From Nitrospiraceae bacterium (GTDB lineage Bacteria > Nitrospirota > Thermodesulfovibrionia > Thermodesulfovibrionales > Dissulfurispiraceae), in the NCBI GenBank assembly GCA_012517735.1, contig JAAYUK010000041.1:1-55314 (forward strand): a DNA stretch of 55,314 nt, given 5' to 3'. Shown piece by piece: positions 1-55,314 of the stretch. The position numbers were made by a program, and so were the translations under genes. The notes under the pieces are model-generated. The model had not been told where the DNA came from. It saw only the letters and a list, made by a program, of their open reading frames with translations, and ran no database searches. Every line of letters starts with the position of its first letter. Positions within the stretch are counted from its first letter, which is position 1.

Positions 1-2
1 CT

Positions 3-137
3 ATCTCCCCGTTTTGCTCAGGGCTTGCCGGTGATGCCTTCGGGGTTCCATCCGCCATTACCTTCATCGCATTTCTGGTTCTGGTCACGGTTCCTCTGAC
101 CTCCCTGCTGAAAGGCGCAATAGGACGAGAGTCATAG
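3..137 (+). CDS. C-terminal end of a membrane transporter, probably MFS (partial)
   Basis: An open frame enters at the left edge and stops at TAG 135-137. The 44 visible residues contain one hydrophobic helix (SAITFIAFLVLVTVPLTSLL) preceded by a Gly/Phe-rich loop and followed by a short charged tail. This is the usual ending of a 12-helix MFS permease, and the loop AGDAFGVPSA resembles the cytoplasmic approach to the last helix. Only the tail is present, so substrate and subfamily cannot be given. It could also be another polytopic permease. Confidence 0.55.
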   Translation: MSPFCSGLAGDAFGVPSAITFIAFLVLVTVPLTSLLKGAIGRES

Positions 138-210
138 CAGGCTTAACTCCAAGGGTGTCATGAGATAACGATCAAATTGCTCGTACCCTGTCCTGTCGGA
201 TTGAACCCAA

Positions 211-429
211 AATTGTCATTAGATTCGATCCAATAACGCTCTAAGCCTGGCTGGGCTGGCAACAGAGCGGATTTATTCGGCGAAGCGGAACATACAGGAT
301 GTATGTGCCAGGCGAATACCTCGGAGGACGGCTGGATGCCGTTCGAGAAACGGGGCCCCCGAAAATGTCGAGGACTTTTCGGGGTAGCAGTTGAGCGGCG
401 TTGCCTGTCCTGCCAGGCTAATGACAATT
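211..429 (+). mobile_element. MITE-like element, copy 1 (long form)
   Basis: The element is bounded by the 12-bp perfect inverted repeats AATTGTCATTAG (211-222) and CTAATGACAATT (418-429). Internal sequence matches four other loci in this window. It contains small palindromes: CATAC...GTATG near 291-303, and an imperfect stem around 329-352. Copies 1 and 3 also carry an extra roughly 43-bp segment, here holding the stem CCCCGAAAA/TTTTCGGGG. No transposase is encoded, and short ORFs across it are artefacts. It ends 6 bp before the stop codon of the PPC-domain gene. No clear target-site duplication is visible for this copy. Confidence 0.8.
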
Positions 430-435
430 CTCGGG

Positions 436-870
436 TTACAGTTTCAGCAGCACCATCCTCGAGACTTCGTCCAGCTCGCGTTTTGCGGTGACTCCCCTGA
501 TCTCGAAGATCACCACTTCCAACAGCATGAAGGTCTCGGATGCCTCCCGCAGGCAGCCGACCTTTACCGAGTCGAACTTGCCGTATGATCCATGGAAATG
601 GATCTTCGGATCTTCACCATGCCAGAAGATGGTGCCGAACCCGTAGGTTTCATGGCTTTCGGTCAGCTCCCGCCATTCCGGCACCGGCGGCATTTCATCG
701 GTCTTCGGACCGACCACGAAGCGCCCCCCTTTCAGCGCGCCGACCATATGGAATGCCCCGGCCCTGATGTTCTCTTTTTTTGCAAGATCGATCAGGCCCT
801 GCAAAACATTGTCGCCGTCGTCAAAACGTGCAATGATCACTCTTCCTATTTCACCAGTGGTATATTTCAT
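436..870 (-). CDS. PPC/DUF296 domain protein
   Basis: The 144-residue protein matches the PPC (plants and prokaryotes conserved, DUF296) fold. It begins with the family's typical 'RVIIARFDDGDNVLQGL' strand-helix and continues with an 'AGAFHMVGAL' segment. The paired histidines of HFHGSYGK (about residues 91-93) are conserved in prokaryotic members and thought to bind metal. There is no AT-hook, so the DNA-binding role of the plant relatives should not be assumed. The start is set by a strong AGGAGG about 7 nt upstream. It lies 27 bp downstream of waaC and is probably co-transcribed with the LPS genes. Function in bacteria is unknown. Confidence 0.85.
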   Translation of the reverse strand: MKYTTGEIGRVIIARFDDGDNVLQGLIDLAKKENIRAGAFHMVGALKGGRFVVGPKTDEMPPVPEWRELTESHETYGFGTIFWHGEDPKIHFHGSYGKFDSVKVGCLREASETFMLLEVVIFEIRGVTAKRELDEVSRMVLLKL

Positions 871-897
871 GACGACCTCCTTTTCATGTGCTGCGGC

Positions 898-1923
898 TCA
901 AATAAGTTGGTGCAGGGTTCCCATGGCGTGAAACGCTTCGAGAACCCGGTCAACACCGATGCCCTCCAGGCATTGCGGAGACGGACACGTTTTTTTGTAG
1001 CAGGGCGCACAGGGCAGATCCGGCGTCAGAACCAGGCTGCTCGATCCGTACGGCCCGGTGCGCACAGGATTGGTCGGTCCGAATATGGCAATGGTCGGAA
1101 TGCCGAGTGCAGCCGCAATGTGCATCGGACCGGAATCGTTCGTAACGACGAGCCGGGCAGCCCGGGTCAGGGAGATCAGCTCCGGCAGGGTCGTTTTCCC
1201 GGCAAGCGAACGGGCCTTCCCTTGGGAATGCCGCTCAATGAGCAGGCCGGTCTCAGCGTCCGCTCTGCTGCCGATGACCATGCTCCTGACCGGTAACGCA
1301 GCGGCAAGCGCGGCAAAACGTTCCGCCGGCCAGCGTTTTGTCGCCCAGCGGGCACCAGGGACCAGAATGGCATATACGTCCGACTCGGCCTTGATCCTGC
1401 TGACTGCGTCGGTATCCTTCAGCAACGGAAGCGGAAAAACAACGGGGGCGGTGTCGCAACCGATCGCTGAGGCAATTTTGAGATAACGGTCAACCGCGTG
1501 GATGTCCCGGCCACCTTTGACCGTGTGGGTATAAAAAAGACGGCTGCCCTCACGGGCCTCGGCGAATCCGACACGCACCGGAGCCTTGGTTGCGTTGGTA
1601 ATCAATCCGCTCCGCAGAAGCCCCTGCAGATCAAGGACCAGGTCGAACCGTTCCATGCGCAGTGCCTGGAAAAGGCTGCGGATCTCGGCTGCAGTCTGCG
1701 ACAGCGCACGCAGATTTTTCCAGCGGTCTTTGTGGATGATCCAGAGCCGGTTGATCATGGGGTGATGATCGAGGAGCGCCTCGAATCCTTTGGCGACGAC
1801 CCAGTCGATTTTTGCCTGCGGGAATGTGCGGTTGAGGGCATCGAGGACCGGAAGCGCGTGCACAATGTCGCCGAGCGAGCTCGGCTTGACCATGAGAATT
1901 CGGCGGGGTGTCTGTTTAAGCAC
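898..1923 (-). CDS. waaC: LPS heptosyltransferase I (GT9 family)
   Basis: The 341-residue GT-B glycosyltransferase of family 9 should add the first L,D-heptose to Kdo on lipid A at the inner face of the cytoplasmic membrane. The N-terminus ILMVKPSSLGDIVHALPVLD is the typical WaaC signature. The nucleotide-sugar domain shows VPGARWATKRWP and the conserved VTNDSGPMHIAAALGIPTIAIFGPT near residues 260-285. The reading frame starts with GTG at 1921-1923, which overlaps the stop codon of the upstream waaF-gmhB gene by 8 bp, so translation is probably coupled. Assignment to WaaC rather than WaaF rests on the N-terminus and on the WaaF-like neighbour. Confidence 0.85.
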   Translation of the reverse strand: MLKQTPRRILMVKPSSLGDIVHALPVLDALNRTFPQAKIDWVVAKGFEALLDHHPMINRLWIIHKDRWKNLRALSQTAAEIRSLFQALRMERFDLVLDLQGLLRSGLITNATKAPVRVGFAEAREGSRLFYTHTVKGGRDIHAVDRYLKIASAIGCDTAPVVFPLPLLKDTDAVSRIKAESDVYAILVPGARWATKRWPAERFAALAAALPVRSMVIGSRADAETGLLIERHSQGKARSLAGKTTLPELISLTRAARLVVTNDSGPMHIAAALGIPTIAIFGPTNPVRTGPYGSSSLVLTPDLPCAPCYKKTCPSPQCLEGIGVDRVLEAFHAMGTLHQLI

Positions 1924-3442
1924 CGGCGGGTTTCCGGGTCAGGATGGCGCTTACCGCTTCAGACAGGGAGCCGACGGTGATATCCGCATGCGCCGACGTT
2001 TCCTGCTGGCCGGTCCGGACATGAATCCCTCTTGCTCCGACCATGCGGGCGAGCAGCATGTCGGCATCCTTGTCGCCGACCACCACGGACTGCTTCAGGT
2101 CGATCCGGTGTTTCAGCCGCGCGTCCAGAAGCATGCCAGGCTCCGGCTTGCGGCAGGCGCAGCATTCCGATGGGGAGTGCGGGCAGTAGAAGAAGTCGTC
2201 AAACCCATATTGGTCGATGAAGAGCTGGTTCACGTCCCGGGTAAACGTCTCATCGACCAGTCCCCTGCCGATGCCGGACTGATTCGAAACGCCAATCAGC
2301 AGATAGCCCTGCTCCTTCAGTGCCTTCAGGGAGTCGATATCAGGGAAGAGCTCGAAGTCTTTCCAGTCATTCAGATAGTTGGCGTCACGGCAGAGGGTGC
2401 CATCACGGTCGAAAAAGACGGCTTTCCGCTTCGGCATTATCTGGGCAATCTCGTCACAGACATCATCTGCAGATATGGTATCCATGCATTTCATGTGGCC
2501 TTTTTTGCATCTCCGCTCAAAGCAGGGAGCGCAATCAAGCCGTCTTCGCACAACGCGATGCCCTTCTCCGACCGGGCCGGTCAGTTCGGGAGCGGTTGAC
2601 CCAAAGATGGCGACAAGCGGTGTGCCGACCGCATAGGCAAGATGCATCGGGCCGGAATCGTTGGTGAGAAAAACCTCGCATTCGGCAATGAGCGCGATGA
2701 GGTCCTGCAGCGAGGTGTGCCCGGCGAGACAGAGTTTGTTGGCAGGCACATCTTCGTCGATTTCGAGGGCAATGTCTTCCTCGTTTTTGCCGCCGAATAT
2801 GACGACACTGCCTCCGGTGGTGGTAATGAACCAGTTGGCAACCTCCGCGAAGCGGTCCGGAAACCAGCGCTTTGCCGATCCATACGTGGCGCCCGGATTG
2901 ATGCCGAGGATCGGCCTTTCCAGAGACGCGAGCTTTTTTCGTGCGCGTTCGCGCTCATGGATCGGTACCGACAGGAATGGCCGCTCATACTCTGCATGAA
3001 GCCCGGCCTGTCTGAGAAGGTTGAGATAGTAGTCCACATGATGCATGGAACGGTCTTCATTGGTGAAGGGAATCGGATGGGTAAGCAGCATGCCGCGGCC
3101 GTCGCGGTCATACCCGATGCGCTTCGGGATCCCGGCAAGCAGCGATACGGCCGCTGCTCCAAACGCATTTTGGAGCAGGATCGCCATTGTATAGTGTTGC
3201 CTTCGCAGGCGCAGGCCAAGGCGCAGTCTGCCCTGTATGCCGGTATCCTGCTCGCCGAAGGTCAGTACCCGGCTGATACACGGGACATGCTCGAAAACCG
3301 GCGCAACGCCGGGCTTGACCAGCAGGTCGATATGCGCTTCCGGGAATGCCTTGCGGATTGCCCGTATGGCGGGCAGGGTCATGACGGCATCACCGATCCA
3401 GTTGACGCCGCGTATCAGGATCGCTTCGGGCGTTTCACGCAT
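1916..3442 (-). CDS. waaF-gmhB: Fusion: LPS heptosyltransferase II + heptose-1,7-bisphosphate 7-phosphatase
   Basis: At 508 residues this is about 160 longer than a normal WaaF. Residues 1 to about 345 are a GT9 heptosyltransferase: NWIGDAVMTLPAIRAIRKAF at the N-terminus, NPGATYGSAKRWFPDRFA, and TNDSGPMHLAYAVGTPLVAIFG. After PKRKAVFF comes a complete HAD-type GmhB phosphatase: nucleophile motif DRDGT, VSNQSGIGRG, the zinc-binding CPHSP...CCACRKPEPGML loop and VVGDKDADM. One chain therefore carries a step of ADP-heptose synthesis and a step of heptose transfer. No stop or frameshift is visible at the junction. It leads an operon with waaC. Confidence 0.9.
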   Translation of the reverse strand: MRETPEAILIRGVNWIGDAVMTLPAIRAIRKAFPEAHIDLLVKPGVAPVFEHVPCISRVLTFGEQDTGIQGRLRLGLRLRRQHYTMAILLQNAFGAAAVSLLAGIPKRIGYDRDGRGMLLTHPIPFTNEDRSMHHVDYYLNLLRQAGLHAEYERPFLSVPIHERERARKKLASLERPILGINPGATYGSAKRWFPDRFAEVANWFITTTGGSVVIFGGKNEEDIALEIDEDVPANKLCLAGHTSLQDLIALIAECEVFLTNDSGPMHLAYAVGTPLVAIFGSTAPELTGPVGEGHRVVRRRLDCAPCFERRCKKGHMKCMDTISADDVCDEIAQIMPKRKAVFFDRDGTLCRDANYLNDWKDFELFPDIDSLKALKEQGYLLIGVSNQSGIGRGLVDETFTRDVNQLFIDQYGFDDFFYCPHSPSECCACRKPEPGMLLDARLKHRIDLKQSVVVGDKDADMLLARMVGARGIHVRTGQQETSAHADITVGSLSEAVSAILTRKPAGA

Positions 3443-3562
3443 GCGGGTAGTTTACCATGGAAGCTTCTGCCGGAAGGCGCATGAATAGCAATGGGAAATG
3501 GCGTCATGACGGCCAGCAGGTGTGTGTATTCAGTCCGACTTCGAACCATGTTTCGGGGTCTG

Positions 3563-4042
3563 TTATGCCCCGCAGCATTTTTTGTATTTTTTGCCGCTGC
3601 CGCAGGGGCAGGGATCGTTGCGTCCGACTTTTGGTTCTTCGCGCCGGAACGGTTTCGGTGCTACCGTCTTGCCGTCAACGAGATACCAGGTTCCGTTTGC
3701 TTTTCTGAAGCGCGAGACCTCATGGTGCCGGACCTCGTTGCCCTGCTGGGTAAATGTGGCGATGAACTCGACCGTGCCCTCCGTGTCTCCGGCTTCGGTA
3801 TGTACAATCTCAAGGCCGCGCCATTCAGAGCCGGAAGCCCATCCTTTGGTACCCTCCCGATCGAAGTCCCCCCGTGCCTCAGGCAGGAGTGAGTCATGGA
3901 GGAAGTCGATATTGGCGGTAGCATATGCGCTGTATCGTGCTCGCATGAGCTGCTCAGGCGAATCGGCCGGCTTGGTTTTTTGTATGATCGGTTCGCAGCA
4001 TTCGGCAAACGCTGCACCGGAGCCACAGGGACAGATAGTCAT
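3563..4042 (-). CDS. ychJ: YchJ-family SEC-C motif protein
   Basis: The 159-residue protein has a zinc-binding SEC-C motif at each end: [13 protein letters not shown] near residue 4 and [15 protein letters not shown] at the C-terminus. An NTF2-like middle lies between them ([20 protein letters not shown], then a WRGLEIV strand). This is the UPF0225/YchJ architecture, whose biochemical role is not established. An AAGGAG about 7 nt before ATG supports the start. It lies 120 bp upstream of the LPS operon on the same strand and may or may not share its transcript. Confidence 0.9.
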
Positions 4043-4099
4043 AGGACAACTCCTTATCGAGAAAATATCTGAACGAAATTATACCTTTTTACCGACAAT

Positions 4100-4281
4100 T
4101 CAGACCAATCCGCGGTCGATCAGCTCGGTTTTCAGATACGCGTAACAGATCGGAGCCGCGGCAACGCCGGGCAGGCCGAAGAGCGTCTCCATGATCAGCA
4201 TGGTGATCAGCCCAAAGAAGAGACGTGCCTGATCCGCGAGGCTGAGAACTGGGGCAGGCACGTCTGCAGCGATTGTCAGGG
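4100..4281 (-). pseudogene. 3' remnant of an AI-2E family (PerM-like) transporter
   Basis: Reading the minus strand into the stop TGA at 4100-4102 gives about 60 codons: a hydrophobic helix (LFFGLITMLIMETLFGLPG) followed by VAAAPICYAYLKTELIDRGLV. That 'LPG...APxxYAYLKxEL' ending is typical of AI-2E exporter C-termini. No suitable start codon exists in frame, and an in-frame stop lies just upstream inside the end of the next gene. I therefore read it as the leftover tail of a deleted transporter gene. The family call rests on the short tail only. Confidence 0.5.
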
Positions 4282-4470
4282 GAGGTGGGGCTTTCCCCGG
4301 AGCGCTTCAAGGATACGCTTTTCGCATCGGGAATCCTCGAGTCCTCCGAGGGTCAGAACGCCGAAACGGCGGCACTTGGGGTTGTCGCAATAATAGATCA
4401 CCAGCTCGCTGCAGGTGATCTGCTCCAGATGGTCGAAACAGTCTACACAGAGAAAATGATCAACTTTCAT
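4276..4470 (-). CDS. Small Cys-rich protein, possible zinc ribbon
   Basis: The protein has 64 residues and a perfect AGGAGG about 7 nt before ATG. It carries CVDC near residue 8, single cysteines near 20 and 28, CDNPKC, and SRCEKR, a pattern that could bind one zinc ion. No family is recognised. It is divergent from the DUF6485 gene, with back-to-back promoters between them. Its 3' end touches the AI-2E transporter remnant, so it may be a neighbour brought close by the deletion. Confidence 0.7.
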   Translation of the reverse strand: MKVDHFLCVDCFDHLEQITCSELVIYYCDNPKCRRFGVLTLGGLEDSRCEKRILEALRGKPHLP

Positions 4471-4512
4471 TGCGCCCTCCTGATGCGGCGATGACGACGG
4501 CTTCCTGACTCA

Positions 4513-4540
4513 AGTATATCACGCTCTGCACACGACTCAA
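4513..4540 (-). promoter_or_regulatory. sigma70-type promoter for the small Cys-rich gene
   Basis: On the minus strand TTGAGT (4535-4540) and TATACT (4513-4518) are separated by 16 bp, about 40 bp upstream of the ATG at 4470. A second TATACT faces the other way at 4553, so this is a divergent promoter region. Confidence 0.55.
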
Positions 4541-4552
4541 AGCTTTCTGCGG

Positions 4553-4558
4553 TATACT
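4553..4558 (+). promoter_or_regulatory. -10 element upstream of the DUF6485 gene
   Basis: TATACT lies 38 bp before the ATG at 4597, leaving a roughly 30-nt leader that contains the strong GGGGAGG ribosome site. No convincing -35 hexamer is seen at the expected distance. Confidence 0.4.
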
Positions 4559-4596
4559 TTCTGAAATGACCGAGCACATAAAAGGGGAGGATTTTC

Positions 4597-4791
4597 ATGG
4601 AATGCATCATGGAAAAGAACAGATCGCTCTGCACCTGCACATATGAACCGTGCGGCAGGAAGCACAAATGCTGCGAGTGCCTGCACTATCACCGGAAGAA
4701 CGGGGAATTGCCGGGTTGTTATTTTTCCGCGGAGTATGAGCGGACCTATGACCGTTCGATCGCGAACTTTCTCAGGATGCACAGGAAATAA
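4597..4791 (+). CDS. DUF6485 family small Cys-rich protein
   Basis: The 64-residue protein has the pattern CTCTYEPCGRK, then CCECLHYH, then GELPGCYF, and a Tyr/Arg-rich tail (AEYERTYDRS). I recognise this as the DUF6485 family found in anaerobic bacteria and archaea. Seven cysteines and paired histidines suggest a metal site; no activity is known. A strong GGGGAGG lies 6 nt before ATG. It stands alone between a divergent gene and the converging ankyrin gene. Confidence 0.85.
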   Translation: MECIMEKNRSLCTCTYEPCGRKHKCCECLHYHRKNGELPGCYFSAEYERTYDRSIANFLRMHRK

Positions 4792-4900
4792 GCGTTTTCC
4801 CCTGAAGTCCGGACGGACGCAGTTGCGTCCGCCAGCGCAGATGCCGCCCTGATAATCGGGGCGCTGAATGGCTGCAATTTCACGGTTGAAGAGAGCTTTG

Positions 4901-5725
4901 TTACCGGGCTGCCTTGCGGAGCATTGCAGCGATTTCGTTTTTCTTGAGGCGCTCAGCCAGCTGGATGGGCGTGGTTCCGTTGCTGCTCTGATGGTGAACG
5001 TCCGACCCGTTTTCCAGGAGAATCGCGACACACTCCGGCCTGCCCTCCAGAATTGCGTACATCAATGGGGTGAAGCCGATGGCTGACTGCTGTTTGACGT
5101 CCGCTTTTGCTGCGAGGAGCAGTTTCAACATCTCGCTATCACCCTGCACGGCTGCCATCATGAGCGGGGACTGGCCATGCTTCTTTTCTGCGGTATTGAC
5201 CTGTGCTCCCTTGTCGATGAGGAGCTTGGCAACAGCAAAATGGCGATTGTTGGGATAGTTCCGGATTGAACTGCCGGAGACCGCGAGGAAAAGCGGAGTA
5301 ATGCCGGCACTGTTTGTCGCATTTATCTGTGCTCCCCCGGCGAGCAACAGCTGAACCGCATCATAGTTTCCCCGGGCGGCTGCCATCATGAGCGCGGTAT
5401 CGCCGTTTTTAGTGGCGGCCTGGAGCGATGCTCCCTTGCCGAGCAGCAGTGCAACGACCTGCACGTTTCCTTTCGACGATGCGAGCATCAGCGGCGTCAG
5501 ACCGTCGGCATCCGGTATGTCGACCGGCATGCCTGCTTTCAGGAAGAGATCGACGATATCAGTCTCGCCCGCCACCACGGCACTGAGAAAGCTCTCCGGC
5601 GTATAGGGAATGCCGCGCTCCTGGAGCAGCTTTTTCGGACCTTCTGTGTCACTACAGGCGATTGCAAGCAGACAGAGGCTGAGTGCAACGACAATTCCCA
5701 GCCGCTGCAGTACATTCATCATCAT
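4901..5725 (-). CDS. Ankyrin-repeat lipoprotein
   Basis: The protein has about 274 residues from the chosen start. The N-terminal hydrophobic signal ends in the lipobox LLAIAC, so the mature protein should be lipid-anchored. The rest is about six ankyrin repeats, with units such as DGLTPLMLASSKGNVQVVALLL and NGDTALMMAAARGNYDAVQL. The repeat at about 175-205 carries a short insert (SSIRNYPNNRH). The start is set at the ATG run 5717-5725 because GGAGAG precedes it; the longer frame to 5797 would run into the upstream gene. It lies 19 bp downstream of the TPR lipoprotein, and the two are likely co-expressed. Confidence 0.8.
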   Translation of the reverse strand: MMMNVLQRLGIVVALSLCLLAIACSDTEGPKKLLQERGIPYTPESFLSAVVAGETDIVDLFLKAGMPVDIPDADGLTPLMLASSKGNVQVVALLLGKGASLQAATKNGDTALMMAAARGNYDAVQLLLAGGAQINATNSAGITPLFLAVSGSSIRNYPNNRHFAVAKLLIDKGAQVNTAEKKHGQSPLMMAAVQGDSEMLKLLLAAKADVKQQSAIGFTPLMYAILEGRPECVAILLENGSDVHHQSSNGTTPIQLAERLKKNEIAAMLRKAAR

Positions 5726-5744
5726 GGACATCTCTCCGATCGTT

Positions 5745-6116
5745 CTATTTTTCGGTATCCAGCTTGATTCCCTGCGATGCCGCCCCGAGGATTGCATCCA
5801 TGATCAGATCCTGGATCATCCCTTTCGTCCTGTCCGGCGAGAGGCGGTACGCTGTGCGCAGCGGCGCGAGCGATTTCGCCCATTGGCGGGTGTTCAGATA
5901 GGAACGGCCCAGATAGAGATACGCATCGACAAATCCTGAATCCTGCTCGATCGCTTTCTGCAGGTGCGGAATCGCCGCATCATAGTTCCCCTGATTGAAG
6001 AACGCCATCCCCTTGTCGAAGTCGCCCTGGGCTGTGCTCAGTCCGCACGCCGACAAGCAAAGGAGCATGCCGATCACAATGCATGATGCGATCACGTTCT
6101 GCGCGATACCGTTCAT
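5745..6116 (-). CDS. TPR-repeat lipoprotein
   Basis: The protein has 123 residues from ATG 6114-6116, chosen for the AGGGAGG about 7 nt upstream (the frame is open further, to 6194). A signal peptide with lipobox LCLSAC is followed by two or three TPR units (FDKGMAFFNQGNYDAAIPHL, then VDAYLYLGRSYLNTRQWAKS). It probably acts as a periplasmic or membrane-bound scaffold together with the downstream ankyrin lipoprotein. No specific partner is visible. Confidence 0.8.
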   Translation of the reverse strand: MNGIAQNVIASCIVIGMLLCLSACGLSTAQGDFDKGMAFFNQGNYDAAIPHLQKAIEQDSGFVDAYLYLGRSYLNTRQWAKSLAPLRTAYRLSPDRTKGMIQDLIMDAILGAASQGIKLDTEK

Positions 6117-6213
6117 TCCGGCCTCCCTGTCAAACAACTGGATATTTCGGGTATTGTATGAAGCAATCAGCAGCTTTTGCAAGCGAGGCAACACTCAGCA
6201 GGGATTCGGCATT

Positions 6214-6241
6214 TTGTTTTTCCGGCGGAGCCTGTTAGAAT
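6214..6241 (+). promoter_or_regulatory. Possible sigma70 promoter before the sigma54 regulator
   Basis: TTGTTT (6214-6219) and TAGAAT (6236-6241) are separated by 16 bp, about 100 bp upstream of the response-regulator start. No -24/-12 element was found here, so the regulator itself appears to be made from a housekeeping promoter. Confidence 0.35.
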
Positions 6242-6342
6242 TGGTTGGGACAGAGGGGGATGCATGTCGATGCGATGGTCACTGTCAGGGGAGACGGAAC
6301 AGGCTGTCATGAAGCCGAGATTGTCGGGAGCTGTAGCCAGAT

Positions 6343-7689
6343 ATGGCTGAACACCTGCTTATTGTTGAGGACGAAGACGAGCTGAGGGATCGCCTCCGGC
6401 GGCTATTTGTCGAAGAGGGGTATTCTGTTGATGCGGTTCCCGACGGAGAAACAGCGATCCGCCTGTATGACGAGGGGTTGTACGATGCCGTCATAACCGA
6501 CATCATTCTTCCGGGCATTGACGGCATAGAACTGCTCCGTCGCATCAAGGAGCGGAGTCATGAGCAGAGCGTCATCATCATGACTGCGTTTGCATCGCTC
6601 GATACCGCGGTCAAGGCGCTGAAGGCAGGTGCGTACGATTATCTCATCAAACCGCTCATGTACGAGGAAATCAAGCAGAGCGTCCGCAATGCACTCCGCG
6701 AAAAATCGCTGCGCACCGAAAACGTCATCCTGAAAAAGGAGATCGAACGGCGGTACGATTTCGGCAAGATCATCGGGGATAGCCCCGAGATTCGGACGCT
6801 GATCGACGATGTGCGCAAGGTCTCTGATTCCCGCAGCAACGTGCTGCTTCTTGGAGAGACCGGTACCGGCAAGGAGCTTTTCGCCCGGGCCATTCACTAC
6901 AACAGTTCCCGCAAGGACAAGCCGTTCATTCCGATCAACTGCAGCGCCATCCCGGAAAACCTGCTCGAATCAGAGCTCTTCGGCTATGCAAAAGGCGCAT
7001 TCACCGGGGCGACCAGCCCTAAGCGGGGGCTGCTTGAAGCTGCCGATCAGGGGACGGTTTTCCTCGATGAGATCGGGGATCTTCCGGTAGCGCTTCAGGC
7101 AAAACTGCTTCGTGTCCTGGATGACCGTGAGATTCGTCCGCTCGGCAGTCTGCAGGGACGTCGGGTTGACCTCAGGATTGTTGCTGCAACCAATCGCGAT
7201 CTCAGCCGGGAAATAAAATATAACCGATTCCGGGAGGATCTGTTCTATCGGATTGCGGTCGTGACGCTCCGGCTGCCGGCACTGCGCGAGCGGACCGGCG
7301 ATGTGAGGACGCTCGCGCTCCATTTTGTCCAGAAGTATTCGGCCGAAGTCGGCAAGCAGGTTGCGACAATCGACGACGACGCCATGCAGTTGCTCATGAA
7401 TTATGCGTGGCCCGGCAATATCCGCGAACTGCAAAACATTATTGAGCGCGGGGTCCTGCTTGCCGACGGCCGGACCATCTCCCCGGCGCACCTGCCGGAG
7501 GAGCTCCGTGCCGCCGAACGGCACGAGCACGCGAATGTTTCGCGGCTCCTGTCCATTGAGGAGTATACGAAGGATTGTATTGTCCGCCATCAGGAGCGCC
7601 ATAGCGAGCAGCAGCTTGCCGACATGCTCGGCATTACCCGGAAGGCACTCTGGGAGAAACGAAAAAAATGGGGGCTGAAACGGCAATGA
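6343..7689 (+). CDS. Sigma54-dependent response regulator (NtrC family)
   Basis: The 448-residue transcription activator has three parts. The receiver domain is at 1-120, with acidic pocket EDED and phospho-acceptor D53 in ITDIILPG. The AAA+ domain is at about 140-375, with Walker A GETGTGKE, the sigma54-contacting loop GAFTGA, and Walker B VFLDEIGD. A Fis-type helix-turn-helix is at the C-terminus (QQLADMLGITRKALWEKR). All catalytic motifs are intact. No histidine kinase lies next to it, so the cognate sensor is elsewhere. It is followed by genes of unknown function on the same strand, but no -24/-12 site was found near them, so its targets are unknown. Confidence 0.93.
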   Translation: MAEHLLIVEDEDELRDRLRRLFVEEGYSVDAVPDGETAIRLYDEGLYDAVITDIILPGIDGIELLRRIKERSHEQSVIIMTAFASLDTAVKALKAGAYDYLIKPLMYEEIKQSVRNALREKSLRTENVILKKEIERRYDFGKIIGDSPEIRTLIDDVRKVSDSRSNVLLLGETGTGKELFARAIHYNSSRKDKPFIPINCSAIPENLLESELFGYAKGAFTGATSPKRGLLEAADQGTVFLDEIGDLPVALQAKLLRVLDDREIRPLGSLQGRRVDLRIVAATNRDLSREIKYNRFREDLFYRIAVVTLRLPALRERTGDVRTLALHFVQKYSAEVGKQVATIDDDAMQLLMNYAWPGNIRELQNIIERGVLLADGRTISPAHLPEELRAAERHEHANVSRLLSIEEYTKDCIVRHQERHSEQQLADMLGITRKALWEKRKKWGLKRQ

Positions 7690-7764
7690 CCCTGCGATTG
7701 GCAGATGGTAATGCCTTGACTATGCGTCCGGAGGATTTCGCATAGAGGATGAAGCGGTGGTGCG

Positions 7765-8445
7765 GTGGGATCGGAATCCTATAAATACATCACGAAGAAG
7801 ATCATCTCACGCGACAAGACGACGCCTTCCTGTCAGCAGCTTGTTCTGCGCGGGCTGGAGCAGCAGTCGGCAAAGGAGAGCATCGATGAAAAACAGGGCC
7901 AGCTGAGCGATCCGGACAATAGATACGACGATGCAAAAGAGCTAGAGCGGAAGATGCTCGAACGTGCTGCCGCCCGAAAGGCCGCGGCTGCTCGGGAGGC
8001 CGCGGCCTCAGAGCCCCGCGTGCTGCGAAAGGAAGCTCCGAAGAATGAAGTGACGACCCTGCTCGATCTGCTGGATGATGAACCCGGCAGGAGCCCGGCA
8101 GCGGAGCCGCCGGAGGATATTCAGTCGAGGCTCTGGGAGGCTGTCCGCCCGCATATTGTCCCGTATATCCTCGATAATCCAATCCTTGCCGGAATAATCG
8201 GCAATCCGGGGAAGGGCGATCTTCTCAAGACCGAGTCGATCACGACTCCTGCCGGAGACGTCATCAGGCTGGTGATCCGGCAGCGGGATCGCCAGGAAAT
8301 CCGCGATGTCCGGCTTCGGGGCGTTAAGGAGCATCGGGGGGTTCGGGGAGTAGAGTTCGAGATTTCCGACCCCGGGGGCTTCAGGACACCGGATGATTGC
8401 GGATCTGTGGGATTCATGGATCTTGATTCAGTAAAAAAGGAGTAG
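7765..8445 (+). CDS. Hypothetical protein with Ala/Glu/Arg-rich helix
   Basis: The protein has 226 residues and resembles no family I know. Residues 55-85 are a highly charged Ala-rich helix (KMLERAAARKAAAAREAAA), probably a coiled coil, followed by a Pro/Glu linker. Residues 115-225 look like a compact domain (WEAVRPHIVPYILDNP, then an Arg-rich strand segment). The first possible start in frame is GTG 7765, since a stop lies at 7750. The only Shine-Dalgarno-like sequence (AGAGGA) is unusually far upstream. It sits between the sigma54 regulator and another unknown gene. Confidence 0.6.
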   Translation: MGSESYKYITKKIISRDKTTPSCQQLVLRGLEQQSAKESIDEKQGQLSDPDNRYDDAKELERKMLERAAARKAAAAREAAASEPRVLRKEAPKNEVTTLLDLLDDEPGRSPAAEPPEDIQSRLWEAVRPHIVPYILDNPILAGIIGNPGKGDLLKTESITTPAGDVIRLVIRQRDRQEIRDVRLRGVKEHRGVRGVEFEISDPGGFRTPDDCGSVGFMDLDSVKKE

Positions 8446-8519
8446 CCCGGATATCCTTCAGCAATTCCGGCACGTGCATGGCGTTGTCGGAACGGACAGC
8501 TCCCAATCGTTTGTTCAGG

Positions 8520-8549
8520 TTGACTTTTCCCCGCTCTATCTGGTATTAA
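8520..8549 (+). promoter_or_regulatory. Possible sigma70 promoter
   Basis: TTGACT (8520-8525) and TATTAA (8544-8549) are separated by 18 bp. Transcription would begin within a few bases of the in-frame ATG at 8558, which would give a nearly leaderless message. Confidence 0.4.
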
Positions 8550-8557
8550 TCCTGCTA

Positions 8558-9433
8558 ATGTCAGGCATTGCTAGAATTTATGACGAGCTTGCGCGGGCCG
8601 GTTTTGCGGACGGCACGATGTATGTCATCAGCGGGGACAACCATATTGTCGAACTGGTGATGTACGCGGGATTCATTGTCAGCGTAAAGTGCCGGGGCCG
8701 CGGAATCGATCAGATTGTCGAATTGCTGAAGGCCGGGGACTTCAAGCAGGTTCGGCTGACGCCCGGGGATGTCAGGCTCGAAGCCGTCAATCCCGATGCG
8801 GTCAGGAGGCTCGCGGGTTTCTGTGCGGCTGACGCCTTGAAGCCTGCGACGATGGAGCCGGAACGCATGGTGCGGATCATCTCGCTGATTTCGTATCTTG
8901 ATGTGTCGACAGCAGAGGGCAGCGCGCCGGCTGCTGCGGAACTCACCTCTTTTATCGAACGGTTTTATCCGACCTTTTCCTTTGATCGTGCTGCAATACA
9001 AAAGAGGATCGTCGGTCTTTCCGCCGAACTGAGCGTCATGATTCCCGGGCTGCATCAGGATGTGGTACCGGATGATGCAAAGCGCATACCGGCATGGATT
9101 GTGACGGTGCTGGAGAAGATTCCGAGCGTGAGACTGCGGGGCTTTGTGCAGTACTACCTCCTTTTTGGCGAGTCGCCGCAAAAGATGCTGGGGCTGACCG
9201 CAAAAAAGGACACGAGCCTCGGCGCCAAGCCAGGCTCCGTCAAATTATCGAAGACGCAGTACCCTGCCTATACCAAAAGCAGCGTGGTGACCTTGTTTTG
9301 CAACCTCCAGAACGCGGGAGACTTTAACATCATCTGGCATTCCGAAAACAAACGGGAGCTCCTGATTACAAAGGCTGATTATGAACATGCCGGGATCGGG
9401 CAAAACGATAACGTTATTGTTCTGTTTCATTAA
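8558..9433 (+). CDS. Hypothetical protein
   Basis: The protein has about 291 residues from ATG 8558; the frame is open back to an ATG at 8474, but that extension looks non-native and neither start has a clear ribosome site. The N-terminal segment (DGTMYVISGDNHIVELVMYAGF, then SVKCRGRGIDQIVELL) resembles the strand-helix units of PATAN/DUF4388-type domains, a weak comparison. The C-terminal part (about 200-290) ends in a basic strand-rich region. No catalytic motif is visible. It is followed 18 bp later by a small membrane protein, probably in one transcript. Confidence 0.7.
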   Translation: MSGIARIYDELARAGFADGTMYVISGDNHIVELVMYAGFIVSVKCRGRGIDQIVELLKAGDFKQVRLTPGDVRLEAVNPDAVRRLAGFCAADALKPATMEPERMVRIISLISYLDVSTAEGSAPAAAELTSFIERFYPTFSFDRAAIQKRIVGLSAELSVMIPGLHQDVVPDDAKRIPAWIVTVLEKIPSVRLRGFVQYYLLFGESPQKMLGLTAKKDTSLGAKPGSVKLSKTQYPAYTKSSVVTLFCNLQNAGDFNIIWHSENKRELLITKADYEHAGIGQNDNVIVLFH

Positions 9434-9451
9434 TACAGCAGGGAGGGGCAT

Positions 9452-9682
9452 ATGGATCTGGTTCTGGTCGCAAATCTGATTTTCAGCATCACCATTGTCG
9501 TGCTTGGGGTCAGGCGTTACAAACAGACAGAGGTTAAGGCATTTCTTTTTGTCGCTCTGGGCTTTCTCATGTATGGCATTTCGCATCTCGCGGGCCTGAC
9601 AGGTTTTGGAGACATGAAAACGCTTCTAGTCGGGGTACGGAGTCTGGGGTATATTTTCGTCATTATCGGCCTGCTCATCTGA
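9452..9682 (+). CDS. Small three-helix membrane protein
   Basis: The 76-residue protein is almost entirely hydrophobic, with helices at about 3-20, 30-48 and 58-76 and short basic loops (VRRYKQTEVK). GGGAGGGG lies 5 nt before ATG. It is the last gene before a strong terminator, so it closes the unit that starts at or before the 8.5 kb gene. No family is recognised. Confidence 0.8.
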   Translation: MDLVLVANLIFSITIVVLGVRRYKQTEVKAFLFVALGFLMYGISHLAGLTGFGDMKTLLVGVRSLGYIFVIIGLLI

Positions 9683-9706
9683 AGCACGCGCTTGTTTTGG
9701 CACCTG

Positions 9707-9739
9707 AACGGAGAACGCGTCAGCGCTCTCCGTTTTTTT
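9707..9739 (+). terminator. Rho-independent terminator
   Basis: AACGGAGA (9707-9714) and TCTCCGTT (9727-9734) form a perfect 8-bp stem around a 12-nt loop, and a T-run continues to 9739. It lies 25 bp after the small membrane protein. Confidence 0.85.
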
Positions 9740-9792
9740 ATGCAAACGAATTTGGGCGGTGCACAGATGAGCGGCTCGCGTATCTTTGGTAT

Positions 9793-9960
9793 TCAGGACT
9801 TTTTGCTGGTTTTTGCGAAGACTCCGGTTATCCTCCGCTGCAGGTTGTCGCTGCCGCAACCCGGGCATTTGGTTGCAGGCTTTGTCTGGTATTCGCTGAT
9901 CGTATAAAACGCCGTAAACTCCTTTCCGCAATCCTTGCAGGCGAAATCATAGGCAGGCAT
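9793..9960 (-). CDS. FmdB-family zinc ribbon protein
   Basis: The protein has 55 residues from ATG 9958-9960, fixed by AAGGAGG 6 nt upstream; the frame is open 24 codons further but that part is not needed. It has the FmdB/CxxC regulatory-type ribbon: MPAYDFACKDCGKEFTAF at the N-terminus, then KCPGCGSDNLQRR. Two CxxC pairs should bind one zinc ion. FmdB proteins are widespread and their role is not settled; they have been suggested to be regulatory. It converges on the terminator at 9.7 kb. Confidence 0.88.
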   Translation of the reverse strand: MPAYDFACKDCGKEFTAFYTISEYQTKPATKCPGCGSDNLQRRITGVFAKTSKKS

Positions 9961-10414
9961 GGGTTCCTCCTTCCTGAGCAGGGTTTCCGGTTCATACAGG
10001 TATCCTGAACAATTGTAGCAGGTTTTGGGCATGCACGCATCGGCGTCTTATGCTCTGTCTGCCGGAGATGGTATTCCGGCTCGTTCCGTGCCGGGTGTCG
10101 GCCTCTATACAGAATTCTCCGATTCGGCATCCGGCCGTCAGAGCGACATGAGGGTTGTGAATGAGCGCTATTCGTCCATGGGGTCGTGCGCTTTCAGGAA
10201 AGGTGCAGAGCAATCTGACGGTTTGGAATATCGGTAACAAAGAAAGCAGTTCCATTTCCCCTCCCGATGACGTTACTTTTCGTTACATTGCCCATCATGC
10301 CTGTTACCTTTATTCACAGGCTTCAACAGGTTATACAGACCGGAATTTGCACATTATTCCATTGTATATAATTGAAATTTAAAGATAAAAAATGTCTGCT
10401 CATAATTTCTGCAA
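9961..10414. other. Intergenic region with promoter for the DUF294 gene
   Basis: This 454-bp stretch has no gene I can support. Near its right end TATAAT (10367-10372) lies 43 bp before the next ATG in an AT-rich tract, with only a weak -35 (TTTGCA at 10346), and is the best candidate promoter for the acetate-linked operon. The left part contains the probable control region of the divergent fmdB-like gene, but I see no clear hexamers for it. Confidence 0.45.
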
Positions 10415-12349
10415 ATGAATGGCATAAGCGTTGCTTATCAAAGAGGCATGATTATTGGAGAGCTGACAGAGTTTCTCGGGAAGGTACCTCCCTTTCAATT
10501 GCTGGATGCCCCGCAACTCACCGCCGTGGCGCACAGCGTTTCCATGGAGTTTTATCCCAAGGGCACCCTGATTCTGAAACAGGGCGGCAAGCCGAGCGAT
10601 TATCTTTACATCATCAAAAAGGGCGGTGTCCGGGTCTCCCGCCTGACAGCGGATGAAGGCGAGGTAACGATCGACTATCGAAGCGAAAGCGATCTTTTCG
10701 GTTACCTGTCCCTGTTCGGCGGCGACAAGGCTCGGGCCAGCGTGGTTGCTGTGGAAGACACGATCTGTTACCGGATAGACCGGGCGGCCGTCCGCAAGCT
10801 GCTCGATACGCACGAAGGAGTCCGGGATTTTTTCCTGAAGTCCTTCCTCAATATTTATATCGACAAGACATTCAAGGAAATGCACGACAAAAGCATGTCC
10901 ACCTCTGCGGCAGATCGCATCATGTTTACTACCACCATCGGCGAAATCGCATCGAAGGATGTCATCACCGCACCCGACAGCATATCGATCAGGGATGCAG
11001 CGGGCATCATGTGCCAGAACAAGATCAGCGCATTGGTGCTGAACGACGCCAATGGCCTCCCGTCAGGAATCGTGACGGACCGCGACCTGCGCGGCAAGGT
11101 TGTCGCGCGTGGCCGCGATGTGAACGAGCCGGTGAGGTATGTGATGAGTGCCCCGCTGATCCGATCGGATGCGCGCGACCTCTGCTTTGAAGCGGTGCTC
11201 AAGATGATCCGATACAATATCCACCATCTGCTGGTCATCAAGGATGGCGCGATGTGCGGGATGCTGACGAACCATGACCTGATGCTCCTGCAGGGCAATT
11301 CGCCCCTTTCGATTGCCCGGGATATTGAAGAGCAGCAGAGCGTGGAGGGACTGGTTGGGGTATCCCGGCAGGTGAACGGTATCGTCGGTATGCTTCTGAA
11401 AGAAGGGGCGCGCGCAGGCAGCATCGCCCGCGTCATTACGGAAATCAACGACCGGCTCGTGCGGAAGGTGCTCGAAATCGCCGAGCGCAAATACGGCCAG
11501 CCTCCGCTCAGATACTGCTGGATCGCGTTCGGCAGCGAAGGCAGAAAAGAGCAGACCTTCAGGACCGATCAGGATAACGCGATCATTTATGCTGACCCGG
11601 CATCGCCGCATGAAGCGGACACTGCTGCCCGTTACTTTTCGGGATTTGCATCGTTTGTCCGCGACAGCCTGGTGCAGTGCGGTTTTCCGCTCTGTCCGGC
11701 CGACTTTATGGCGAGCAATCCCAAGTGGTGCAAGCCGCTGAAGAGCTGGAAGAAGTTCTTCTCCCAATGGATCAGCGAGCCGACAGCCGATGCCGTGCTT
11801 AATTCAGTCACCTTTTTCGATTTTCGCGCGGTGCATGGCGAACATCTCCTGGCTGAGGAACTGCGCGACACCCTCTGTGTTCAACTGAAAGATCGCAAGG
11901 TATTTCTCGGCTACATCGCAAACATGGCGATCAAGAACCGTCCCCCGATCGGGTTTCTGAAGACCTTTGTCGTCGAAAAAAGCGGCGAGCACAAGGACAT
12001 GCTGAACATGAAGATCAAGGGGTTGGCACCGATCGTCGATCTTGTCCGTCTTTTTGCGCTCGAAAAACAGATTCGCGAGACATCGACGCTTGATCGTATC
12101 CGTTCCCTCAAAGGGCAGCATTCGCTTGTTGATGAGTTCGGAGACGAACTGGCCCAGGCATTTGAATTTATCATGCTGCTCAGAATTCAGCATCAATTCG
12201 ACCAGGTTACGAAAGGTAACATTCCGGACAATTTCATTAACCCCGACGCCCTGACCAATCTCGAAAAGAAGACAGCGAAAGAGGCGTTCCATCTCATCAG
12301 CCGCGTGCAGGACCTGGTGATTGAGCGGTACAAGCACATGATATGGTGA
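10415..12349 (+). CDS. cNMP-binding / CBS / DUF294 nucleotidyltransferase-like protein
   Basis: The 644-residue cytoplasmic regulator has a cyclic-nucleotide-binding beta barrel at about 25-145 (YPKGTLILKQGG, then GDKARASVVAVEDT). A CBS pair follows at about 175-295 (ALVLNDANGLPSGIVTDRDL, then HHLLVIKDGAMCGMLTNHDL). Next comes a DUF294 putative nucleotidyltransferase domain (AFGSEGRKEQTFRTDQDNAI, about 370-390) and a DUF294 C-terminal helical domain. The GSEGR...DQD pattern is the GlnD-like metal and nucleotide motif. Proteins of this type often precede DnaQ-like exonuclease and actP/acs genes and may sense energy state. The start is uncertain: neither ATG 10415 nor ATG 10448 has a well-spaced ribosome site. 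Confidence 0.9.
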   Translation: MNGISVAYQRGMIIGELTEFLGKVPPFQLLDAPQLTAVAHSVSMEFYPKGTLILKQGGKPSDYLYIIKKGGVRVSRLTADEGEVTIDYRSESDLFGYLSLFGGDKARASVVAVEDTICYRIDRAAVRKLLDTHEGVRDFFLKSFLNIYIDKTFKEMHDKSMSTSAADRIMFTTTIGEIASKDVITAPDSISIRDAAGIMCQNKISALVLNDANGLPSGIVTDRDLRGKVVARGRDVNEPVRYVMSAPLIRSDARDLCFEAVLKMIRYNIHHLLVIKDGAMCGMLTNHDLMLLQGNSPLSIARDIEEQQSVEGLVGVSRQVNGIVGMLLKEGARAGSIARVITEINDRLVRKVLEIAERKYGQPPLRYCWIAFGSEGRKEQTFRTDQDNAIIYADPASPHEADTAARYFSGFASFVRDSLVQCGFPLCPADFMASNPKWCKPLKSWKKFFSQWISEPTADAVLNSVTFFDFRAVHGEHLLAEELRDTLCVQLKDRKVFLGYIANMAIKNRPPIGFLKTFVVEKSGEHKDMLNMKIKGLAPIVDLVRLFALEKQIRETSTLDRIRSLKGQHSLVDEFGDELAQAFEFIMLLRIQHQFDQVTKGNIPDNFINPDALTNLEKKTAKEAFHLISRVQDLVIERYKHMIW

Positions 12350-13059
12350 GCACATTCTTCGAGAGGTTCTGGCAAAAAGGACAGATCGCCGGCTCGCTTG
12401 ATCCGGAAACGGTGATTGACGATGTCCGCTTTGTCGTTATCGACACCGAGCTGACGGGGCTGGATCAGCGGCGGGATTCCCTCATATCGATCGGTGCTTT
12501 CCGCATGAACGGCAGTGCAATTGAACTCGGCACCTATTTCAACCGCATGATGAATCCCGAGCGGGCGATGAATCCGAAAAGCGTTCTCGTGCATGGCGTA
12601 ACGCCGGGAGAAGTCGAGCTCGAACCGGCTCAGAAGCCGATACTGGCTGAGTTTCTTTCGTATTGCAAAGATGCGGTTCTGGTCGGCCACTGCATTGACG
12701 TTGATCTGTTTTATCTGAACAAGGAACTCCGGTCTCTTCACGGAACGGAGCTGGGCAATCCGGCAGTGGATACATACTCGCTCTACGAGTGGCTTGCAGG
12801 CAGAGGGATTGTGCGGCCGCAAAAGGCCTCGGGCGGCGCCAGCACGGCCCTGTTCGCGATAGCCGCCGATCTCGGCATCGCGGTCGCCTCAGCACATAAT
12901 GCCCTGGGCGACGCCTACACAACCGCCCAGATATTTCAGCGCTTTCTCTCGTTGTTCCGTCGCGAAGGAATAACGACGATCGGCGCTCTTTTACGCATTG
13001 GGGATCCGGCGGGCGGTGGAACGCGCGCACTTCCGGCCGGACAGGTGAGTAACTTTTAA
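12343..13059 (+). CDS. DnaQ-like 3'-5' exonuclease
   Basis: The 238-residue DEDDh-family exonuclease shows motif I VVIDTELTGLD near residue 30, motif II VGHCIDVDLF near 109, and motif III SAHNALGDAYTTAQ near 185. All acidic residues and the His are present. It overlaps the preceding DUF294 gene by 7 bp, so translation is coupled. In this setting it is unlikely to be the replicative epsilon subunit; in related operons it accompanies the DUF294 sensor and an acetate symporter, and its substrate there is not known. Confidence 0.9.
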   Translation: MVSTFFERFWQKGQIAGSLDPETVIDDVRFVVIDTELTGLDQRRDSLISIGAFRMNGSAIELGTYFNRMMNPERAMNPKSVLVHGVTPGEVELEPAQKPILAEFLSYCKDAVLVGHCIDVDLFYLNKELRSLHGTELGNPAVDTYSLYEWLAGRGIVRPQKASGGASTALFAIAADLGIAVASAHNALGDAYTTAQIFQRFLSLFRREGITTIGALLRIGDPAGGGTRALPAGQVSNF

Positions 13060-13073
13060 CTGAGGAGGTCACC

Positions 13074-13382
13074 ATGCAGACAGACGTCAATGTTGCAAAA
13101 ATGCTCGAAGACCCTGAATTCAAGGCACTGACCAGCCAGAAAAACAGAATCTCATTGATTCTCACCGTCTGTGAAATGGTCCTGTTCTTCGGATTCATTG
13201 CACTCATCGCGTTTCAGAAGCCGTTTCTCGGAACCAAAATCTCCGGAGCCGTCACGATCGGCATTCCCATTGCGGTCGGGGCGATTGTATTTTCGTGGGT
13301 CCTGACGGGGATCTACGTTTTTTGGGCAAATACCAAATATGACTCAATGGTGCGGCGCATACGCGAACGCTTAGGAGGATAG
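13074..13382 (+). CDS. DUF485 membrane protein
   Basis: The 102-residue inner-membrane protein of the DUF485 (YjcH-like) family has a soluble N-terminus ([18 protein letters not shown]), helices at about 25-47 and 58-82, and a basic C-terminus (MVRRIRERL). TGAGGAGG lies 6 nt before ATG. It ends one base before the actP start region, the standard yjcH-actP arrangement, and is thought to support the symporter. Confidence 0.9.
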
Positions 13383-13383
13383 C

Positions 13384-14925
13384 ATGGAACAGACAGCGAT
13401 CGGTCAGGCGAACCTGACATCAATCATCTTTTTTCTCGGCTTTGTCGCAAGCACGCTCGGTATCACCTACTGGGCAGCGAAACGGACCCGCAGCACCTCG
13501 GAGTTTTACGCTGCGGGCAGAAGCATCACCGGCTTCCAGAACGGTCTTGCACTGGCAGGAGACTACATGAGCGCCGCGTCGTTCCTCGGCATTGCGGGTC
13601 TCGTTTCGACCCGCGGCTACGACGGGCTGATTTATTCGGTCGGCTGGCTGGTCGGCTGGCCGATCCTGACGTTTCTGATTGCAGAGCCCTTGCGGAATCT
13701 CGGCAAATATACGTTTGCGGATGTTCTTGCGTACCGGCTCAGCCAGCGGCCGATTCGCACCGCTGCAGCAACCGGTTCTCTCGTGACCGTGCTGTTCTAC
13801 CTCATTGCGCAGATGGTCGGCGCGGGCACGCTCATCAAGCTGATGTTCGGACTTCCTTACGAAGTCGCGCTGATTCTGGTCGGCACGCTCATGATCGCCT
13901 ATGTGCTTTTCGGCGGGATGCTGGCGACGACCTGGGTGCAGATCATCAAGGCGGTGTTGCTGCTCGGCGGCGCGACCATTCTGGTACTCCTGACGCTTTC
14001 GAAGTTCGGTTTCAGTTATGCCGAACTGTTCCAGGCTGCCAGCACGCAGTACGGAGACAAGTTCCTCCAGCCGGGTGGCCTCGTCAGCGACCCGATTGAC
14101 GCCTTCTCGCTCGGTCTGGCGCTCATGTTCGGCACGGCGGGATTACCGCATATCCTCATGCGCTTCTACACCGTGCCTGACGCCAAGGAGGCGCGCAAGT
14201 CGGTCTTTTATGCAACCGGGTTTATCGGCTACTTTTACATCCTGACCGTGACGATCGGCTTCGGCGCAGCGGTTCTCGTCGGCTCAAAGATCATAACCGG
14301 CATCGACAAGGGGGGCAATATGGCAGCGCCGCTGCTTGCGGAAGCCCTCGGAGGAGACGTATTCCTCGGTTTTCTTGCTGCGGTTGCCTTCGCCACAATC
14401 CTTGCCGTTGTTGCGGGTTTGACGCTTGCCGGCGCGTCCGCGCTTTCGCACGACCTGTACGTCGGCGTCATACGCAAAGGCGTGGCAAATGAAAAGGAAG
14501 AAGTCAAGGTAGCACGCATGGCTACCGTCGGCCTCGGCGTGGCCGCCATTCTGCTTGGCATGTTGTTCAAAGGACAGAATGTCGCCTTCATGGTCGGACT
14601 CGCCTTTGCGGTTGCGGCAAGTGCCAACTTCCCCGCGCTCGTCATGTCCATATTCTGGAAGGGGCTTTCGACGACCGGCGCGGTTGCGAGCATCTATACG
14701 GGGCTTTTCCTTGCGGTTGGATTGATCGTGGTGAGCCCGACCGTCTGGGTCGATATTTTCAAGAACCCGGCAGCCCTGTATCCGCTGAAGAACCCCGGCC
14801 TGTTCTCGATGGGAGCAGCATTTATCGTTGCCATAGCCGTTTCGCTGCTGACCGCCGATAAGGGCGCAGAAGAAAAGTTCTCGGAAGAAAAGCTCCGCAG
14901 TTACGTCGGCATCGGTGCGGAGTAG
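13384..14925 (+). CDS. actP: Cation/acetate symporter (SSS family)
   Basis: The 513-residue member of the sodium:solute symporter family has 13 predicted helices. The family's SSS motif region is visible as [20 protein letters not shown] and [14 protein letters not shown] near residues 40-75, with [20 protein letters not shown] at about 245. It should import acetate or another short monocarboxylate with a cation. A TTAGGAGG site lies 6 nt before ATG. It is preceded by DUF485 and followed by acs, which supports acetate rather than another substrate. Confidence 0.93.
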
Positions 14926-15090
14926 AAACAGCAAGCGGATAACAGTGACGGGGATGAGCGATGAATGAATGCTGCAACAGGTCAACGAATCCCCATCATA
15001 ACGTTTGAACACACTGCAGGGAGCAGATAACGGGAGATTGGGCATCTGCCTGACAGACTTTGAAAAGGACAACAAAAGGAGGACGAAAAG

Positions 15091-17061
<1,971 letters not shown>

Positions 17062-17079
17062 GGTTTGTTCTGTTTATGC

Positions 17080-17119
17080 AGAAAGAAGGCCGCCGTTGGA
17101 GGCGGCCTTCTTTCTGTCG
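17080..17119 (+). terminator. Strong terminator after acs, possibly bidirectional
   Basis: AGAAAGAAGGCCGCC (17080-17094) and its exact complement (17101-17115) form a 15-bp perfect stem with a 6-nt loop. The T-rich 3' arm serves acs, and the A-rich 5' arm could serve the converging DUF1499 gene. Confidence 0.85.
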
Positions 17120-17140
17120 GAGGCCTGTTGGGCGGGAGCG

Positions 17141-17620
17141 TCAGGGTATGCGAAAACGTTCGTTGTACTGTTGGCGGAATTTCTCGATACGTTTCCGGTT
17201 TGCCCCGAAATCCCAATACCCGATTCGCGAGGCGGATCGCACATGGACAATGCTTTTTGTGCTATCAATGAGAAACTCCACGTCGTCAATGAAACCGGTG
17301 TTGACCCTGAATTCAGCGTGGATATATACATCAGTCGCCGTAATGAGCTTAGCCCCGGGATAGGCGGCGATTACCTCCTTGAGTAGTTGCAGGGTTTGAG
17401 GTCCTGTCCTGAAGACGTGCAATGGTGCTATGGCATGGCGCTTGTCTGGCGCCATGCTGGATACGCAGTTTGGTGAAGACGGACAGGGCTTCAGGATCGG
17501 CTGAACATCAAGTGCTGCCGCACAACTCGCAGAGAAAATCATGGCCGGAGCGAAAGCAACAAGGAGAATAAATGCCATTATCATGAGAAAAGTATACTCT
17601 TTTCCTTGTGCCGAAGCCAT
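17141..17620 (-). CDS. DUF1499 protein with signal peptide
   Basis: The protein has up to 159 residues. After an N-terminal hydrophobic segment (MAFILLVAFAPAMIFSASCAA) comes the DUF1499 signature CPSSPNCVSSM, then a mixed alpha/beta domain (ITATDVYIHAEFRVNTGFID, DVEFLIDS, VRSASRIGYWDFGANRKRIE). The signal contains SASC, so export and perhaps lipidation are likely. The true start may be the ATG at 17584; neither start has a strong ribosome site. Function of the family is unknown. Confidence 0.85.
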   Translation of the reverse strand: MASAQGKEYTFLMIMAFILLVAFAPAMIFSASCAAALDVQPILKPCPSSPNCVSSMAPDKRHAIAPLHVFRTGPQTLQLLKEVIAAYPGAKLITATDVYIHAEFRVNTGFIDDVEFLIDSTKSIVHVRSASRIGYWDFGANRKRIEKFRQQYNERFRIP

Positions 17621-17661
17621 TCCTGTCCGTCTGCACGATGATGATTTCTTCGCACAGAGCG

Positions 17662-20600
17662 TTATGCAGTAAAGATTGTATTCAGCTTTGCAGCCAGGGC
17701 ATTGACCGTAAACGGCTTCTGGATGAAATGCATTCCCTCGTCAAGCACGCCGCGTTTGATAACCGCATCGGAGGTATAGCCGGACATGAAGAGCACCTTG
17801 ATGTCGGGGCGGAGCGCACTGATCCGGTCGCGCATCTGCATGCCGTTCATGCCCGGCATGATGACGTCGGTCAGCAGCAGGTCGAAGCGGGCATTGCCGT
17901 CCCCGGCAATGCGGAGCGCTTCCTCAGGCGAGACCACCGCAGTAACAGAGTAGCCAAGTTTCTCGAGCGTTGCTTTTGTCACCCGGCAGAGTATTTCATC
18001 ATCCTCAACCAGAAGAATTGAACCATTTCCGGCGATAGCCGTTTCCTGCACCGGTTCCACTGCGGTGGCATCCCCGTCGACGCGCGGGAAGTAGAGCTTG
18101 AATATGGTCCCGATTCCTACCTCGCTGTAGACCGTGATAAAACCCTGGTTCTGCCTGACAATGCCGTAGATCATTGCCAAACCCAGTCCCGTGCCCCTGC
18201 CGACTTCCTTGGTGGTGAAAAAGGGTTCGAAGATATGTTCGATGTTTTCGGCACTGATGCCGACCCCGTCATCGCTCACCGAGAGCTGCACATACTTTCC
18301 GGGCTGAAATTCGGCATGGAGACGGCAATAGGCATCATCGAATTCGACATTTGCGGTTTCGATCGTCAGCTTTCCGCCGTCCGGCATTGCGTCCCGGGCA
18401 TTGACCGCAAGGTTCATCAGGATTTGATCAATTTGGGACGGGTCGATTTTGATCCTGCCGAGCGACGGCCCGGGGACAAAGCGGAGCGAGATATCTTCCC
18501 CGATGAGGCGGGCGAGGGTTTTCTCCGCATTGGCGACCAGTGCGTTCAGATCCACAACCTGCGGGGCGATAACCTGTTTGCGGGAGAACGCGAGCAGCTG
18601 ACGGGTGATGTCGCGGGCGCGTGTGGCGGCCTGAAGGATTTCGCCGAGCTGTTCATGAAGGGGATCCTCCGGGGAGAGCTTCATCTTGATCAGCTCAAGC
18701 GAGATGAAAATAACAGCAAGCATGTTGTTGAAGTCGTGCGCGACCCCCCCCGCCAGTCGGCCGACCGATTCCATTTTCTGTGCCTGTATGATTTGCTCCT
18801 GCAGCAGATTCCGTTCCTCCTCCGCACGTTTCCGGGCGGAAATGTCCTGAACAATACCGACCATGCGTTGCGCTTTTCCGGTCTGGTCATAGTCAGCACG
18901 CCCGACGTTCGCAACCCACAGATCCGTCCCGTCGGGCAGCACCACCCGGAACTCGGTCGTTAAGGTCGATCGCTCCTGGATAGCCCTTTGCGCGGCGGTC
19001 CGGACCTGCTCGGCATCGTCGGGGTGCAGCATCCGCATGAAATCCAATTCCGTCCCGCCAAACCTGGTCTGGCCGAACAGCTCATAACATTCGGGCGACC
19101 AGATGACAGTATTGGTCACAAGATTCCATTCCCAAACTCCCATTTTGGCCGACCGGAGTGCAAGATGCAGCCTGGACTCGCTTTCCCGGAGGGCCGCTTC
19201 CGCCCTGCATTTGGCGAGCGCGACCGCCAGATATCCGGCAAGCCGTTCCCAGAGGGCGATCATGTCGGGACGAAACATTCCAGTCCGGCGATCGTTCATC
19301 TGCAGCAGCCCCAAATGGTTCTCGCCGACCGTAAGCGCAATCAGGGCAACGGATTCATAACCCTCGCCATTGCACCGGTTCCTCGTGCGTGCCAGACGGT
19401 CCTGTTCCGATGTCGTTGCAAGAAGCTCCGACGTGCTGTTGGTCCAGAAACTTCCCTTGGAGGTGAAGAATGGTTTTGCTGGGTCGAAGCGGCCCGCAAT
19501 CACGTTGCCGCACATGCAGTCGAGAACCGGATTGCCGATCTCGTCGCGGATGAGCTGGCCGGAGAGGTCCCGGCTGCAGAGCGAGTTTTCCGCCTGGACA
19601 AAGTCGGGAGGGAATCCGCGAAACTCGAAGTACGGATAATCGTCGCCCTCTTTGAGCCTGATGCCGACCGCTTCGCATCCGGAATGCTTTTGAAAGAACG
19701 CTGCCGCTGAATGAATGACCCCGTGTTCGCTGACGCCCTGGTTGACCAGCCGGAGAAATTCGACGGTGATTTCCCGCTCCCATGCAGCGTTTTCACGATC
19801 GGTAATATCGCGGGAAATGCCGAACATGCCGATGACCGCTCCCTCTTCATTTCTGAGCGGTCCTTTGGTAGAAAGGAACGTGATCAGACCTCCGGGAGTA
19901 TCGGCTTTTTCGTGAAACGTATCGGTTCGCCCCGATTCGATGACCTCCCGGTCATTGCCCATGATGAGAGCAGCCTGCTCCGGCGGAAACAGCATGGTAT
20001 CGTCATGGCCGATCACCGTATCGGCTGATCTGCCGGTCATGGCAACGGCGGCCTGATTGAACAGAATATACCGGCCCGCCAGATCCTTCGCAAAGATGGC
20101 GTCTGTTGAGCTGTTTGCAATGGCATCGAGCAGCTGCAGATCCCGCAAACGCTCGGCCTGAGCCTCACGCTCTTTGAGCGAAGAAAGGAGATGTTGGCGC
20201 TGGCGGATGAGTACCCCGCCGGCAGCGACCATGAAGAGGGAAAGGATGCCTGCAAGGGCGATCCAGACGGCATCACGGTTGCTTTCGGCAAAAACTTCGT
20301 CGCGATCCATTTTGGCAACAAGAAACCAGTCGGTCCCCTTCACTGCCTGCGCAACGCCGAGAACCGGCACGCCGCGGTAATCGACACCCTGCAGGGGCTG
20401 GCCCGAAACGGCTTCGCCCCGGAGCACTTTTGCCGCAAGAAGATCGGTCTGCGATAGGGGCCGATGGAGCGTAGTCGCCGCATCCGAAACGTGGCGCAGA
20501 TTATTCAGGAACACAATCCGGTCCCCATCACGTCTGATGAGCAGGACTTCGCCGGATGCGCTCGGGACAGGCCAGGTCTGAAGTGTGCGAAAGAGATACC

Positions 20601-21420
20601 CGGAGGGGTCCGTATGCAGGATAACGACTGGACCCGGCTTGCCTCCGACTGCCGGAAGCGGTGCGAGGAAATCCAGGTGCAGGCGCCCGGCCTGGTCACG
20701 ATACGGGCCAAAGTGGGAAACGCTGTCAAGCTCGGCAACCCTTCGGGCCGCAGCCTTGAGTAATGGATCGGCATCACCATGAGAGCCTGCGGTGTGCAGG
20801 ATGGGGAATCCCTGATCGTCAAGGAGGAGCAGCAGTTCAAAATCCTTTTCCCTGCCGAAGCTCGCAATCCGGTTCTGGAATTCCTTGAACGCAGCAGCGT
20901 CGCCGGCAGATCGCCAGCGGACATACGCATCAGAAAAAAATATGCTGTTTTGTACAAAGCGGGCATCGCCGAGACGCTCCTGGAGCCAGTTTTCGATCTG
21001 GGCGGTCTTGAGGTCGGCGATCGTCTGAAGGCGTGCTTCTTCCTTGGCGAGCTGATGCAAAGACACATGATAAACGGTGCCGGCAGTCAGGGCAGCAATG
21101 ACCATGCCAATGAACATTCCGGGAATCAGCAGGGAGCGCAGGCCGCCGACGGGCGTAAATTGCGCTCCAGCGCTTTTGAGAAGCCGCCGGATCAACAGGT
21201 ACAGCAGCAAGGACGTTATGGCGACAAAGAGCCATCCCTTCAGGGTGCTGACAAGAGTGATTTTTTCGGGATCGTTGAACAGCAGGGAAACAGCCTTGTC
21301 CGAGAGCAGTATCCAGAGCGAGGCAAAGCAGGCGTATGCAAGCACAATCGAAAGCGCTGCAGAACTGCCGGGCATGGCAGCATTCGGGGTGCTCCTGGAA
21401 ACGGGTGTGTCTTGAGCCAC
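17662..21420 (-). CDS. Hybrid sensor histidine kinase (membrane sensor, PAS, GAF, PAS, HisKA, HATPase, REC)
   Basis: The protein has about 1252 residues from GTG 21418-21420, chosen because AGGAGGGA lies 11 nt upstream (a TTG at 21447 is the alternative). Three N-terminal helices precede an extracytoplasmic sensor at about 125-380 and a fourth helix near 395. Then come a PAS domain ([20 protein letters not shown]), a GAF domain with several Cys, and a second PAS with a PAC motif. The HisKA box [14 protein letters not shown] keeps its phospho-accepting His. The HATPase has DDGVGIS and [13 protein letters not shown], and the terminal receiver has [12 protein letters not shown]. All catalytic features are intact. 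No output regulator is adjacent. Confidence 0.93.
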
Positions 21421-21570
21421 GGGACCGATTCCCTCCTGGTCAGACAACGGGTAGTGCGCGTTCCGGATCGGCCAGGGATGAATCCGACAGGCAATACATC
21501 GGGAATGCCCATGCCGATCCCATTTATAGTATAGGGGAAATCCTCCGACCCGCCAAGCAAAAGTGCGGAG

Positions 21571-22122
21571 CTATCTGATACGCTTCGAAATTGCCCTGAA
21601 CTCGTCCGTTCCCGCTGCCTTCAGGAGCTGGAAGAGCACGGTTTCGGTGCAGGTGATAACCGCCCCTGCGTCACGCATGAACTCAACGCCGGTCTGCCAG
21701 TTGTCCTGGGTGCGGGAACAGACGGCATCCCTGACCAGATGCACGGCAAAGCCCTGATTCATCAAATCCAGCGCTGTCTGGAGCACGCAGACGTGCGTTT
21801 CCATGCCGGTCAGCAGGACGGTCTTGCGTTCCGTTGTTTTCAGAGCATCGGCGAATGCGGGTTCGCCGCAGCAGCTGAAGGAAGTCTTGACAACCGGTGC
21901 ATAGACGGCAAGAGCATCCCTGATTTCGGGAATGGTAGGGCCCAGTCCTTTGGGGTACTGTTCCGTAAGCAGCGTCGGAATCTGCATCAGCTTTGCGATT
22001 TCAATAAGGTGTTGGCAGTTGGCAATTACCGTATCTTTCTGACCCATGGCGGGGACCAGACGCTCCTGAATATCAATAATGACCAGCGCAACGTTGGTGC
22101 GGTCGAGGATCAGTTTTTCCAT
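21571..22122 (-). CDS. Isochorismatase-family hydrolase
   Basis: The 183-residue protein starts at ATG 22120-22122, set by AAGGAG 6 nt upstream. It shows the cysteine-hydrolase triad of the isochorismatase superfamily: Asp in LVIIDIQERL, Lys in VVKTSFSC, and Cys in GMETHVCVLQTALDL. It is closest to the YcaC/nicotinamidase-like group by general look. The substrate cannot be read from sequence or neighbours. It is divergent from the MFS gene. Confidence 0.88.
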   Translation of the reverse strand: MEKLILDRTNVALVIIDIQERLVPAMGQKDTVIANCQHLIEIAKLMQIPTLLTEQYPKGLGPTIPEIRDALAVYAPVVKTSFSCCGEPAFADALKTTERKTVLLTGMETHVCVLQTALDLMNQGFAVHLVRDAVCSRTQDNWQTGVEFMRDAGAVITCTETVLFQLLKAAGTDEFRAISKRIR

Positions 22123-22219
22123 GGGATGCTCCTTGGGGAGTAACGTTTCTGTTTCCATATTAGCATCGTTCTTTTACCGGTGCCAAGTCACGAGGTTTTA
22201 CGGACTGTTTCCGAAATGC

Positions 22220-22225
22220 TATAGT
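22220..22225 (+). promoter_or_regulatory. -10 element for MFS gene, possibly leaderless
   Basis: TATAGT ends 9 bp before the only plausible ATG (22235) of the transporter, and there is no ribosome-binding site between them. Transcription starting at the usual distance would leave 2-3 nt of leader. Confidence 0.35.
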
Positions 22226-22234
22226 CCCCCTATC

Positions 22235-23470
22235 ATGAACGCCGGCCGACTTCCTTTTCATTATGGATGGATTATTGTTGCAACCGGCATGCTCTGCATC
22301 TTTGCATGCCTCGGGCTTGGCCGTTTTGCGCTCGGGATGCTCCTGCCTTCCATGTCTTTCAGTCTTGGGCTGAGTTATGCCGAAATGGGGTTCATCAGCA
22401 CCGGGAACTTTCTCGGGTATCTCCTTTCGGTGCTCGTCAGCGGGCTCTGGGCGGTCCGTTTCGGGCTCCGGCAGCTTATCTGCGTAGCGCTTACCATAGC
22501 GGGCGGTTCGATGCTGCTGGTGAGCTTTGCGGATGCTTTTCCCGGCGTACTTGCCCTCTATTTTCTGACCGGGATCGGCAGCGGCGCGACGAATGTGGCC
22601 GTGATGGCGATGGTTTCTCTCTGGTTCGGTCCAGCCCTGCGCGGACGGGCGCACGGATGTATCGTCATCGGCTCCGGTTTTGCAATCATGCTGACCGGCA
22701 CGCTCATTCCGCATATCAATGCAACCGTCGGCGCCGATGGCTGGAGGGTGAGCTGGAAACTCCTTGGCGCAATGGTTTCCCTTGTCGCAGCGCTCAGCTT
22801 CCTGCTGATGCGCGATACGCCGCGCGAAGCAGGGCTTCTGCCTGCGGGTTCAGCGAACGGCGAGGCATCGCATCATGCAACAGTAGCTGCTGCTCCTGCA
22901 GTCAACGTCTTCCGCATGCCAAGGCTCTACCATCTCGGAGCGATCTATTTTCTCTTCGGATTCACCTATGCAATCTATGTCACCTTTCTTGTGACCATGC
23001 TGGTGAGCGAACGCGGTTTCTCCGAGGGGATTGCGGGGACGTTCTGGTCGTGGATCGGTTTTCTGAGCCTCTTTTCCGGACCGGTCTTCGGATCGCTCTC
23101 CGACCGGATCGGACGACGGATTTCGCTGATGCTGGTCTTTGCGTTTCAGGCTGCGGCATATCTTCTTGCAGGCTCGGGCCTTGCGGGGGGATTCCTCTGG
23201 GTTTCGATCGGACTGTTCGGCCTTGTGGCGTGGAGTATTCCGTCGATCATGGCTGCCGCCGTTGCCGACACGGTCGGCCCGCAGCGGGCGGGAAAGGCAT
23301 TCGGACTGGTTACTTTCATCTTCGGCATCGGCCAGATCCTCGGCCCTTCGCTGGCCGGGCTTCTGGCAGAACGGAGCGGCAGTTTCTCCGGAAGCTTTCT
23401 CCTTGCCGGAGGGCTTGCCGCGCTGGCAATTGTGCTGACGGCGTTTTTGAAGCGCCGGACATGCCGCTGA
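22235..23470 (+). CDS. MFS transporter
   Basis: The protein has 411 residues and 12 predicted helices. The start is taken at the ATG before NAGRLPFHYGWIIVATGML. The first loop reads NFLGYLLSVLVSGLWAVRFG, and the mid-loop motif GPVFGSLSDRIGRRISLML is the classic MFS loop. It resembles YbfB/YjiJ-type MFS proteins in its N-terminus; the substrate is unknown. It overlaps the next gene by 10 bp, indicating an operon. Confidence 0.9.
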   Translation: MNAGRLPFHYGWIIVATGMLCIFACLGLGRFALGMLLPSMSFSLGLSYAEMGFISTGNFLGYLLSVLVSGLWAVRFGLRQLICVALTIAGGSMLLVSFADAFPGVLALYFLTGIGSGATNVAVMAMVSLWFGPALRGRAHGCIVIGSGFAIMLTGTLIPHINATVGADGWRVSWKLLGAMVSLVAALSFLLMRDTPREAGLLPAGSANGEASHHATVAAAPAVNVFRMPRLYHLGAIYFLFGFTYAIYVTFLVTMLVSERGFSEGIAGTFWSWIGFLSLFSGPVFGSLSDRIGRRISLMLVFAFQAAAYLLAGSGLAGGFLWVSIGLFGLVAWSIPSIMAAAVADTVGPQRAGKAFGLVTFIFGIGQILGPSLAGLLAERSGSFSGSFLLAGGLAALAIVLTAFLKRRTCR

Positions 23471-23862
23471 CCGAACGCATTCTCATCGGCGCGTTCATTT
23501 TCGGCATCATCGGGCTGTTTACCCTGATCGGCATCCTGACGCCCGGAGTCGGGTGGTTTCTCTATCTTTTTCTCATCCCGTTCTGGGCCATGTTTCCGGT
23601 AGTGGTTGTCGGCAGCACCGGAGCACTCTATCTGCTCGGGGCCTATCTGGTCGGGTTTCCGCTTGCCAAGCTCCTGCTCAAAAATACCGGGTGGTATGCC
23701 CGGGCGCAGAAGGACTTGCGCACCAAAGGGCGCACGTCCATCGGCGGCTTCACGGTTTCCTCAGGCGGCTCAGGTGGTTCGTGGAGCTCCGGCAGTTCCG
23801 GAGGGTCGTTCTCGGGAGGCGGGGGATCCTCAGGCGGCGGCGGAGCTTCAGGCAGCTGGTAG
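23461..23862 (+). CDS. Small membrane protein with Gly/Ser-rich tail (TPM-tail-like)
   Basis: The 133-residue protein starts at ATG 23461 inside the end of the MFS gene. Two hydrophobic helices (about 8-30 and 38-62) are followed by a basic linker and a long Gly/Ser/Trp tail (SSGGSGGSWSSGSSGGSFSG and similar). Such tails are typical of TPM-domain (YgcG-like) proteins, but the N-terminal TPM domain is absent here. It may be a shortened relative or an independent protein; I do not know its function. Confidence 0.75.
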   Translation: MPLTERILIGAFIFGIIGLFTLIGILTPGVGWFLYLFLIPFWAMFPVVVVGSTGALYLLGAYLVGFPLAKLLLKNTGWYARAQKDLRTKGRTSIGGFTVSSGGSGGSWSSGSSGGSFSGGGGSSGGGGASGSW

Positions 23863-23914
23863 TAATGGTTTTGCTTTCCTGACAGCCGCGGGCTTCGCAC
23901 CGCAAATATGTCCT

Positions 23915-23998
23915 CTCTGTGCCGCCTTGCTGAATAAATCCGCTCTGTTGCCAGCCCAGCTGAGCTCTGAACGCTTTCGATCGAATCCAATGACAATT
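23915..23998 (-). mobile_element. MITE-like element, copy 2 (decayed)
   Basis: In minus orientation one end is well kept: CCAATGACAATT at 23987-23998, then the conserved inner run with GAATAAATCCGCTCTGTTGC. The other end has diverged beyond recognition near the preceding gene. It is the most eroded of the five copies and has no visible flanking duplication. Confidence 0.65.
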
Positions 23999-24095
23999 TC
24001 GGGATACTGTCTCGCAGCAAGATTTTACAAGACAAGGATCGGTATTTCCCCTAAAATGGAATCAAGATTAAAGCACAGGCAGCAGAGGAGGCGCA

Positions 24096-24488
24096 ATGCA
24101 GAGTACAGAACTGAGCGGTTTTTTTATTAAAGGAAACGTCTGTAAGGGAGAAGCATCCGTTGCGATCAAGGAACTTCCTTGGGCGGAACATCCTTCCTTT
24201 AAAGGAGTACACATGAAACATCTTTTATCGGGGCAGGAGACTGCAGGATTGCTGAGCTGCCATCTTGTCAGAATTGACCCGAATTGTGAAATCGGCAATC
24301 ATATCCACGACGGTAAAGTTGAAGTACACACCGTCCTTGCAGGGGGAGGCGGATGCGAGCTGGACGGTAAATGGGTGCCCTACGAACAGGGAACCATTTC
24401 CATCATTCCATCAGCTGCACCTCATAAGGTAATGGCGGGCCAGTCCGGCCTTTACCTGTACGCAAAGTTTTCTCCGGCTCTGGTTTAA
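24096..24488 (+). CDS. Single-domain cupin protein
   Basis: The 130-residue protein has a beta-barrel with cupin motif 1 'GNHIHDGKVEVHTVLAGGG' (His, His, Glu and a following His at about 71-80) and motif 2 'IPSAAPHKV' (His near 113). These would bind one metal ion. AGAGGAGG lies about 6 nt before ATG. It stands 20 bp upstream of an AraC-type regulator gene, and a paired sensing or detoxifying role is possible but not shown. Confidence 0.85.
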   Translation: MQSTELSGFFIKGNVCKGEASVAIKELPWAEHPSFKGVHMKHLLSGQETAGLLSCHLVRIDPNCEIGNHIHDGKVEVHTVLAGGGGCELDGKWVPYEQGTISIIPSAAPHKVMAGQSGLYLYAKFSPALV

Positions 24489-24508
24489 GAGAGACGTGGG
24501 GGAGTATC

Positions 24509-25480
24509 ATGGGAGCGAGTCTGAGATATCAGATGGCAGGCCATAAAAAGACCTGTATGCCAGAAGAAGAGCTCAGGGAACGCCTGCCCATGAACTGGCA
24601 GGATCGAGATGTGCTGTTTGATCCGGTTCAGAGCAGTATCAAGCTGATTCAGGCGAAAAACATCACCAACTATCTTCCGAGTCACGTACATCAGAAACTC
24701 TATATCGGCTTGATTGATGACGGGAAACGAGTCATGCGGTACCGGGGTGAATCCTCCCCGATGGGAAGGGGAAACCTCTTCCTGATCAATATTGATGAAG
24801 CACATGAATGCGATGATGATGCCCACAGTTTTCGAGTTGTTGGCTTCGATGAAAAAACCGTTATCAAGATTGCGAAAGAAATCAATCCGGATTCGCCGGT
24901 AAGCAGCATCGCATTTAACAAGTTAGTAACGACAGACCGCTTCTTGTATCGGGAGATAGCCGCATTTTTCCAGATGACGGCTGCTCCCGCCCCGAAACTG
25001 GCGGTGGAGTCGCTCATGAACGGCATTTTATCCCGGCTTGTCCTGAAACACACCTGCTCCAGCTCAACTCTGCTGTCCCGGCCACTGTCATTTACCGCAG
25101 CAGTTCGTGTCGCAAAGGAATATATACACGACAATTATGCCGAAGACATATCGCTGAGTGAACTGGCGGTCATATCGCGATTGACCCCCTTTCACCTGAG
25201 TCGTATTTTTACCAACACGTATGGACTTCCGCCACATCTCTATCTGATACGTCTGCGGGTTGAAACTGCAAAAAGGGCCCTTTTGCAGAATGACTCAACG
25301 ATCGCTGATGTGGCAGTAAGCACCGGGTTCTACGATCACAGCCATTTTGCCAGGGTATTTAAGCGATATGTAGGCGTTACCCCGCGGCAGTATGTTGAGA
25401 TGCACAGGCAAAGATCACGTCCCGGTGAGTCTGATGCGCACAAGGAGGATGCATGCACAAGGCAGCAAGGGCCACCATAG
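24509..25480 (+). CDS. AraC-family transcriptional regulator
   Basis: The 323-residue protein has an N-terminal cupin-like ligand domain at about 35-110 (NITNYLPSHVHQKLYIGLID, MGRGNLFLINIDEAHECDDD). A C-terminal double helix-turn-helix at about 205-300 (YAEDISLSELAVISRLTPFH, then TIADVAVSTGFYDHSHFARV) ends in FKRYVGVTPRQY. The ligand is unknown. GGGGGAG lies 5 nt before ATG. The 3' end overlaps the next gene by 28 bp, so this regulator most likely controls the block it heads. Confidence 0.92.
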   Translation: MGASLRYQMAGHKKTCMPEEELRERLPMNWQDRDVLFDPVQSSIKLIQAKNITNYLPSHVHQKLYIGLIDDGKRVMRYRGESSPMGRGNLFLINIDEAHECDDDAHSFRVVGFDEKTVIKIAKEINPDSPVSSIAFNKLVTTDRFLYREIAAFFQMTAAPAPKLAVESLMNGILSRLVLKHTCSSSTLLSRPLSFTAAVRVAKEYIHDNYAEDISLSELAVISRLTPFHLSRIFTNTYGLPPHLYLIRLRVETAKRALLQNDSTIADVAVSTGFYDHSHFARVFKRYVGVTPRQYVEMHRQRSRPGESDAHKEDACTRQQGPP

Positions 25481-25779
25481 GGGCTCTTTTGACGTTGCTC
25501 GCGGTAGTACTCATAGCGTATACAGCCGGAGCATATTCCGAAACTGTCATTACCGTAAAGGGAACGGTTTATGGGGAGCGGTGGACCGATAAAGGGGAAG
25601 TCGCCCAGGTCTCCATACTGACGGTGGACGGAGATGAACTGCTGGTGAATGACAGTATCGCTGGCAAGGAACTGTTCAAGGTCGTTGATCAGAATGTGAA
25701 AGTGACCGGCGCAGTGCTGATCGATGCTGAGGGGAAGAAAAGAATCACGGTTCATGATTTTGAAGTGGTACAAAACTAA
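25453..25779 (+). CDS. Small exported protein, OB-fold-like
   Basis: The 108-residue protein has a clear signal peptide (ATIGALLTLLAVVLIAYTAG) followed by a short all-beta domain (VITVKGTVYG, VSILTVDGDELLVND, LFKVVDQNVKVTGAVLI, RITVHDFEVV). The strand order resembles small OB-fold periplasmic proteins. ACAAGGAGG lies 5 nt before ATG, inside the end of the AraC gene. The partner is likely the Tat-exported metallo-hydrolase encoded next. Confidence 0.8.
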   Translation: MHKAARATIGALLTLLAVVLIAYTAGAYSETVITVKGTVYGERWTDKGEVAQVSILTVDGDELLVNDSIAGKELFKVVDQNVKVTGAVLIDAEGKKRITVHDFEVVQN

Positions 25780-25817
25780 AACTATCGATATTGTGAAATA
25801 GCGAAACAGGAGGAAGA

Positions 25818-26888
25818 ATGCATCGAAGAGACTTCTTGAAAGGGATGGCTGCCTCAGGAGCTGCCCTTGCACTGGGAGGCCTTGAGGTCGCAGGGGTTGC
25901 CGACAATGCATGGGCAGGCCCGAGCAAGGTCGATATTGGTCAGTGCAAGTCAGTGAAGATAACCTGTGTATCAGAGACCAGCTGGTTTGATTCCGCCAAG
26001 ATGGCCCAGGATATCAAGAATGGCGGCGGAGCAATGGTTTCTCACTACGATATTCCGTGGTCGCAGGACAACATCGGCGGCTATAGTGCGCTCATCGAGG
26101 TCGAGCATCTGGACGGATCAAAGCACCTGATCCTCATGGACACGGGTTGGAAGCAGGATTGGATGGACTACGTTTTCCAGAAGAGCGGCGTAGACAGCCT
26201 GCTGGAACGAAAGAAAATCGATGTGCTCGTTATGAGTCACGAACATGAGGACCATTATTGGGGCCTGAAATCGACGCTCAAGCGGTATCAGAACATTCCG
26301 ATGGTCATTCCGAACACATTCTATCCTGAAGGCAAGGCACTGCTCAAGGGAAAGTACAAGAATGACAAGGCGAAGGTTGAAAACAACATACCGCACACCG
26401 GAGAGCTGGTTGAGGTTGGTGCAAATCAGGTGTACAAGATGTATCCCGGAGTTGCGGTCAAAATGTTCGATGTTCCTATCCTGCTCCGTGTTCGTGGTGA
26501 GCAGGCGCTGATCTTCAACATCAAGGATAAAGGGGTAGCAACGGTCACGGGATGCTGTCATATGGGGATCCTCAACCTCACCAATTGGGCAGCCAGAAAT
26601 ATCGAGGGGTACAAGCCGTATGCCCTCTATGGAGGTCTTCATATCGCTGCATTTGAGAACTGGGACCCCAAATTTGATGACATTATCAACGGCCTCAAAC
26701 GGATGAAGTTGTCAAAGATCGGCTGCAACCATTGCACCGGGTGGGTCTGGGCACAGCGCGCCCGGGAAATGGGACTGCCAATACTTCTGGGAACCAACAA
26801 GTATCGAGAATACAAGAAAGTGCCGACTACGGGCCCCGGAGCGAAGGAGAATGTTTACCTTCGGAATGGCGATGTCATAGTACTGTAA
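25818..26888 (+). CDS. Tat-exported metallo-beta-lactamase-fold protein
   Basis: The 356-residue protein begins with a Tat signal (MHRRDFLKGMAASGAALALG), so it folds with its metal in the cytoplasm before export. The metal motif HEHEDH is at residues 141-146. Later possible ligands are CCHMG near 242, GGLHIAAF near 272 and CNHCTGW near 303. The overall plan recalls the methanopterin-synthesis-related MBL group, with no evidence for that reaction. ACAGGAGG lies about 6 nt before ATG. A strong terminator follows. The substrate is unknown. Confidence 0.9.
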   Translation: MHRRDFLKGMAASGAALALGGLEVAGVADNAWAGPSKVDIGQCKSVKITCVSETSWFDSAKMAQDIKNGGGAMVSHYDIPWSQDNIGGYSALIEVEHLDGSKHLILMDTGWKQDWMDYVFQKSGVDSLLERKKIDVLVMSHEHEDHYWGLKSTLKRYQNIPMVIPNTFYPEGKALLKGKYKNDKAKVENNIPHTGELVEVGANQVYKMYPGVAVKMFDVPILLRVRGEQALIFNIKDKGVATVTGCCHMGILNLTNWAARNIEGYKPYALYGGLHIAAFENWDPKFDDIINGLKRMKLSKIGCNHCTGWVWAQRAREMGLPILLGTNKYREYKKVPTTGPGAKENVYLRNGDVIVL

Positions 26889-26896
26889 TCCACTGA

Positions 26897-26940
26897 GCGT
26901 TGCTGCCTGCCCTGTTGGAATGCGGCAGCAACGCTTCTTT
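26897..26940 (+). terminator. Rho-independent terminator after the MBL gene
   Basis: GCGTTGCTGC (26897-26906) and GCAGCAACGC (26925-26934) form a perfect 10-bp stem followed by TTCTTT. Confidence 0.8.
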
Positions 26941-26994
26941 CCGAGTCAAAAATTCATCGATTTGCGCTTTGAAAAAAGCGATGGAGGGGTTTTT

Positions 26995-28242
26995 ATGTCT
27001 CAAAATCTGGAATTGAGTGTCTCTGAAGTCTCAAAACCGGCCTTCACACTGCCTGCATCAATTCAGGGTTTAGTGAATGTAATGCTGCTTTCTCTTGTGG
27101 CGGAGGCTATCTGGTATCTTGTTTTTTCACCGGAAGGGCCGACACGGCTCTATACTCCCAATGTAGGACTCTCGCTTGTTGTCACCATACTCATGGTCAT
27201 TCATTGGGGCGTGGACGTGCTGGAGTTTTGGCCTTTTTCTGCCGAATCTCTCCAGAAGATGCATCCGCTTGTCAAAGGACCGATACTTTCCATTTTGTAC
27301 GTCGGTGCAGGAGCCGTGGTGATGTTCGGCATCTATCACAGTATAATCGGTCCTTTTGGGGCATTGTTTTTCAGCGGCCCTGCGCTTATTGCGAGCGGTG
27401 GACTCGGTCAGTATTCCCAGACTGCCATCGAAAACGGATGCTATGCACAGATCGTCATGAACACCAGCATTATTTTCTTCACCATGCTGTGGCTGCGTTG
27501 CTTGGGGTTTACCCCTTGGGAGGGGCTTGATCGACCAGCCCGGGGATTCTCTGTCTGGATTGCAGGGCTGCTGCTCGGGATTATCGCTTTCTCTTTGTTG
27601 TTCTATCCTCACATCGCTTACCAGTTCTACCCGCAGCAGATATTCATGGCGGCAGCACCATGGTGGAGCGGCGCTGCCATGACCCAAAGCAGTCTGTTCC
27701 ATTTCGGCTGGATCGTTCCCGCTCTGGTTCTTTTATATTGGACCCGGATGCTCTGGGAAGGATATCCCTTCATTCTTGTGCATAAACCCTGGCTGCGCGG
27801 AGTCATGACTGCTCTTGTAAGTATAGGAGCAGGCATCGGGTTGATGTTTCTGTCCAATTCCATTATGGATTGGTACTTTGGTGCGGAGGCGTTCGAGGGA
27901 GGCTCGATGACTGAGCAGCCGGCATGGAGATGGAATCATGTTGCTGAGATGGCCATGTTCATGCAGCTTGCAGCGGCAATCCTGTTTCACTACTTTGACA
28001 ACTGGCCCAATCGGCTGAGCCTGCCCTTGAGAGCTATTGTCAGGACGGCAATCGCTGTCACCGGTGGTTTGCTGATTGCAAAACTCTATTACGAATTGGC
28101 CCCCGATTTGCTGGGCACGGTCCCCGGAATAGCGCAGGAGGCTGATACGACACTTTGCTGGACAGTTCTTGTGCTGATTCTGATCACCATGCACGCGCTT
28201 TTCTTTGATTGCTACCCGTTCAGGCGAAGGAAAAAGGACTAG
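26995..28242 (+). CDS. Polytopic membrane protein of unknown family
   Basis: The 415-residue protein starts at ATG 26995, chosen for GGAGGGG 5 nt upstream. It has about ten hydrophobic helices. Charged or functional residues lie within or beside membrane segments: IHWGVDVLEFWPF, GIYHSIIGPFG, FYPHIAYQFYPQ, SLFHFGWIVP, and WNHVAEMAMFMQ. Several conserved-looking His and Trp residues could form a cofactor or metal site. I recognise no family. It lies between two terminator-like hairpins and downstream of the Tat/MBL gene, and may anchor or deliver electrons to that protein. Confidence 0.8.
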   Translation: MSQNLELSVSEVSKPAFTLPASIQGLVNVMLLSLVAEAIWYLVFSPEGPTRLYTPNVGLSLVVTILMVIHWGVDVLEFWPFSAESLQKMHPLVKGPILSILYVGAGAVVMFGIYHSIIGPFGALFFSGPALIASGGLGQYSQTAIENGCYAQIVMNTSIIFFTMLWLRCLGFTPWEGLDRPARGFSVWIAGLLLGIIAFSLLFYPHIAYQFYPQQIFMAAAPWWSGAAMTQSSLFHFGWIVPALVLLYWTRMLWEGYPFILVHKPWLRGVMTALVSIGAGIGLMFLSNSIMDWYFGAEAFEGGSMTEQPAWRWNHVAEMAMFMQLAAAILFHYFDNWPNRLSLPLRAIVRTAIAVTGGLLIAKLYYELAPDLLGTVPGIAQEADTTLCWTVLVLILITMHALFFDCYPFRRRKKD

Positions 28243-28252
28243 AAAGGTAAAG

Positions 28253-28287
28253 GGGAGGGGACGTAAACTGGTATCAGTTCCCCTCCC
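28253..28287 (+). other. Intergenic hairpin, possible attenuator
   Basis: GGGAGGGGA (28253-28261) pairs with TCCCCTCCC (28279-28287) around a 17-nt loop, without a T-run. It sits between two same-strand genes and could reduce read-through or stabilise an mRNA end. Confidence 0.5.
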
Positions 28288-28324
28288 TCATTTATATGTT
28301 ACGACGTTGCAATGGGAGTTGGTA

Positions 28325-29245
28325 ATGTTTTGGACCAGACCGAAAAAAGGCAATAAGATGATAGAACAACTTGATCCCATAGAAAAGCTCCAGCTCTGTC
28401 TGCAAGGACTGTTTCAGCAGATGATTTTGACCGAGGCGGCAAAAGGCGTAATACAACTGCAAGGGGTCAGCGAAAAATGGGTGGGTGATCCCGGATTGCT
28501 GCTCTGGTTCGAAAAGGCACCCGGACCCTATCTCATGGAGATTGCCTATGCAGGTTGCGCATCGCGTCCGAGATCGCGCGAGAAAAGCTTTGTCGGTACC
28601 TTCAGGGTCAGCTGCTATCCGGCAGGAGGCGATGCAACCGATCATGGCACTCATTATCATAAAGATGGGCGCGCGCTTAGTTCCGATCCGCTTTTTGACA
28701 GTACCGGGACTCCCACGCTGGAAGGTCTTCTGAAAATACCTGATGTGCTCTTTCAAACCGGGTTCATCTGTGTGGAGATCTCCGGAGATAAACTTCTGCA
28801 TTTCTGCTCGTGCGCTCCCGACGAATTCCCCCGCATTTCAGAAAACACCATCATGTTGTCGCATGATGCCATAAAGCACTGCCTTGGAAGGGAGTGTCGG
28901 ACTCCGTGGTATACGACGTGGTTCATTCTCGATAAGCTCATTCTCGCTTTTTGCCATATCAATCGATCAAAACCAAAACATATTATCCTTTATCCTCCTA
29001 AAGAGGCACGTGTCCGGCATGAGCAACGGCATGGGCAGTATGTTTTGCGTGGCTCGACCTCTCTTGCGAGAGATGCTGTGGTGTCTCTTCCTTGTTCGGC
29101 TCACGTCGCTGCGCACGGACACGGCAAAGTGATTCGAACGGAGCACGATGTGAAAAATATTGAGTGGATCAATGGTCAGTGGTGGCATGCTGCACATATC
29201 CATGTTGTTCCGAATGGAGGAGCTTCATTTTGTGCTCATGACTAA
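28325..29245 (+). CDS. His/Cys-rich protein of unknown function
   Basis: The protein has 306 residues from ATG 28325 (GGGAG 6 nt upstream); ATG 28358 is an alternative. There is no signal peptide or membrane helix. It has many cysteines (FRVSCYPAGG, FCSCAP, HCLGREC) and histidines, including AAHGHGK, QWWHAAHIHV and a final CAHD. The pattern suggests metal binding. Base composition looks a little more AT-rich than the hydrogenase genes, which would fit acquisition by transfer. It is last in the accessory block and is followed by a terminator. No family is recognised. Confidence 0.7.
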   Translation: MFWTRPKKGNKMIEQLDPIEKLQLCLQGLFQQMILTEAAKGVIQLQGVSEKWVGDPGLLLWFEKAPGPYLMEIAYAGCASRPRSREKSFVGTFRVSCYPAGGDATDHGTHYHKDGRALSSDPLFDSTGTPTLEGLLKIPDVLFQTGFICVEISGDKLLHFCSCAPDEFPRISENTIMLSHDAIKHCLGRECRTPWYTTWFILDKLILAFCHINRSKPKHIILYPPKEARVRHEQRHGQYVLRGSTSLARDAVVSLPCSAHVAAHGHGKVIRTEHDVKNIEWINGQWWHAAHIHVVPNGGASFCAHD

Positions 29246-29330
29246 GCCCTGTGTGATGATCACAAAAACAACAGTCGAGAAATGGTAAGTGATTCCCTCC
29301 CCGTGATCATTCCAAGCTGGTCACGAATAT

Positions 29331-29366
29331 GCTGCCTTCGTTCAGAACGGGTGAAGGCAGCTTTTT
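29331..29366 (+). terminator. Rho-independent terminator
   Basis: GCTGCCTTC (29331-29339) and GAAGGCAGC (29353-29361) form a 9-bp perfect stem followed by TTTTT, about 85 bp after the His/Cys-rich gene. Confidence 0.8.
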
Positions 29367-29558
29367 CATTTGTGGAGACAGGAGATAATAATGATATTTG
29401 TCGATCCTCAGGTTATGTCCCTTAGGAACGACACCAAACCGGGCCGACAATTCAGATCAAGTCATATGTCTCTCAGATAGTCAGCGGTCTCTTTATTTCA
29501 GCATACGGCAAGAAATAATTCGGGCTTCCTTACCAGACAAAACTCTGCTTTATCCCAA
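29367..29558. other. Gene-poor stretch with one doubtful short ORF
   Basis: Here an ATG at 29391 follows a good CAGGAG site and opens a 29-codon frame (MIFVDPQVMSLRND...) ending at 29480. It could be the truncated start of a lost gene. I see nothing else before the MITE copy begins. Confidence 0.3.
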
Positions 29559-29775
29559 AATGTCATTGGATTCGATCACAATCGCTCCGAGCATGGCAGG
29601 ACTGGCAACAGAGCGGATTTATTCGGCGAAGCGGCACATATAGGACGTATGTGCCAGGCGAATACCTCGGAGGACGGCTGGACGCCGTCCGAGAAGCGGG
29701 GCCCCCGGAAGTGTCGATGACTTTTCGGGGTGGCAGTTGAGCGGCGTTGCCTGTCCTGCCGGGCTAATGACAATT
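29559..29775 (+). mobile_element. MITE-like element, copy 3 (long form)
   Basis: The left end AATGTCATTGG has lost one T compared with the consensus; the right end CTAATGACAATT (29764-29775) is perfect. Like copy 1 it keeps the extra roughly 43-bp segment with a CCCCGGAA/TTTTCGGGG stem, where one change is a tolerated G.T pair. Flanks TTTATCC (29549-29555) and TTTATTCC (29781-29788) look like an imperfect target duplication. It lies upstream of the rex promoter. Confidence 0.8.
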
Positions 29776-29912
29776 CTGGGTTTATTCCGTTGGGGTTGCC
29801 CAAGCAGGCAATATAAGAATTTTTAATAGCGAAAAAAAGCGCGATTGGAGCCGATTCGCGGGCAGATAAAAAAGATTTATGCTTCCAATCGAAATAAATC
29901 ATGCTGATTTTA

Positions 29913-29940
29913 TTGACTTTTTTCAAAATCGGCTCATAAA
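29913..29940 (+). promoter_or_regulatory. sigma70 promoter for the rex-hydCBA operon
   Basis: TTGACT (29913-29918) and CATAAA (29935-29940) are separated by 16 bp in an AT-rich tract. The message would carry a leader of about 65 nt before the rex GTG. No exact Rex operator (TTGTGAA..TTCACAA type) is seen around it. Confidence 0.5.
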
Positions 29941-29956
29941 CTAATCGTGAAAAGTT

Positions 29957-29990
29957 TCTCGATAAAGATTTCTCGAGAAAAAAATCTCGA
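29957..29990 (+). repeat. Three TCTCGA direct repeats at 14-bp spacing in the rex leader
   Basis: TCTCGA occurs at 29957, 29971 and 29985, exactly 14 bp apart. The middle one lies inside the 12-bp palindrome TTTCTCGAGAAA (29969-29980). This regular array lies between the promoter and the rex start and may be an operator or an RNA structure. Confidence 0.5.
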
Positions 29991-30012
29991 TTGGAGCTCG
30001 GGGGAGGCCCAA

Positions 30013-30705
30013 GTGGAGAAGGCAGCAGACCATAAAGAGGTGATTACCATTCCGGAACCAACGCTCCGGCGTCTTCCTATCTATTATCAGTACCTCAAAA
30101 ACCTCGAAAGCACGGGCACCAAGGTCATTTCGTGCACGACGATCGGCAATGATCTCGATTTCGACCCGACCCAGGTACGGAAAGACTTTTCCTATACCGG
30201 AGTGGAAGGCAAGCCGAAGGTCGGCTATCTAGTTGCCGACCTCCTCCGGGAGATTGAGGAGTTTCTCGGCTGGAATAAGGTCAATGCCGCTTTTCTGGTC
30301 GGCGCAGGCAATCTCGGAACCGCCCTGCTCGGGTATTCGCAGTTCAAGCAGCATGGTCTATCCATTGTGGGAGCCTTTGATAAGGATGAAGCAAAAATCG
30401 GGCGTCTGATCCACGGCAAGCGGGTTCTGGCACTCGAAAAACTGCCGGGGCTCGCGCTTCGCATGGGCATCAGGCTCGGCATCATTACTGTTCCTCCAGC
30501 ATCTGCCCAGGAGGTCGCCGACCTGATGGTCAAGGGCGGCATCCAGGCGATCTGGAATTTTGCTCCTGTTACGCTCAAGGTACCTTCCCCCGTCCTTGTG
30601 CGTAACGAGGAGCTCTATTATTCCCTGGCATCGCTTTCCCATTCGCTCGCCAAAAAAATGCATACAAAGACAGAGAAAGGAGAAGAGGGGTATGCAAGCA
30701 ACTGA
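30013..30705 (+). CDS. rex: Redox-sensing transcriptional repressor Rex
   Basis: The protein has 230 residues from GTG 30013, chosen because GGGGAGG lies 5 nt upstream; the frame is open to another GTG at 29947 near the predicted transcription start. The N-terminal winged helix (IPEPTLRRLPIYYQYLKNLE, then QVRKDFSYTGVEGKPKVGY) is followed by a Rossmann domain with NAAFLVGAGNLGTALLGYSQ and the dimer-swap helix at the end. Rex binds NADH/NAD+ and releases DNA when NADH is high. As first gene of the hydCBA operon it probably represses the hydrogenase until NADH accumulates. Confidence 0.93.
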   Translation: MEKAADHKEVITIPEPTLRRLPIYYQYLKNLESTGTKVISCTTIGNDLDFDPTQVRKDFSYTGVEGKPKVGYLVADLLREIEEFLGWNKVNAAFLVGAGNLGTALLGYSQFKQHGLSIVGAFDKDEAKIGRLIHGKRVLALEKLPGLALRMGIRLGIITVPPASAQEVADLMVKGGIQAIWNFAPVTLKVPSPVLVRNEELYYSLASLSHSLAKKMHTKTEKGEEGYASN

Positions 30706-31195
30706 AACGCACGTAACACCAGCCGAAAAGTTTGCAAATGTATGCGCAATTCTGGAAAAGCATGGCCGGCATCCTGCCAAGCTGATCCCGATTCTTCAGG
30801 CAGTGCAGGAAGAATACGGATATCTTCCTGAGGAGGTGCTGACCTTTGTTGCCGTGGCGCTCGATGTGCCGGCTGCCAGGGTTTTCGGCGTCGCTACGTT
30901 TTATGCGCATTTCGCCCTGGAGCCTCGGGGTAAATACGTCGTACGACTCTGCAACGGAACGGCGTGCCATGTCAAAAAGTCGATCCCGATTCTGGATGCC
31001 CTGTATCGCAAGCTCGGCATTTCGGAAAAGAAGCCGAAGCACGAGCTTATCACGATCGAAATTGTCGCCTGCCTCGGCGCATGCGGCCTGGCCCCGGTTA
31101 TGGTCATCAATGAGGACGTATACGGCCAGATGACGCCGGACCGTGCCGTGAAGCTGATTGACGAAATTCTTGAAAAGGAGGCTGCCCTGGTATGA
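30692..31195 (+). CDS. hydC: Hydrogenase subunit HydC (NuoE-like [2Fe-2S] protein)
   Basis: The 167-residue thioredoxin-like ferredoxin resembles NuoE and the gamma subunit of trimeric NADH- and ferredoxin-dependent hydrogenases. The [2Fe-2S] ligands are visible as LCNGTACHVKKS and VACLGACGLAPVM. Residues 10-70 form the usual helical bundle (HGRHPAKLIPILQAVQEEYG). AAAGGAG lies about 10 nt before ATG 30692, and the start overlaps the end of rex by 14 bp; its stop overlaps the hydB start (ATGA). It should pass electrons between the flavin of HydB and its partner clusters. Confidence 0.92.
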   Translation: MQATETHVTPAEKFANVCAILEKHGRHPAKLIPILQAVQEEYGYLPEEVLTFVAVALDVPAARVFGVATFYAHFALEPRGKYVVRLCNGTACHVKKSIPILDALYRKLGISEKKPKHELITIEIVACLGACGLAPVMVINEDVYGQMTPDRAVKLIDEILEKEAALV

Positions 31196-33078
31196 GCAAG
31201 GCCACGACTGTGACAAAGAAGGGCGACGGCAAAGGACCGGTTGCTGCCGGTAAACGCCGTGTCATCATCTGTGCCGGCACGGGCTGCGTTTCCAATGGCG
31301 CCCTGAAAGTATATGATGCGTTCATGCGCGAGATGAAGGAAAATGTTCTCGACTTCGACGTGATCCTGAAGCCGGAGAGCGACAATCTGCATCTCTCCAA
31401 GAGCGGCTGCCAGGGATTCTGCCAGATGGGCCCGCTGGTCACCATCCTTCCCGACGAGATTTTCTATACCAAGGTGACGCCAAACGATGTCGCCGAGATT
31501 GTCCAAAAGACCCTCCTGAAGGGCGAAGTGGTGGAGTGGCTTCTTTACAACGATCCGAACACAAAGCAGTTCTGCAAGGGTACGCATGATATTCCGTTCT
31601 ATCAGCGCCAGATGCGGTATGTCCTGAAGGAATGCGGTCTGATCGATCCCGAAGACATCAATGAATACATCTCCCATCGCGGCTATGAAGGAGCAAAGAA
31701 GGCATTTCTGAGCATGTCGGCCGAAGATATCTGCAAGGAAATCCTGGCATCGGGTCTCCGCGGTCGCGGCGGCGGCGGATTCCCGACCGGCCGCAAGTGG
31801 GATGCCGCACGTGTGCAGCCGGGCGCGAAAAAGTATGTGATCTGCAACGGTGACGAAGGCGATCCCGGCGCGTTCATGGACCGAAGCGTCATGGAAGGGA
31901 ATCCGCATTCTGTGATCGAGGGTCTCATGATAGCCGCCCGCGCGATCGGCGCCGATGAGGCGTACATATACGTCCGCGCAGAGTACCCGCTCGCAGTCAA
32001 GCGCATGTACAAGGCGGTTGCAGATGCGGAAGCCGCCGGAATCCTCGGCGACAATGTGTTCGGCACCGGGCAGAAAATGAAGTGTGTTGTCATGGAAGGC
32101 GCAGGCGCCTTCGTCTGCGGAGAAGAAACAGCGCTGATCGCTTCCATTGAAGGCATGCGCGGCATGCCGGTCCCCAAACCGCCGTTTCCCGCGCAGAGCG
32201 GATTATGGGGCAAGCCGACGGTTATCAACAACGTTGAGACGCTTGCCCAGGTCCCGCGCATCCTCCTTGACGGAGCGGATGAATACAGGAAAATCGGTAC
32301 CGCAACCTCTCCGGGAACCAAAACCTTTGCGCTTACCGGGCATGTCGTCAACACCGGTCTCATTGAAGTTCCGTTCGGCACGACGCTCGGCGAGATCGTC
32401 ATGAACATCGGCGGCGGCGTAACCGATGACCAGGGCAAGATTACGAAGGACGTATTCAAGGCGGTACAGATCGGCGGTCCGTCGGGAGGCTGTCTCACGC
32501 CGGACATGCTTGACCTTCCGCTCGATTTTGATTCGCTCCGCTCTGTCGGCGCCATGGTCGGCTCCGGCGGCCTTGTCGTCATGAACCAGAAGACCTGCAT
32601 GGTCAGCGTTGCGCGGTTCTTCATGGAATTCACCCAGCGTGAATCCTGCGGCAAATGCGTACTCTGCCGCGAAGGAACCAAACAGTTGCTGTCGTTGCTG
32701 GATGACGTCATTGAGGGGCGTGCGACGCTGGAAACCCTTTCGTTGATGGAACAGCTCGGGCGTGCTGTCCAGAAAGGCTCCCTGTGCGGACTCGGCAAAA
32801 CCGCGCCGAATCCGGTTCTGTCCACGCTGAAATACTTCCGGCATGAATACGAATCGCACGTCATTGACAAATACTGTCCCACCGGACGCTGCAAGGCGCT
32901 CGCAAAGCCGATGATCAATGCGACCAAGTGCAAGGGGTGCACCCTGTGCGTGACGGTCTGTCCGGTCGGCGCCATTACCGGCGGCAAGAAACTTCCGCAC
33001 AAGATCAATCAGGAAGTATGCATCAAGTGCGGGGCCTGCGCAGCAAAGTGCAAGTTCAACGCGATTGAGGGGGTTTAA
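31192..33078 (+). CDS. hydB: Hydrogenase flavoprotein subunit HydB (NuoF-like)
   Basis: In the 628-residue protein, residues 20-105 are an extra thioredoxin-like [2Fe-2S] domain (CAGTGCVSNGA, SGCQGFCQMGP). Then comes the NuoF core with the FMN/NADH sites RGRGGGGFPTGRKWDAA, NGDEGDPGAFMDR and GAGAFVCGEETALI. A SLBB segment and the N3-like cluster loop ESCGKCVLCREG follow. Two C-terminal [4Fe-4S] motifs (CKGCTLCVTVCP, CIKCGACAAKC) complete it. This is the domain order of HydB from trimeric bifurcating hydrogenases, which couple H2 with both NADH and ferredoxin. Bifurcation is inferred from the family, not proven. Confidence 0.94.
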   Translation: MSKATTVTKKGDGKGPVAAGKRRVIICAGTGCVSNGALKVYDAFMREMKENVLDFDVILKPESDNLHLSKSGCQGFCQMGPLVTILPDEIFYTKVTPNDVAEIVQKTLLKGEVVEWLLYNDPNTKQFCKGTHDIPFYQRQMRYVLKECGLIDPEDINEYISHRGYEGAKKAFLSMSAEDICKEILASGLRGRGGGGFPTGRKWDAARVQPGAKKYVICNGDEGDPGAFMDRSVMEGNPHSVIEGLMIAARAIGADEAYIYVRAEYPLAVKRMYKAVADAEAAGILGDNVFGTGQKMKCVVMEGAGAFVCGEETALIASIEGMRGMPVPKPPFPAQSGLWGKPTVINNVETLAQVPRILLDGADEYRKIGTATSPGTKTFALTGHVVNTGLIEVPFGTTLGEIVMNIGGGVTDDQGKITKDVFKAVQIGGPSGGCLTPDMLDLPLDFDSLRSVGAMVGSGGLVVMNQKTCMVSVARFFMEFTQRESCGKCVLCREGTKQLLSLLDDVIEGRATLETLSLMEQLGRAVQKGSLCGLGKTAPNPVLSTLKYFRHEYESHVIDKYCPTGRCKALAKPMINATKCKGCTLCVTVCPVGAITGGKKLPHKINQEVCIKCGACAAKCKFNAIEGV

Positions 33079-33081
33079 GCG

Positions 33082-35154
33082 ATGACCAAGAAACCTGTCG
33101 ATAACAATGTCTATATAAATGGCCGTCCGGTGGCGATCGAGGGCGAGCGCAACCTGCTGGAGCTCATCCGTAAGGCAGGCATCGATCTGCCGACCTTCTG
33201 TTATCATTCCGACCTGAGCGTGTACGGTGCATGCCGTCTCTGTCTGGTCGACATCGAAGGCCGCGGCATCGTCGGTTCCTGCTCCACTCCGCCGGAGGCC
33301 GGCATGAGGATCAAGACACATACGGAAGAGATTCGCGAGATCCGCAAGGTTTCGGTCGAACTGCTTCTGGCGAATCACGACAACAATTGCCCGACCTGCT
33401 ACAAGAGCCATAACTGTCAGCTGCAGCGCATCGCCCGGCAGCTTGGCGTCGAGCATGTCCGCTTCAAGTCGGTGCTCGACCGGAAGCCGGTGGATGTATC
33501 GTCTCCGTCAGTCACGCGCGATCCGAACAAGTGCGTGCTCTGCGGTGACTGCGTCCGCGTCTGTTCGGAGATCCAGGAGGTCGGGGCAATCGACTTCGCC
33601 TATCGCGGCCATCAGGCATCCGTTCTTCCGGCATTCGGCAAGGATCTGGCCGAGATCGAGTGCGTCAATTGCGGGCAGTGTACGGTAGTCTGCCCGACCG
33701 GCGCGCTCAGCCCGAAATCCGAGATGGAAGAGGTCTGGAAGGACCTCACCAATCCTGACCTGTTTGTTGTGGCCTGCGTCGCGCCTGCGGTGCGCGTCGG
33801 GCTCGGTGAGCCGTTCGACATGGAACCCGGCACCATTACGACCGGCCAGATGGTCGCATCACTCAAAATGCTCGGATTTGATCAGGTCTACGATACTTCG
33901 TTTGCGGCCGACCTGACGATTTTCGAGGAAGGCAACGAATTTCTCCAGAGAAAGACGAAAGGGGAGAAGCTGCCGCAGTTCACGTCCTGCTGTCCCGGCT
34001 GGGTGAAGTATGCGGAACAGTACTATCCGGAGCTTCTGGACAAGCTTTCGACCTGCAAGTCGCCGCAGCAGATGTTCGGTGCATTACTGAAAGACCGGCT
34101 GCCGGATCTGCTCGGCGTTGCGAAGGAGAAACTGAGAATCGTGTCGGTCATGCCGTGTACGGCGAAGAAGTATGAAGCAAAGAGGCCGGAGTTTATTCAC
34201 GATGGCGTTGCCGATGTCGACCACGTAATCACGACACAGGAGCTGGCCCGCATGATCAAGGCAGCCGGAATCCTGTTCAATGACCTCACGCCGGAGTCGT
34301 TCGACATGCCGTTCGGATTTGCGACCGGTGCCGGCGTTCTTTTCGGCAACTCCGGCGGTGTCACCGAGGCGGTGCTTCGCTTTGCCGCTGAAAAGATTAC
34401 CGGCAAGCCGTTGCAGTCGTTCGAATTCAAGCAGGTCCGCGGTGAATCCGGGCTTCGTGAAGCCGTAATGGAGATCGACGGCGTACAGCTCAAGCTGGCA
34501 GTCGTTTCGGGCCTGAAGAACGCAAAGACTGTCGCAGAGCAGGTTCGCAAAGGCACCTGTGAATACGATATCGTCGAGGTTATGGCGTGTCCGCAGGGAT
34601 GCATCGGCGGTGCCGGACAGCCGGTTAGCCGCAACCCGCTCGCAAAGAAAATGCGGACCAAGGGCATTTACGATGCAGACAAGATGATGCCGCTGCACAA
34701 GTCGCAGGAAAATATTTTCATCACCGAGTGCTATGAAAAGTTCCTCGGCGATATCGGCGGTCATAAAGCGCACCACCTTCTCCATACGCACTACCAGAGC
34801 CGCCGCAGGCTTCCGGAAGAGGGTATTGCGCTCTTCTCCGGCCATGGGGATCAGCGGCTGCATGTTGATGTCTGCCTCGGAACCAACTGCTTCCTCAAGG
34901 GAGGGCAGACCATTTTGAATGGCCTGTTGAAGCATGCGGAGGAGAGCAAGCTCGAAAACATGGTCGATGTCCGCGCTTCGTTCTGCTTTGAGCAGTGCGA
35001 GGAAGGACCGACCGTGAAGATTGGTGAGGTAACCCTGAACCACGCAACTGTGGACAAGGCCGTCGATACGCTGAAGAGCGAGCTTGAAAAGCAGCTTTCC
35101 GGGGCGGCGACTGCCGTAAGCGGGTGCTCTGCGGGGTGTTCGAGCGGTAAATAA
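33082..35154 (+). CDS. hydA: [FeFe]-hydrogenase catalytic subunit HydA (group A, bifurcating type)
   Basis: The 690-residue protein begins with an N-terminal [2Fe-2S] domain (CYHSDLSVYGACRLCLVDIEG), the His-ligated cluster region HDNNCPTCYKSHNC, and two [4Fe-4S] motifs (CVLCGDCVRVC, CVNCGQCTVVC). The H-cluster loops are TSCCPGW at 301-307 (C303 is the proton relay, C304 a ligand), MPCTAKKYEAKRPEF at 357, and MACPQGCIGGAGQP at 501. A C-terminal thioredoxin-like [2Fe-2S] domain (CLGTNCFLKGG, ASFCFEQCEEGP) follows, then a short Cys-rich end, CSAGCSSGK. All catalytic residues are intact. It is the third gene of rex-hydC-hydB-hydA, and the extra C-terminal domain is usual for this type. Confidence 0.95.
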   Translation: MTKKPVDNNVYINGRPVAIEGERNLLELIRKAGIDLPTFCYHSDLSVYGACRLCLVDIEGRGIVGSCSTPPEAGMRIKTHTEEIREIRKVSVELLLANHDNNCPTCYKSHNCQLQRIARQLGVEHVRFKSVLDRKPVDVSSPSVTRDPNKCVLCGDCVRVCSEIQEVGAIDFAYRGHQASVLPAFGKDLAEIECVNCGQCTVVCPTGALSPKSEMEEVWKDLTNPDLFVVACVAPAVRVGLGEPFDMEPGTITTGQMVASLKMLGFDQVYDTSFAADLTIFEEGNEFLQRKTKGEKLPQFTSCCPGWVKYAEQYYPELLDKLSTCKSPQQMFGALLKDRLPDLLGVAKEKLRIVSVMPCTAKKYEAKRPEFIHDGVADVDHVITTQELARMIKAAGILFNDLTPESFDMPFGFATGAGVLFGNSGGVTEAVLRFAAEKITGKPLQSFEFKQVRGESGLREAVMEIDGVQLKLAVVSGLKNAKTVAEQVRKGTCEYDIVEVMACPQGCIGGAGQPVSRNPLAKKMRTKGIYDADKMMPLHKSQENIFITECYEKFLGDIGGHKAHHLLHTHYQSRRRLPEEGIALFSGHGDQRLHVDVCLGTNCFLKGGQTILNGLLKHAEESKLENMVDVRASFCFEQCEEGPTVKIGEVTLNHATVDKAVDTLKSELEKQLSGAATAVSGCSAGCSSGK

Positions 35155-35223
35155 CTACGGATTCATTCCCGTGCGGCCCTCTTCACTGCTGAACTGACTG
35201 CGGGCCGGCTTCAGGACTTCAGA

Positions 35224-35337
35224 CGGGAGGCCTGAATGATAAGCCGGCAACTCATGGGCTCCTCCGGAATATTCCGGGCCGCACGATTGGCCTCCCGTTT
35301 CACCAGAGCCGGACAGGGGCGGGCGCCTGCCCGCCCC
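35224..35337 (+). other. Highly structured DNA/RNA segment after hydA
   Basis: Nested inverted repeats are present: CGGGAGGCC (35224-35232) with GGCCTCCCG (35289-35297); the 14-bp palindrome CCGGAATATTCCGG (35264-35277) inside that loop; and the GC-only hairpin GGGGCGGGC/GCCCGCCCC (35316-35337). None is followed by a T-run. The last hairpin ends just before a Shine-Dalgarno-like AAGGAATGAAG for the doubtful ORF at 35352. Confidence 0.6.
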
Positions 35338-35351
35338 GAAAGGAATGAAGA

Positions 35352-35651
35352 ATGACGATGCGAAAGGAAACCGTTTCAACCTTCAAAGCGGTGATAGGCC
35401 ATGCGCCCGCATCCTGCTTTGCCCTCACAGGTTACGGCCCCGGTCTCAAGAATCCCCGAATGATCAGGGAATACTGTTCCCCGGAAGTTTTTGCGCTCCC
35501 GCTGCCTGTCCTGTCGGGTGGCAGGGAATACGACATTTTAGGTGAGCGGTTCGGGATGAGGAATCCCCATGCCGCACGGGTTCCTGGCTGTCGAAACTAT
35601 GACGGATCAGATGAACAGCTTGAATCCGGCGGGCGTGATGTGTTCGTATAA
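35352..35651 (+). CDS. Doubtful 99-residue ORF between hydA and aspA
   Basis: It opens after AAGGAATGAAG and has codon use broadly like its neighbours, but resembles no protein I know (MTMRKETVSTFKAVIGHAP..., later GGREYDILGERFGMRNPHAA). A second, overlapping frame is open here too. No membrane helix, Cys motif or HydG-like sequence is present. It may be a small lineage-specific gene, a gene remnant, or chance; the rest of the 600-bp interval holds only the hairpins upstream. Confidence 0.35.
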   Translation: MTMRKETVSTFKAVIGHAPASCFALTGYGPGLKNPRMIREYCSPEVFALPLPVLSGGREYDILGERFGMRNPHAARVPGCRNYDGSDEQLESGGRDVFV

Positions 35652-35756
35652 AGAGACAAAGCTCAATGGGAAAAAGTCACCGGCAGAGATGTTTTTCGTA
35701 CTTTTTTTGCATGGCGACTCATGCTTTTTGTGTTGTTCAGACAGGTGGTGGACTGC

Positions 35757-37160
35757 ATGACAGAGGATACGAAAAGGACTGAATCCGATTATCTCGGGAG
35801 TCGGGAGCTTCCGGCCCATGTGCTCATGGGCATCCATACGCTTCGGGCCATGGATAACTTCCCGCTGACCGGCCGGCCCCTTCCGGAAGGGCTGGTCCGG
35901 GCCTTCGGCATGGTCAAAGGCGCCTGTGCTGCAACCAACCGCGATCTTGGCATGTGGCAGAATGCGCCTGAAAAGGCTGCAGCCATCATTGATGCCTGTC
36001 GCGAGATGGCAGAAGGTAGACTGACGCAGCACATTACGGTCGATCCACTGCAGGGCGGCGCTGGCACCAGCACCAACATGAATGTGAATGAGGTGCTTGC
36101 AAACCGGGCCCTTCAGCTGCTCGGCCACGCTCCCGGCCGGTACGATCTGGTTTCGCCGATCAATGATATCAACCTTCATCAGTCAACCAACGATACCTAT
36201 CCGACCGCGCTCAGGCTGGCGGCAATCTGGGCGATCCGCCGGCTTGAAGATGAGGTGGTCAAACTGCAGGAATCGTTTCAGGACGCGGAAAAACGGCTGG
36301 CGCATGTGGTCAAGGTGGGTCGTACCGAAATGCAGGACGCTGTTCTGATCACGCTCGGGCGGGAGATGGCCGCCTATGCGGAGGCATTCAACCGGGACCG
36401 GTGGCGACTGTTCAAGTGCGAGGAACGGCTTCGCGTGGTGAATCTTGGCGGAACCGCGGTCGGCACCGGATTGACCGCGCCGCGTCAGTATATCTTCCGT
36501 GTCGTGGATGTCCTGCGCGAAATGACCGGGATCGGATTCGCCCGGGCGGAAAATCTGGTTGAGGCAACCCAGAATGCCGATGTGTTTGTGGAAGTCATGG
36601 GCATGGTGAAGGCGCTTGCAGTATCCCTGCACAAGGTGAGCGGCGACCTGCGCCTGCTTTCGTCCGGCCCTGATGCCGGTTTGGGGGAGCTCCGTCTTCC
36701 CGCACGTCAGGCAGGCTCGTCCATCATGCCGGGCAAGGTGAATCCGGTAATCCCCGAAGCGGTCAGCCAGTCCGCCATGCTGGTCTTCGGGTATGATGCC
36801 ACTCTCGGTTTTGCCTGCGCGTCCGGCAGTCTTGAACTCAATCCGTTCATGCCGCTGATTGCGCTCTGTCTGCTCGAGAGTCTGACGCTCATGGAGCGGA
36901 GCTGCCGCATTCTCCGGGAGTTCTGTATTGAGGGAGTCGAGGCGGATGAGGAAGGCTGCAAAAAACAGCTTGAGCGATCGACGGTTGTAGCGACCGCGCT
37001 CATCCCTGTTATCGGATATGACAAAGCCTGCACCGTACTGAAGCAGGCAGAGGAGACCGGGAAATCAATCCGTCAGATTGTCGTGGAATCGGGACTCATG
37101 ACCGGGGCCGAGGTCGATCAGGCGATCAGCCCAGAGGCTGTCTGCAAGCTGGGGCACTGA
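35757..37160 (+). CDS. aspA: Aspartate ammonia-lyase (fumarase/aspartase superfamily)
   Basis: The 467-residue protein starts at ATG 35757 (AGGTGGT upstream). Superfamily signatures are AGTSTNMNVNEVLANRAL, HQSTNDTYPTA, TEMQDAV and the catalytic loop GSSIMPGKVNPVIPE near residue 320. It should convert aspartate to fumarate and ammonia; fumarase activity cannot be fully ruled out, but the N-terminal DYLGSRELPAHVLMGIHTLRA favours aspartase. aspA genes often lie among the HydE/HydF/HydG maturase genes, as here. Its role in H-cluster assembly is not certain. Confidence 0.9.
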   Translation: MTEDTKRTESDYLGSRELPAHVLMGIHTLRAMDNFPLTGRPLPEGLVRAFGMVKGACAATNRDLGMWQNAPEKAAAIIDACREMAEGRLTQHITVDPLQGGAGTSTNMNVNEVLANRALQLLGHAPGRYDLVSPINDINLHQSTNDTYPTALRLAAIWAIRRLEDEVVKLQESFQDAEKRLAHVVKVGRTEMQDAVLITLGREMAAYAEAFNRDRWRLFKCEERLRVVNLGGTAVGTGLTAPRQYIFRVVDVLREMTGIGFARAENLVEATQNADVFVEVMGMVKALAVSLHKVSGDLRLLSSGPDAGLGELRLPARQAGSSIMPGKVNPVIPEAVSQSAMLVFGYDATLGFACASGSLELNPFMPLIALCLLESLTLMERSCRILREFCIEGVEADEEGCKKQLERSTVVATALIPVIGYDKACTVLKQAEETGKSIRQIVVESGLMTGAEVDQAISPEAVCKLGH

Positions 37161-37172
37161 AGACGGCAATGC

Positions 37173-37356
37173 GTGATGAGTATCGGTGATCAGTAAAAGC
37201 AGGGACAAAAGACAGTCAATGAGTGATCAGTGACGGGTAATGAGTAAAGACAACAGCAGGGAGAGCGCTGAAGACAGTAAGGAGTAATGAGTAAGGGCGA
37301 CACGGCAAAGAGCAGAGAGGGCAAAAGTCTTTTACTGATCACTCATTACTCATCAC
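37173..37356 (+). repeat. Inverted repeat with ATGAGT-type units before hydF
   Basis: GTGATGAGTA + GTGATCAGTAAAAG (37173-37199) is the complement of CTTTTACTGATCAC + TACTCATCAC within 37329-37356, with only a 3-4 nt mismatch in the middle. Further AATGAGT(G/A) units lie between (near 37217, 37236, 37283). The arms are 129 bp apart and would make a long hairpin just upstream of the hydF ribosome site. Confidence 0.65.
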
Positions 37357-37380
37357 TGTTTACAGTTTTTGGGAGGAAGA

Positions 37381-38625
37381 ATGCAGCCGACATCAAAGGG
37401 GATGAGGACACAGATCGGATTCTTCGGCCGCCGCAATGTGGGCAAGTCGAGCCTGCTCAATGCATTGACCCGGCAGCAGGTATCCATCGTGTCCGATGTG
37501 GCGGGCACGACCACCGATCCGGTCGAAAAGCCGATGGAACTGCTGCCGCTCGGGCCGGTTCTCTTTATTGATACCGCCGGGATTGATGACATCGGGGCGC
37601 TCGGTGAAATGCGCATCGCGAAGACCCGTCAGGTATTCGATCGCGCCGATCTTGCGGTGCTGGTGACCGAAGCCGGCTGCTGGGGCGATTTTGAGGAGCT
37701 GCTCATGTCTGAACTGCTGCACCGCGGCACAGCGGTCCTGGTGGTTGCAAACAAGGCCGACCTCCGGCCCGGTGAGGATGCGCTGCATGCGATACCCGAA
37801 CAATACCGGGCGCGCGCCGTCGCCGTCTCCGCAGCGGAGCGGACCGGACTCGATGCGTTTCGGGAGGCATTGCTTGCAAGCGTTCCGCCGGAATGTCTCC
37901 AGCCTCCGGCGATCGTCGGTGATATTGTCGGACCCGGAGAACTGGCGATGCTGGTGGTCCCCATAGACAAGGAGGCTCCCAAGGGACGCCTTATTCTTCC
38001 CCAGGTCCAGACGATCCGGGATCTGCTGGACAGCGACGCATACTGCATGGTGGTGAAAGAACGCGAGCTTCGCGCTGCGCTGGATCGGCTCAAGACGCCG
38101 CCGAAACTGGTTGTCACGGACTCTCAGGTATTTCTGAAGGTCGCTGCCGATGTCCCTGCTGACATTCCGCTGACCGGCTTTTCGGTGCTCTTTTCGCGGT
38201 ACAAGGGCGATCTGATCAAGCAGGTTGAAGGCGCCATGGCGATCGATCAACTGAAGACCGGAGACCGGATTCTGATTGCAGAAGCCTGCTCGCATCACCC
38301 GATCGGAGAGGATATCGGACGGGTAAAGATTCCGCGTTGGCTGACGCAGTATGTCGGCGGCAAGCTCGAATTCGTGCATTCTCAGGGACACGATTTCCCG
38401 GATGACCTGCCGACATTCAAGCTGGTGATTCATTGCGGCGCCTGCACCATGAATCGCCGCGAGATGCAGACCCGCATCCGCCGGTGCGCCGATGCCGGTG
38501 TGCCGGTGACCAACTACGGCCTGGTCATCGCATACAGTCTCGGCATTTTTGAGCGGGCGCTCGGGCCGTTTCCTGCTGCGCTTGAGGCATATAAAACAAA
38601 AGTAACGATGAAAGAGAAAAGGTAA
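37381..38625 (+). CDS. hydF: [FeFe]-hydrogenase maturation GTPase HydF
   Basis: The 414-residue protein starts at ATG 37381 (GGGAGGAAGA just upstream). The GTPase domain at 1-170 shows P-loop GRRNVGKSS, switch AGTTTDPV, DTAGIDD and NKADL. The cluster-binding C-terminus has C303xH305 (ACSHHPIGED) and HCGAC (H351, C352, C355), matching the HydF pattern CxH..HCxxC. HydF is the scaffold on which the [2Fe] part of the H-cluster is finished and from which it is passed to apo-hydrogenase. HydE follows after a MITE copy. HydG is not nearby. Confidence 0.95.
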   Translation: MQPTSKGMRTQIGFFGRRNVGKSSLLNALTRQQVSIVSDVAGTTTDPVEKPMELLPLGPVLFIDTAGIDDIGALGEMRIAKTRQVFDRADLAVLVTEAGCWGDFEELLMSELLHRGTAVLVVANKADLRPGEDALHAIPEQYRARAVAVSAAERTGLDAFREALLASVPPECLQPPAIVGDIVGPGELAMLVVPIDKEAPKGRLILPQVQTIRDLLDSDAYCMVVKERELRAALDRLKTPPKLVVTDSQVFLKVAADVPADIPLTGFSVLFSRYKGDLIKQVEGAMAIDQLKTGDRILIAEACSHHPIGEDIGRVKIPRWLTQYVGGKLEFVHSQGHDFPDDLPTFKLVIHCGACTMNRREMQTRIRRCADAGVPVTNYGLVIAYSLGIFERALGPFPAALEAYKTKVTMKEKR

Positions 38626-38677
38626 AAATGCATGAGGTCCATATCTTTGTATTTTTCACTTTGCACGTTTAACCGAG

Positions 38678-38854
38678 AATTGTCATTAGCCTGGCAGGAC
38701 AGGCAACGCCGCTCATTCTCGGACGGCATCCAGCCGTCCTCCGAGGTATTCGCCTTGCACATACGTCCTGTATGTGCCGCTTCGCCGAATAAATCCGCTC
38801 TGATGCCAGTCCAGCCAGGCTTAGAGCGTTATTGGGTCGAATCCAATGACAATT
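38678..38854 (-). mobile_element. MITE-like element, copy 4 (short form) between hydF and hydE
   Basis: Inverted repeats are AATTGTCATTAG (38678-38689) and CCAATGACAATT (38843-38854), and the interior matches copy 5 in reverse. The 7-bp direct repeat GTTTAAC is present on both sides (38667-38673 and 38859-38865), a clear target-site duplication. The hydE ATG is only 16 bp beyond the core end. The short form lacks the 43-bp stem segment found in copies 1 and 3. Confidence 0.85.
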
Positions 38855-38870
38855 TTAGGTTTAACTTCTC

Positions 38871-39938
38871 ATGATGAATCGTGAAGAGGTTTTGCGATGG
38901 CTGCATGAGACGGACCCGACGCGTCTTGCCGATTTGTATGCTCGTGCCGATGCCGTACGCAGGGAGTGTGTCGGCGATGAGATTCATCTCCGCGGACTGG
39001 TTGAAATCTCGAATTACTGCCTTCAGAACTGCGCCTATTGCGGTCTGCGCCGGGAGAATATCGCTGTTGAACGGTATCGCATGAGTGATCTTGAAATCAT
39101 GGATTGCGTGCAGGAAGCGGTGCGACGCGGATATGGAACGATTGTCCTGCAGTCAGGGGAAGATTACGGGTTGGAGACCGGATGGATTGCAGACCTGGTC
39201 CGGAAGATCAAGGCCGGGACATCGCTTGCGGTGACCCTGAGTCTCGGTGAGCGGTTCCCCGAGGAGCTCGCCGCGTGGCGGGAGGCGGGAGCGGATCGCT
39301 ATCTCCTGAAGTTTGAGACTTCCGACGATGAATTGTACGAACGGATTCATCCTGCGTTGCCCAACAGGGCATACTCAAGAAAGGGATTGCTCCGCATTCT
39401 CAAGGATCTCGGGTATGAAGTCGGCAGCGGCGTGATGGTCGGCCTGCCGGGGCAGAGTTATCAAGCCTTGGCGAACGATCTGTTTCTGTTCCGGGAAATG
39501 GGCCTGGACATGATCGGCGCGGGGCCGTTCCTCCCCCATCCGCAGACTCCGCTCGGGCAGGACGCAACCTATGCGACGCTGCCGCCGGAGGAGCAGGTGC
39601 CGGCCACCGAGGAGATGGCATATAAAGTGGTCGCCTTGACCCGAATACTCTGTCCGAACGCGAATATTCCGAGCACCACGTCGCTGGCGTCGCTGAACCG
39701 GGAAGCAGGCCGGAGGCTGGCGCTGCAGCGGGGAGCGAACGTTGTGATGCCGAATCTGACGCCGGGGACCTATCGCCTCTGTTACGAGATTTATCCGGAA
39801 AAGCTCTGTTTTCATGAAGATCCTGATTTTGAACATGCGCAGCTCATGCAGTTGTTTGCTGACCTCGGTCGTCCTGTCGGCAAGGGACCAGGGGGGAGGC
39901 CGGTGGATATCGCCAAGGGCAAGGAGAGTTCTTTATGA
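38871..39938 (+). CDS. hydE: [FeFe]-hydrogenase maturase HydE (radical SAM)
   Basis: The 355-residue radical-SAM enzyme carries the SAM-cluster motif CLQNCAYC in NYCLQNCAYCGLRREN near residues 49-56. It continues with the HydE/BioB-like barrel (GTIVLQSGEDYGLET, RYLLKFETSDDELYERIHP, GAGPFLPHPQTPLGQD). HydE acts with HydG and HydF to build the di-iron subcluster. Start choice between the two adjacent ATGs is open, because no ribosome site remains between the MITE and the ATG. Its stop overlaps the next start (ATGA), giving coupled translation downstream. Confidence 0.94.
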   Translation: MMNREEVLRWLHETDPTRLADLYARADAVRRECVGDEIHLRGLVEISNYCLQNCAYCGLRRENIAVERYRMSDLEIMDCVQEAVRRGYGTIVLQSGEDYGLETGWIADLVRKIKAGTSLAVTLSLGERFPEELAAWREAGADRYLLKFETSDDELYERIHPALPNRAYSRKGLLRILKDLGYEVGSGVMVGLPGQSYQALANDLFLFREMGLDMIGAGPFLPHPQTPLGQDATYATLPPEEQVPATEEMAYKVVALTRILCPNANIPSTTSLASLNREAGRRLALQRGANVVMPNLTPGTYRLCYEIYPEKLCFHEDPDFEHAQLMQLFADLGRPVGKGPGGRPVDIAKGKESSL

Positions 39939-40252
39939 GTGAAGAACAGGTAAAAAAGGTCGTGATTTCGATGTGCATGGGAAGTTCGTGTTTCCCCCGC
40001 GGCAATGATGAAAACATGGACCTCATCAGACACTATCTGAAGGTGCATAACCTTGATCACTGTGTTGAGCTGAAAGGACATCGCTGTCAGGACAATTGTC
40101 ATCTCGGCCCGAACATCATCGTGGACGGAAAGCAGTATACCCAGGCGAATCCAGGCCTATTCCCCGCAATCCTGCGGGAACTTCTCCCCTACCTTGAGGG
40201 CATGTGCCGCAAGACCCCGGCTGCCGATGACGACACGAAAGGCCTGTCATGA
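39935..40252 (+). CDS. Thioredoxin-like [2Fe-2S] ferredoxin
   Basis: The 105-residue protein has the NuoE-type cluster pattern CMGSSCFPRG and RCQDNCHLGPNIIVDG. AAGGAGAG lies 6 nt before ATG. It overlaps hydE and the following sensory-hydrogenase gene by 4 bp on each side, so the three are translated together. It is probably the electron partner of that protein, since similar small ferredoxins accompany group-B and group-C-type hydrogenases. Confidence 0.9.
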   Translation: MSEEQVKKVVISMCMGSSCFPRGNDENMDLIRHYLKVHNLDHCVELKGHRCQDNCHLGPNIIVDGKQYTQANPGLFPAILRELLPYLEGMCRKTPAADDDTKGLS

Positions 40253-42009
40253 GTGCGGCTACGGAGCGAATGGAGATCCCCATGGAAAAAAATTATCCGA
40301 TTTATACCAAGAAAACCGAGTGTCAGGACTGCTATAAATGCGTCCGGGAGTGCCCGGTCAAGGCAATCAAGGTGGAGGACGGTTACGCTTCCATCATCAA
40401 CGAACTCTGTGTGCTCTGCGGGCATTGCGTTGATGTCTGTCCGAGCGGGGCAAAACAGGTTCGCGACGATGTGCCGGCAGCCCGCCGTCTTCTTGCCGAA
40501 AAGACACGGGTTATTGTGTCTCTGGCACCCTCCTTTGTCAGTGAGTTCCCCGATCTGCGTCCCGGGCAACTGATAGCGGCGATCAGGAGACTCGGTTTTT
40601 TCGGCGTCTCCGAAACGGCGATGGGCGCCGAACAGGTGAGTGCCCATGTCGGCGGCCTGCTTGAACGATCCAGCGGAGAAATTTTCATTTCATCGGCATG
40701 CCCCACGGCAGTCGAATATCTCCGGAAATATGAGCCCCGCTACGCACCGCATATCACCGGGTTTCTTTCGCCGCTCCTTTCGCATGCGCGCCTGCTTCGC
40801 GCGCATTTCGGAAACGACATCGGAGTGGTTTTTATCGGCCCCTGCATTGCGAAAAAACTGGAATCCGACACGCACCCTGAACTGGTAGAAGTAGCCCTGA
40901 CGTTTGAAGATCTTCGCCGGTGGTTCGAAGAGGCCCAGATCGATGTTGAAGCGATCCGCGAACGGGGAGAGGACTTTTTCATTCCGCGCCGGTCGCGCGA
41001 GGGAGCGCTTTACCCGATCGAAGGCGGCATGATCGCCAGCATTCAGGGGCAGAAGCAGGGCAAGCTGCAGACACACTTTATCCAGTTTTCGGGCATACGC
41101 CGCTTCAGCAAGGCGCTGAACGGTGTGGAAGACATGAAACCGAAAGAGAGTCTGTTTGTGGAATTGCTCGCCTGTTTCGGAGGCTGCGTCAACGGCCCGA
41201 AGAGCGAGAATCGTGTCTCGACCGTATGCAAGCATTACCGGATCGCCCATTATGCCGAGGCTGCAGCAGAAGTCTCCGATACGGAGCTGATGATTGCCGA
41301 AGAATACGCCCCTGCCCCCGTGCCGTATGAAGATATTACCGATGATCGTATCCGGGAAGCCCTGCGGCAGGTCGGCAAGGTATCCGAGACTGATGAGTTG
41401 AACTGCGGCGGGTGCGGTTACGATTCGTGCCGGGATTTCGCACGCGCCATTATCGAGGAAAAGGCGGAGCTGGCGATGTGTGTTTCCTACATGCGGACGC
41501 TTGCCCAGAAAAAGGCACATATCCTGATCCAGAAAATGCCGTCGGCAGTGGTGATCGTCGATCAGAACATGAAGATCGTCGAGTGCAATCCGAACTTTGT
41601 CTCGTTGTTCGGTTCCGGCATCGAGGCCGATGAAACCAACAGCGGACGGCAGCTTGAGGGAGAACATCTGGAGGCGGTGATGCCGTTTCATCGGCTTTTC
41701 CAGAGCATTCTCAGAAGCGGGGAAGACCTTATCGAAAAAGATGTCCGCTTCAAGGGCCGGTTTTTGCACGCAATGGTTTTCACCATCGAAAAACAGACGC
41801 TGGTCGGCGCCCTCTTTGAAGATATCACCAATCCCGCCATGCAGCGGGAACAGATCATCAAGCGGGCGCGGCATGTCATTCAGCAGAACCTGACGACCGT
41901 ACAGAAAATCGCATACCTGATCGGCGAGAATGCGGCAGAGTCGGAGATCATTCTGAACTCGATTGTCGAATCGTTCTCTCCGGCGGACGAAGAATCATCC
42001 AATGATTAA
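40249..42009 (+). CDS. Sensory [FeFe]-hydrogenase with PAS domain (HydS-like, group C type)
   Basis: In the 586-residue protein, two [4Fe-4S] motifs (CQDCYKCVRECP, CVLCGHCVDVCP) at 25-65 precede an H-cluster domain. L1 is SSACPTAVEYL (ligand C151), L2 is GPCIAKK (C199) and L3 is LACFGGCVNGP (C309, C313). The residue just before the L1 ligand is Ala150 where catalytic enzymes have the proton-relay Cys; the same change is known in HydS. A further Fe-S motif, NCGGCGYDSC, lies near 386, and a PAS domain at about 425-530 ends the protein. It should sense H2 rather than turn it over rapidly. There is no kinase domain; the phosphatase encoded next is the likely output. Confidence 0.9.
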   Translation: MSAATERMEIPMEKNYPIYTKKTECQDCYKCVRECPVKAIKVEDGYASIINELCVLCGHCVDVCPSGAKQVRDDVPAARRLLAEKTRVIVSLAPSFVSEFPDLRPGQLIAAIRRLGFFGVSETAMGAEQVSAHVGGLLERSSGEIFISSACPTAVEYLRKYEPRYAPHITGFLSPLLSHARLLRAHFGNDIGVVFIGPCIAKKLESDTHPELVEVALTFEDLRRWFEEAQIDVEAIRERGEDFFIPRRSREGALYPIEGGMIASIQGQKQGKLQTHFIQFSGIRRFSKALNGVEDMKPKESLFVELLACFGGCVNGPKSENRVSTVCKHYRIAHYAEAAAEVSDTELMIAEEYAPAPVPYEDITDDRIREALRQVGKVSETDELNCGGCGYDSCRDFARAIIEEKAELAMCVSYMRTLAQKKAHILIQKMPSAVVIVDQNMKIVECNPNFVSLFGSGIEADETNSGRQLEGEHLEAVMPFHRLFQSILRSGEDLIEKDVRFKGRFLHAMVFTIEKQTLVGALFEDITNPAMQREQIIKRARHVIQQNLTTVQKIAYLIGENAAESEIILNSIVESFSPADEESSND

Positions 42010-43186
42010 TCTCCAGGATAAGAACGTCATCGAAGTCGATCACTTTCAGACCGCCAAGCGGCAACAGTTTGTCTCCGGCGACATTTTCCTGTCGCAGCGA
42101 CTGAAGGACGAAGACCGCGTGATTTCGGTGCTTGCGGACGGACTCGGCAGCGGCGTCAAGGCGAGCGTTCTTGCCACGCTCACCGCAACCATGGCGCTCA
42201 AGTATACCGCCAGTTCCAAGGATATCCGGTCATCCGCCGAGATCATCATGAATACCCTTCCGGTCTGCAGCGTGCGCAAGATCAGCTACTCCACCTTCAC
42301 GGTCGTCGATATCGACCTTTCGGGGCGTGCGCGCATTATCGAGCACGGGAACCCGCCGTTCATTTTCTGGCGCGACGGGCGTGAGATCATGGTTGCCAAA
42401 CAGGATCTCGCGCTGAAGAAATGGAGCGATCGGGTCATTCAGTATTCGGAATTTGACGTGCAGCTGGGTGACCGGCTCATTTTCTTTTCCGATGGAATAT
42501 CGCAGGCCGGCATGGGCAACGTCGATACCCCGCTGGGTTGGGGAGAGGGCGTCAAGCCTTTTATTGAGCGGATCATTGCCGCCGACGGGAACATTTCAGC
42601 GCATATGCTCGCGCGGCGGATTGTACGGCGTGCGGTCCAGATGGACGGACGGGGGGCTCTGGACGACATAACCTGCAGTGTCATTTATTATCGTCAGCCC
42701 CGGCAGCTGTTGCTGGTGACCGGTCCGCCCTTTGCCCGGGAACGTGACGCCGAGCTGGCGAGATTCATCGACACCTTTCCCGGAAAGCGTGTTATCAGCG
42801 GCGGGACGACCGCAAATATCATTGCGCGCCACCTTGACCGTGAGATCGATACGGATATGGACTTCCGCGCTCCGGGGGTTCCTCCCGGCGCAACCATGGA
42901 AGGCATGGATCTGATTACAGAGGGCACGCTGACGCTGAATCGGGTGGCAGGCCTGCTGGAGTCCGGCGCGCTGCCGGAAGACGAACCGAAGGATCCGGCA
43001 TCAGCGCTCTTCTCGATGCTGCTCGACAGCGATATCGTCTACTGCATTGTTGGCACACGCATCAATGAAGCGCATCAGGATCCGAACATTCCGGTGGAGC
43101 TGGACCTGCGGAGAAACATCATCCGCAGGATTATCGATCAGCTCGAAAAGCAGCACTGCAAGGAGACGTTCGTCAAGTTTATCTGA
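42002..43186 (+). CDS. SpoIIE/PP2C-type Ser/Thr phosphatase with unknown C-terminal domain
   Basis: The 394-residue protein overlaps the sensory hydrogenase gene by 8 bp. Residues 1 to about 225 form a PP2C-like domain with metal-binding motif VLADGLGSGVKAS, then IEHGNPPFIFW, RLIFFSDGISQAG and a terminal ALDDITCSVIYY, all acidic ligands being present. Residues 226-394 (LLLVTGPPFARERDAEL, GKRVISGGTTANIIARHL, SDIVYCIVGTRINEAHQD) form a separate domain that I do not recognise. By position it should be switched by the H2 sensor and dephosphorylate a protein, perhaps an anti-sigma antagonist, but no target is encoded in the window. Confidence 0.88.
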   Translation: MINLQDKNVIEVDHFQTAKRQQFVSGDIFLSQRLKDEDRVISVLADGLGSGVKASVLATLTATMALKYTASSKDIRSSAEIIMNTLPVCSVRKISYSTFTVVDIDLSGRARIIEHGNPPFIFWRDGREIMVAKQDLALKKWSDRVIQYSEFDVQLGDRLIFFSDGISQAGMGNVDTPLGWGEGVKPFIERIIAADGNISAHMLARRIVRRAVQMDGRGALDDITCSVIYYRQPRQLLLVTGPPFARERDAELARFIDTFPGKRVISGGTTANIIARHLDREIDTDMDFRAPGVPPGATMEGMDLITEGTLTLNRVAGLLESGALPEDEPKDPASALFSMLLDSDIVYCIVGTRINEAHQDPNIPVELDLRRNIIRRIIDQLEKQHCKETFVKFI

Positions 43187-43207
43187 TGCGATCCTTGCAG
43201 TGATCGG

Positions 43208-44620
43208 TCAGGTTGCGCTGCCGGCTTTCTTCAGTGCGCCAGCGGCTACCTTTGGGTTGACCATGATGCCCGGGCCTGCAATGCAGCCCCCGGCGCACGC
43301 CATCCCTTCAATCAGATCGAACTTCTCCTGACGCGCTGTCTGAAATGTTTCCTTGCCTTCCGCAAGCCCGTCCATTCTGAGCGTCCGCAGATCACGCGTG
43401 CAGAGCTCCTTGACCGCAGCTGTGACACCCCCGGCTGCAGCAAAGCCCCATCCGAGCCTGCTGCCTTCGACGGTTGCATCTTCCTGAGCGGCAGGCTCAA
43501 TGCCTTTCGCGATGAAGAGCGCTCCGAGTTCTTCAAACGTGAGCACGTAGTCGACAAAAGGACCTTTCGATGCCTCGAGTTTTTTTGCGATGCATGGACC
43601 GATGAACGCGATTTTTCCAGTACCGGTTTTCAGGTGCTTTGCAAGGGCAATCATGGGAGACGGAGCCGGCGAAATCCTGTCGGTAAAATCAGGCTGGTTT
43701 TTCCCGATGTAGTCGACAAACGCCGGGCAGCACGAGGTGGTTACCGTGCCGGCGGCATGTTCCAGAAAATGCGCTTCCTCTTCGGCGACCTCATCTGCGC
43801 CGGCGGCTACCGCTACCGCATCGGAGAAACCGGCTTTCTTCAGGGCGTTCTTGATCTGTCCCAGCGTAACCTTCGGCCCGAACTGGGCGACAATCGCGGG
43901 CGCAAATATGGCGATGATCTTTTCCCCCCGCCGGATGCCGGCGAGCGTCCTGAGCAGGTGAGAAGGCGACTCAGTCGCCCCGAACGGGCAGGCCACATAG
44001 CAAGCGCCGCAGCTGACGCAGCGGGAGTAGTCAATGTCCGCAGCGAAGCTTGCGTCTTTTGCAATGGCCTGCAGGGCACAGGAGCGTTCGCAGGGCCGCT
44101 CGAGCTTCACAATGGCGTAGAAACTACATGCCTTTGCGCAGAGTCCGCAACCGATACACTGGTCGATATTGATGACCGCGCGGTCATTTTGTATCTCGAC
44201 CGCCTTTTTCGGGCAGGCGTTATAACAGGAGTGGGCCACGCAGTTCCGGCAGAGGTCGGTTGCATAATATCGTCCGGACGGGCAGGAGTCGCATGCCTCC
44301 TTGATCACCTGCACAAACCGGTCGCGCGAGACGAGGTCGCTCTTCATGCCGAGAATGTCGTCGATGAGCGACGGCAATTCATACAGCTCCAGTTCACGGG
44401 AACGTTCGTAATCCATGCCCAGATACATCTTCGTTCGCTGTTTCATGACCTCCCGCTCATGATAGACACTGCTCCGGTAGGTTCCGTGCGGTCCGGGAAG
44501 CAGCATTTTGGGAATGCCGGCAAGGTGTTCCTGCAGTGTTCCCTTTTCGTACATTTGCGCCAGTGTCATCATGAGCTGGCGCCGGATTTTCATGATTTCA
44601 CTGAAGACGAAATTTCTCAT
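43208..44620 (-). CDS. [FeFe]-hydrogenase, group-B-like
   Basis: The 470-residue protein has Fe-S motifs in the first half (CDSCPSGRYYATDLCRNCVAHSC, CIGCGLCAKAC, CVSCGACYVACP). The H-cluster domain has L1 TSCCPAFVDYI, L2 GPCIAKKLEAS and L3 GMACAGGCIAGPG. The relay Cys and all four ligands are present, so catalysis is possible. The L1 ending CPAF rather than CPGW and the length match what is called group B, whose role is poorly known. It ends 21 bp from the converging phosphatase gene. Its partner, the small [2Fe-2S] protein, is encoded directly upstream with a 4-bp overlap. Confidence 0.92.
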   Translation of the reverse strand: MRNFVFSEIMKIRRQLMMTLAQMYEKGTLQEHLAGIPKMLLPGPHGTYRSSVYHEREVMKQRTKMYLGMDYERSRELELYELPSLIDDILGMKSDLVSRDRFVQVIKEACDSCPSGRYYATDLCRNCVAHSCYNACPKKAVEIQNDRAVINIDQCIGCGLCAKACSFYAIVKLERPCERSCALQAIAKDASFAADIDYSRCVSCGACYVACPFGATESPSHLLRTLAGIRRGEKIIAIFAPAIVAQFGPKVTLGQIKNALKKAGFSDAVAVAAGADEVAEEEAHFLEHAAGTVTTSCCPAFVDYIGKNQPDFTDRISPAPSPMIALAKHLKTGTGKIAFIGPCIAKKLEASKGPFVDYVLTFEELGALFIAKGIEPAAQEDATVEGSRLGWGFAAAGGVTAAVKELCTRDLRTLRMDGLAEGKETFQTARQEKFDLIEGMACAGGCIAGPGIMVNPKVAAGALKKAGSAT

Positions 44621-44865
44621 GACCGCTCGCTTTCCGCAGTTTTCAGAATGAGCGCCTTCATCCGGGAAGGGTTCATATCCTGATGATATTTCCCGTTGAT
44701 ACTGATAATCGGCGGCCTCATCGTCCCCTGACAGGATTCGAAACAGACGGAATATCCAAGGTTGATTTTCCGGGCGATTTCTGGGGGGAGATCCTTTAAC
44801 GCCTCGACGAGTTCAGTAGCTCCGAGCAGGTGACACGTTGTGCCGACACATACCTTGATTTCCAT
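44617..44865 (-). CDS. Small thioredoxin-like [2Fe-2S] protein
   Basis: The 82-residue protein has CVGTTCHLLGA and VCFESCQGTM as cluster ligands, the short NuoE-like fold. AAGGAGG lies 8 nt before ATG. It overlaps the group-B-like hydrogenase start by 4 bp and is probably its electron donor or acceptor. It is a second, independent copy of the kind of small ferredoxin encoded next to hydE. Confidence 0.9.
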   Translation of the reverse strand: MEIKVCVGTTCHLLGATELVEALKDLPPEIARKINLGYSVCFESCQGTMRPPIISINGKYHQDMNPSRMKALILKTAESERS

Positions 44866-45074
44866 GTACCATCCTCCTTGTCTTCATATTGTAGACTGTC
44901 GGGAGAATGTTTTTGCAAGCGAAATTTCAGCGTCATGAATATAATTTATGCCTGATATTCAATGAGATAAGGGTTGTGTGTGGATCCTGCCCCGCCGATT
45001 GCCGTGGTACCGGGCTCCCTGGGTGATGAACGGAGCGGCACGTATCTGCGGAGAGTTTCAGCAGGGGAGGATTT

Positions 45075-45083
45075 TGCTATACT
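45075..45083 (+). promoter_or_regulatory. Extended -10 promoter, probably leaderless start
   Basis: TG-C-TATACT (45075-45083) ends 6 bp before ATG 45090. Transcription from the usual distance starts at or next to the ATG itself, and no ribosome site is present between them. Confidence 0.5.
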
Positions 45084-45089
45084 TGAACC

Positions 45090-46247
45090 ATGATGATGCC
45101 TTCCCTATCAGAAGAAAAGCCGGCGGCTGTCATCATGGTTGTTGATGATGACAATGCCGTGCGCGATGTCGTCTCGCTGCTTCTGCAGGGGAAGGCCTAT
45201 CAAACAGTTGCCTGCCAAAGCGCTTTTGAGGCAATTGATGCGCTGAAAGCTGTTGAAGTCGATGTCGTCATTTCCGATATCAAGATGCCGGGAATGACCG
45301 GCATTGATCTCTTGGACCGCATCCGGTCCGACCGGCCCGATCTTCCGGTCATACTGATGACGGGATACGCCGATCTTGACTCCGCTGTCAGCGCGGTGAA
45401 AAAAGGAGCGTTCGATTTCATTATCAAGCCGTATAAAGCCGACTACCTGCTGCATGCCGTAGAGAAGGCGATCAGGTTCCGGCAGTTGATTCAGCTGGAA
45501 CAGGGATATCGAAAGACGCTGGAAGAGTTCAATGCCGAGATCGAGGCACTCATTGCGGAGCGCACCATGAATCTTATGGCGCTTACCATGGCGGACAAGG
45601 TCAGAAACCCGGCATTCGTCATCTCCTGCCAGACAAAGCGCCTGCTTGCCGCGTCCGATATGCCGGAGAAGTTCCGTTCCGCCCTTGCAGAGATGGGGGA
45701 GGAGGCAGCACACCTCGAGCAGATCGTGGAAGGGTTCCAGTCGGTGTTGAAGCGGCGGGAGTCGTTCTATGCATATGAAGATATCGGAGCTGTTCTGGCC
45801 GAGGCGATCGCTCTGGCCGAGAAGGATGCTGCATTGAAGCGGGTGACGTTTTCCGTGACCGCTCAGGCGTCGCCGTTGCGGCTGAACATGCAAAAGAACC
45901 TGTTGCGCATTGCCTTTCTGAATCTTCTGAGAAATGCGATCGAAGCATCGGGCATTGGTGGCGTGGTTTCAGTCGAAACGCGATCCGACAAGGATTTTGT
46001 CCTTGTCGGTATCAACGACAATGGTTGCGGGATTCCGGCCGATATGCGGGAGCGGATATTCGATCCGTTTTTCAGCACCAAGGCTCACGGATTCGGCATG
46101 GGGCTTCCCCTGGTCAAGCAGATTGTTACTGAGCACATGGGTGAGATTCAGGTGCAGAGCAGCGAGGGCGGCGGCACGCGCTTCACCCTCCGCTTTCCGC
46201 TCCGCTGGAAGCAGCCTCAGCAGGAAGCGCCGTCGTGCGGGGTCTGA
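45090..46247 (+). CDS. Receiver-HATPase protein lacking the phospho-accepting His
   Basis: The 385-residue protein has an N-terminal receiver domain (VVDDDNAVRD, phospho-acceptor D63 in ISDIKMPGMTG), a coiled coil near 130-160 and a histidine-kinase-like part. The dimerisation box reads MADKVRNPAFVIS (D169 K170) where kinases have the His-Glu of the H box. The ATP-binding part is whole: NLLRNAIEA, DNGCGIP, FDPFFSTK and GFGMGLPLV. It may act as a phosphatase, an allosteric ATP-dependent regulator, or a partner to another kinase. The stop overlaps the next gene (TGATG). Confidence 0.88.
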   Translation: MMMPSLSEEKPAAVIMVVDDDNAVRDVVSLLLQGKAYQTVACQSAFEAIDALKAVEVDVVISDIKMPGMTGIDLLDRIRSDRPDLPVILMTGYADLDSAVSAVKKGAFDFIIKPYKADYLLHAVEKAIRFRQLIQLEQGYRKTLEEFNAEIEALIAERTMNLMALTMADKVRNPAFVISCQTKRLLAASDMPEKFRSALAEMGEEAAHLEQIVEGFQSVLKRRESFYAYEDIGAVLAEAIALAEKDAALKRVTFSVTAQASPLRLNMQKNLLRIAFLNLLRNAIEASGIGGVVSVETRSDKDFVLVGINDNGCGIPADMRERIFDPFFSTKAHGFGMGLPLVKQIVTEHMGEIQVQSSEGGGTRFTLRFPLRWKQPQQEAPSCGV

Positions 46248-46867
46248 TGCAGATCGTTGACCTTACTCATCCCTTTGACTCCAGCATCCCCGTGTATCCC
46301 GGCGATCCGTCACCGCAGTTCCGCGTCCTCGCAGAAATCGGGACCGCGGGGTATCGGCTGGGCGAGATTACGACGGTTCTGCATGCCGGAACGCATATCG
46401 ATGCCCCCGGACACATGCTGGGTAGCGGCGCTGCAGTCGCCGATATTCCGGTTGAGCGGTTTGTCGGGCGCGGGGTGTTGATTGATGTTCGCCGGAAGGC
46501 TCGTATTGACCACGATGTTCTGTCCGGGGTGGAGATGCGTCCGGGCGATGTGGTGCTGTTCATGTCAGGCCGTTCCGGGCAGTACCGGAAGCCTGAATAT
46601 TTTCATGACGGGCCGGTAGTGACGGAAGCGTGTGCCCGGGCGCTGGTTGCAGCCGGCGTCAGCATGCTCGGCATCGATTTCGCGAGTCCGGACCGGCCGC
46701 CGTTTCCGGTGCACCGAATTCTGCTTGAAGCGGGAGTTCCCATTGTGGAGAACCTTGCCAGCCTGGAAAGGCTGTCGCATCATCCGAACTTCGAAATTAT
46801 CGCATTGCCGGTCAGGCTGGCTGCGGAGGCAGCACCTGCCCGGGTCATCGCCCGAATCATTCCATAA
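46247..46867 (+). CDS. Cyclase-family metal hydrolase (kynurenine formamidase-like)
   Basis: The 206-residue protein starts at ATG 46247, which overlaps the previous stop; a GTG at 46235 is the alternative. The metal motif HAGTHIDAPGH near residue 47 (His, His, Asp) is diagnostic of the cyclase family, which includes kynurenine formamidase. The remaining fold marks are GIDFASPDRPPFPVHRILLE and a C-terminal SHHPNFEIIALPVR. The substrate is unknown; no tryptophan-degradation gene is nearby. Confidence 0.88.
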   Translation: MQIVDLTHPFDSSIPVYPGDPSPQFRVLAEIGTAGYRLGEITTVLHAGTHIDAPGHMLGSGAAVADIPVERFVGRGVLIDVRRKARIDHDVLSGVEMRPGDVVLFMSGRSGQYRKPEYFHDGPVVTEACARALVAAGVSMLGIDFASPDRPPFPVHRILLEAGVPIVENLASLERLSHHPNFEIIALPVRLAAEAAPARVIARIIP

Positions 46868-46941
46868 CACCCAATGACATTTTTTCCAAAACAGCACTGA
46901 TCTTTTGGCAAAGCGAATCGTCCGCATGCATTTTTTGCGTA

Positions 46942-46970
46942 TTGACTCTCCCTTTTTCCGGCGTTAGACT
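46942..46970 (+). promoter_or_regulatory. sigma70 promoter of the 6S RNA
   Basis: TTGACT (46942-46947), a 17-bp spacer and TAGACT (46965-46970) form the best-matching housekeeping promoter in the window. It lies directly before the predicted 6S RNA start near 46977. Confidence 0.7.
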
Positions 46971-46976
46971 TGTATC

Positions 46977-47150
46977 AGGAGCAAGGACAGCAATGCCCTT
47001 TCTTCGGTTAGCCATAGGAACAGCAGGGCAATCTGGTGCTGGAGTCAGATGTGGTGAGCATGCCCTTTTCTTGAGAGGGAAGCCTGAAGCGTCTGCCGGG
47101 CGCCAATCATTGACAAAAAGCACTATGGCAAGCCTGAAAGGGCATTTTTT
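46977..47150 (+). ncRNA. ssrS: Probable 6S RNA
   Basis: The transcript of about 174 nt would start after a strong sigma70 promoter and end at a T-run. The ends pair: ATGCCCTTTC (from 46996) with GAAAGGGCAT (ending 47145), then GCCATAG (near 47020) with CTATGGC (near 47124). The middle contains GGTGAGCATGCCC...GAAGCCT, closely matching the E. coli 6S central segment GGUGAGCAUGCUC...GAAGCC, with an apical CCCT/AGGG hairpin. 6S RNA binds sigma70-RNA polymerase in stationary phase. No protein-coding frame here is credible. Confidence 0.75.
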
Positions 47151-47177
47151 ATGAACGTCCGAACTGCCCGCCAATCG

Positions 47178-47186
47178 TGGTACAAT
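47178..47186 (+). promoter_or_regulatory. Extended -10 element for engB
   Basis: TG-G-TACAAT (47178-47186) lies 38 bp before the engB ATG and beyond the 6S RNA terminator, so engB seems to have its own promoter. Confidence 0.45.
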
Positions 47187-47224
47187 CCCTCATAACTCGC
47201 GCATGCTGCAGAACAGGACGGGGA

Positions 47225-47836
47225 ATGAAGATCATCTCGGCAAAGTGTGCAATCAGCGCCGTCGGGCCAAAACAGTATCCGAAGACGGGATATCCCGAAA
47301 TCGTGATGGCGGGACGATCCAATGTCGGCAAGTCGTCGCTGATCAATTCGTTGTGTGCCCGCCGAGCCCTTGCACGAACCAGTGCCCAACCGGGGAAAAC
47401 GCAGACCATCAATTTTTTTGAGGTCAATCATCAGCTCTATCTGGTCGATCTTCCGGGGTACGGGTATGCGGCGACATCAAAGGCACAACAAAAGGCGTGG
47501 AGCGAGTTTATTTTGCATTATCTCCAGAACGGAGACAAGCTCGCCCTCATCCTGCACCTAATCGATCTCCGTCATGAGCCGATGCAGAACGACAAGGAGG
47601 CTTCCCTCTGGCTTACCCGGAGGGATATCCCCTACATCATCGTCGGAACCAAGGCTGACAAAGTCAGTCGCGGCAGGCGTCAGGCGCATATTGCCGCCAT
47701 CCGGAAAGGACTCAATCTTCCGTCGGAGGTTCCTGCTCTTGTGTATTCCAGCGAGACCGGCGAAGGCCGGGACGAGCTGTGGCGGCAGATCAGAAGCGTT
47801 CTTGCCGGGAAGCGCGAGCCCGACAAGGGAATGTGA
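47225..47836 (+). CDS. engB: Ribosome biogenesis GTPase EngB (YsxC/YihA)
   Basis: The 203-residue protein starts at ATG 47225 (GGACGGGGA upstream). The GTPase motifs are GRSNVGKSSLIN, TSAQPGKTQTINF, LVDLPGYGYA and GTKADK. This is the normal EngB length and order; the family is needed for large ribosomal subunit assembly. It follows the 6S RNA gene, and a MITE copy begins 22 bp after its stop. Confidence 0.94.
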   Translation: MKIISAKCAISAVGPKQYPKTGYPEIVMAGRSNVGKSSLINSLCARRALARTSAQPGKTQTINFFEVNHQLYLVDLPGYGYAATSKAQQKAWSEFILHYLQNGDKLALILHLIDLRHEPMQNDKEASLWLTRRDIPYIIVGTKADKVSRGRRQAHIAAIRKGLNLPSEVPALVYSSETGEGRDELWRQIRSVLAGKREPDKGM

Positions 47837-47857
47837 CGTCCGCAGTTTTTATGCCAA

Positions 47858-48033
47858 AATTGTCATTAGATTCGACCCAAATCGCTCAGAGCCGGGCTGG
47901 GCTGGCAACAGAGCGGATTTATTCGGCGAAACGGTACATACAGGAGGTATGTGCGAGGCGAATACCTCGGAGGACGGCTGGACGCCGTCCGAGAATGAGC
48001 GGCATTGCCTGCCCTGCCGGGCTAATGACAATT
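47858..48033 (+). mobile_element. MITE-like element, copy 5 (short form)
   Basis: The perfect 12-bp inverted repeats AATTGTCATTAG (47858-47869) and CTAATGACAATT (48022-48033) bound the core. The 8-bp direct repeat TTTTATGC flanks it at 47847-47854 and 48038-48045. If the duplication marks the true edges, the element spans 47855-48037. The interior has the palindromes GGACGGC/GCCGTCC and CATAC/GTATG. It is the best-preserved copy for defining the ends. Confidence 0.87.
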
Positions 48034-48105
48034 CTCGTTTTATGCGCAGGCAATGCGTACCGACAGAAGCAGGCTGCTGATATCTGATATATCCGGGAGG
48101 ATTGG

Positions 48106-48507
48106 ATGAGAATGATCGTTGCTACAGAGACCTATCAGGACGGAGCCGTCATTATCAGAGAGGGGAGTTTCGGCGAGGGGACTTATGTGCTTCTGGACGG
48201 CAAGGTCGAAATCTCGCGCACGATTGACGGCAGAAAGGTGGTCATCGCCACTCTCGAAAAAGGAGATGTCTTTGGGGAGATAAGCTATATCGACCGACAG
48301 CCGCGGTCAGCATCGGTGATCGCCCTGGGAGCGGTCACGGTCGGACTTCTGAACAAGGATTGTCTCGAAGCGGAGATGAATAAAACTTCGGAAGAGTTTC
48401 GCATGATCATGAAGGCAATCACAAACCGGCTGCGAAAGACGACCGGCGAACTGGTGAGCCTGAAAACGGGGTATTACTCCGGCCAGGCGGACCAGCAGAA
48501 AGGCTGA
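48106..48507 (+). CDS. Single-domain cyclic-nucleotide-binding protein
   Basis: The 133-residue protein is a cNMP-binding beta barrel (YQDGAVIIREGSFGEGTYVLL, GDVFGEISYIDRQPRSASVIAL, the last being the phosphate-binding cassette) followed by a C-terminal helix pair. There is no DNA-binding domain, so it is not a Crp-type regulator. GGGAGG lies 6 nt before ATG. It probably works by interaction with another protein; no partner is evident, and it converges with the DUF6599 gene only 4 bp away. Confidence 0.88.
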   Translation: MRMIVATETYQDGAVIIREGSFGEGTYVLLDGKVEISRTIDGRKVVIATLEKGDVFGEISYIDRQPRSASVIALGAVTVGLLNKDCLEAEMNKTSEEFRMIMKAITNRLRKTTGELVSLKTGYYSGQADQQKG

Positions 48508-48511
48508 GGTT

Positions 48512-49498
48512 CTACCGGGGAAGCCGGATGCGTATTTCCCCCAGCAGCGATTCTGCCGCAGCGGGATTGTTCATTCTGACAACACCGATCAGGTATCGTC
48601 CTGCCTGCTGAATGGATACGCCCTGATATAACGGGTCGATAGCTTCAAGCGCCATGTGCTCCGCTGCACCAGACATTTTTGCATCTTTCCCGGAATCTCT
48701 CAGATAGGCACGATACTGGTCAAGAGTTTTTTGCGCGAGTTCTTCCGATGCCTCAGGAACCATGAACACCTGTACCTGTTCGCCGCTCATGGTAGCGTCA
48801 GCCATATATCCGTGACGAAAGAATGCATATCCGAGCAGGCTCTGCGCGATGTACCGCTCGCTGTTCGGGGTGACTGCCGCGATGCCGAAAACTGCCAATT
48901 CCCGGGGTCGACTGAAATTCTGAGGCAGGTTCTTCGACAAGGACTGGGCACAAGTCAGAAAAATGTTCTTCTCAATCTCCGGCGCACCGGACGCCTGAAG
49001 CCTTATGTAGTAACGATCCTGATACATGAGCATCTGGGAAGGAGAAATCACCGCATCGGCTCCTGCCTTTACGGAAACATCGTCTGAACGGCGATAGTTG
49101 GCATACATGCCGAAGGCGTGCTTCAAAGAACCCATCTTATAGACATCCATGACCAGTGATACCGCAGGATTGCTGACGTTCACATACCGGGCAGTGGCAA
49201 GCACCTCAAAGCCATAGGGGAAATAGAGTTCAGCCTCGCCATTGATGTAGTCGAACAGGTTCTCTTTTGTATAAAGAACGGGTTTGTCCTCCATGACCCA
49301 GCCATCCGAGCATGCCTTGGGCGGCAGGAATTGAACGATCTCCTGGTCAGCGGCGAGGGCGGGAAGAGACAAACAGAGCAGTGCGCAGAGCGTGATCGAA
49401 AGAACGTACGTTCCCCTGCCCCTTGGAGATTGCAGCATATTCAGAAATCCTGCAATACCCGTATTCGTGCCTTTACTCTGTGCATTTGCATTTTTCAT
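48512..49498 (-). CDS. DUF6599 family exported protein
   Basis: The protein has up to 328 residues. A signal-like hydrophobic segment (YVLSITLCALLCLSLPALAA) lies at 31-50, so the true start may be ATG 49436-49438. The family hallmark LYTKENLFDYINGEAELYFP near residue 77 identifies DUF6599. The rest is a mixed alpha/beta domain with a Tyr-rich segment (MLMYQDRYYIRLQAS). The function is unknown. Its start overlaps or touches the stop of the Tat/Fe-S aldo/keto reductase, so the two are very likely co-expressed and both exported. Confidence 0.87.
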   Translation of the reverse strand: MKNANAQSKGTNTGIAGFLNMLQSPRGRGTYVLSITLCALLCLSLPALAADQEIVQFLPPKACSDGWVMEDKPVLYTKENLFDYINGEAELYFPYGFEVLATARYVNVSNPAVSLVMDVYKMGSLKHAFGMYANYRRSDDVSVKAGADAVISPSQMLMYQDRYYIRLQASGAPEIEKNIFLTCAQSLSKNLPQNFSRPRELAVFGIAAVTPNSERYIAQSLLGYAFFRHGYMADATMSGEQVQVFMVPEASEELAQKTLDQYRAYLRDSGKDAKMSGAAEHMALEAIDPLYQGVSIQQAGRYLIGVVRMNNPAAAESLLGEIRIRLPR

Positions 49499-49504
49499 GT
49501 TCTG

Positions 49505-50683
49505 TCATGCCAGGATAATTCTTGCCCGCTCCATTTTCTCGGCAATATTGAGTCCGTTTACGCAGCGAGCCGTGCAGGCCGGGCAATTCATGCAGACGGC
49601 CGCCGAGGCGGAAACCGGTATCTCGCGATAGGTTGTCAGCGCAAGCTCTCCACTCTTGTAACCCTCCGCATACATCAGTGAACGGTTGATGGTGCTGATC
49701 TCCACCCCATGGGGACAGGTGCTTTCGCACTTGCCGCAGAACGAGCAGTAAAACGGTGCGATCGCAGCATTGTATCGCTTGAGGATGCGCTCGTCCCGGC
49801 TGGTGAATTTCAGCATACCCATGACGGCGATATCCTCTTTGAGATGAGACATGTCTTTCATGCCGGGGATGGTCGTCGCAACATGGGGATTCTGCAGCAC
49901 CCATTTGAGCGCGGCCTGATGCGGGCTGATCGCCCCGAGCGCAGAGGTGGAATATCCACCCTGCTGGGTCTTCATGCCGATGATTCCGATGCCCGCCTTT
50001 GCCGCCCGCCCGATGGCACCGGCCACCTCCTTGCCGCTTTTGAAGTTGTACGCAACCAGCGCCGTATCAAAGAATCGGTCCTGGTCATCAACCACAGCGT
50101 TCAGGACGTCGGCTACATTCTTGTGCGTGGTCACGCCGAAGAAACGCACCTTGCCCTGTTCTTTCAGCTTGAGAAGGGCTTCCTTTGTTTCCGCTATGAA
50201 TATTCGTTCTCCGCTGTCGAGATTGTGCAGCTGAATGACATCGATGTAGTCGGTGCCGAGTTTGCTCAGGCTTGTTTCGACATCCTTGATGATATCGGCT
50301 TTCGCGATGGATGCCGGCTGGGTCTTTGTGGCGACAAATACTTTATCGCGGCGGCCCTTGAGCGCCTGTCCAACGATTTCTTCATTCCTGCCGCCCATGT
50401 ATCGGCGGGCGGTATCTACATAGTTGACGCCGTTATCGAACGCGACCCGCATTACTTCCGGCTCCGGAGTGAGCATTGCGCCAAAGCTGACCACGGTCAC
50501 CTTGAGACCGGTGCGGCCAAGAGTACGGTAGACCGGTTTGGGGAACGCAAACTGGTCAGACGCCAACTGCTGTACGGTTTCCGCGAGCGCATCCTTTGCA
50601 ATCAGGGCTGAAGCCGTGCCCGCGACCCCAATCTTCAGAAATTCCCTGCGGTTCATTCCCTTGAAACCCTTGGTCTGTGACAT
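49505..50683 (-). CDS. Tat-exported aldo/keto reductase with C-terminal Fe-S domain
   Basis: The 392-residue protein opens with a Tat signal (MNRREFLKIGVAGTASALIA, after nine residues). The aldo/keto reductase barrel has FDNGVNYVDTARRYMGGRNE, the Lys of ATKTQP, IDVIQLHNLD and VATTIPGM. A C-terminal ferredoxin-like part has CSFCGKCESTCPHGV and CMNCPACTARC, enough for two [4Fe-4S] clusters. AGGGAGG lies 6 nt before ATG. Such exported, cluster-bearing members are found in anaerobes with unknown substrates. It is followed by the DUF6599 gene. Confidence 0.92.
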   Translation of the reverse strand: MSQTKGFKGMNRREFLKIGVAGTASALIAKDALAETVQQLASDQFAFPKPVYRTLGRTGLKVTVVSFGAMLTPEPEVMRVAFDNGVNYVDTARRYMGGRNEEIVGQALKGRRDKVFVATKTQPASIAKADIIKDVETSLSKLGTDYIDVIQLHNLDSGERIFIAETKEALLKLKEQGKVRFFGVTTHKNVADVLNAVVDDQDRFFDTALVAYNFKSGKEVAGAIGRAAKAGIGIIGMKTQQGGYSTSALGAISPHQAALKWVLQNPHVATTIPGMKDMSHLKEDIAVMGMLKFTSRDERILKRYNAAIAPFYCSFCGKCESTCPHGVEISTINRSLMYAEGYKSGELALTTYREIPVSASAAVCMNCPACTARCVNGLNIAEKMERARIILA

Positions 50684-50777
50684 GGCATCCTCCCTGCGGG
50701 ATATGGCTCGGGCAGATGCAGTGATCTGCCGGGATCAGAACGCGGAGTCAAGAAGCGGATGAGCAGTCCTTACTGCA

Positions 50778-50783
50778 ATTATA
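50778..50783 (-). promoter_or_regulatory. -10 element for the aldo/keto reductase gene
   Basis: TATAAT on the minus strand lies 95 bp before the ATG. The -35 region is weak (no good TTGACA match at 16-18 bp). Confidence 0.45.
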
Positions 50784-50811
50784 CCGGAAATGAACCCCCA
50801 AAGAGTCATCA

Positions 50812-50843
50812 GAAAAATGGCTGAAATTCAGGAGCTGAATTTC
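50812..50843 (-). terminator. Rho-independent terminator after photolyase gene
   Basis: On the minus strand GAAATTCAG and CTGAATTTC (50823-50831 and 50835-50843 on +) form a 9-bp stem with a 3-nt loop, followed by CCATTTTTCT. It begins 8 bp after the phrB stop. Confidence 0.75.
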
Positions 50844-50851
50844 TGGAGCTG

Positions 50852-52207
50852 TCAGTGTCCGGCCGCATTCAGGTACATCAGCCGCGCACGCCGCTGCATT
50901 TCCCGGTGATCGACGATCGGCTCACAATATGCCAGCCGGTATTTGAGCGGGTCATGGATACGCGCCGGTGATTCGTTGCGCAGCTCCGGTACATGGCGCT
51001 TGATGTAGGTGCATTCCGGATCGAAGCGTTGCGACTGGAGGATCGGACTGAAGATGCGCAATGGTTTCGGATCTGCCCCCACCGAAGCAGACCACTGCCA
51101 GTTGCCGATGTTCACGGATTCGTCATAATCGAGAAGCAGATCGGCAAAATGCCTTTCCCCCATTCGCCAATCCATGAGCAGATCCTTTGTGAGAAATGAG
51201 GCGACAATCATCCGAACCCGGCCATGCATCCAGCCCTCCTGCCGGAGCTGACGCATGCCTGCATCGACAATCGGATATCCTGTTTTCCCCTCCTGCCAGG
51301 CGGCAAACCGGGCAGCATCATATCGCCACGCAAGCCCCCGCCGCTTCGCCTGAAATTCGAACGTGCGGGTTTCGGGGAAATGATGCATGATGTGATACCA
51401 GAAGTCCCGCCATGCAAGCTCTGAGATGAACGTGCCCGCATGACAGGATGGGCTTTCCGTGCTGATGACATGGCGGTAAAGCTGCCGGATTGACAGGAGC
51501 CCGAAACGGAGATACGGCGACATGCGGGATGTCCCCGCAATGCCGGGCTGGTTGCGCGTCTCTGCATAGCGACAGGGATCAAATGTTCGCAGAAGCTGTT
51601 TCCAGCCATCCGCCTGCCATGGCAGACCAGTCCTTTGTGCGTGGCGATCGATGAGATGCGCGCCGGGTTTGGCGGTTACGGGCATCCCGGGAATACGTGT
51701 TGGAGCGGGGGCGGGAGCTGTCTTGTCGATCTGCTGCCAGGCGCGGAAGAACGGCGTGAATACTTTTCGCGGCCCCATGGCTGCGGGCGGCACCAGCAGC
51801 GAGTCATCCATGCTATGCACGTCTACTCCCTGTTCAGAACAGATGCGGGCGACCGCATCGTCACGCTGTGTACCGTAGGCCGAATATGCCCGTGCATGAT
51901 AGAGCGCCTCAATGCGATGCTTTCTGAGCAGTCCGGGAAGGATTTCCACTGGATCGCCCTCAAGGATCAGCAATTGCGCTCCCGCGTTCTTCAGGGACGC
52001 GGCCAGTCCCCCCACTGCGTCGGCCAGAAAACGGACACGGGGATCCCGGTGGGGGAGAGCGGACAGGATGTTTGTGTCGAAGATGAAGAGCGGCAGGATT
52101 TCGGCGCTCTCGCGCAGCGCTCTCGTCAGGGCGGGGTTATCCGCTATCCGCAGATCGCGGCGGAACCAGACGAGAGCGCGATGGTATCGGGGTTCAGAAT
52201 GGCTCAT
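50852..52207 (-). CDS. phrB: Deoxyribodipyrimidine photolyase
   Basis: The 451-residue protein starts at ATG 52205-52207. The N-terminal antenna domain opens with RALVWFRRDLRIADNPAL. The FAD-binding C-terminal half shows ELAWRDFWYHIMHHFP, GKTGYPIVDAGMRQL, EGWMHGRVRMIVASFL and NIGNWQWSASVGADPKPLRI, typical of class I CPD photolyases that repair UV dimers with blue light. No ribosome site is visible; only 7 bp separate it from the end of waaA, so it is probably read as the last gene of the lpxB-waaA transcript. Confidence 0.93.
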   Translation of the reverse strand: MSHSEPRYHRALVWFRRDLRIADNPALTRALRESAEILPLFIFDTNILSALPHRDPRVRFLADAVGGLAASLKNAGAQLLILEGDPVEILPGLLRKHRIEALYHARAYSAYGTQRDDAVARICSEQGVDVHSMDDSLLVPPAAMGPRKVFTPFFRAWQQIDKTAPAPAPTRIPGMPVTAKPGAHLIDRHAQRTGLPWQADGWKQLLRTFDPCRYAETRNQPGIAGTSRMSPYLRFGLLSIRQLYRHVISTESPSCHAGTFISELAWRDFWYHIMHHFPETRTFEFQAKRRGLAWRYDAARFAAWQEGKTGYPIVDAGMRQLRQEGWMHGRVRMIVASFLTKDLLMDWRMGERHFADLLLDYDESVNIGNWQWSASVGADPKPLRIFSPILQSQRFDPECTYIKRHVPELRNESPARIHDPLKYRLAYCEPIVDHREMQRRARLMYLNAAGH

Positions 52208-52214
52208 TGTGTAA

Positions 52215-53483
52215 TCAAGAGGAATGAGCAGGAGCGAGGGTTGCCAGAATATCGAGGGTCCTGGCTGTCGCCCCGGCATTTTCTGCAAGAAAGGCCTTTG
52301 CCGCAGCCCCCATGGCTGTCCGTTTTGCCGGATCGCCCAGCAGTTCGATGATGTCGACAGCAAGGGATTCCTGCGTGGTGGGGCGGATTGCGCCCGCCTC
52401 GGCAAACTCATCAAGAAACGGAAAGTTGAACATGTGGGGACCGCAGAGAATCGCCTTGCCCCAGTAAGCAGGCTCAAGCGGGTTCTGTCCGCCATGCGGA
52501 ATGAACGAGCCTCCCATCACGGCGATGTCGGCCGCGGCATAGGCCGCCGAAAGTTCGCCGATGACATCGAGGAGAATTATCTGACCCGTGAATGCTGCTG
52601 CAGCTTTGACTGATGGCATCTGGCTCCGCTTCTGATACGGCAGCCCCGATTTTTTGAGCAGCATTTCGACTTCACCAAATCGTTCTGGATGTCTGGGCGC
52701 GAGGATGAGGTTCAGTGAAGGGTATGCCTTGACGGCGGTCCGGTATGCATCGAGAAGAAGCGCTTCTTCCGGATTGTGCGTGCTGCCTGCAATCAGCATC
52801 GGGCTCTGGAGGGTTTCCGTCCATGCAAGACGTTTCTCCGGAATGACAAGATCGAACTTGATATTGCCGGTCGCATGCACAGTTTCGCTGCGCGCCCCGA
52901 GCTTGCGTAACCGTTCCGCATACGTTTTGTTCTGAACGCAGAGGGCGCTCATGCGGACGAACACTGCTTCCATGAAAAAACGCATTTTCGCATATCCGCG
53001 ATACGAGCGCTCGGAGATGCGGCCGTTGACGAGAGCAACCGGTATGCCTCGGGCATGGCAGATGCGGATGGCATTGGGCCAGAGTTCGGTCTCCATGATC
53101 AGAAAGCGTTTTGGCCGCACTGCATCGAGAAAACGGTTCAGCGGACCGGGCAGATCGAATGGCATATAGGCGATCCGAACGCTTTCGCCAAAGCGCTCAC
53201 GGGCCACCTTCTGCCCGGTGTCGGTAATGGTGGTCAGAACGATCCGGAGATCGGCGAAGCGCTCACGGAGGCCACGGACAAGCGGCACGGCGGCAATGAC
53301 TTCGCCGACTGATACGGCGTGAATCCATACCGTTTCGCCACCGGCATCGGAGGTCTCTTCGATAACGCCCCGCTTTTCCCGGAGCCAGCGTGCCCGCAGA
53401 TGCCCGGGCCGCTTGCGGTATTCTGACAGCAGTACCGCCGTGAGCGCAGCTCGGTAGAGCAGGGAATAGGCGGCAAAAATCAC
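52215..53483 (-). CDS. waaA: Kdo transferase (3-deoxy-D-manno-octulosonic acid transferase)
   Basis: The 422-residue inner-membrane-associated glycosyltransferase has an N-terminal anchoring segment (FAAYSLLYRAALTAVLLSEY). Then come VWIHAVSVGEVIAAVPLVRG, METELWPNAIRICHARGIPV, ATGNIKFDL and the C-terminal GGSFIPHGGQNPLEPA nucleotide-sugar site. It should add Kdo to lipid A precursor. Its ATG overlaps the lpxB stop by 4 bp. Confidence 0.94.
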   Translation of the reverse strand: MIFAAYSLLYRAALTAVLLSEYRKRPGHLRARWLREKRGVIEETSDAGGETVWIHAVSVGEVIAAVPLVRGLRERFADLRIVLTTITDTGQKVARERFGESVRIAYMPFDLPGPLNRFLDAVRPKRFLIMETELWPNAIRICHARGIPVALVNGRISERSYRGYAKMRFFMEAVFVRMSALCVQNKTYAERLRKLGARSETVHATGNIKFDLVIPEKRLAWTETLQSPMLIAGSTHNPEEALLLDAYRTAVKAYPSLNLILAPRHPERFGEVEMLLKKSGLPYQKRSQMPSVKAAAAFTGQIILLDVIGELSAAYAAADIAVMGGSFIPHGGQNPLEPAYWGKAILCGPHMFNFPFLDEFAEAGAIRPTTQESLAVDIIELLGDPAKRTAMGAAAKAFLAENAGATARTLDILATLAPAHSS

Positions 53484-54718
53484 GACCGCTCTCCTGACGG
53501 AACCGCATGGGCAATCGCTGCGATATGCCCGGCGACGGTCTTGGTCGCTTCTTTCCCGAGGAAAAGATTCCTGACGAGGCGGTACTGTTGCAAACAGTCG
53601 TTCCGGTGTTCCGGGTCGTCCATCAGTCTCAGTACTTCCCCAAGAATATTGCCTGCGGAAACATCCTTCTGCAGCAGCTCAAGACTTCGGAACGCGGAAG
53701 CTTCAGCGCCGAGGGTGTCAAGGAGAATATTGGCGAGCGAGATGTAATTGACCTTGATGATCCGGCGGGCGATCCAGAAGGTTACCGGCGAGAGTCGATA
53801 GATGACGACATGCGGCACTCCGAGCATGGCTGCCTGAAAGGTGGACGTGCCGGACGCGATGATACCGCAGTCAGCGGCACACAGGGCGAGCAGTGAGTCA
53901 TCCACAATTCTTACCTGCCCGGGGACTTCCTGCTCCAGGGTGGTCTGCAGGAGGTCACGCACCGAATGATGGAGATTCGGGGCAACCGGAACCACATAAT
54001 CGTACTCCGGATGCTTCATGCGGAGGCCGTGCAGGGTCTCGACCAGCACCGGCAGCAGGGTGGTTATTTCATGATGCCTGCTGCCCGGCATGACGACGAG
54101 TGCCGGATCTGCAGCCGGAATGCCGAGCGCATTCCGCGCGGCATGCTTCAACTCAACGCTTCCGATGTCATATTCGCTCAATCCGAGGGCGGCAAGCCGC
54201 TGGCGGATTTCATCCATTACCGGATGGCCGACGAATGCGCAGGGCACCTGCTCGGCCCGATACAGGGATTCTTCAAACGGCAGGATCAGGGCAATAAAGT
54301 CCGCAATTTTTTTCATAGTCCTGATTCTGCCGGAACGCCATGCCCAGACCTGGGGACTGACGTAATAGAAGACCGGAATGCCGAGTGCTTTTGCGCGTGG
54401 CGCAATTTTCATGTTGAAGTCGGGATAATCAATGAGGACGAGAACCTGCGGGCGCTCAGCTGCGAGAGTCTCCAAAACGGTATGGTACGTGCGGCGGAGC
54501 TGGCGGAGCGATCTGACTGCTTCGAGCGCACCGAACGAGCTTGCAATACGGGAGAGCAACCTGACGCCGGCAGTCTCCATTTTTACCCCGCCGATGCCGC
54601 AGATGTCGATTCCGGGCCACTCAGCCCGCAGTACGTTTGCCAGCAGCGCTCCGTACATCTCACCGGAGCTTTCGCCGGCAATGATCATGACCCGCTGAAG
54701 TGGCATCCCGTTATTCAT
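53480..54718 (-). CDS. lpxB: Lipid-A-disaccharide synthase
   Basis: The 412-residue GT19 enzyme shows the N-terminal VMIIAGESSGEMYGALLANV, FGALEAVRSLRQL, the central DYPDFNMKIAPRAKALGIPV and YYVSPQVWAWRSGRI, GHPVMDE, and PGSRHHEITTLLPV. It joins UDP-diacylglucosamine and lipid X to the lipid A disaccharide. It is slightly longer than usual at the C-terminus (AHAVPSGERS). It is the first gene of the lpxB-waaA-phrB unit in this window. Confidence 0.95.
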   Translation of the reverse strand: MNNGMPLQRVMIIAGESSGEMYGALLANVLRAEWPGIDICGIGGVKMETAGVRLLSRIASSFGALEAVRSLRQLRRTYHTVLETLAAERPQVLVLIDYPDFNMKIAPRAKALGIPVFYYVSPQVWAWRSGRIRTMKKIADFIALILPFEESLYRAEQVPCAFVGHPVMDEIRQRLAALGLSEYDIGSVELKHAARNALGIPAADPALVVMPGSRHHEITTLLPVLVETLHGLRMKHPEYDYVVPVAPNLHHSVRDLLQTTLEQEVPGQVRIVDDSLLALCAADCGIIASGTSTFQAAMLGVPHVVIYRLSPVTFWIARRIIKVNYISLANILLDTLGAEASAFRSLELLQKDVSAGNILGEVLRLMDDPEHRNDCLQQYRLVRNLFLGKEATKTVAGHIAAIAHAVPSGERS

Positions 54719-54774
54719 GCGAAACGATTACCTGCCCGGGACCGAAATGCCCGGCACACACGACGTTTCCGAAG

Positions 54775-54792
54775 CTGAGCGGTTCCGCTCAG
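54775..54792. other. Small hairpin between aminotransferase and lpxB
   Basis: CTGAGCGG (54775-54782) and CCGCTCAG (54785-54792) form an 8-bp perfect stem with a 2-nt loop. Flanking CGACGTTTCCGA and TCGGACGTTGT can extend the pairing imperfectly. There is no T-run on either strand, so this is not a standard terminator. Confidence 0.5.
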
Positions 54793-54819
54793 AAGCAGCG
54801 TTTTCCGTCGGACGTTGTG

Positions 54820-55314
54820 CTATTTCCCAAGGCACGTCCTGATGACCGCAGCAGTCTCTTCGATATCCGCCGCCTCAAGCTCCGGATAGATCGGCAGCGA
54901 GAGTACGGTTGCCGCAACCTGCTCACAGACCGGGAAATCGCCGGCCCGATACCCATACGGCTGCATGGCTTCCTGCATATGGAGCGGGATCGGATAGTAG
55001 ACAACCGACGAGATGCCTCTTTCTTTCAGGGCCTGCTGGATCAGATCGCGTTTCGGGCTCTGAATGGTGTACTGATGATAGACATGGTAAGCCCCCGGCT
55101 TTTCGACCGGGCAGGTGACGATGTCCGAAAGCAGCCTGGTATACAGTCGTGCATTCTGGTTCCGCTTGCGATTGTACTCGTCAATATGCTCCATTTTTAC
55201 GAGCAGGATCGCTGCCTGCACTTCATCGAGCCGGCTGTTGTAGCCGAGGCATTCGTGGCGATAGCCGCCTTTGGAACCGTGGTTTCTGAGTTTCCTGATC
55301 TCGTCGGCTATTGC
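54820..55314 (-). CDS. DegT/DnrJ/EryC1/StrS-family aminotransferase (partial)
   Basis: The gene runs off the right edge; 164 codons of its 3' part are visible. Family marks are RNHGSKGGYRHECLGYNSRL with LDEVQAAILLVKM, then the late barrel segment YHQYTIQSPKRDLIQQALKE and YYPIPLHMQEAMQPYGY ending in LSLPIYPELEAADIEE. These PLP enzymes make amino sugars for LPS and other glycans. The PLP-binding Lys would lie outside the window, so activity cannot be checked. It is upstream of lpxB on the same strand, with a 101-bp gap. Confidence 0.92.
   Translation of the reverse strand, partial: AIADEIRKLRNHGSKGGYRHECLGYNSRLDEVQAAILLVKMEHIDEYNRKRNQNARLYTRLLSDIVTCPVEKPGAYHVYHQYTIQSPKRDLIQQALKERGISSVVYYPIPLHMQEAMQPYGYRAGDFPVCEQVAATVLSLPIYPELEAADIEETAAVIRTCLGK

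What the first reader, a model, noticed from the sequence alone, without database searches (positions are those of the whole stretch)
211..48033. A MITE family: five copies of one short non-coding element with inverted ends and target duplications
Near-identical sequence occurs at 211-429, 23915-23998 (decayed), 29559-29775, 38678-38854 and 47858-48033, in both orientations. Most ends carry AATTGTCATTAG / CTAATGACAATT or close variants. Direct repeats TTTTATGC (copy 5) and GTTTAAC (copy 4) flank the elements, and copy 3 has an imperfect one. This is the pattern of a transposed but transposase-less element, and one copy per 11 kb is dense.
Basis: partly seen in the sequence, partly recalled or inferred. 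Interest (0 to 1): 0.72.

Follow-up and report, generated by a model that had tools for sequence, protein, structure and literature searches.

The report
Mobile repeats carrying CsrA-site-like RNA
The five repeats belong to a genome-wide family of small, transposase-less mobile elements, and many of them carry a folded module, shared by bacteria of several phyla, whose loops look like docking sites for the global RNA regulator CsrA.

Summary
The repeats belong to a genome-wide MITE family: 57 end-paired elements in the stretches I fetched, with ends CCNRRAATTGTCATTRG. The target duplication is 5 bp (WTNAW), not 7-8: 21 of 56 exact, shuffled mean 3.0. Forms of 40-61 bp without the centre also show duplications, so the centre is a passenger.

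That centre is the real find: a three-way-junction fold whose relatives occur in 66 of 120 genomes of the order (own included; up to 95 copies), in other phyla, and inside MITEs with unrelated ends and 8-bp duplications. In 36 relatives, 25 of 44 base pairs change on both sides. Rfam shows no match.

Hairpin loops and a bulge keep GGA. Forty of 44 genomes with GGA loops encode CsrA; six core-bearing genomes without conserved GGA loops encode none, though their stems persist. Part of this was predicted before the search.

Most likely: a MITE carrying a CsrA-binding RNA module. Mobility and fold are well supported. CsrA binding is inferred: no transcript or binding was seen, the joint losses number about two, and one nearly complete CsrA-less genome keeps the loops.

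The parts
206..434 (+). Copy 1, long class; ends at 206-222 and 418-434; P2b loop GGA at 297-299, P3 loop GGA at 334-336; extra hairpin stretch about 350-391; no exact target duplication
   Evidence: (model hit 269-349)
23886..24002 (-). Copy 2, decayed remnant with one recognisable end (23987-23998)
   Evidence: no model hit
29554..29780 (+). Copy 3, long class; one-base deletion in left end; P2b loop GGA at 29643-29645, P3 loop GGA at 29680-29682
   Evidence: model hit 29595-29716
29549..29553 (.). Copy 3 target duplication TTTAT, left (right copy at 29781-29785)
   Evidence: sequence
38673..38859 (-). Copy 4, short class, between hydF-like and hydE-like genes; GGA loops on the minus strand at 38766-38768 (P2b) and 38729-38731 (P3)
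   Evidence: model hit 38692-38816
38668..38672 (.). Copy 4 target duplication TTTAA, left (right copy at 38860-38864)
47853..48038 (+). Copy 5, short class; P2b loop GGA at 47943-47945, P3 loop GGA at 47980-47982
   Evidence: (model hit 47895-48019)
47848..47852 (.). Copy 5 target duplication TTTAT, left (right copy at 48039-48043)
47895..48019 (+). Structured passenger (core) of copy 5: stem P1, arm P2 with hairpin P2b, hairpin P3
   Evidence: E = 7.1e-14; RNA fold z = -4.8 (the opposite strand folds nearly as well, z = -4.5)

Best explanation
Two layers. (1) The vehicle: a transposase-less element (MITE) with 17-bp inverted ends that makes a 5-bp duplication of WTNAW targets; only the ends and their neighbourhood are needed to move, because forms without the centre also carry duplications. 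This is shown by sequence; the mobilising transposase was not found. (2) The passenger: a three-way-junction module (stem P1, arm P2 with hairpin P2b, hairpin P3) that exists independently as a dispersed intergenic repeat across the order Thermodesulfovibrionales and in other phyla. Its base pairs covary (shown). It presents GGA in the P2b loop, the P3 loop and a P3 bulge. When transcribed, the two GGA hairpins would be bound by the dimeric regulator CsrA (inferred), so that tens of copies could titrate CsrA or put transcripts under its control (inferred). Lineages without CsrA keep the stems and have lost the GGA loops.
For: MITE: 21 of 56 exact 5-bp duplications, shuffled mean 3.0, maximum 10 in 2000 shuffles; 20 of 57 elements are 40-61 bp and lack the core, 6 of these 20 with exact duplications. 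Copy 4 absent from the matching hydF-hydE gap of G001. Core: 25 of 44 pairs changed on both sides, 175 cells against 49.1 shuffled and at most 39 slid; G-U 64 against A-C 27 on the GGA strand, P1 47 to 9. Spread: 66 of 120 genomes, own included, several phyla, other MITE types. Loops: ANGGA in P2b and GGA in P3 invariant in 36 of 36. CsrA: 40 of 44 GGA-loop genomes, 0 of 6 GGA-less; prediction written first, then 17 of 18 relatives and 7 of 8 named genomes as predicted, G080 lacking it as predicted. Loops per core: P3 GGA 58 of 66 against 7 of 59, P2 53 of 66 against 3 of 59. Family f1: CsrA in 17 of 19 core-bearing and 1 of 9 core-less genomes. CsrA site description: passages of PMC7652899.
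Against: No transcript or binding shown. G010 (96% complete) keeps GGA loops with no CsrA hit; G011, UBA9963 and CSSed10_361 likewise, of lower or untold completeness. CsrA also occurs in 4 of 16 core-less genomes. On the rpoB tree the GGA-less, CsrA-less group needs only two changes and well-supported branches force one. The G-U excess is confined to P1; in P2 it is 17 to 18. Both strands of copy 5 fold about equally well. Between co-directional genes the GGA strand is antisense in 36 and sense in 14 copies, against a simple mRNA element. GGA-less genomes have as many or more copies (up to 95), so CsrA is not what maintains the repeat. P2b loops of G038, G076 and 4 of 8 G094 cores lack GGA. 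Many of the 66 cores were found with queries that contain GGA.
Confidence: 0.55

Rival explanations
1. The core is a structural palindromic repeat (REP/BIME-like, or a single-stranded-DNA hairpin used in replication or recombination) with no CsrA role; the GGA-CsrA association is a lineage effect.
For: Stems persist at high copy number without CsrA; about two joint losses only; cores at matching neighbourhoods, with subtype replacement or inversion; antisense orientation bias, 36 to 14.
Against: Loop sequence follows CsrA while stems do not; the prediction largely held; the loops resemble the published CsrA site.
Confidence: 0.35
2. The core is moved by a REP-associated (Y1/RAYT) transposase that recognises its hairpins.
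For: GGAG followed by a hairpin recalls REP sequences (recalled); the own genome has two Y1 genes.
Against: No core within the 32 Y1 loci scanned (of 40 Y1 places found); core-rich G022 and G094 have no Y1 match; Y1 genes occur in core-less genomes.
Confidence: 0.03
3. The core acts in cis as a terminator or mRNA-stability hairpin at gene ends, independent of CsrA.
For: Intergenic, long stable P1 (median 21 pairs), close to genes.
Against: No consistent T-run beside P1; most copies between co-directional genes are antisense; loop conservation is not explained.
Confidence: 0.05
4. An ordinary MITE family whose inside has no meaning.
For: Ends, duplications and deletion forms.
Against: The inside is homologous to a covarying structure outside this family and in other MITE types.
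Confidence: 0.02

Closest known systems
Bacterial MITEs (general class; recalled)
   Same: Short, inverted ends, target duplications, no transposase gene, many copies, deletion forms
   Different: Carries a phylum-crossing, covarying structured passenger; partner transposase unknown
CsrB/RsmY-type CsrA-binding RNAs (passages of PMC7652899 and PMC4383904)
   Same: GGA presented in short hairpin loops, more than one per RNA
   Different: Dispersed in tens of copies instead of one or a few loci; not shown to be transcribed or to bind CsrA; no Rfam match to the core
REP/BIME/ERIC-type intergenic palindromes (recalled)
   Same: Dispersed intergenic palindromes conserved as structures
   Different: Three-way junction with covarying stems, no link to a Y1 gene found, spread over several phyla
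Elements with ends GTAACTATYCAGC and 8-bp duplications in CG2_30_60_27 and OS_PC_MetaG.mb.142 (IS66-like ends recalled, not tested)
   Same: Carry the same core
   Different: Other ends and another duplication length

Membership tests
MITE | Terminal inverted repeats | tested here: met
   57 end-paired elements
MITE | Target-site duplication of fixed length | tested here: met
   5 bp, 21 of 56 exact; shuffled mean 3.0, maximum 10
MITE | No transposase gene inside | tested here: met
   All 57 paired elements are 247 bp or shorter
MITE | A related autonomous element with the same ends | tested here: inconclusive
   None among fetched pairs or between the unpaired ends looked at; no PF13701 match; assembly in 268 contigs, other transposase families not searched
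MITE | Empty site in a close relative | tested here: inconclusive
   Copy 4 absent in G001, but the flanking intergenic DNA differs as well
CsrA-binding RNA | GGA in hairpin loops, at least two sites | tested here: met
   36 of 36 aligned cores; 48 own-genome copies with GGA columns 0.98-1.00 identical (mean of all columns 0.93)
CsrA-binding RNA | Host encodes CsrA | tested here: met
   Own genome yes; 40 of 44 GGA-loop genomes
CsrA-binding RNA | Expressed as RNA | not testable with these tools
   No transcript data at hand
CsrA-binding RNA | Binds CsrA | not testable with these tools
   Needs a binding assay
REP with RAYT | Linkage to a Y1/RAYT gene | tested here: not met
   0 of 32 Y1 loci scanned carry the core
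Rfam families | Covariance-model match over the core | tested here: not met
   Window at gathering thresholds: 0; nine loci at E up to 1: eight matches, none over a core

The most novel reading that the evidence does not exclude
A family of mobile, dispersed RNA modules has spread through several bacterial phyla carrying paired CsrA-binding hairpins. Unrelated MITEs have picked it up as cargo, giving each host tens of scattered CsrA sites: a selfish repeat wired into a global regulator, whose docking loops decay wherever CsrA is lost.
Probability: 0.45. Interest if true: 0.9.

Novelty: new variant of a known kind. Interest (0 to 1): 0.78.

Why it matters
If right, a transposable repeat can rewire or buffer a global post-transcriptional regulator by scattering tens of its binding sites, and lineages with and without CsrA give a natural experiment: the same stems with and without GGA loops. 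It would also supply candidate Csr-system RNAs for Nitrospirota, Nitrospinota and other little-studied groups, in a form that a search for single-locus CsrB-like genes would miss. Even without CsrA, a covarying repeat family in 66 of 120 genomes of one order (own included), without a match in Rfam and shared by unrelated MITEs, is worth naming.

Tried and rejected
Y1/RAYT as mobiliser: not supported. IS1380-type transposase (PF13701) in the own genome: no match; other transposase families were not searched. Unpaired ends in C133 and C22: the reading frames beside them, as far as I could judge by eye, are no transposases (no family scan). Insertion of the core into the loops of pre-existing palindromes: considered because distal P1 arms differ between copies, dropped because the arms vary around a shared consensus with paired changes. 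TnpB/IscB guide-RNA origin: considered, not tested beyond the lack of an Rfam match. Integron attC: considered because of GTTTAAC at copy 4, not tested; the 5-bp register explains that flank. Terminator: no consistent T-run. Phage carriage: core pattern 0 in viral contigs; 13 single matches of one end pattern there, which I judge to be about what chance gives (my estimate, not computed in a call). Paper searches (eight, listings only) showed no report of this family; the sequence-word search was uninformative. Passages only were seen of PMC4383904 and PMC7652899.

Rows dropped before counts: the fetched stretches hold 123 of the 146 end sites. Of 62 end pairs, over-long or nested ones were removed, leaving 57, of which 56 had both flanks. 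Three 60-bp elements at contig ends (C70, C179, C239) share a left flank and may be one locus; one 247-bp pair (C107) is probably a chance pairing. Of 110 core instances, 77 with a P1 of at least 12 pairs entered the second orientation count; the first count, on all 110, gave 42 antisense to 18 sense. In one search, cores without a parsable P3 hairpin and duplicates were dropped, leaving 59 and 66. In one search, G081 had no rpoB match and is not in the tree. In one search, two of the 12 elements (L147, L180) share a flank and may be one locus.

Full report
The repeats are real. The window is contig 38 of a 2.71-Mb, 268-contig genome. Copy 5 finds 54 matches in that genome, and the end motif AATTGTCATTRG with at most one mismatch occurs 146 times against 3 for the reversed control. 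I fetched stretches that hold 123 of those sites. The species is not told.

Anatomy and mobility. Pairing inverted ends gives 57 elements in size classes: 40-61 bp (20 elements), 176-177 bp (16), 217-219 bp (18) and three others (lengths run from one AATTGTCATTRG to the other). The duplication is 5 bp: 21 of 56 exact, shuffled mean 3.0, maximum 10 in 2000 shuffles; of the other registers and lengths tried the best was the 7-mer that contains it, 5 of 59. Targets read WTNAW; the full end is CCNRRAATTGTCATTRG. In the window, copies 4 and 5 have exact duplications, copy 3 has one after a one-base deletion in its end, and copy 1 has none. Six of the 20 short elements that lack the centre have exact duplications, so the centre is not needed to move. 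The 61-bp forms look like deletions between two GCCTG repeats of the full element (sequence; inference). In the same-genus genome G001 the aligned hydF and hydE parts lie 38 bases apart, against 278 in the window where copy 4 sits, but flanking intergenic DNA differs too, so this is absence, not a clean empty site.

The centre is a conserved structure. Searching 100 genomes (own included) with copy 5 returned, outside the genus, mostly one inner piece, GAATACCTCGGAGGACGGCTGGACGCCGTCCGAGAA, in 22 of 100 genomes counting the own one. Around it lie a long outer stem, an arm with a hairpin, and this hairpin. On 36 sequences, 25 of 44 pairs change on both sides (175 cells; shuffles 49.1; slid controls at most 39), and 94.8% of cells are paired. 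G-U outnumbers A-C 64 to 27, all of the excess lying in P1 (47 to 9; P2 17 to 18), which favours the strand with GGA loops as the one that folds; these cells are not independent, and the energy of copy 5 does not tell the strands apart (z -4.8 and -4.5). With a higher cap eight of them gave 95, 87, 57, 36, 35, 33, 25 and 24 copies. It finds four of the five window copies; a fifth, weak hit at 42928-43006 inside a gene (E = 0.027) I take as chance.

Spread. Binning errors are possible in MAGs, but Desulfurivibrio sp. AMeS2 is not titled as a MAG and has many copies. In two genomes the core sits in elements with quite different ends, GTAACTATYCAGC, and 8-bp duplications: 8 of 12 such elements match at 7 or 8 of 8 positions, six of them exactly. 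With so few elements the shuffles are weak controls (maxima 3 and 4 against 4 and 4 observed), yet exact 8-mers are not expected by chance. So unrelated MITEs carry one module. In relatives the core also occurs at matching gene neighbourhoods in different species, once with another P2 subtype (L145, L169) and once inverted (L193, L203).

The loops. In all 36 aligned sequences the P2b loop has ANGGA, the P3 loop GGA, and the P3 bulge CGGAG. CsrA binds GGA in short hairpin loops, SELEX consensus RUACARGGAUGU, with ANGGAN hexaloops in RsmE, and its dimer can bridge two sites (passages of the review PMC7652899; passages of PMC4383904). The first CsrA search covered 32 genomes: CsrA in 10 of 16 core-rich and 4 of 16 core-less genomes. 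Within the window's family, pooled, it is 17 of 19 core-bearing against 1 of 9 core-less genomes tested. The core-rich genomes without CsrA were G063, G081, G098, G105, G096 and G010. The cores of the first five mostly lack GGA in the loops, with stems intact. I then wrote a prediction and tested 34 more genomes: 17 of 18 relatives and 7 of 8 named genomes predicted to have CsrA had it, and G080, predicted to lack it, lacked it.

Pooled, CsrA is found in 40 of 44 genomes with GGA loops and 0 of 6 without conserved GGA loops (Fisher p = 1.3e-5, not corrected for kinship). The four misses are G010, G011, UBA9963 and CSSed10_361. Per core, GGA is in 58 of 66 P3 and 53 of 66 P2 loops (G010 and G011 included here) against 7 of 59 and 3 of 59 in the six genomes. 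Restricted to G067, G085 and G094, searched in the same call and with the same model as the CsrA-less ones, it is 23 of 30 and 22 of 30 (one of the 30 came).

Limits. On an rpoB tree of 29 genomes the GGA-less, CsrA-less group needs two changes (bootstrap 2-3), and well-supported branches force one. G010 keeps GGA loops without a CsrA hit. Many of the 66 cores were found with GGA-containing queries, and the named genomes with a pattern that demands GGA in P3, so of those only the P2b loops and the CsrA status inform. Among 50 copies between co-directional genes the GGA strand is antisense in 36 and sense in 14 (p = 0.0026). That fits a stand-alone RNA, a replication-linked insertion bias or a DNA-level role better than a simple mRNA element. 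No transcript was seen. In the own genome the GGA columns are 0.98-1.00 identical in 48 copies, but the mean of all columns is already 0.93, so this says little. I hold the MITE and the structured passenger as well supported, and CsrA binding as the best available explanation of the loops, at a little over even odds.

Comparison. It works like a MITE and, in its passenger, looks like CsrB/RsmY-type CsrA-binding hairpins. Membership of the second group needs expression and binding, which I could not test. No link to Y1 genes was found, and there is no Rfam match over the core. Eight paper searches in the open-access library showed no report of it, which does not exclude one in closed journals or under other words.

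Noticed in passing
L128, L194, L198, L218 (CG2_30_60_27) and L143, L164, L182, L202 (OS_PC_MetaG.mb.142): The same core inside elements with ends GTAACTATYCAGC and 8-bp target duplications, a second MITE type (ends recall IS66; not tested).
   Followed up: partly
L193 2959-2994 and L203 2927-2962: Same gene neighbourhood in two genomes with the core in opposite orientation, as if its arms had recombined.
   Followed up: partly
L145 7286 and L169 1518: Same gene neighbourhood with two different P2 subtypes of the core: replacement or conversion between copies.
   Followed up: partly
window 350-391 and about 29694-29737: The long class carries about 42 extra nt that fold as a further hairpin between P3 and the 3' arm; in copy 1 its loop region contains GAGGA.
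   Followed up: no
L215: A record titled Nitrospira japonica has a contig of the same length as one of G041, which is grouped in the window's order; the title may be a mislabel.
   Followed up: no
L222, L189, L152: Single contigs of MAGs titled Planctomycetota, Spirochaetes and Halorhodospira carry the core; transfer or mis-binning not resolved.
   Followed up: no
window 38668-38870: Copy 4 ends a few bases before the start of the hydE-like gene (38871), so it may affect that gene's leader.
   Followed up: no
L124 1000-1860: Own genome has a RAYT-like Y1 protein (286 aa) without a core in its locus.
   Followed up: partly

Follow-up and report, generated by a model that had tools for sequence, protein, structure and literature searches.

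The closest described relatives of the hydrolase treated here are MBL-fold proteins of the type of 2P4Z, 7DCK and 3H3E (Tm1679), which form a family that is presumably COG1237 and combine an MBL core and the HxHxDH motif with the blocks GC-x-H-x-G, GG-x-H and HCTG. Bioactive esters and lactones are often degraded by MBL-fold enzymes. Operons that couple a hydrolase to a membrane protein are known, as are catabolic operons driven by an adjacent AraC/XylS regulator and cupin gene. The cassette described here, found in a Nitrospirota draft genome (2.71 Mb, 268 contigs), looks similar in build to the hydrolase-plus-membrane-protein operons.

The window analyzed is one entire contig of this genome, with a length of 55,314 bases. 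As originally predicted, it contains six ORFs (P1–P6) that run in the same direction (+) and span 24096–29245. These six genes had been regarded as one unit, but only P4, P5 and P6 are conserved together; the conserved unit comprises these three genes, not six.

Linkage of P4, P5 and P6 in Nitrospirota

P4 (25818–26888, +), the first gene of the core, encodes a predicted Tat-exported MBL-fold hydrolase of 356 aa; P5 (26995–28242, +) encodes a membrane protein and P6 (28325–29245, +) a soluble protein. The three genes are adjacent and co-oriented in four Nitrospirota genomes, namely this one (G000), G436 (whose copy is the locus L004), G007 and G009. The order is MBL-TM-P6 in the window, L004 and G007, with the P6 homolog located 3′ of P5, and P6-like-MBL-TM in G009, where a P6 homolog without its 5′ part lies 5′ of P4, near a contig end. 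Elsewhere in the order, P5 homologs occur in three genomes only (G436, G007 and G009), in each of which a P4 ortholog stands directly upstream of P5. With a threshold of E ≤ 1e-25 for P4 orthologs, the genomes carrying P4 and those carrying P5 are the same 4 of the 230 genomes of the class, and the two genes also share an identical 2 of 395 genomes in the phylum sample. The chance of two independent sets of four coinciding is about 1e-8, a figure that ignores shared ancestry; the P4/P5 linkage is already shown because the genes are adjacent. Two of the four occurrences are located on short bin contigs (4.5 and 8.2 kb), for which mis-binning is possible.

Identity to the P4 of the window is 69% in G436, 54% in G007 and about 44–46% in G009, and the corresponding values for P5 are about 63–67%, 34% and about 29–30%. 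These comparisons bear on the view that the functions of P4, P5 and P6 are unrelated and that the genes simply travel together. The different gene order in G009 and the hairpins that separate the genes in this genome (see below) would fit shared transfer of this kind, but the link has survived divergence to 30–45% identity and P4 and P5 are present in exactly the same genomes, so that we consider this view improbable.

P5 relatives were found in neither the plasmids nor the viral contigs searched, and a search of genome contigs with P5 alone gave L004 as the sole match. A weak P6 match in G057 (E 0.004 over 64 residues), located next to chemotaxis genes, was put down to chance. On the 5′ side of the G007 copy is a gene (L005, 6436–7797) for an Amidohydro_2 protein that carries a twin-arginine motif, and a degraded second copy of this gene lies near 96.7 kb of contig C12 of G007; the protein was considered as a fourth member and rejected, being absent from G000, G009 and G436. 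Beside the G009 copy, on the same strand (L006, 1041–4323), are genes for a GntP permease, a second COG1237-like MBL, a dinitrogenase FeMo-cofactor-domain protein and a CGGC protein. A literature search found nothing on the P4-P5-P6 cassette; within the libraries and literature searched, the combination is undescribed.

The hydrolase and its two unrecognized partners

The original identification of P4 as a Tat-exported MBL protein is borne out by its family matches, TAT_signal (1e-6) and Lactamase_B (2e-7). The Tat signal exceeds the cut-off of both PF10518 (28.5 bits against 22.7) and TIGR01409 (21.1 against 16.7), and the twin-arginine RR is kept in all four homologs. The HxHxDH motif is intact, its residues H141, H143, D145 and H146 being invariant among the four. 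Among proteins of solved structure, 2P4Z, 7DCK and 3H3E come closest to P4, a similarity that was itself computed (profile alignment, E = 1.9e-16 for 2P4Z), and residue alignment reveals that P4 has in common with them the blocks GC(C/S/A)HxG, GG(L/F)H and HC(T/S)G. Judged by sequence, P4 is predicted to be an ordinary COG1237/2P4Z-type MBL-fold hydrolase. The motifs CCHMG and HCTG (the latter within CNHCTGW), once proposed to supply extra Cys/His ligands, are largely the signature of this family; a small part of that proposal stands, because C247 and C303, which lie beside histidines, are invariant in the four cassette proteins but not in the solved relatives. P4 further differs from the COG1237-type hydrolases in its Tat export, its longer N-terminal region and its constant position beside P5 and P6 where it has been seen.

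Regarding P5, no Pfam match at E ≤ 10 was obtained for any of the four homologs, nor did P5 have an NCBIfam match at E ≤ 1 or a PDB sequence match. The structural model contains ten transmembrane helices (pLDDT 63, pTM 0.71). When P5 is placed as N-in/C-in, the numbers of Lys/Arg in the inner versus outer loops of the four homologs are 9:1, 8:1, 11:4 and 14:6, a pattern that follows the positive-inside rule. In these features P5 is similar to polytopic transporters and membrane enzymes in general; it differs from the known ones in its lack of any sequence match and of a convincing fold match, as fold searches with this moderate model returned mixed GPCR and MATE chains and nothing above noise (best Foldseek E 0.13, best Z 5.4). 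Invariant residues amount to 40 of 203 in the outer half and 18 of 180 in the inner half (Fisher p = 0.01, on the small basis of four sequences), and those of the periplasmic half include P205-H206, YPxQ (212–215), PWW (222–224), W239, R312, H315, E318 and Y365-Y366. With its invariant residues concentrated in the half predicted to be periplasmic, P5 is likely to have its working surface on that side, in the compartment of P4.

Detoxification or self-protection may be weighed at this point. P4 would then break down a periplasmic toxic compound for which P5 would serve as an exporter or binder; P6 would sequester the compound in the cytosol, and the upstream AraC and cupin proteins would sense it. 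The general habit of MBL-fold enzymes of degrading bioactive esters and lactones and the sporadic distribution of the cassette with regulators upstream are consistent with such a role. However, P4 belongs to the 2P4Z branch rather than to the B1–B3 beta-lactamases, the class B models reaching only 21 bits for bla_class_B_core (cut-off 100) and 15.5 for subclass B1 (cut-off 200); P5 matches no known export family, and no known resistance gene was recognized beside the cassette. We therefore hold a protective role to be unlikely.

P6 and its homologs match no Pfam family at E ≤ 10, and P6 has neither an NCBIfam family nor a PDB sequence match. Thus, the statement of the original prediction that P5 and P6 belong to no recognizable family proved correct. 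The description of P6 as a His/Cys-rich metal protein has to be abandoned: P6 has 18 His and 11 Cys in 306 aa in this genome, homologs have 11 and 4 in 423 and 5 and 8 in 274, and no His or Cys is invariant across the four homologs, including the incomplete G009 copy, so that on sequence grounds the richness appears to be a trait of this copy only. The residues invariant in all four are S49, L60, W61, P66, G67, E72, P99, F124, T127, G128, P130 and R192. The model of P6 is poor (pLDDT 47); residues ~20–216 align loosely with helix-grip Bet v 1-like chains at a best Z of 5.3, which is below the noise level of the tool, and the other fold neighbors are BPI-like chains, again with nothing above noise. 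This is a weak hint that residues ~20–216 may adopt a helix-grip fold; in comparison with the helix-grip ligand-binding proteins (Bet v 1/START/SRPBCC), the match is below noise, the model confidence is low and sequence similarity is absent. The structure predictions suggested for P5 and P6 in the original prediction thus gave fold matches that stay at or below noise.

The features of P5 and P6 also touch on envelope or lipid modification. P5 would here be a membrane enzyme whose active site (invariant H206, H315, E318, R312, W223 and W224) lies on the periplasmic side and whose substrate is lipid-like; it would work either in a series of steps with P4 or as one complex with it, and P6 would supply or bind a hydrophobic moiety. 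The way in which invariant polar and aromatic residues concentrate in P5's outer half and the weak Bet v 1/START/BPI-like matches of P6 point in this direction. Those P6 matches are, however, below the noise level, P5 has no recognized enzyme motif, and the cassette differs from core envelope functions in being rare and in being missing from the congener; a function in envelope or lipid modification is accordingly doubtful.

Upstream genes and transcription signals

P1 (24096–24488, +) is a small cupin protein of 130 aa (Cupin_2 2.3e-9, Cupin_7 2e-6), and P2 (24509–25480, +; 323 aa) is an AraC/XylS-family regulator whose helix-turn-helix and ligand-binding domains are both over the cut-off (HTH_18 1.5e-21, AraC_binding 5e-7); both had been recognized as such from the start. 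P3 (25453–25779, +; 108 aa), the start of which overlaps the end of P2, has an N-terminal hydrophobic segment and a beta-rich pattern and looks exported. The locus shares with catabolic operons that have an AraC/XylS regulator and a cupin gene the presence of both AraC domains in P2 and of a small cupin, P1, encoded directly upstream of the enzyme genes. It differs in that the genes 3′ of P1 and P2 belong to no known pathway and in that this pair is unlinked to the core elsewhere. Given the AraC and cupin genes immediately before it in the same orientation, it is plausible that the cassette is inducible, and the earlier claim of inducibility can be kept for this genome only.

That all six genes form one conserved inducible metal pathway is an idea with little probability. 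P1–P6 are co-oriented, with short gaps or overlaps as far as P4, and low GC is common to all of them. On the other side, local tblastn found no counterparts of P1, P2 or P3 in the G007 and G009 neighborhoods, no P3 homolog was found in the other 175 genomes of the order, and the His and Cys residues of P6 are not conserved. The comparison of P1–P3 is limited in L004, which holds just 457 bases 5′ of its P4. The co-occurrence proposed for the whole block in the original prediction holds for the adjacent P4-P5-P6 in four genomes and fails for P1–P3 in G007 and G009.

The gap between P4 and P5 (26889–26994) contains the hairpin that had been anticipated near 26897; it is located at about 26896–26933 on the + strand, has a T-rich tail and is strong (z = −3.6), so that co-transcription of P4 and P5 is not assured. 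The same gap of L004 (1526–1644) also holds a hairpin with a T-rich tail (z −3.7), of unrelated sequence. As the hairpin is kept in place while its sequence changes, the comparison of these two genomes suggests that transcripts are partly terminated, or else processed, between the hydrolase gene and that of the membrane protein. The gap between P5 and P6 (28243–28324, +) has a weaker hairpin (z −1.7). A terminator-like hairpin of 13 pairs with a T run follows P6 (29331–29361, +) and is, by its sequence, a good candidate terminator. An Rfam scan of 23500–30500 gave no matches.

Probable acquisition and possible role of the cassette

The GC content of the block is 0.506, against 0.553 ± 0.016 (sd) for 5.15-kb windows over 447 kb of the genome, which places it at the bottom of the distribution. 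The congener (G001) is without the block; a clean empty site was looked for there and not found, the flanks being on different contigs. The closest cassette belongs to G436, which is of a different family and has 48% GC in the genome sample, with G007 and G009 in the same family as this genome. Putative orthologs shared with G436 have a median identity of 60% (17 genes), and P4 and P5 reach 67–69% (BLAST); for the same-family G009, the median is 58% and P4 and P5 have just 44 and 30%, the baseline being small at 5–17 genes per pair. Because of the low GC, the absence from the congener and the closest relative in another family, horizontal acquisition of the block, as claimed originally, is likely by these sequence comparisons.

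The block is flanked by members of a dispersed repeat family: a partial, diverged copy on the left (23886–24006, −; 79% identical to the right-hand copy) and a full copy of ~243 bp on the right (29548–29790, +), inverted relative to the left one. The family has five copies in the window, the others being at 206–438, 38671–38855 and 47848–48043, and occurs in two size forms, of ~235–243 bp and without ~42 bp inside, with terminal inverted repeats that are CCCARAATKGTCATT-like. It is also present in the congener at ~80% identity. The arrangement of MITE, terminator and MITE described in the original prediction is thus found as far as the inverted same-family repeats and the terminator are concerned, but the repeats are no evidence of mobility, because about one copy occurs per 20 kb in this genome, often at contig ends; their interpretation as transposition ends was rejected. 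Beyond the right-hand copy, at 29947–33078, a Rex-type repressor gene immediately precedes NuoE/NuoF-like genes (NADH-linked hydrogenase type), a stretch whose synteny extends to the congener, with 81% identity of the DNA.

Our tentative preference, held with something less than even confidence, is that P4-P5-P6 is a horizontally spread cassette for the use or removal of one particular compound. We infer the following substrate class, division of labor and induction. In the periplasm, P4 would cleave a bond of the phosphodiester, ester or lactone type; P5 may take up the product or modify it further at or in the membrane; and P6 would be a cytosolic partner that possibly binds a hydrophobic ligand. 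In this genome, the AraC regulator and the cupin protein encoded directly before the cassette probably make it inducible. A bolder proposal, for which we see a rather slim chance, is that P5 represents a new enzyme family, integral to the membrane, whose active site faces the periplasm and which works in complex with P4, that P6 is a new type of cytosolic ligand carrier, and that the cassette encodes an undescribed envelope-linked pathway spread horizontally among Nitrospirota.

The cassette is a lead rather than a discovery. It offers, in place of a loose block of six genes, a defined three-gene unit with two unrecognized families and a tractable partner enzyme. If P5 is indeed a membrane enzyme or a new type of transporter, this would add a protein family whose functional partner is clear; if the cassette is an ordinary uptake operon, it would still mark a substrate-specific trait that is passed around within an uncultivated lineage.
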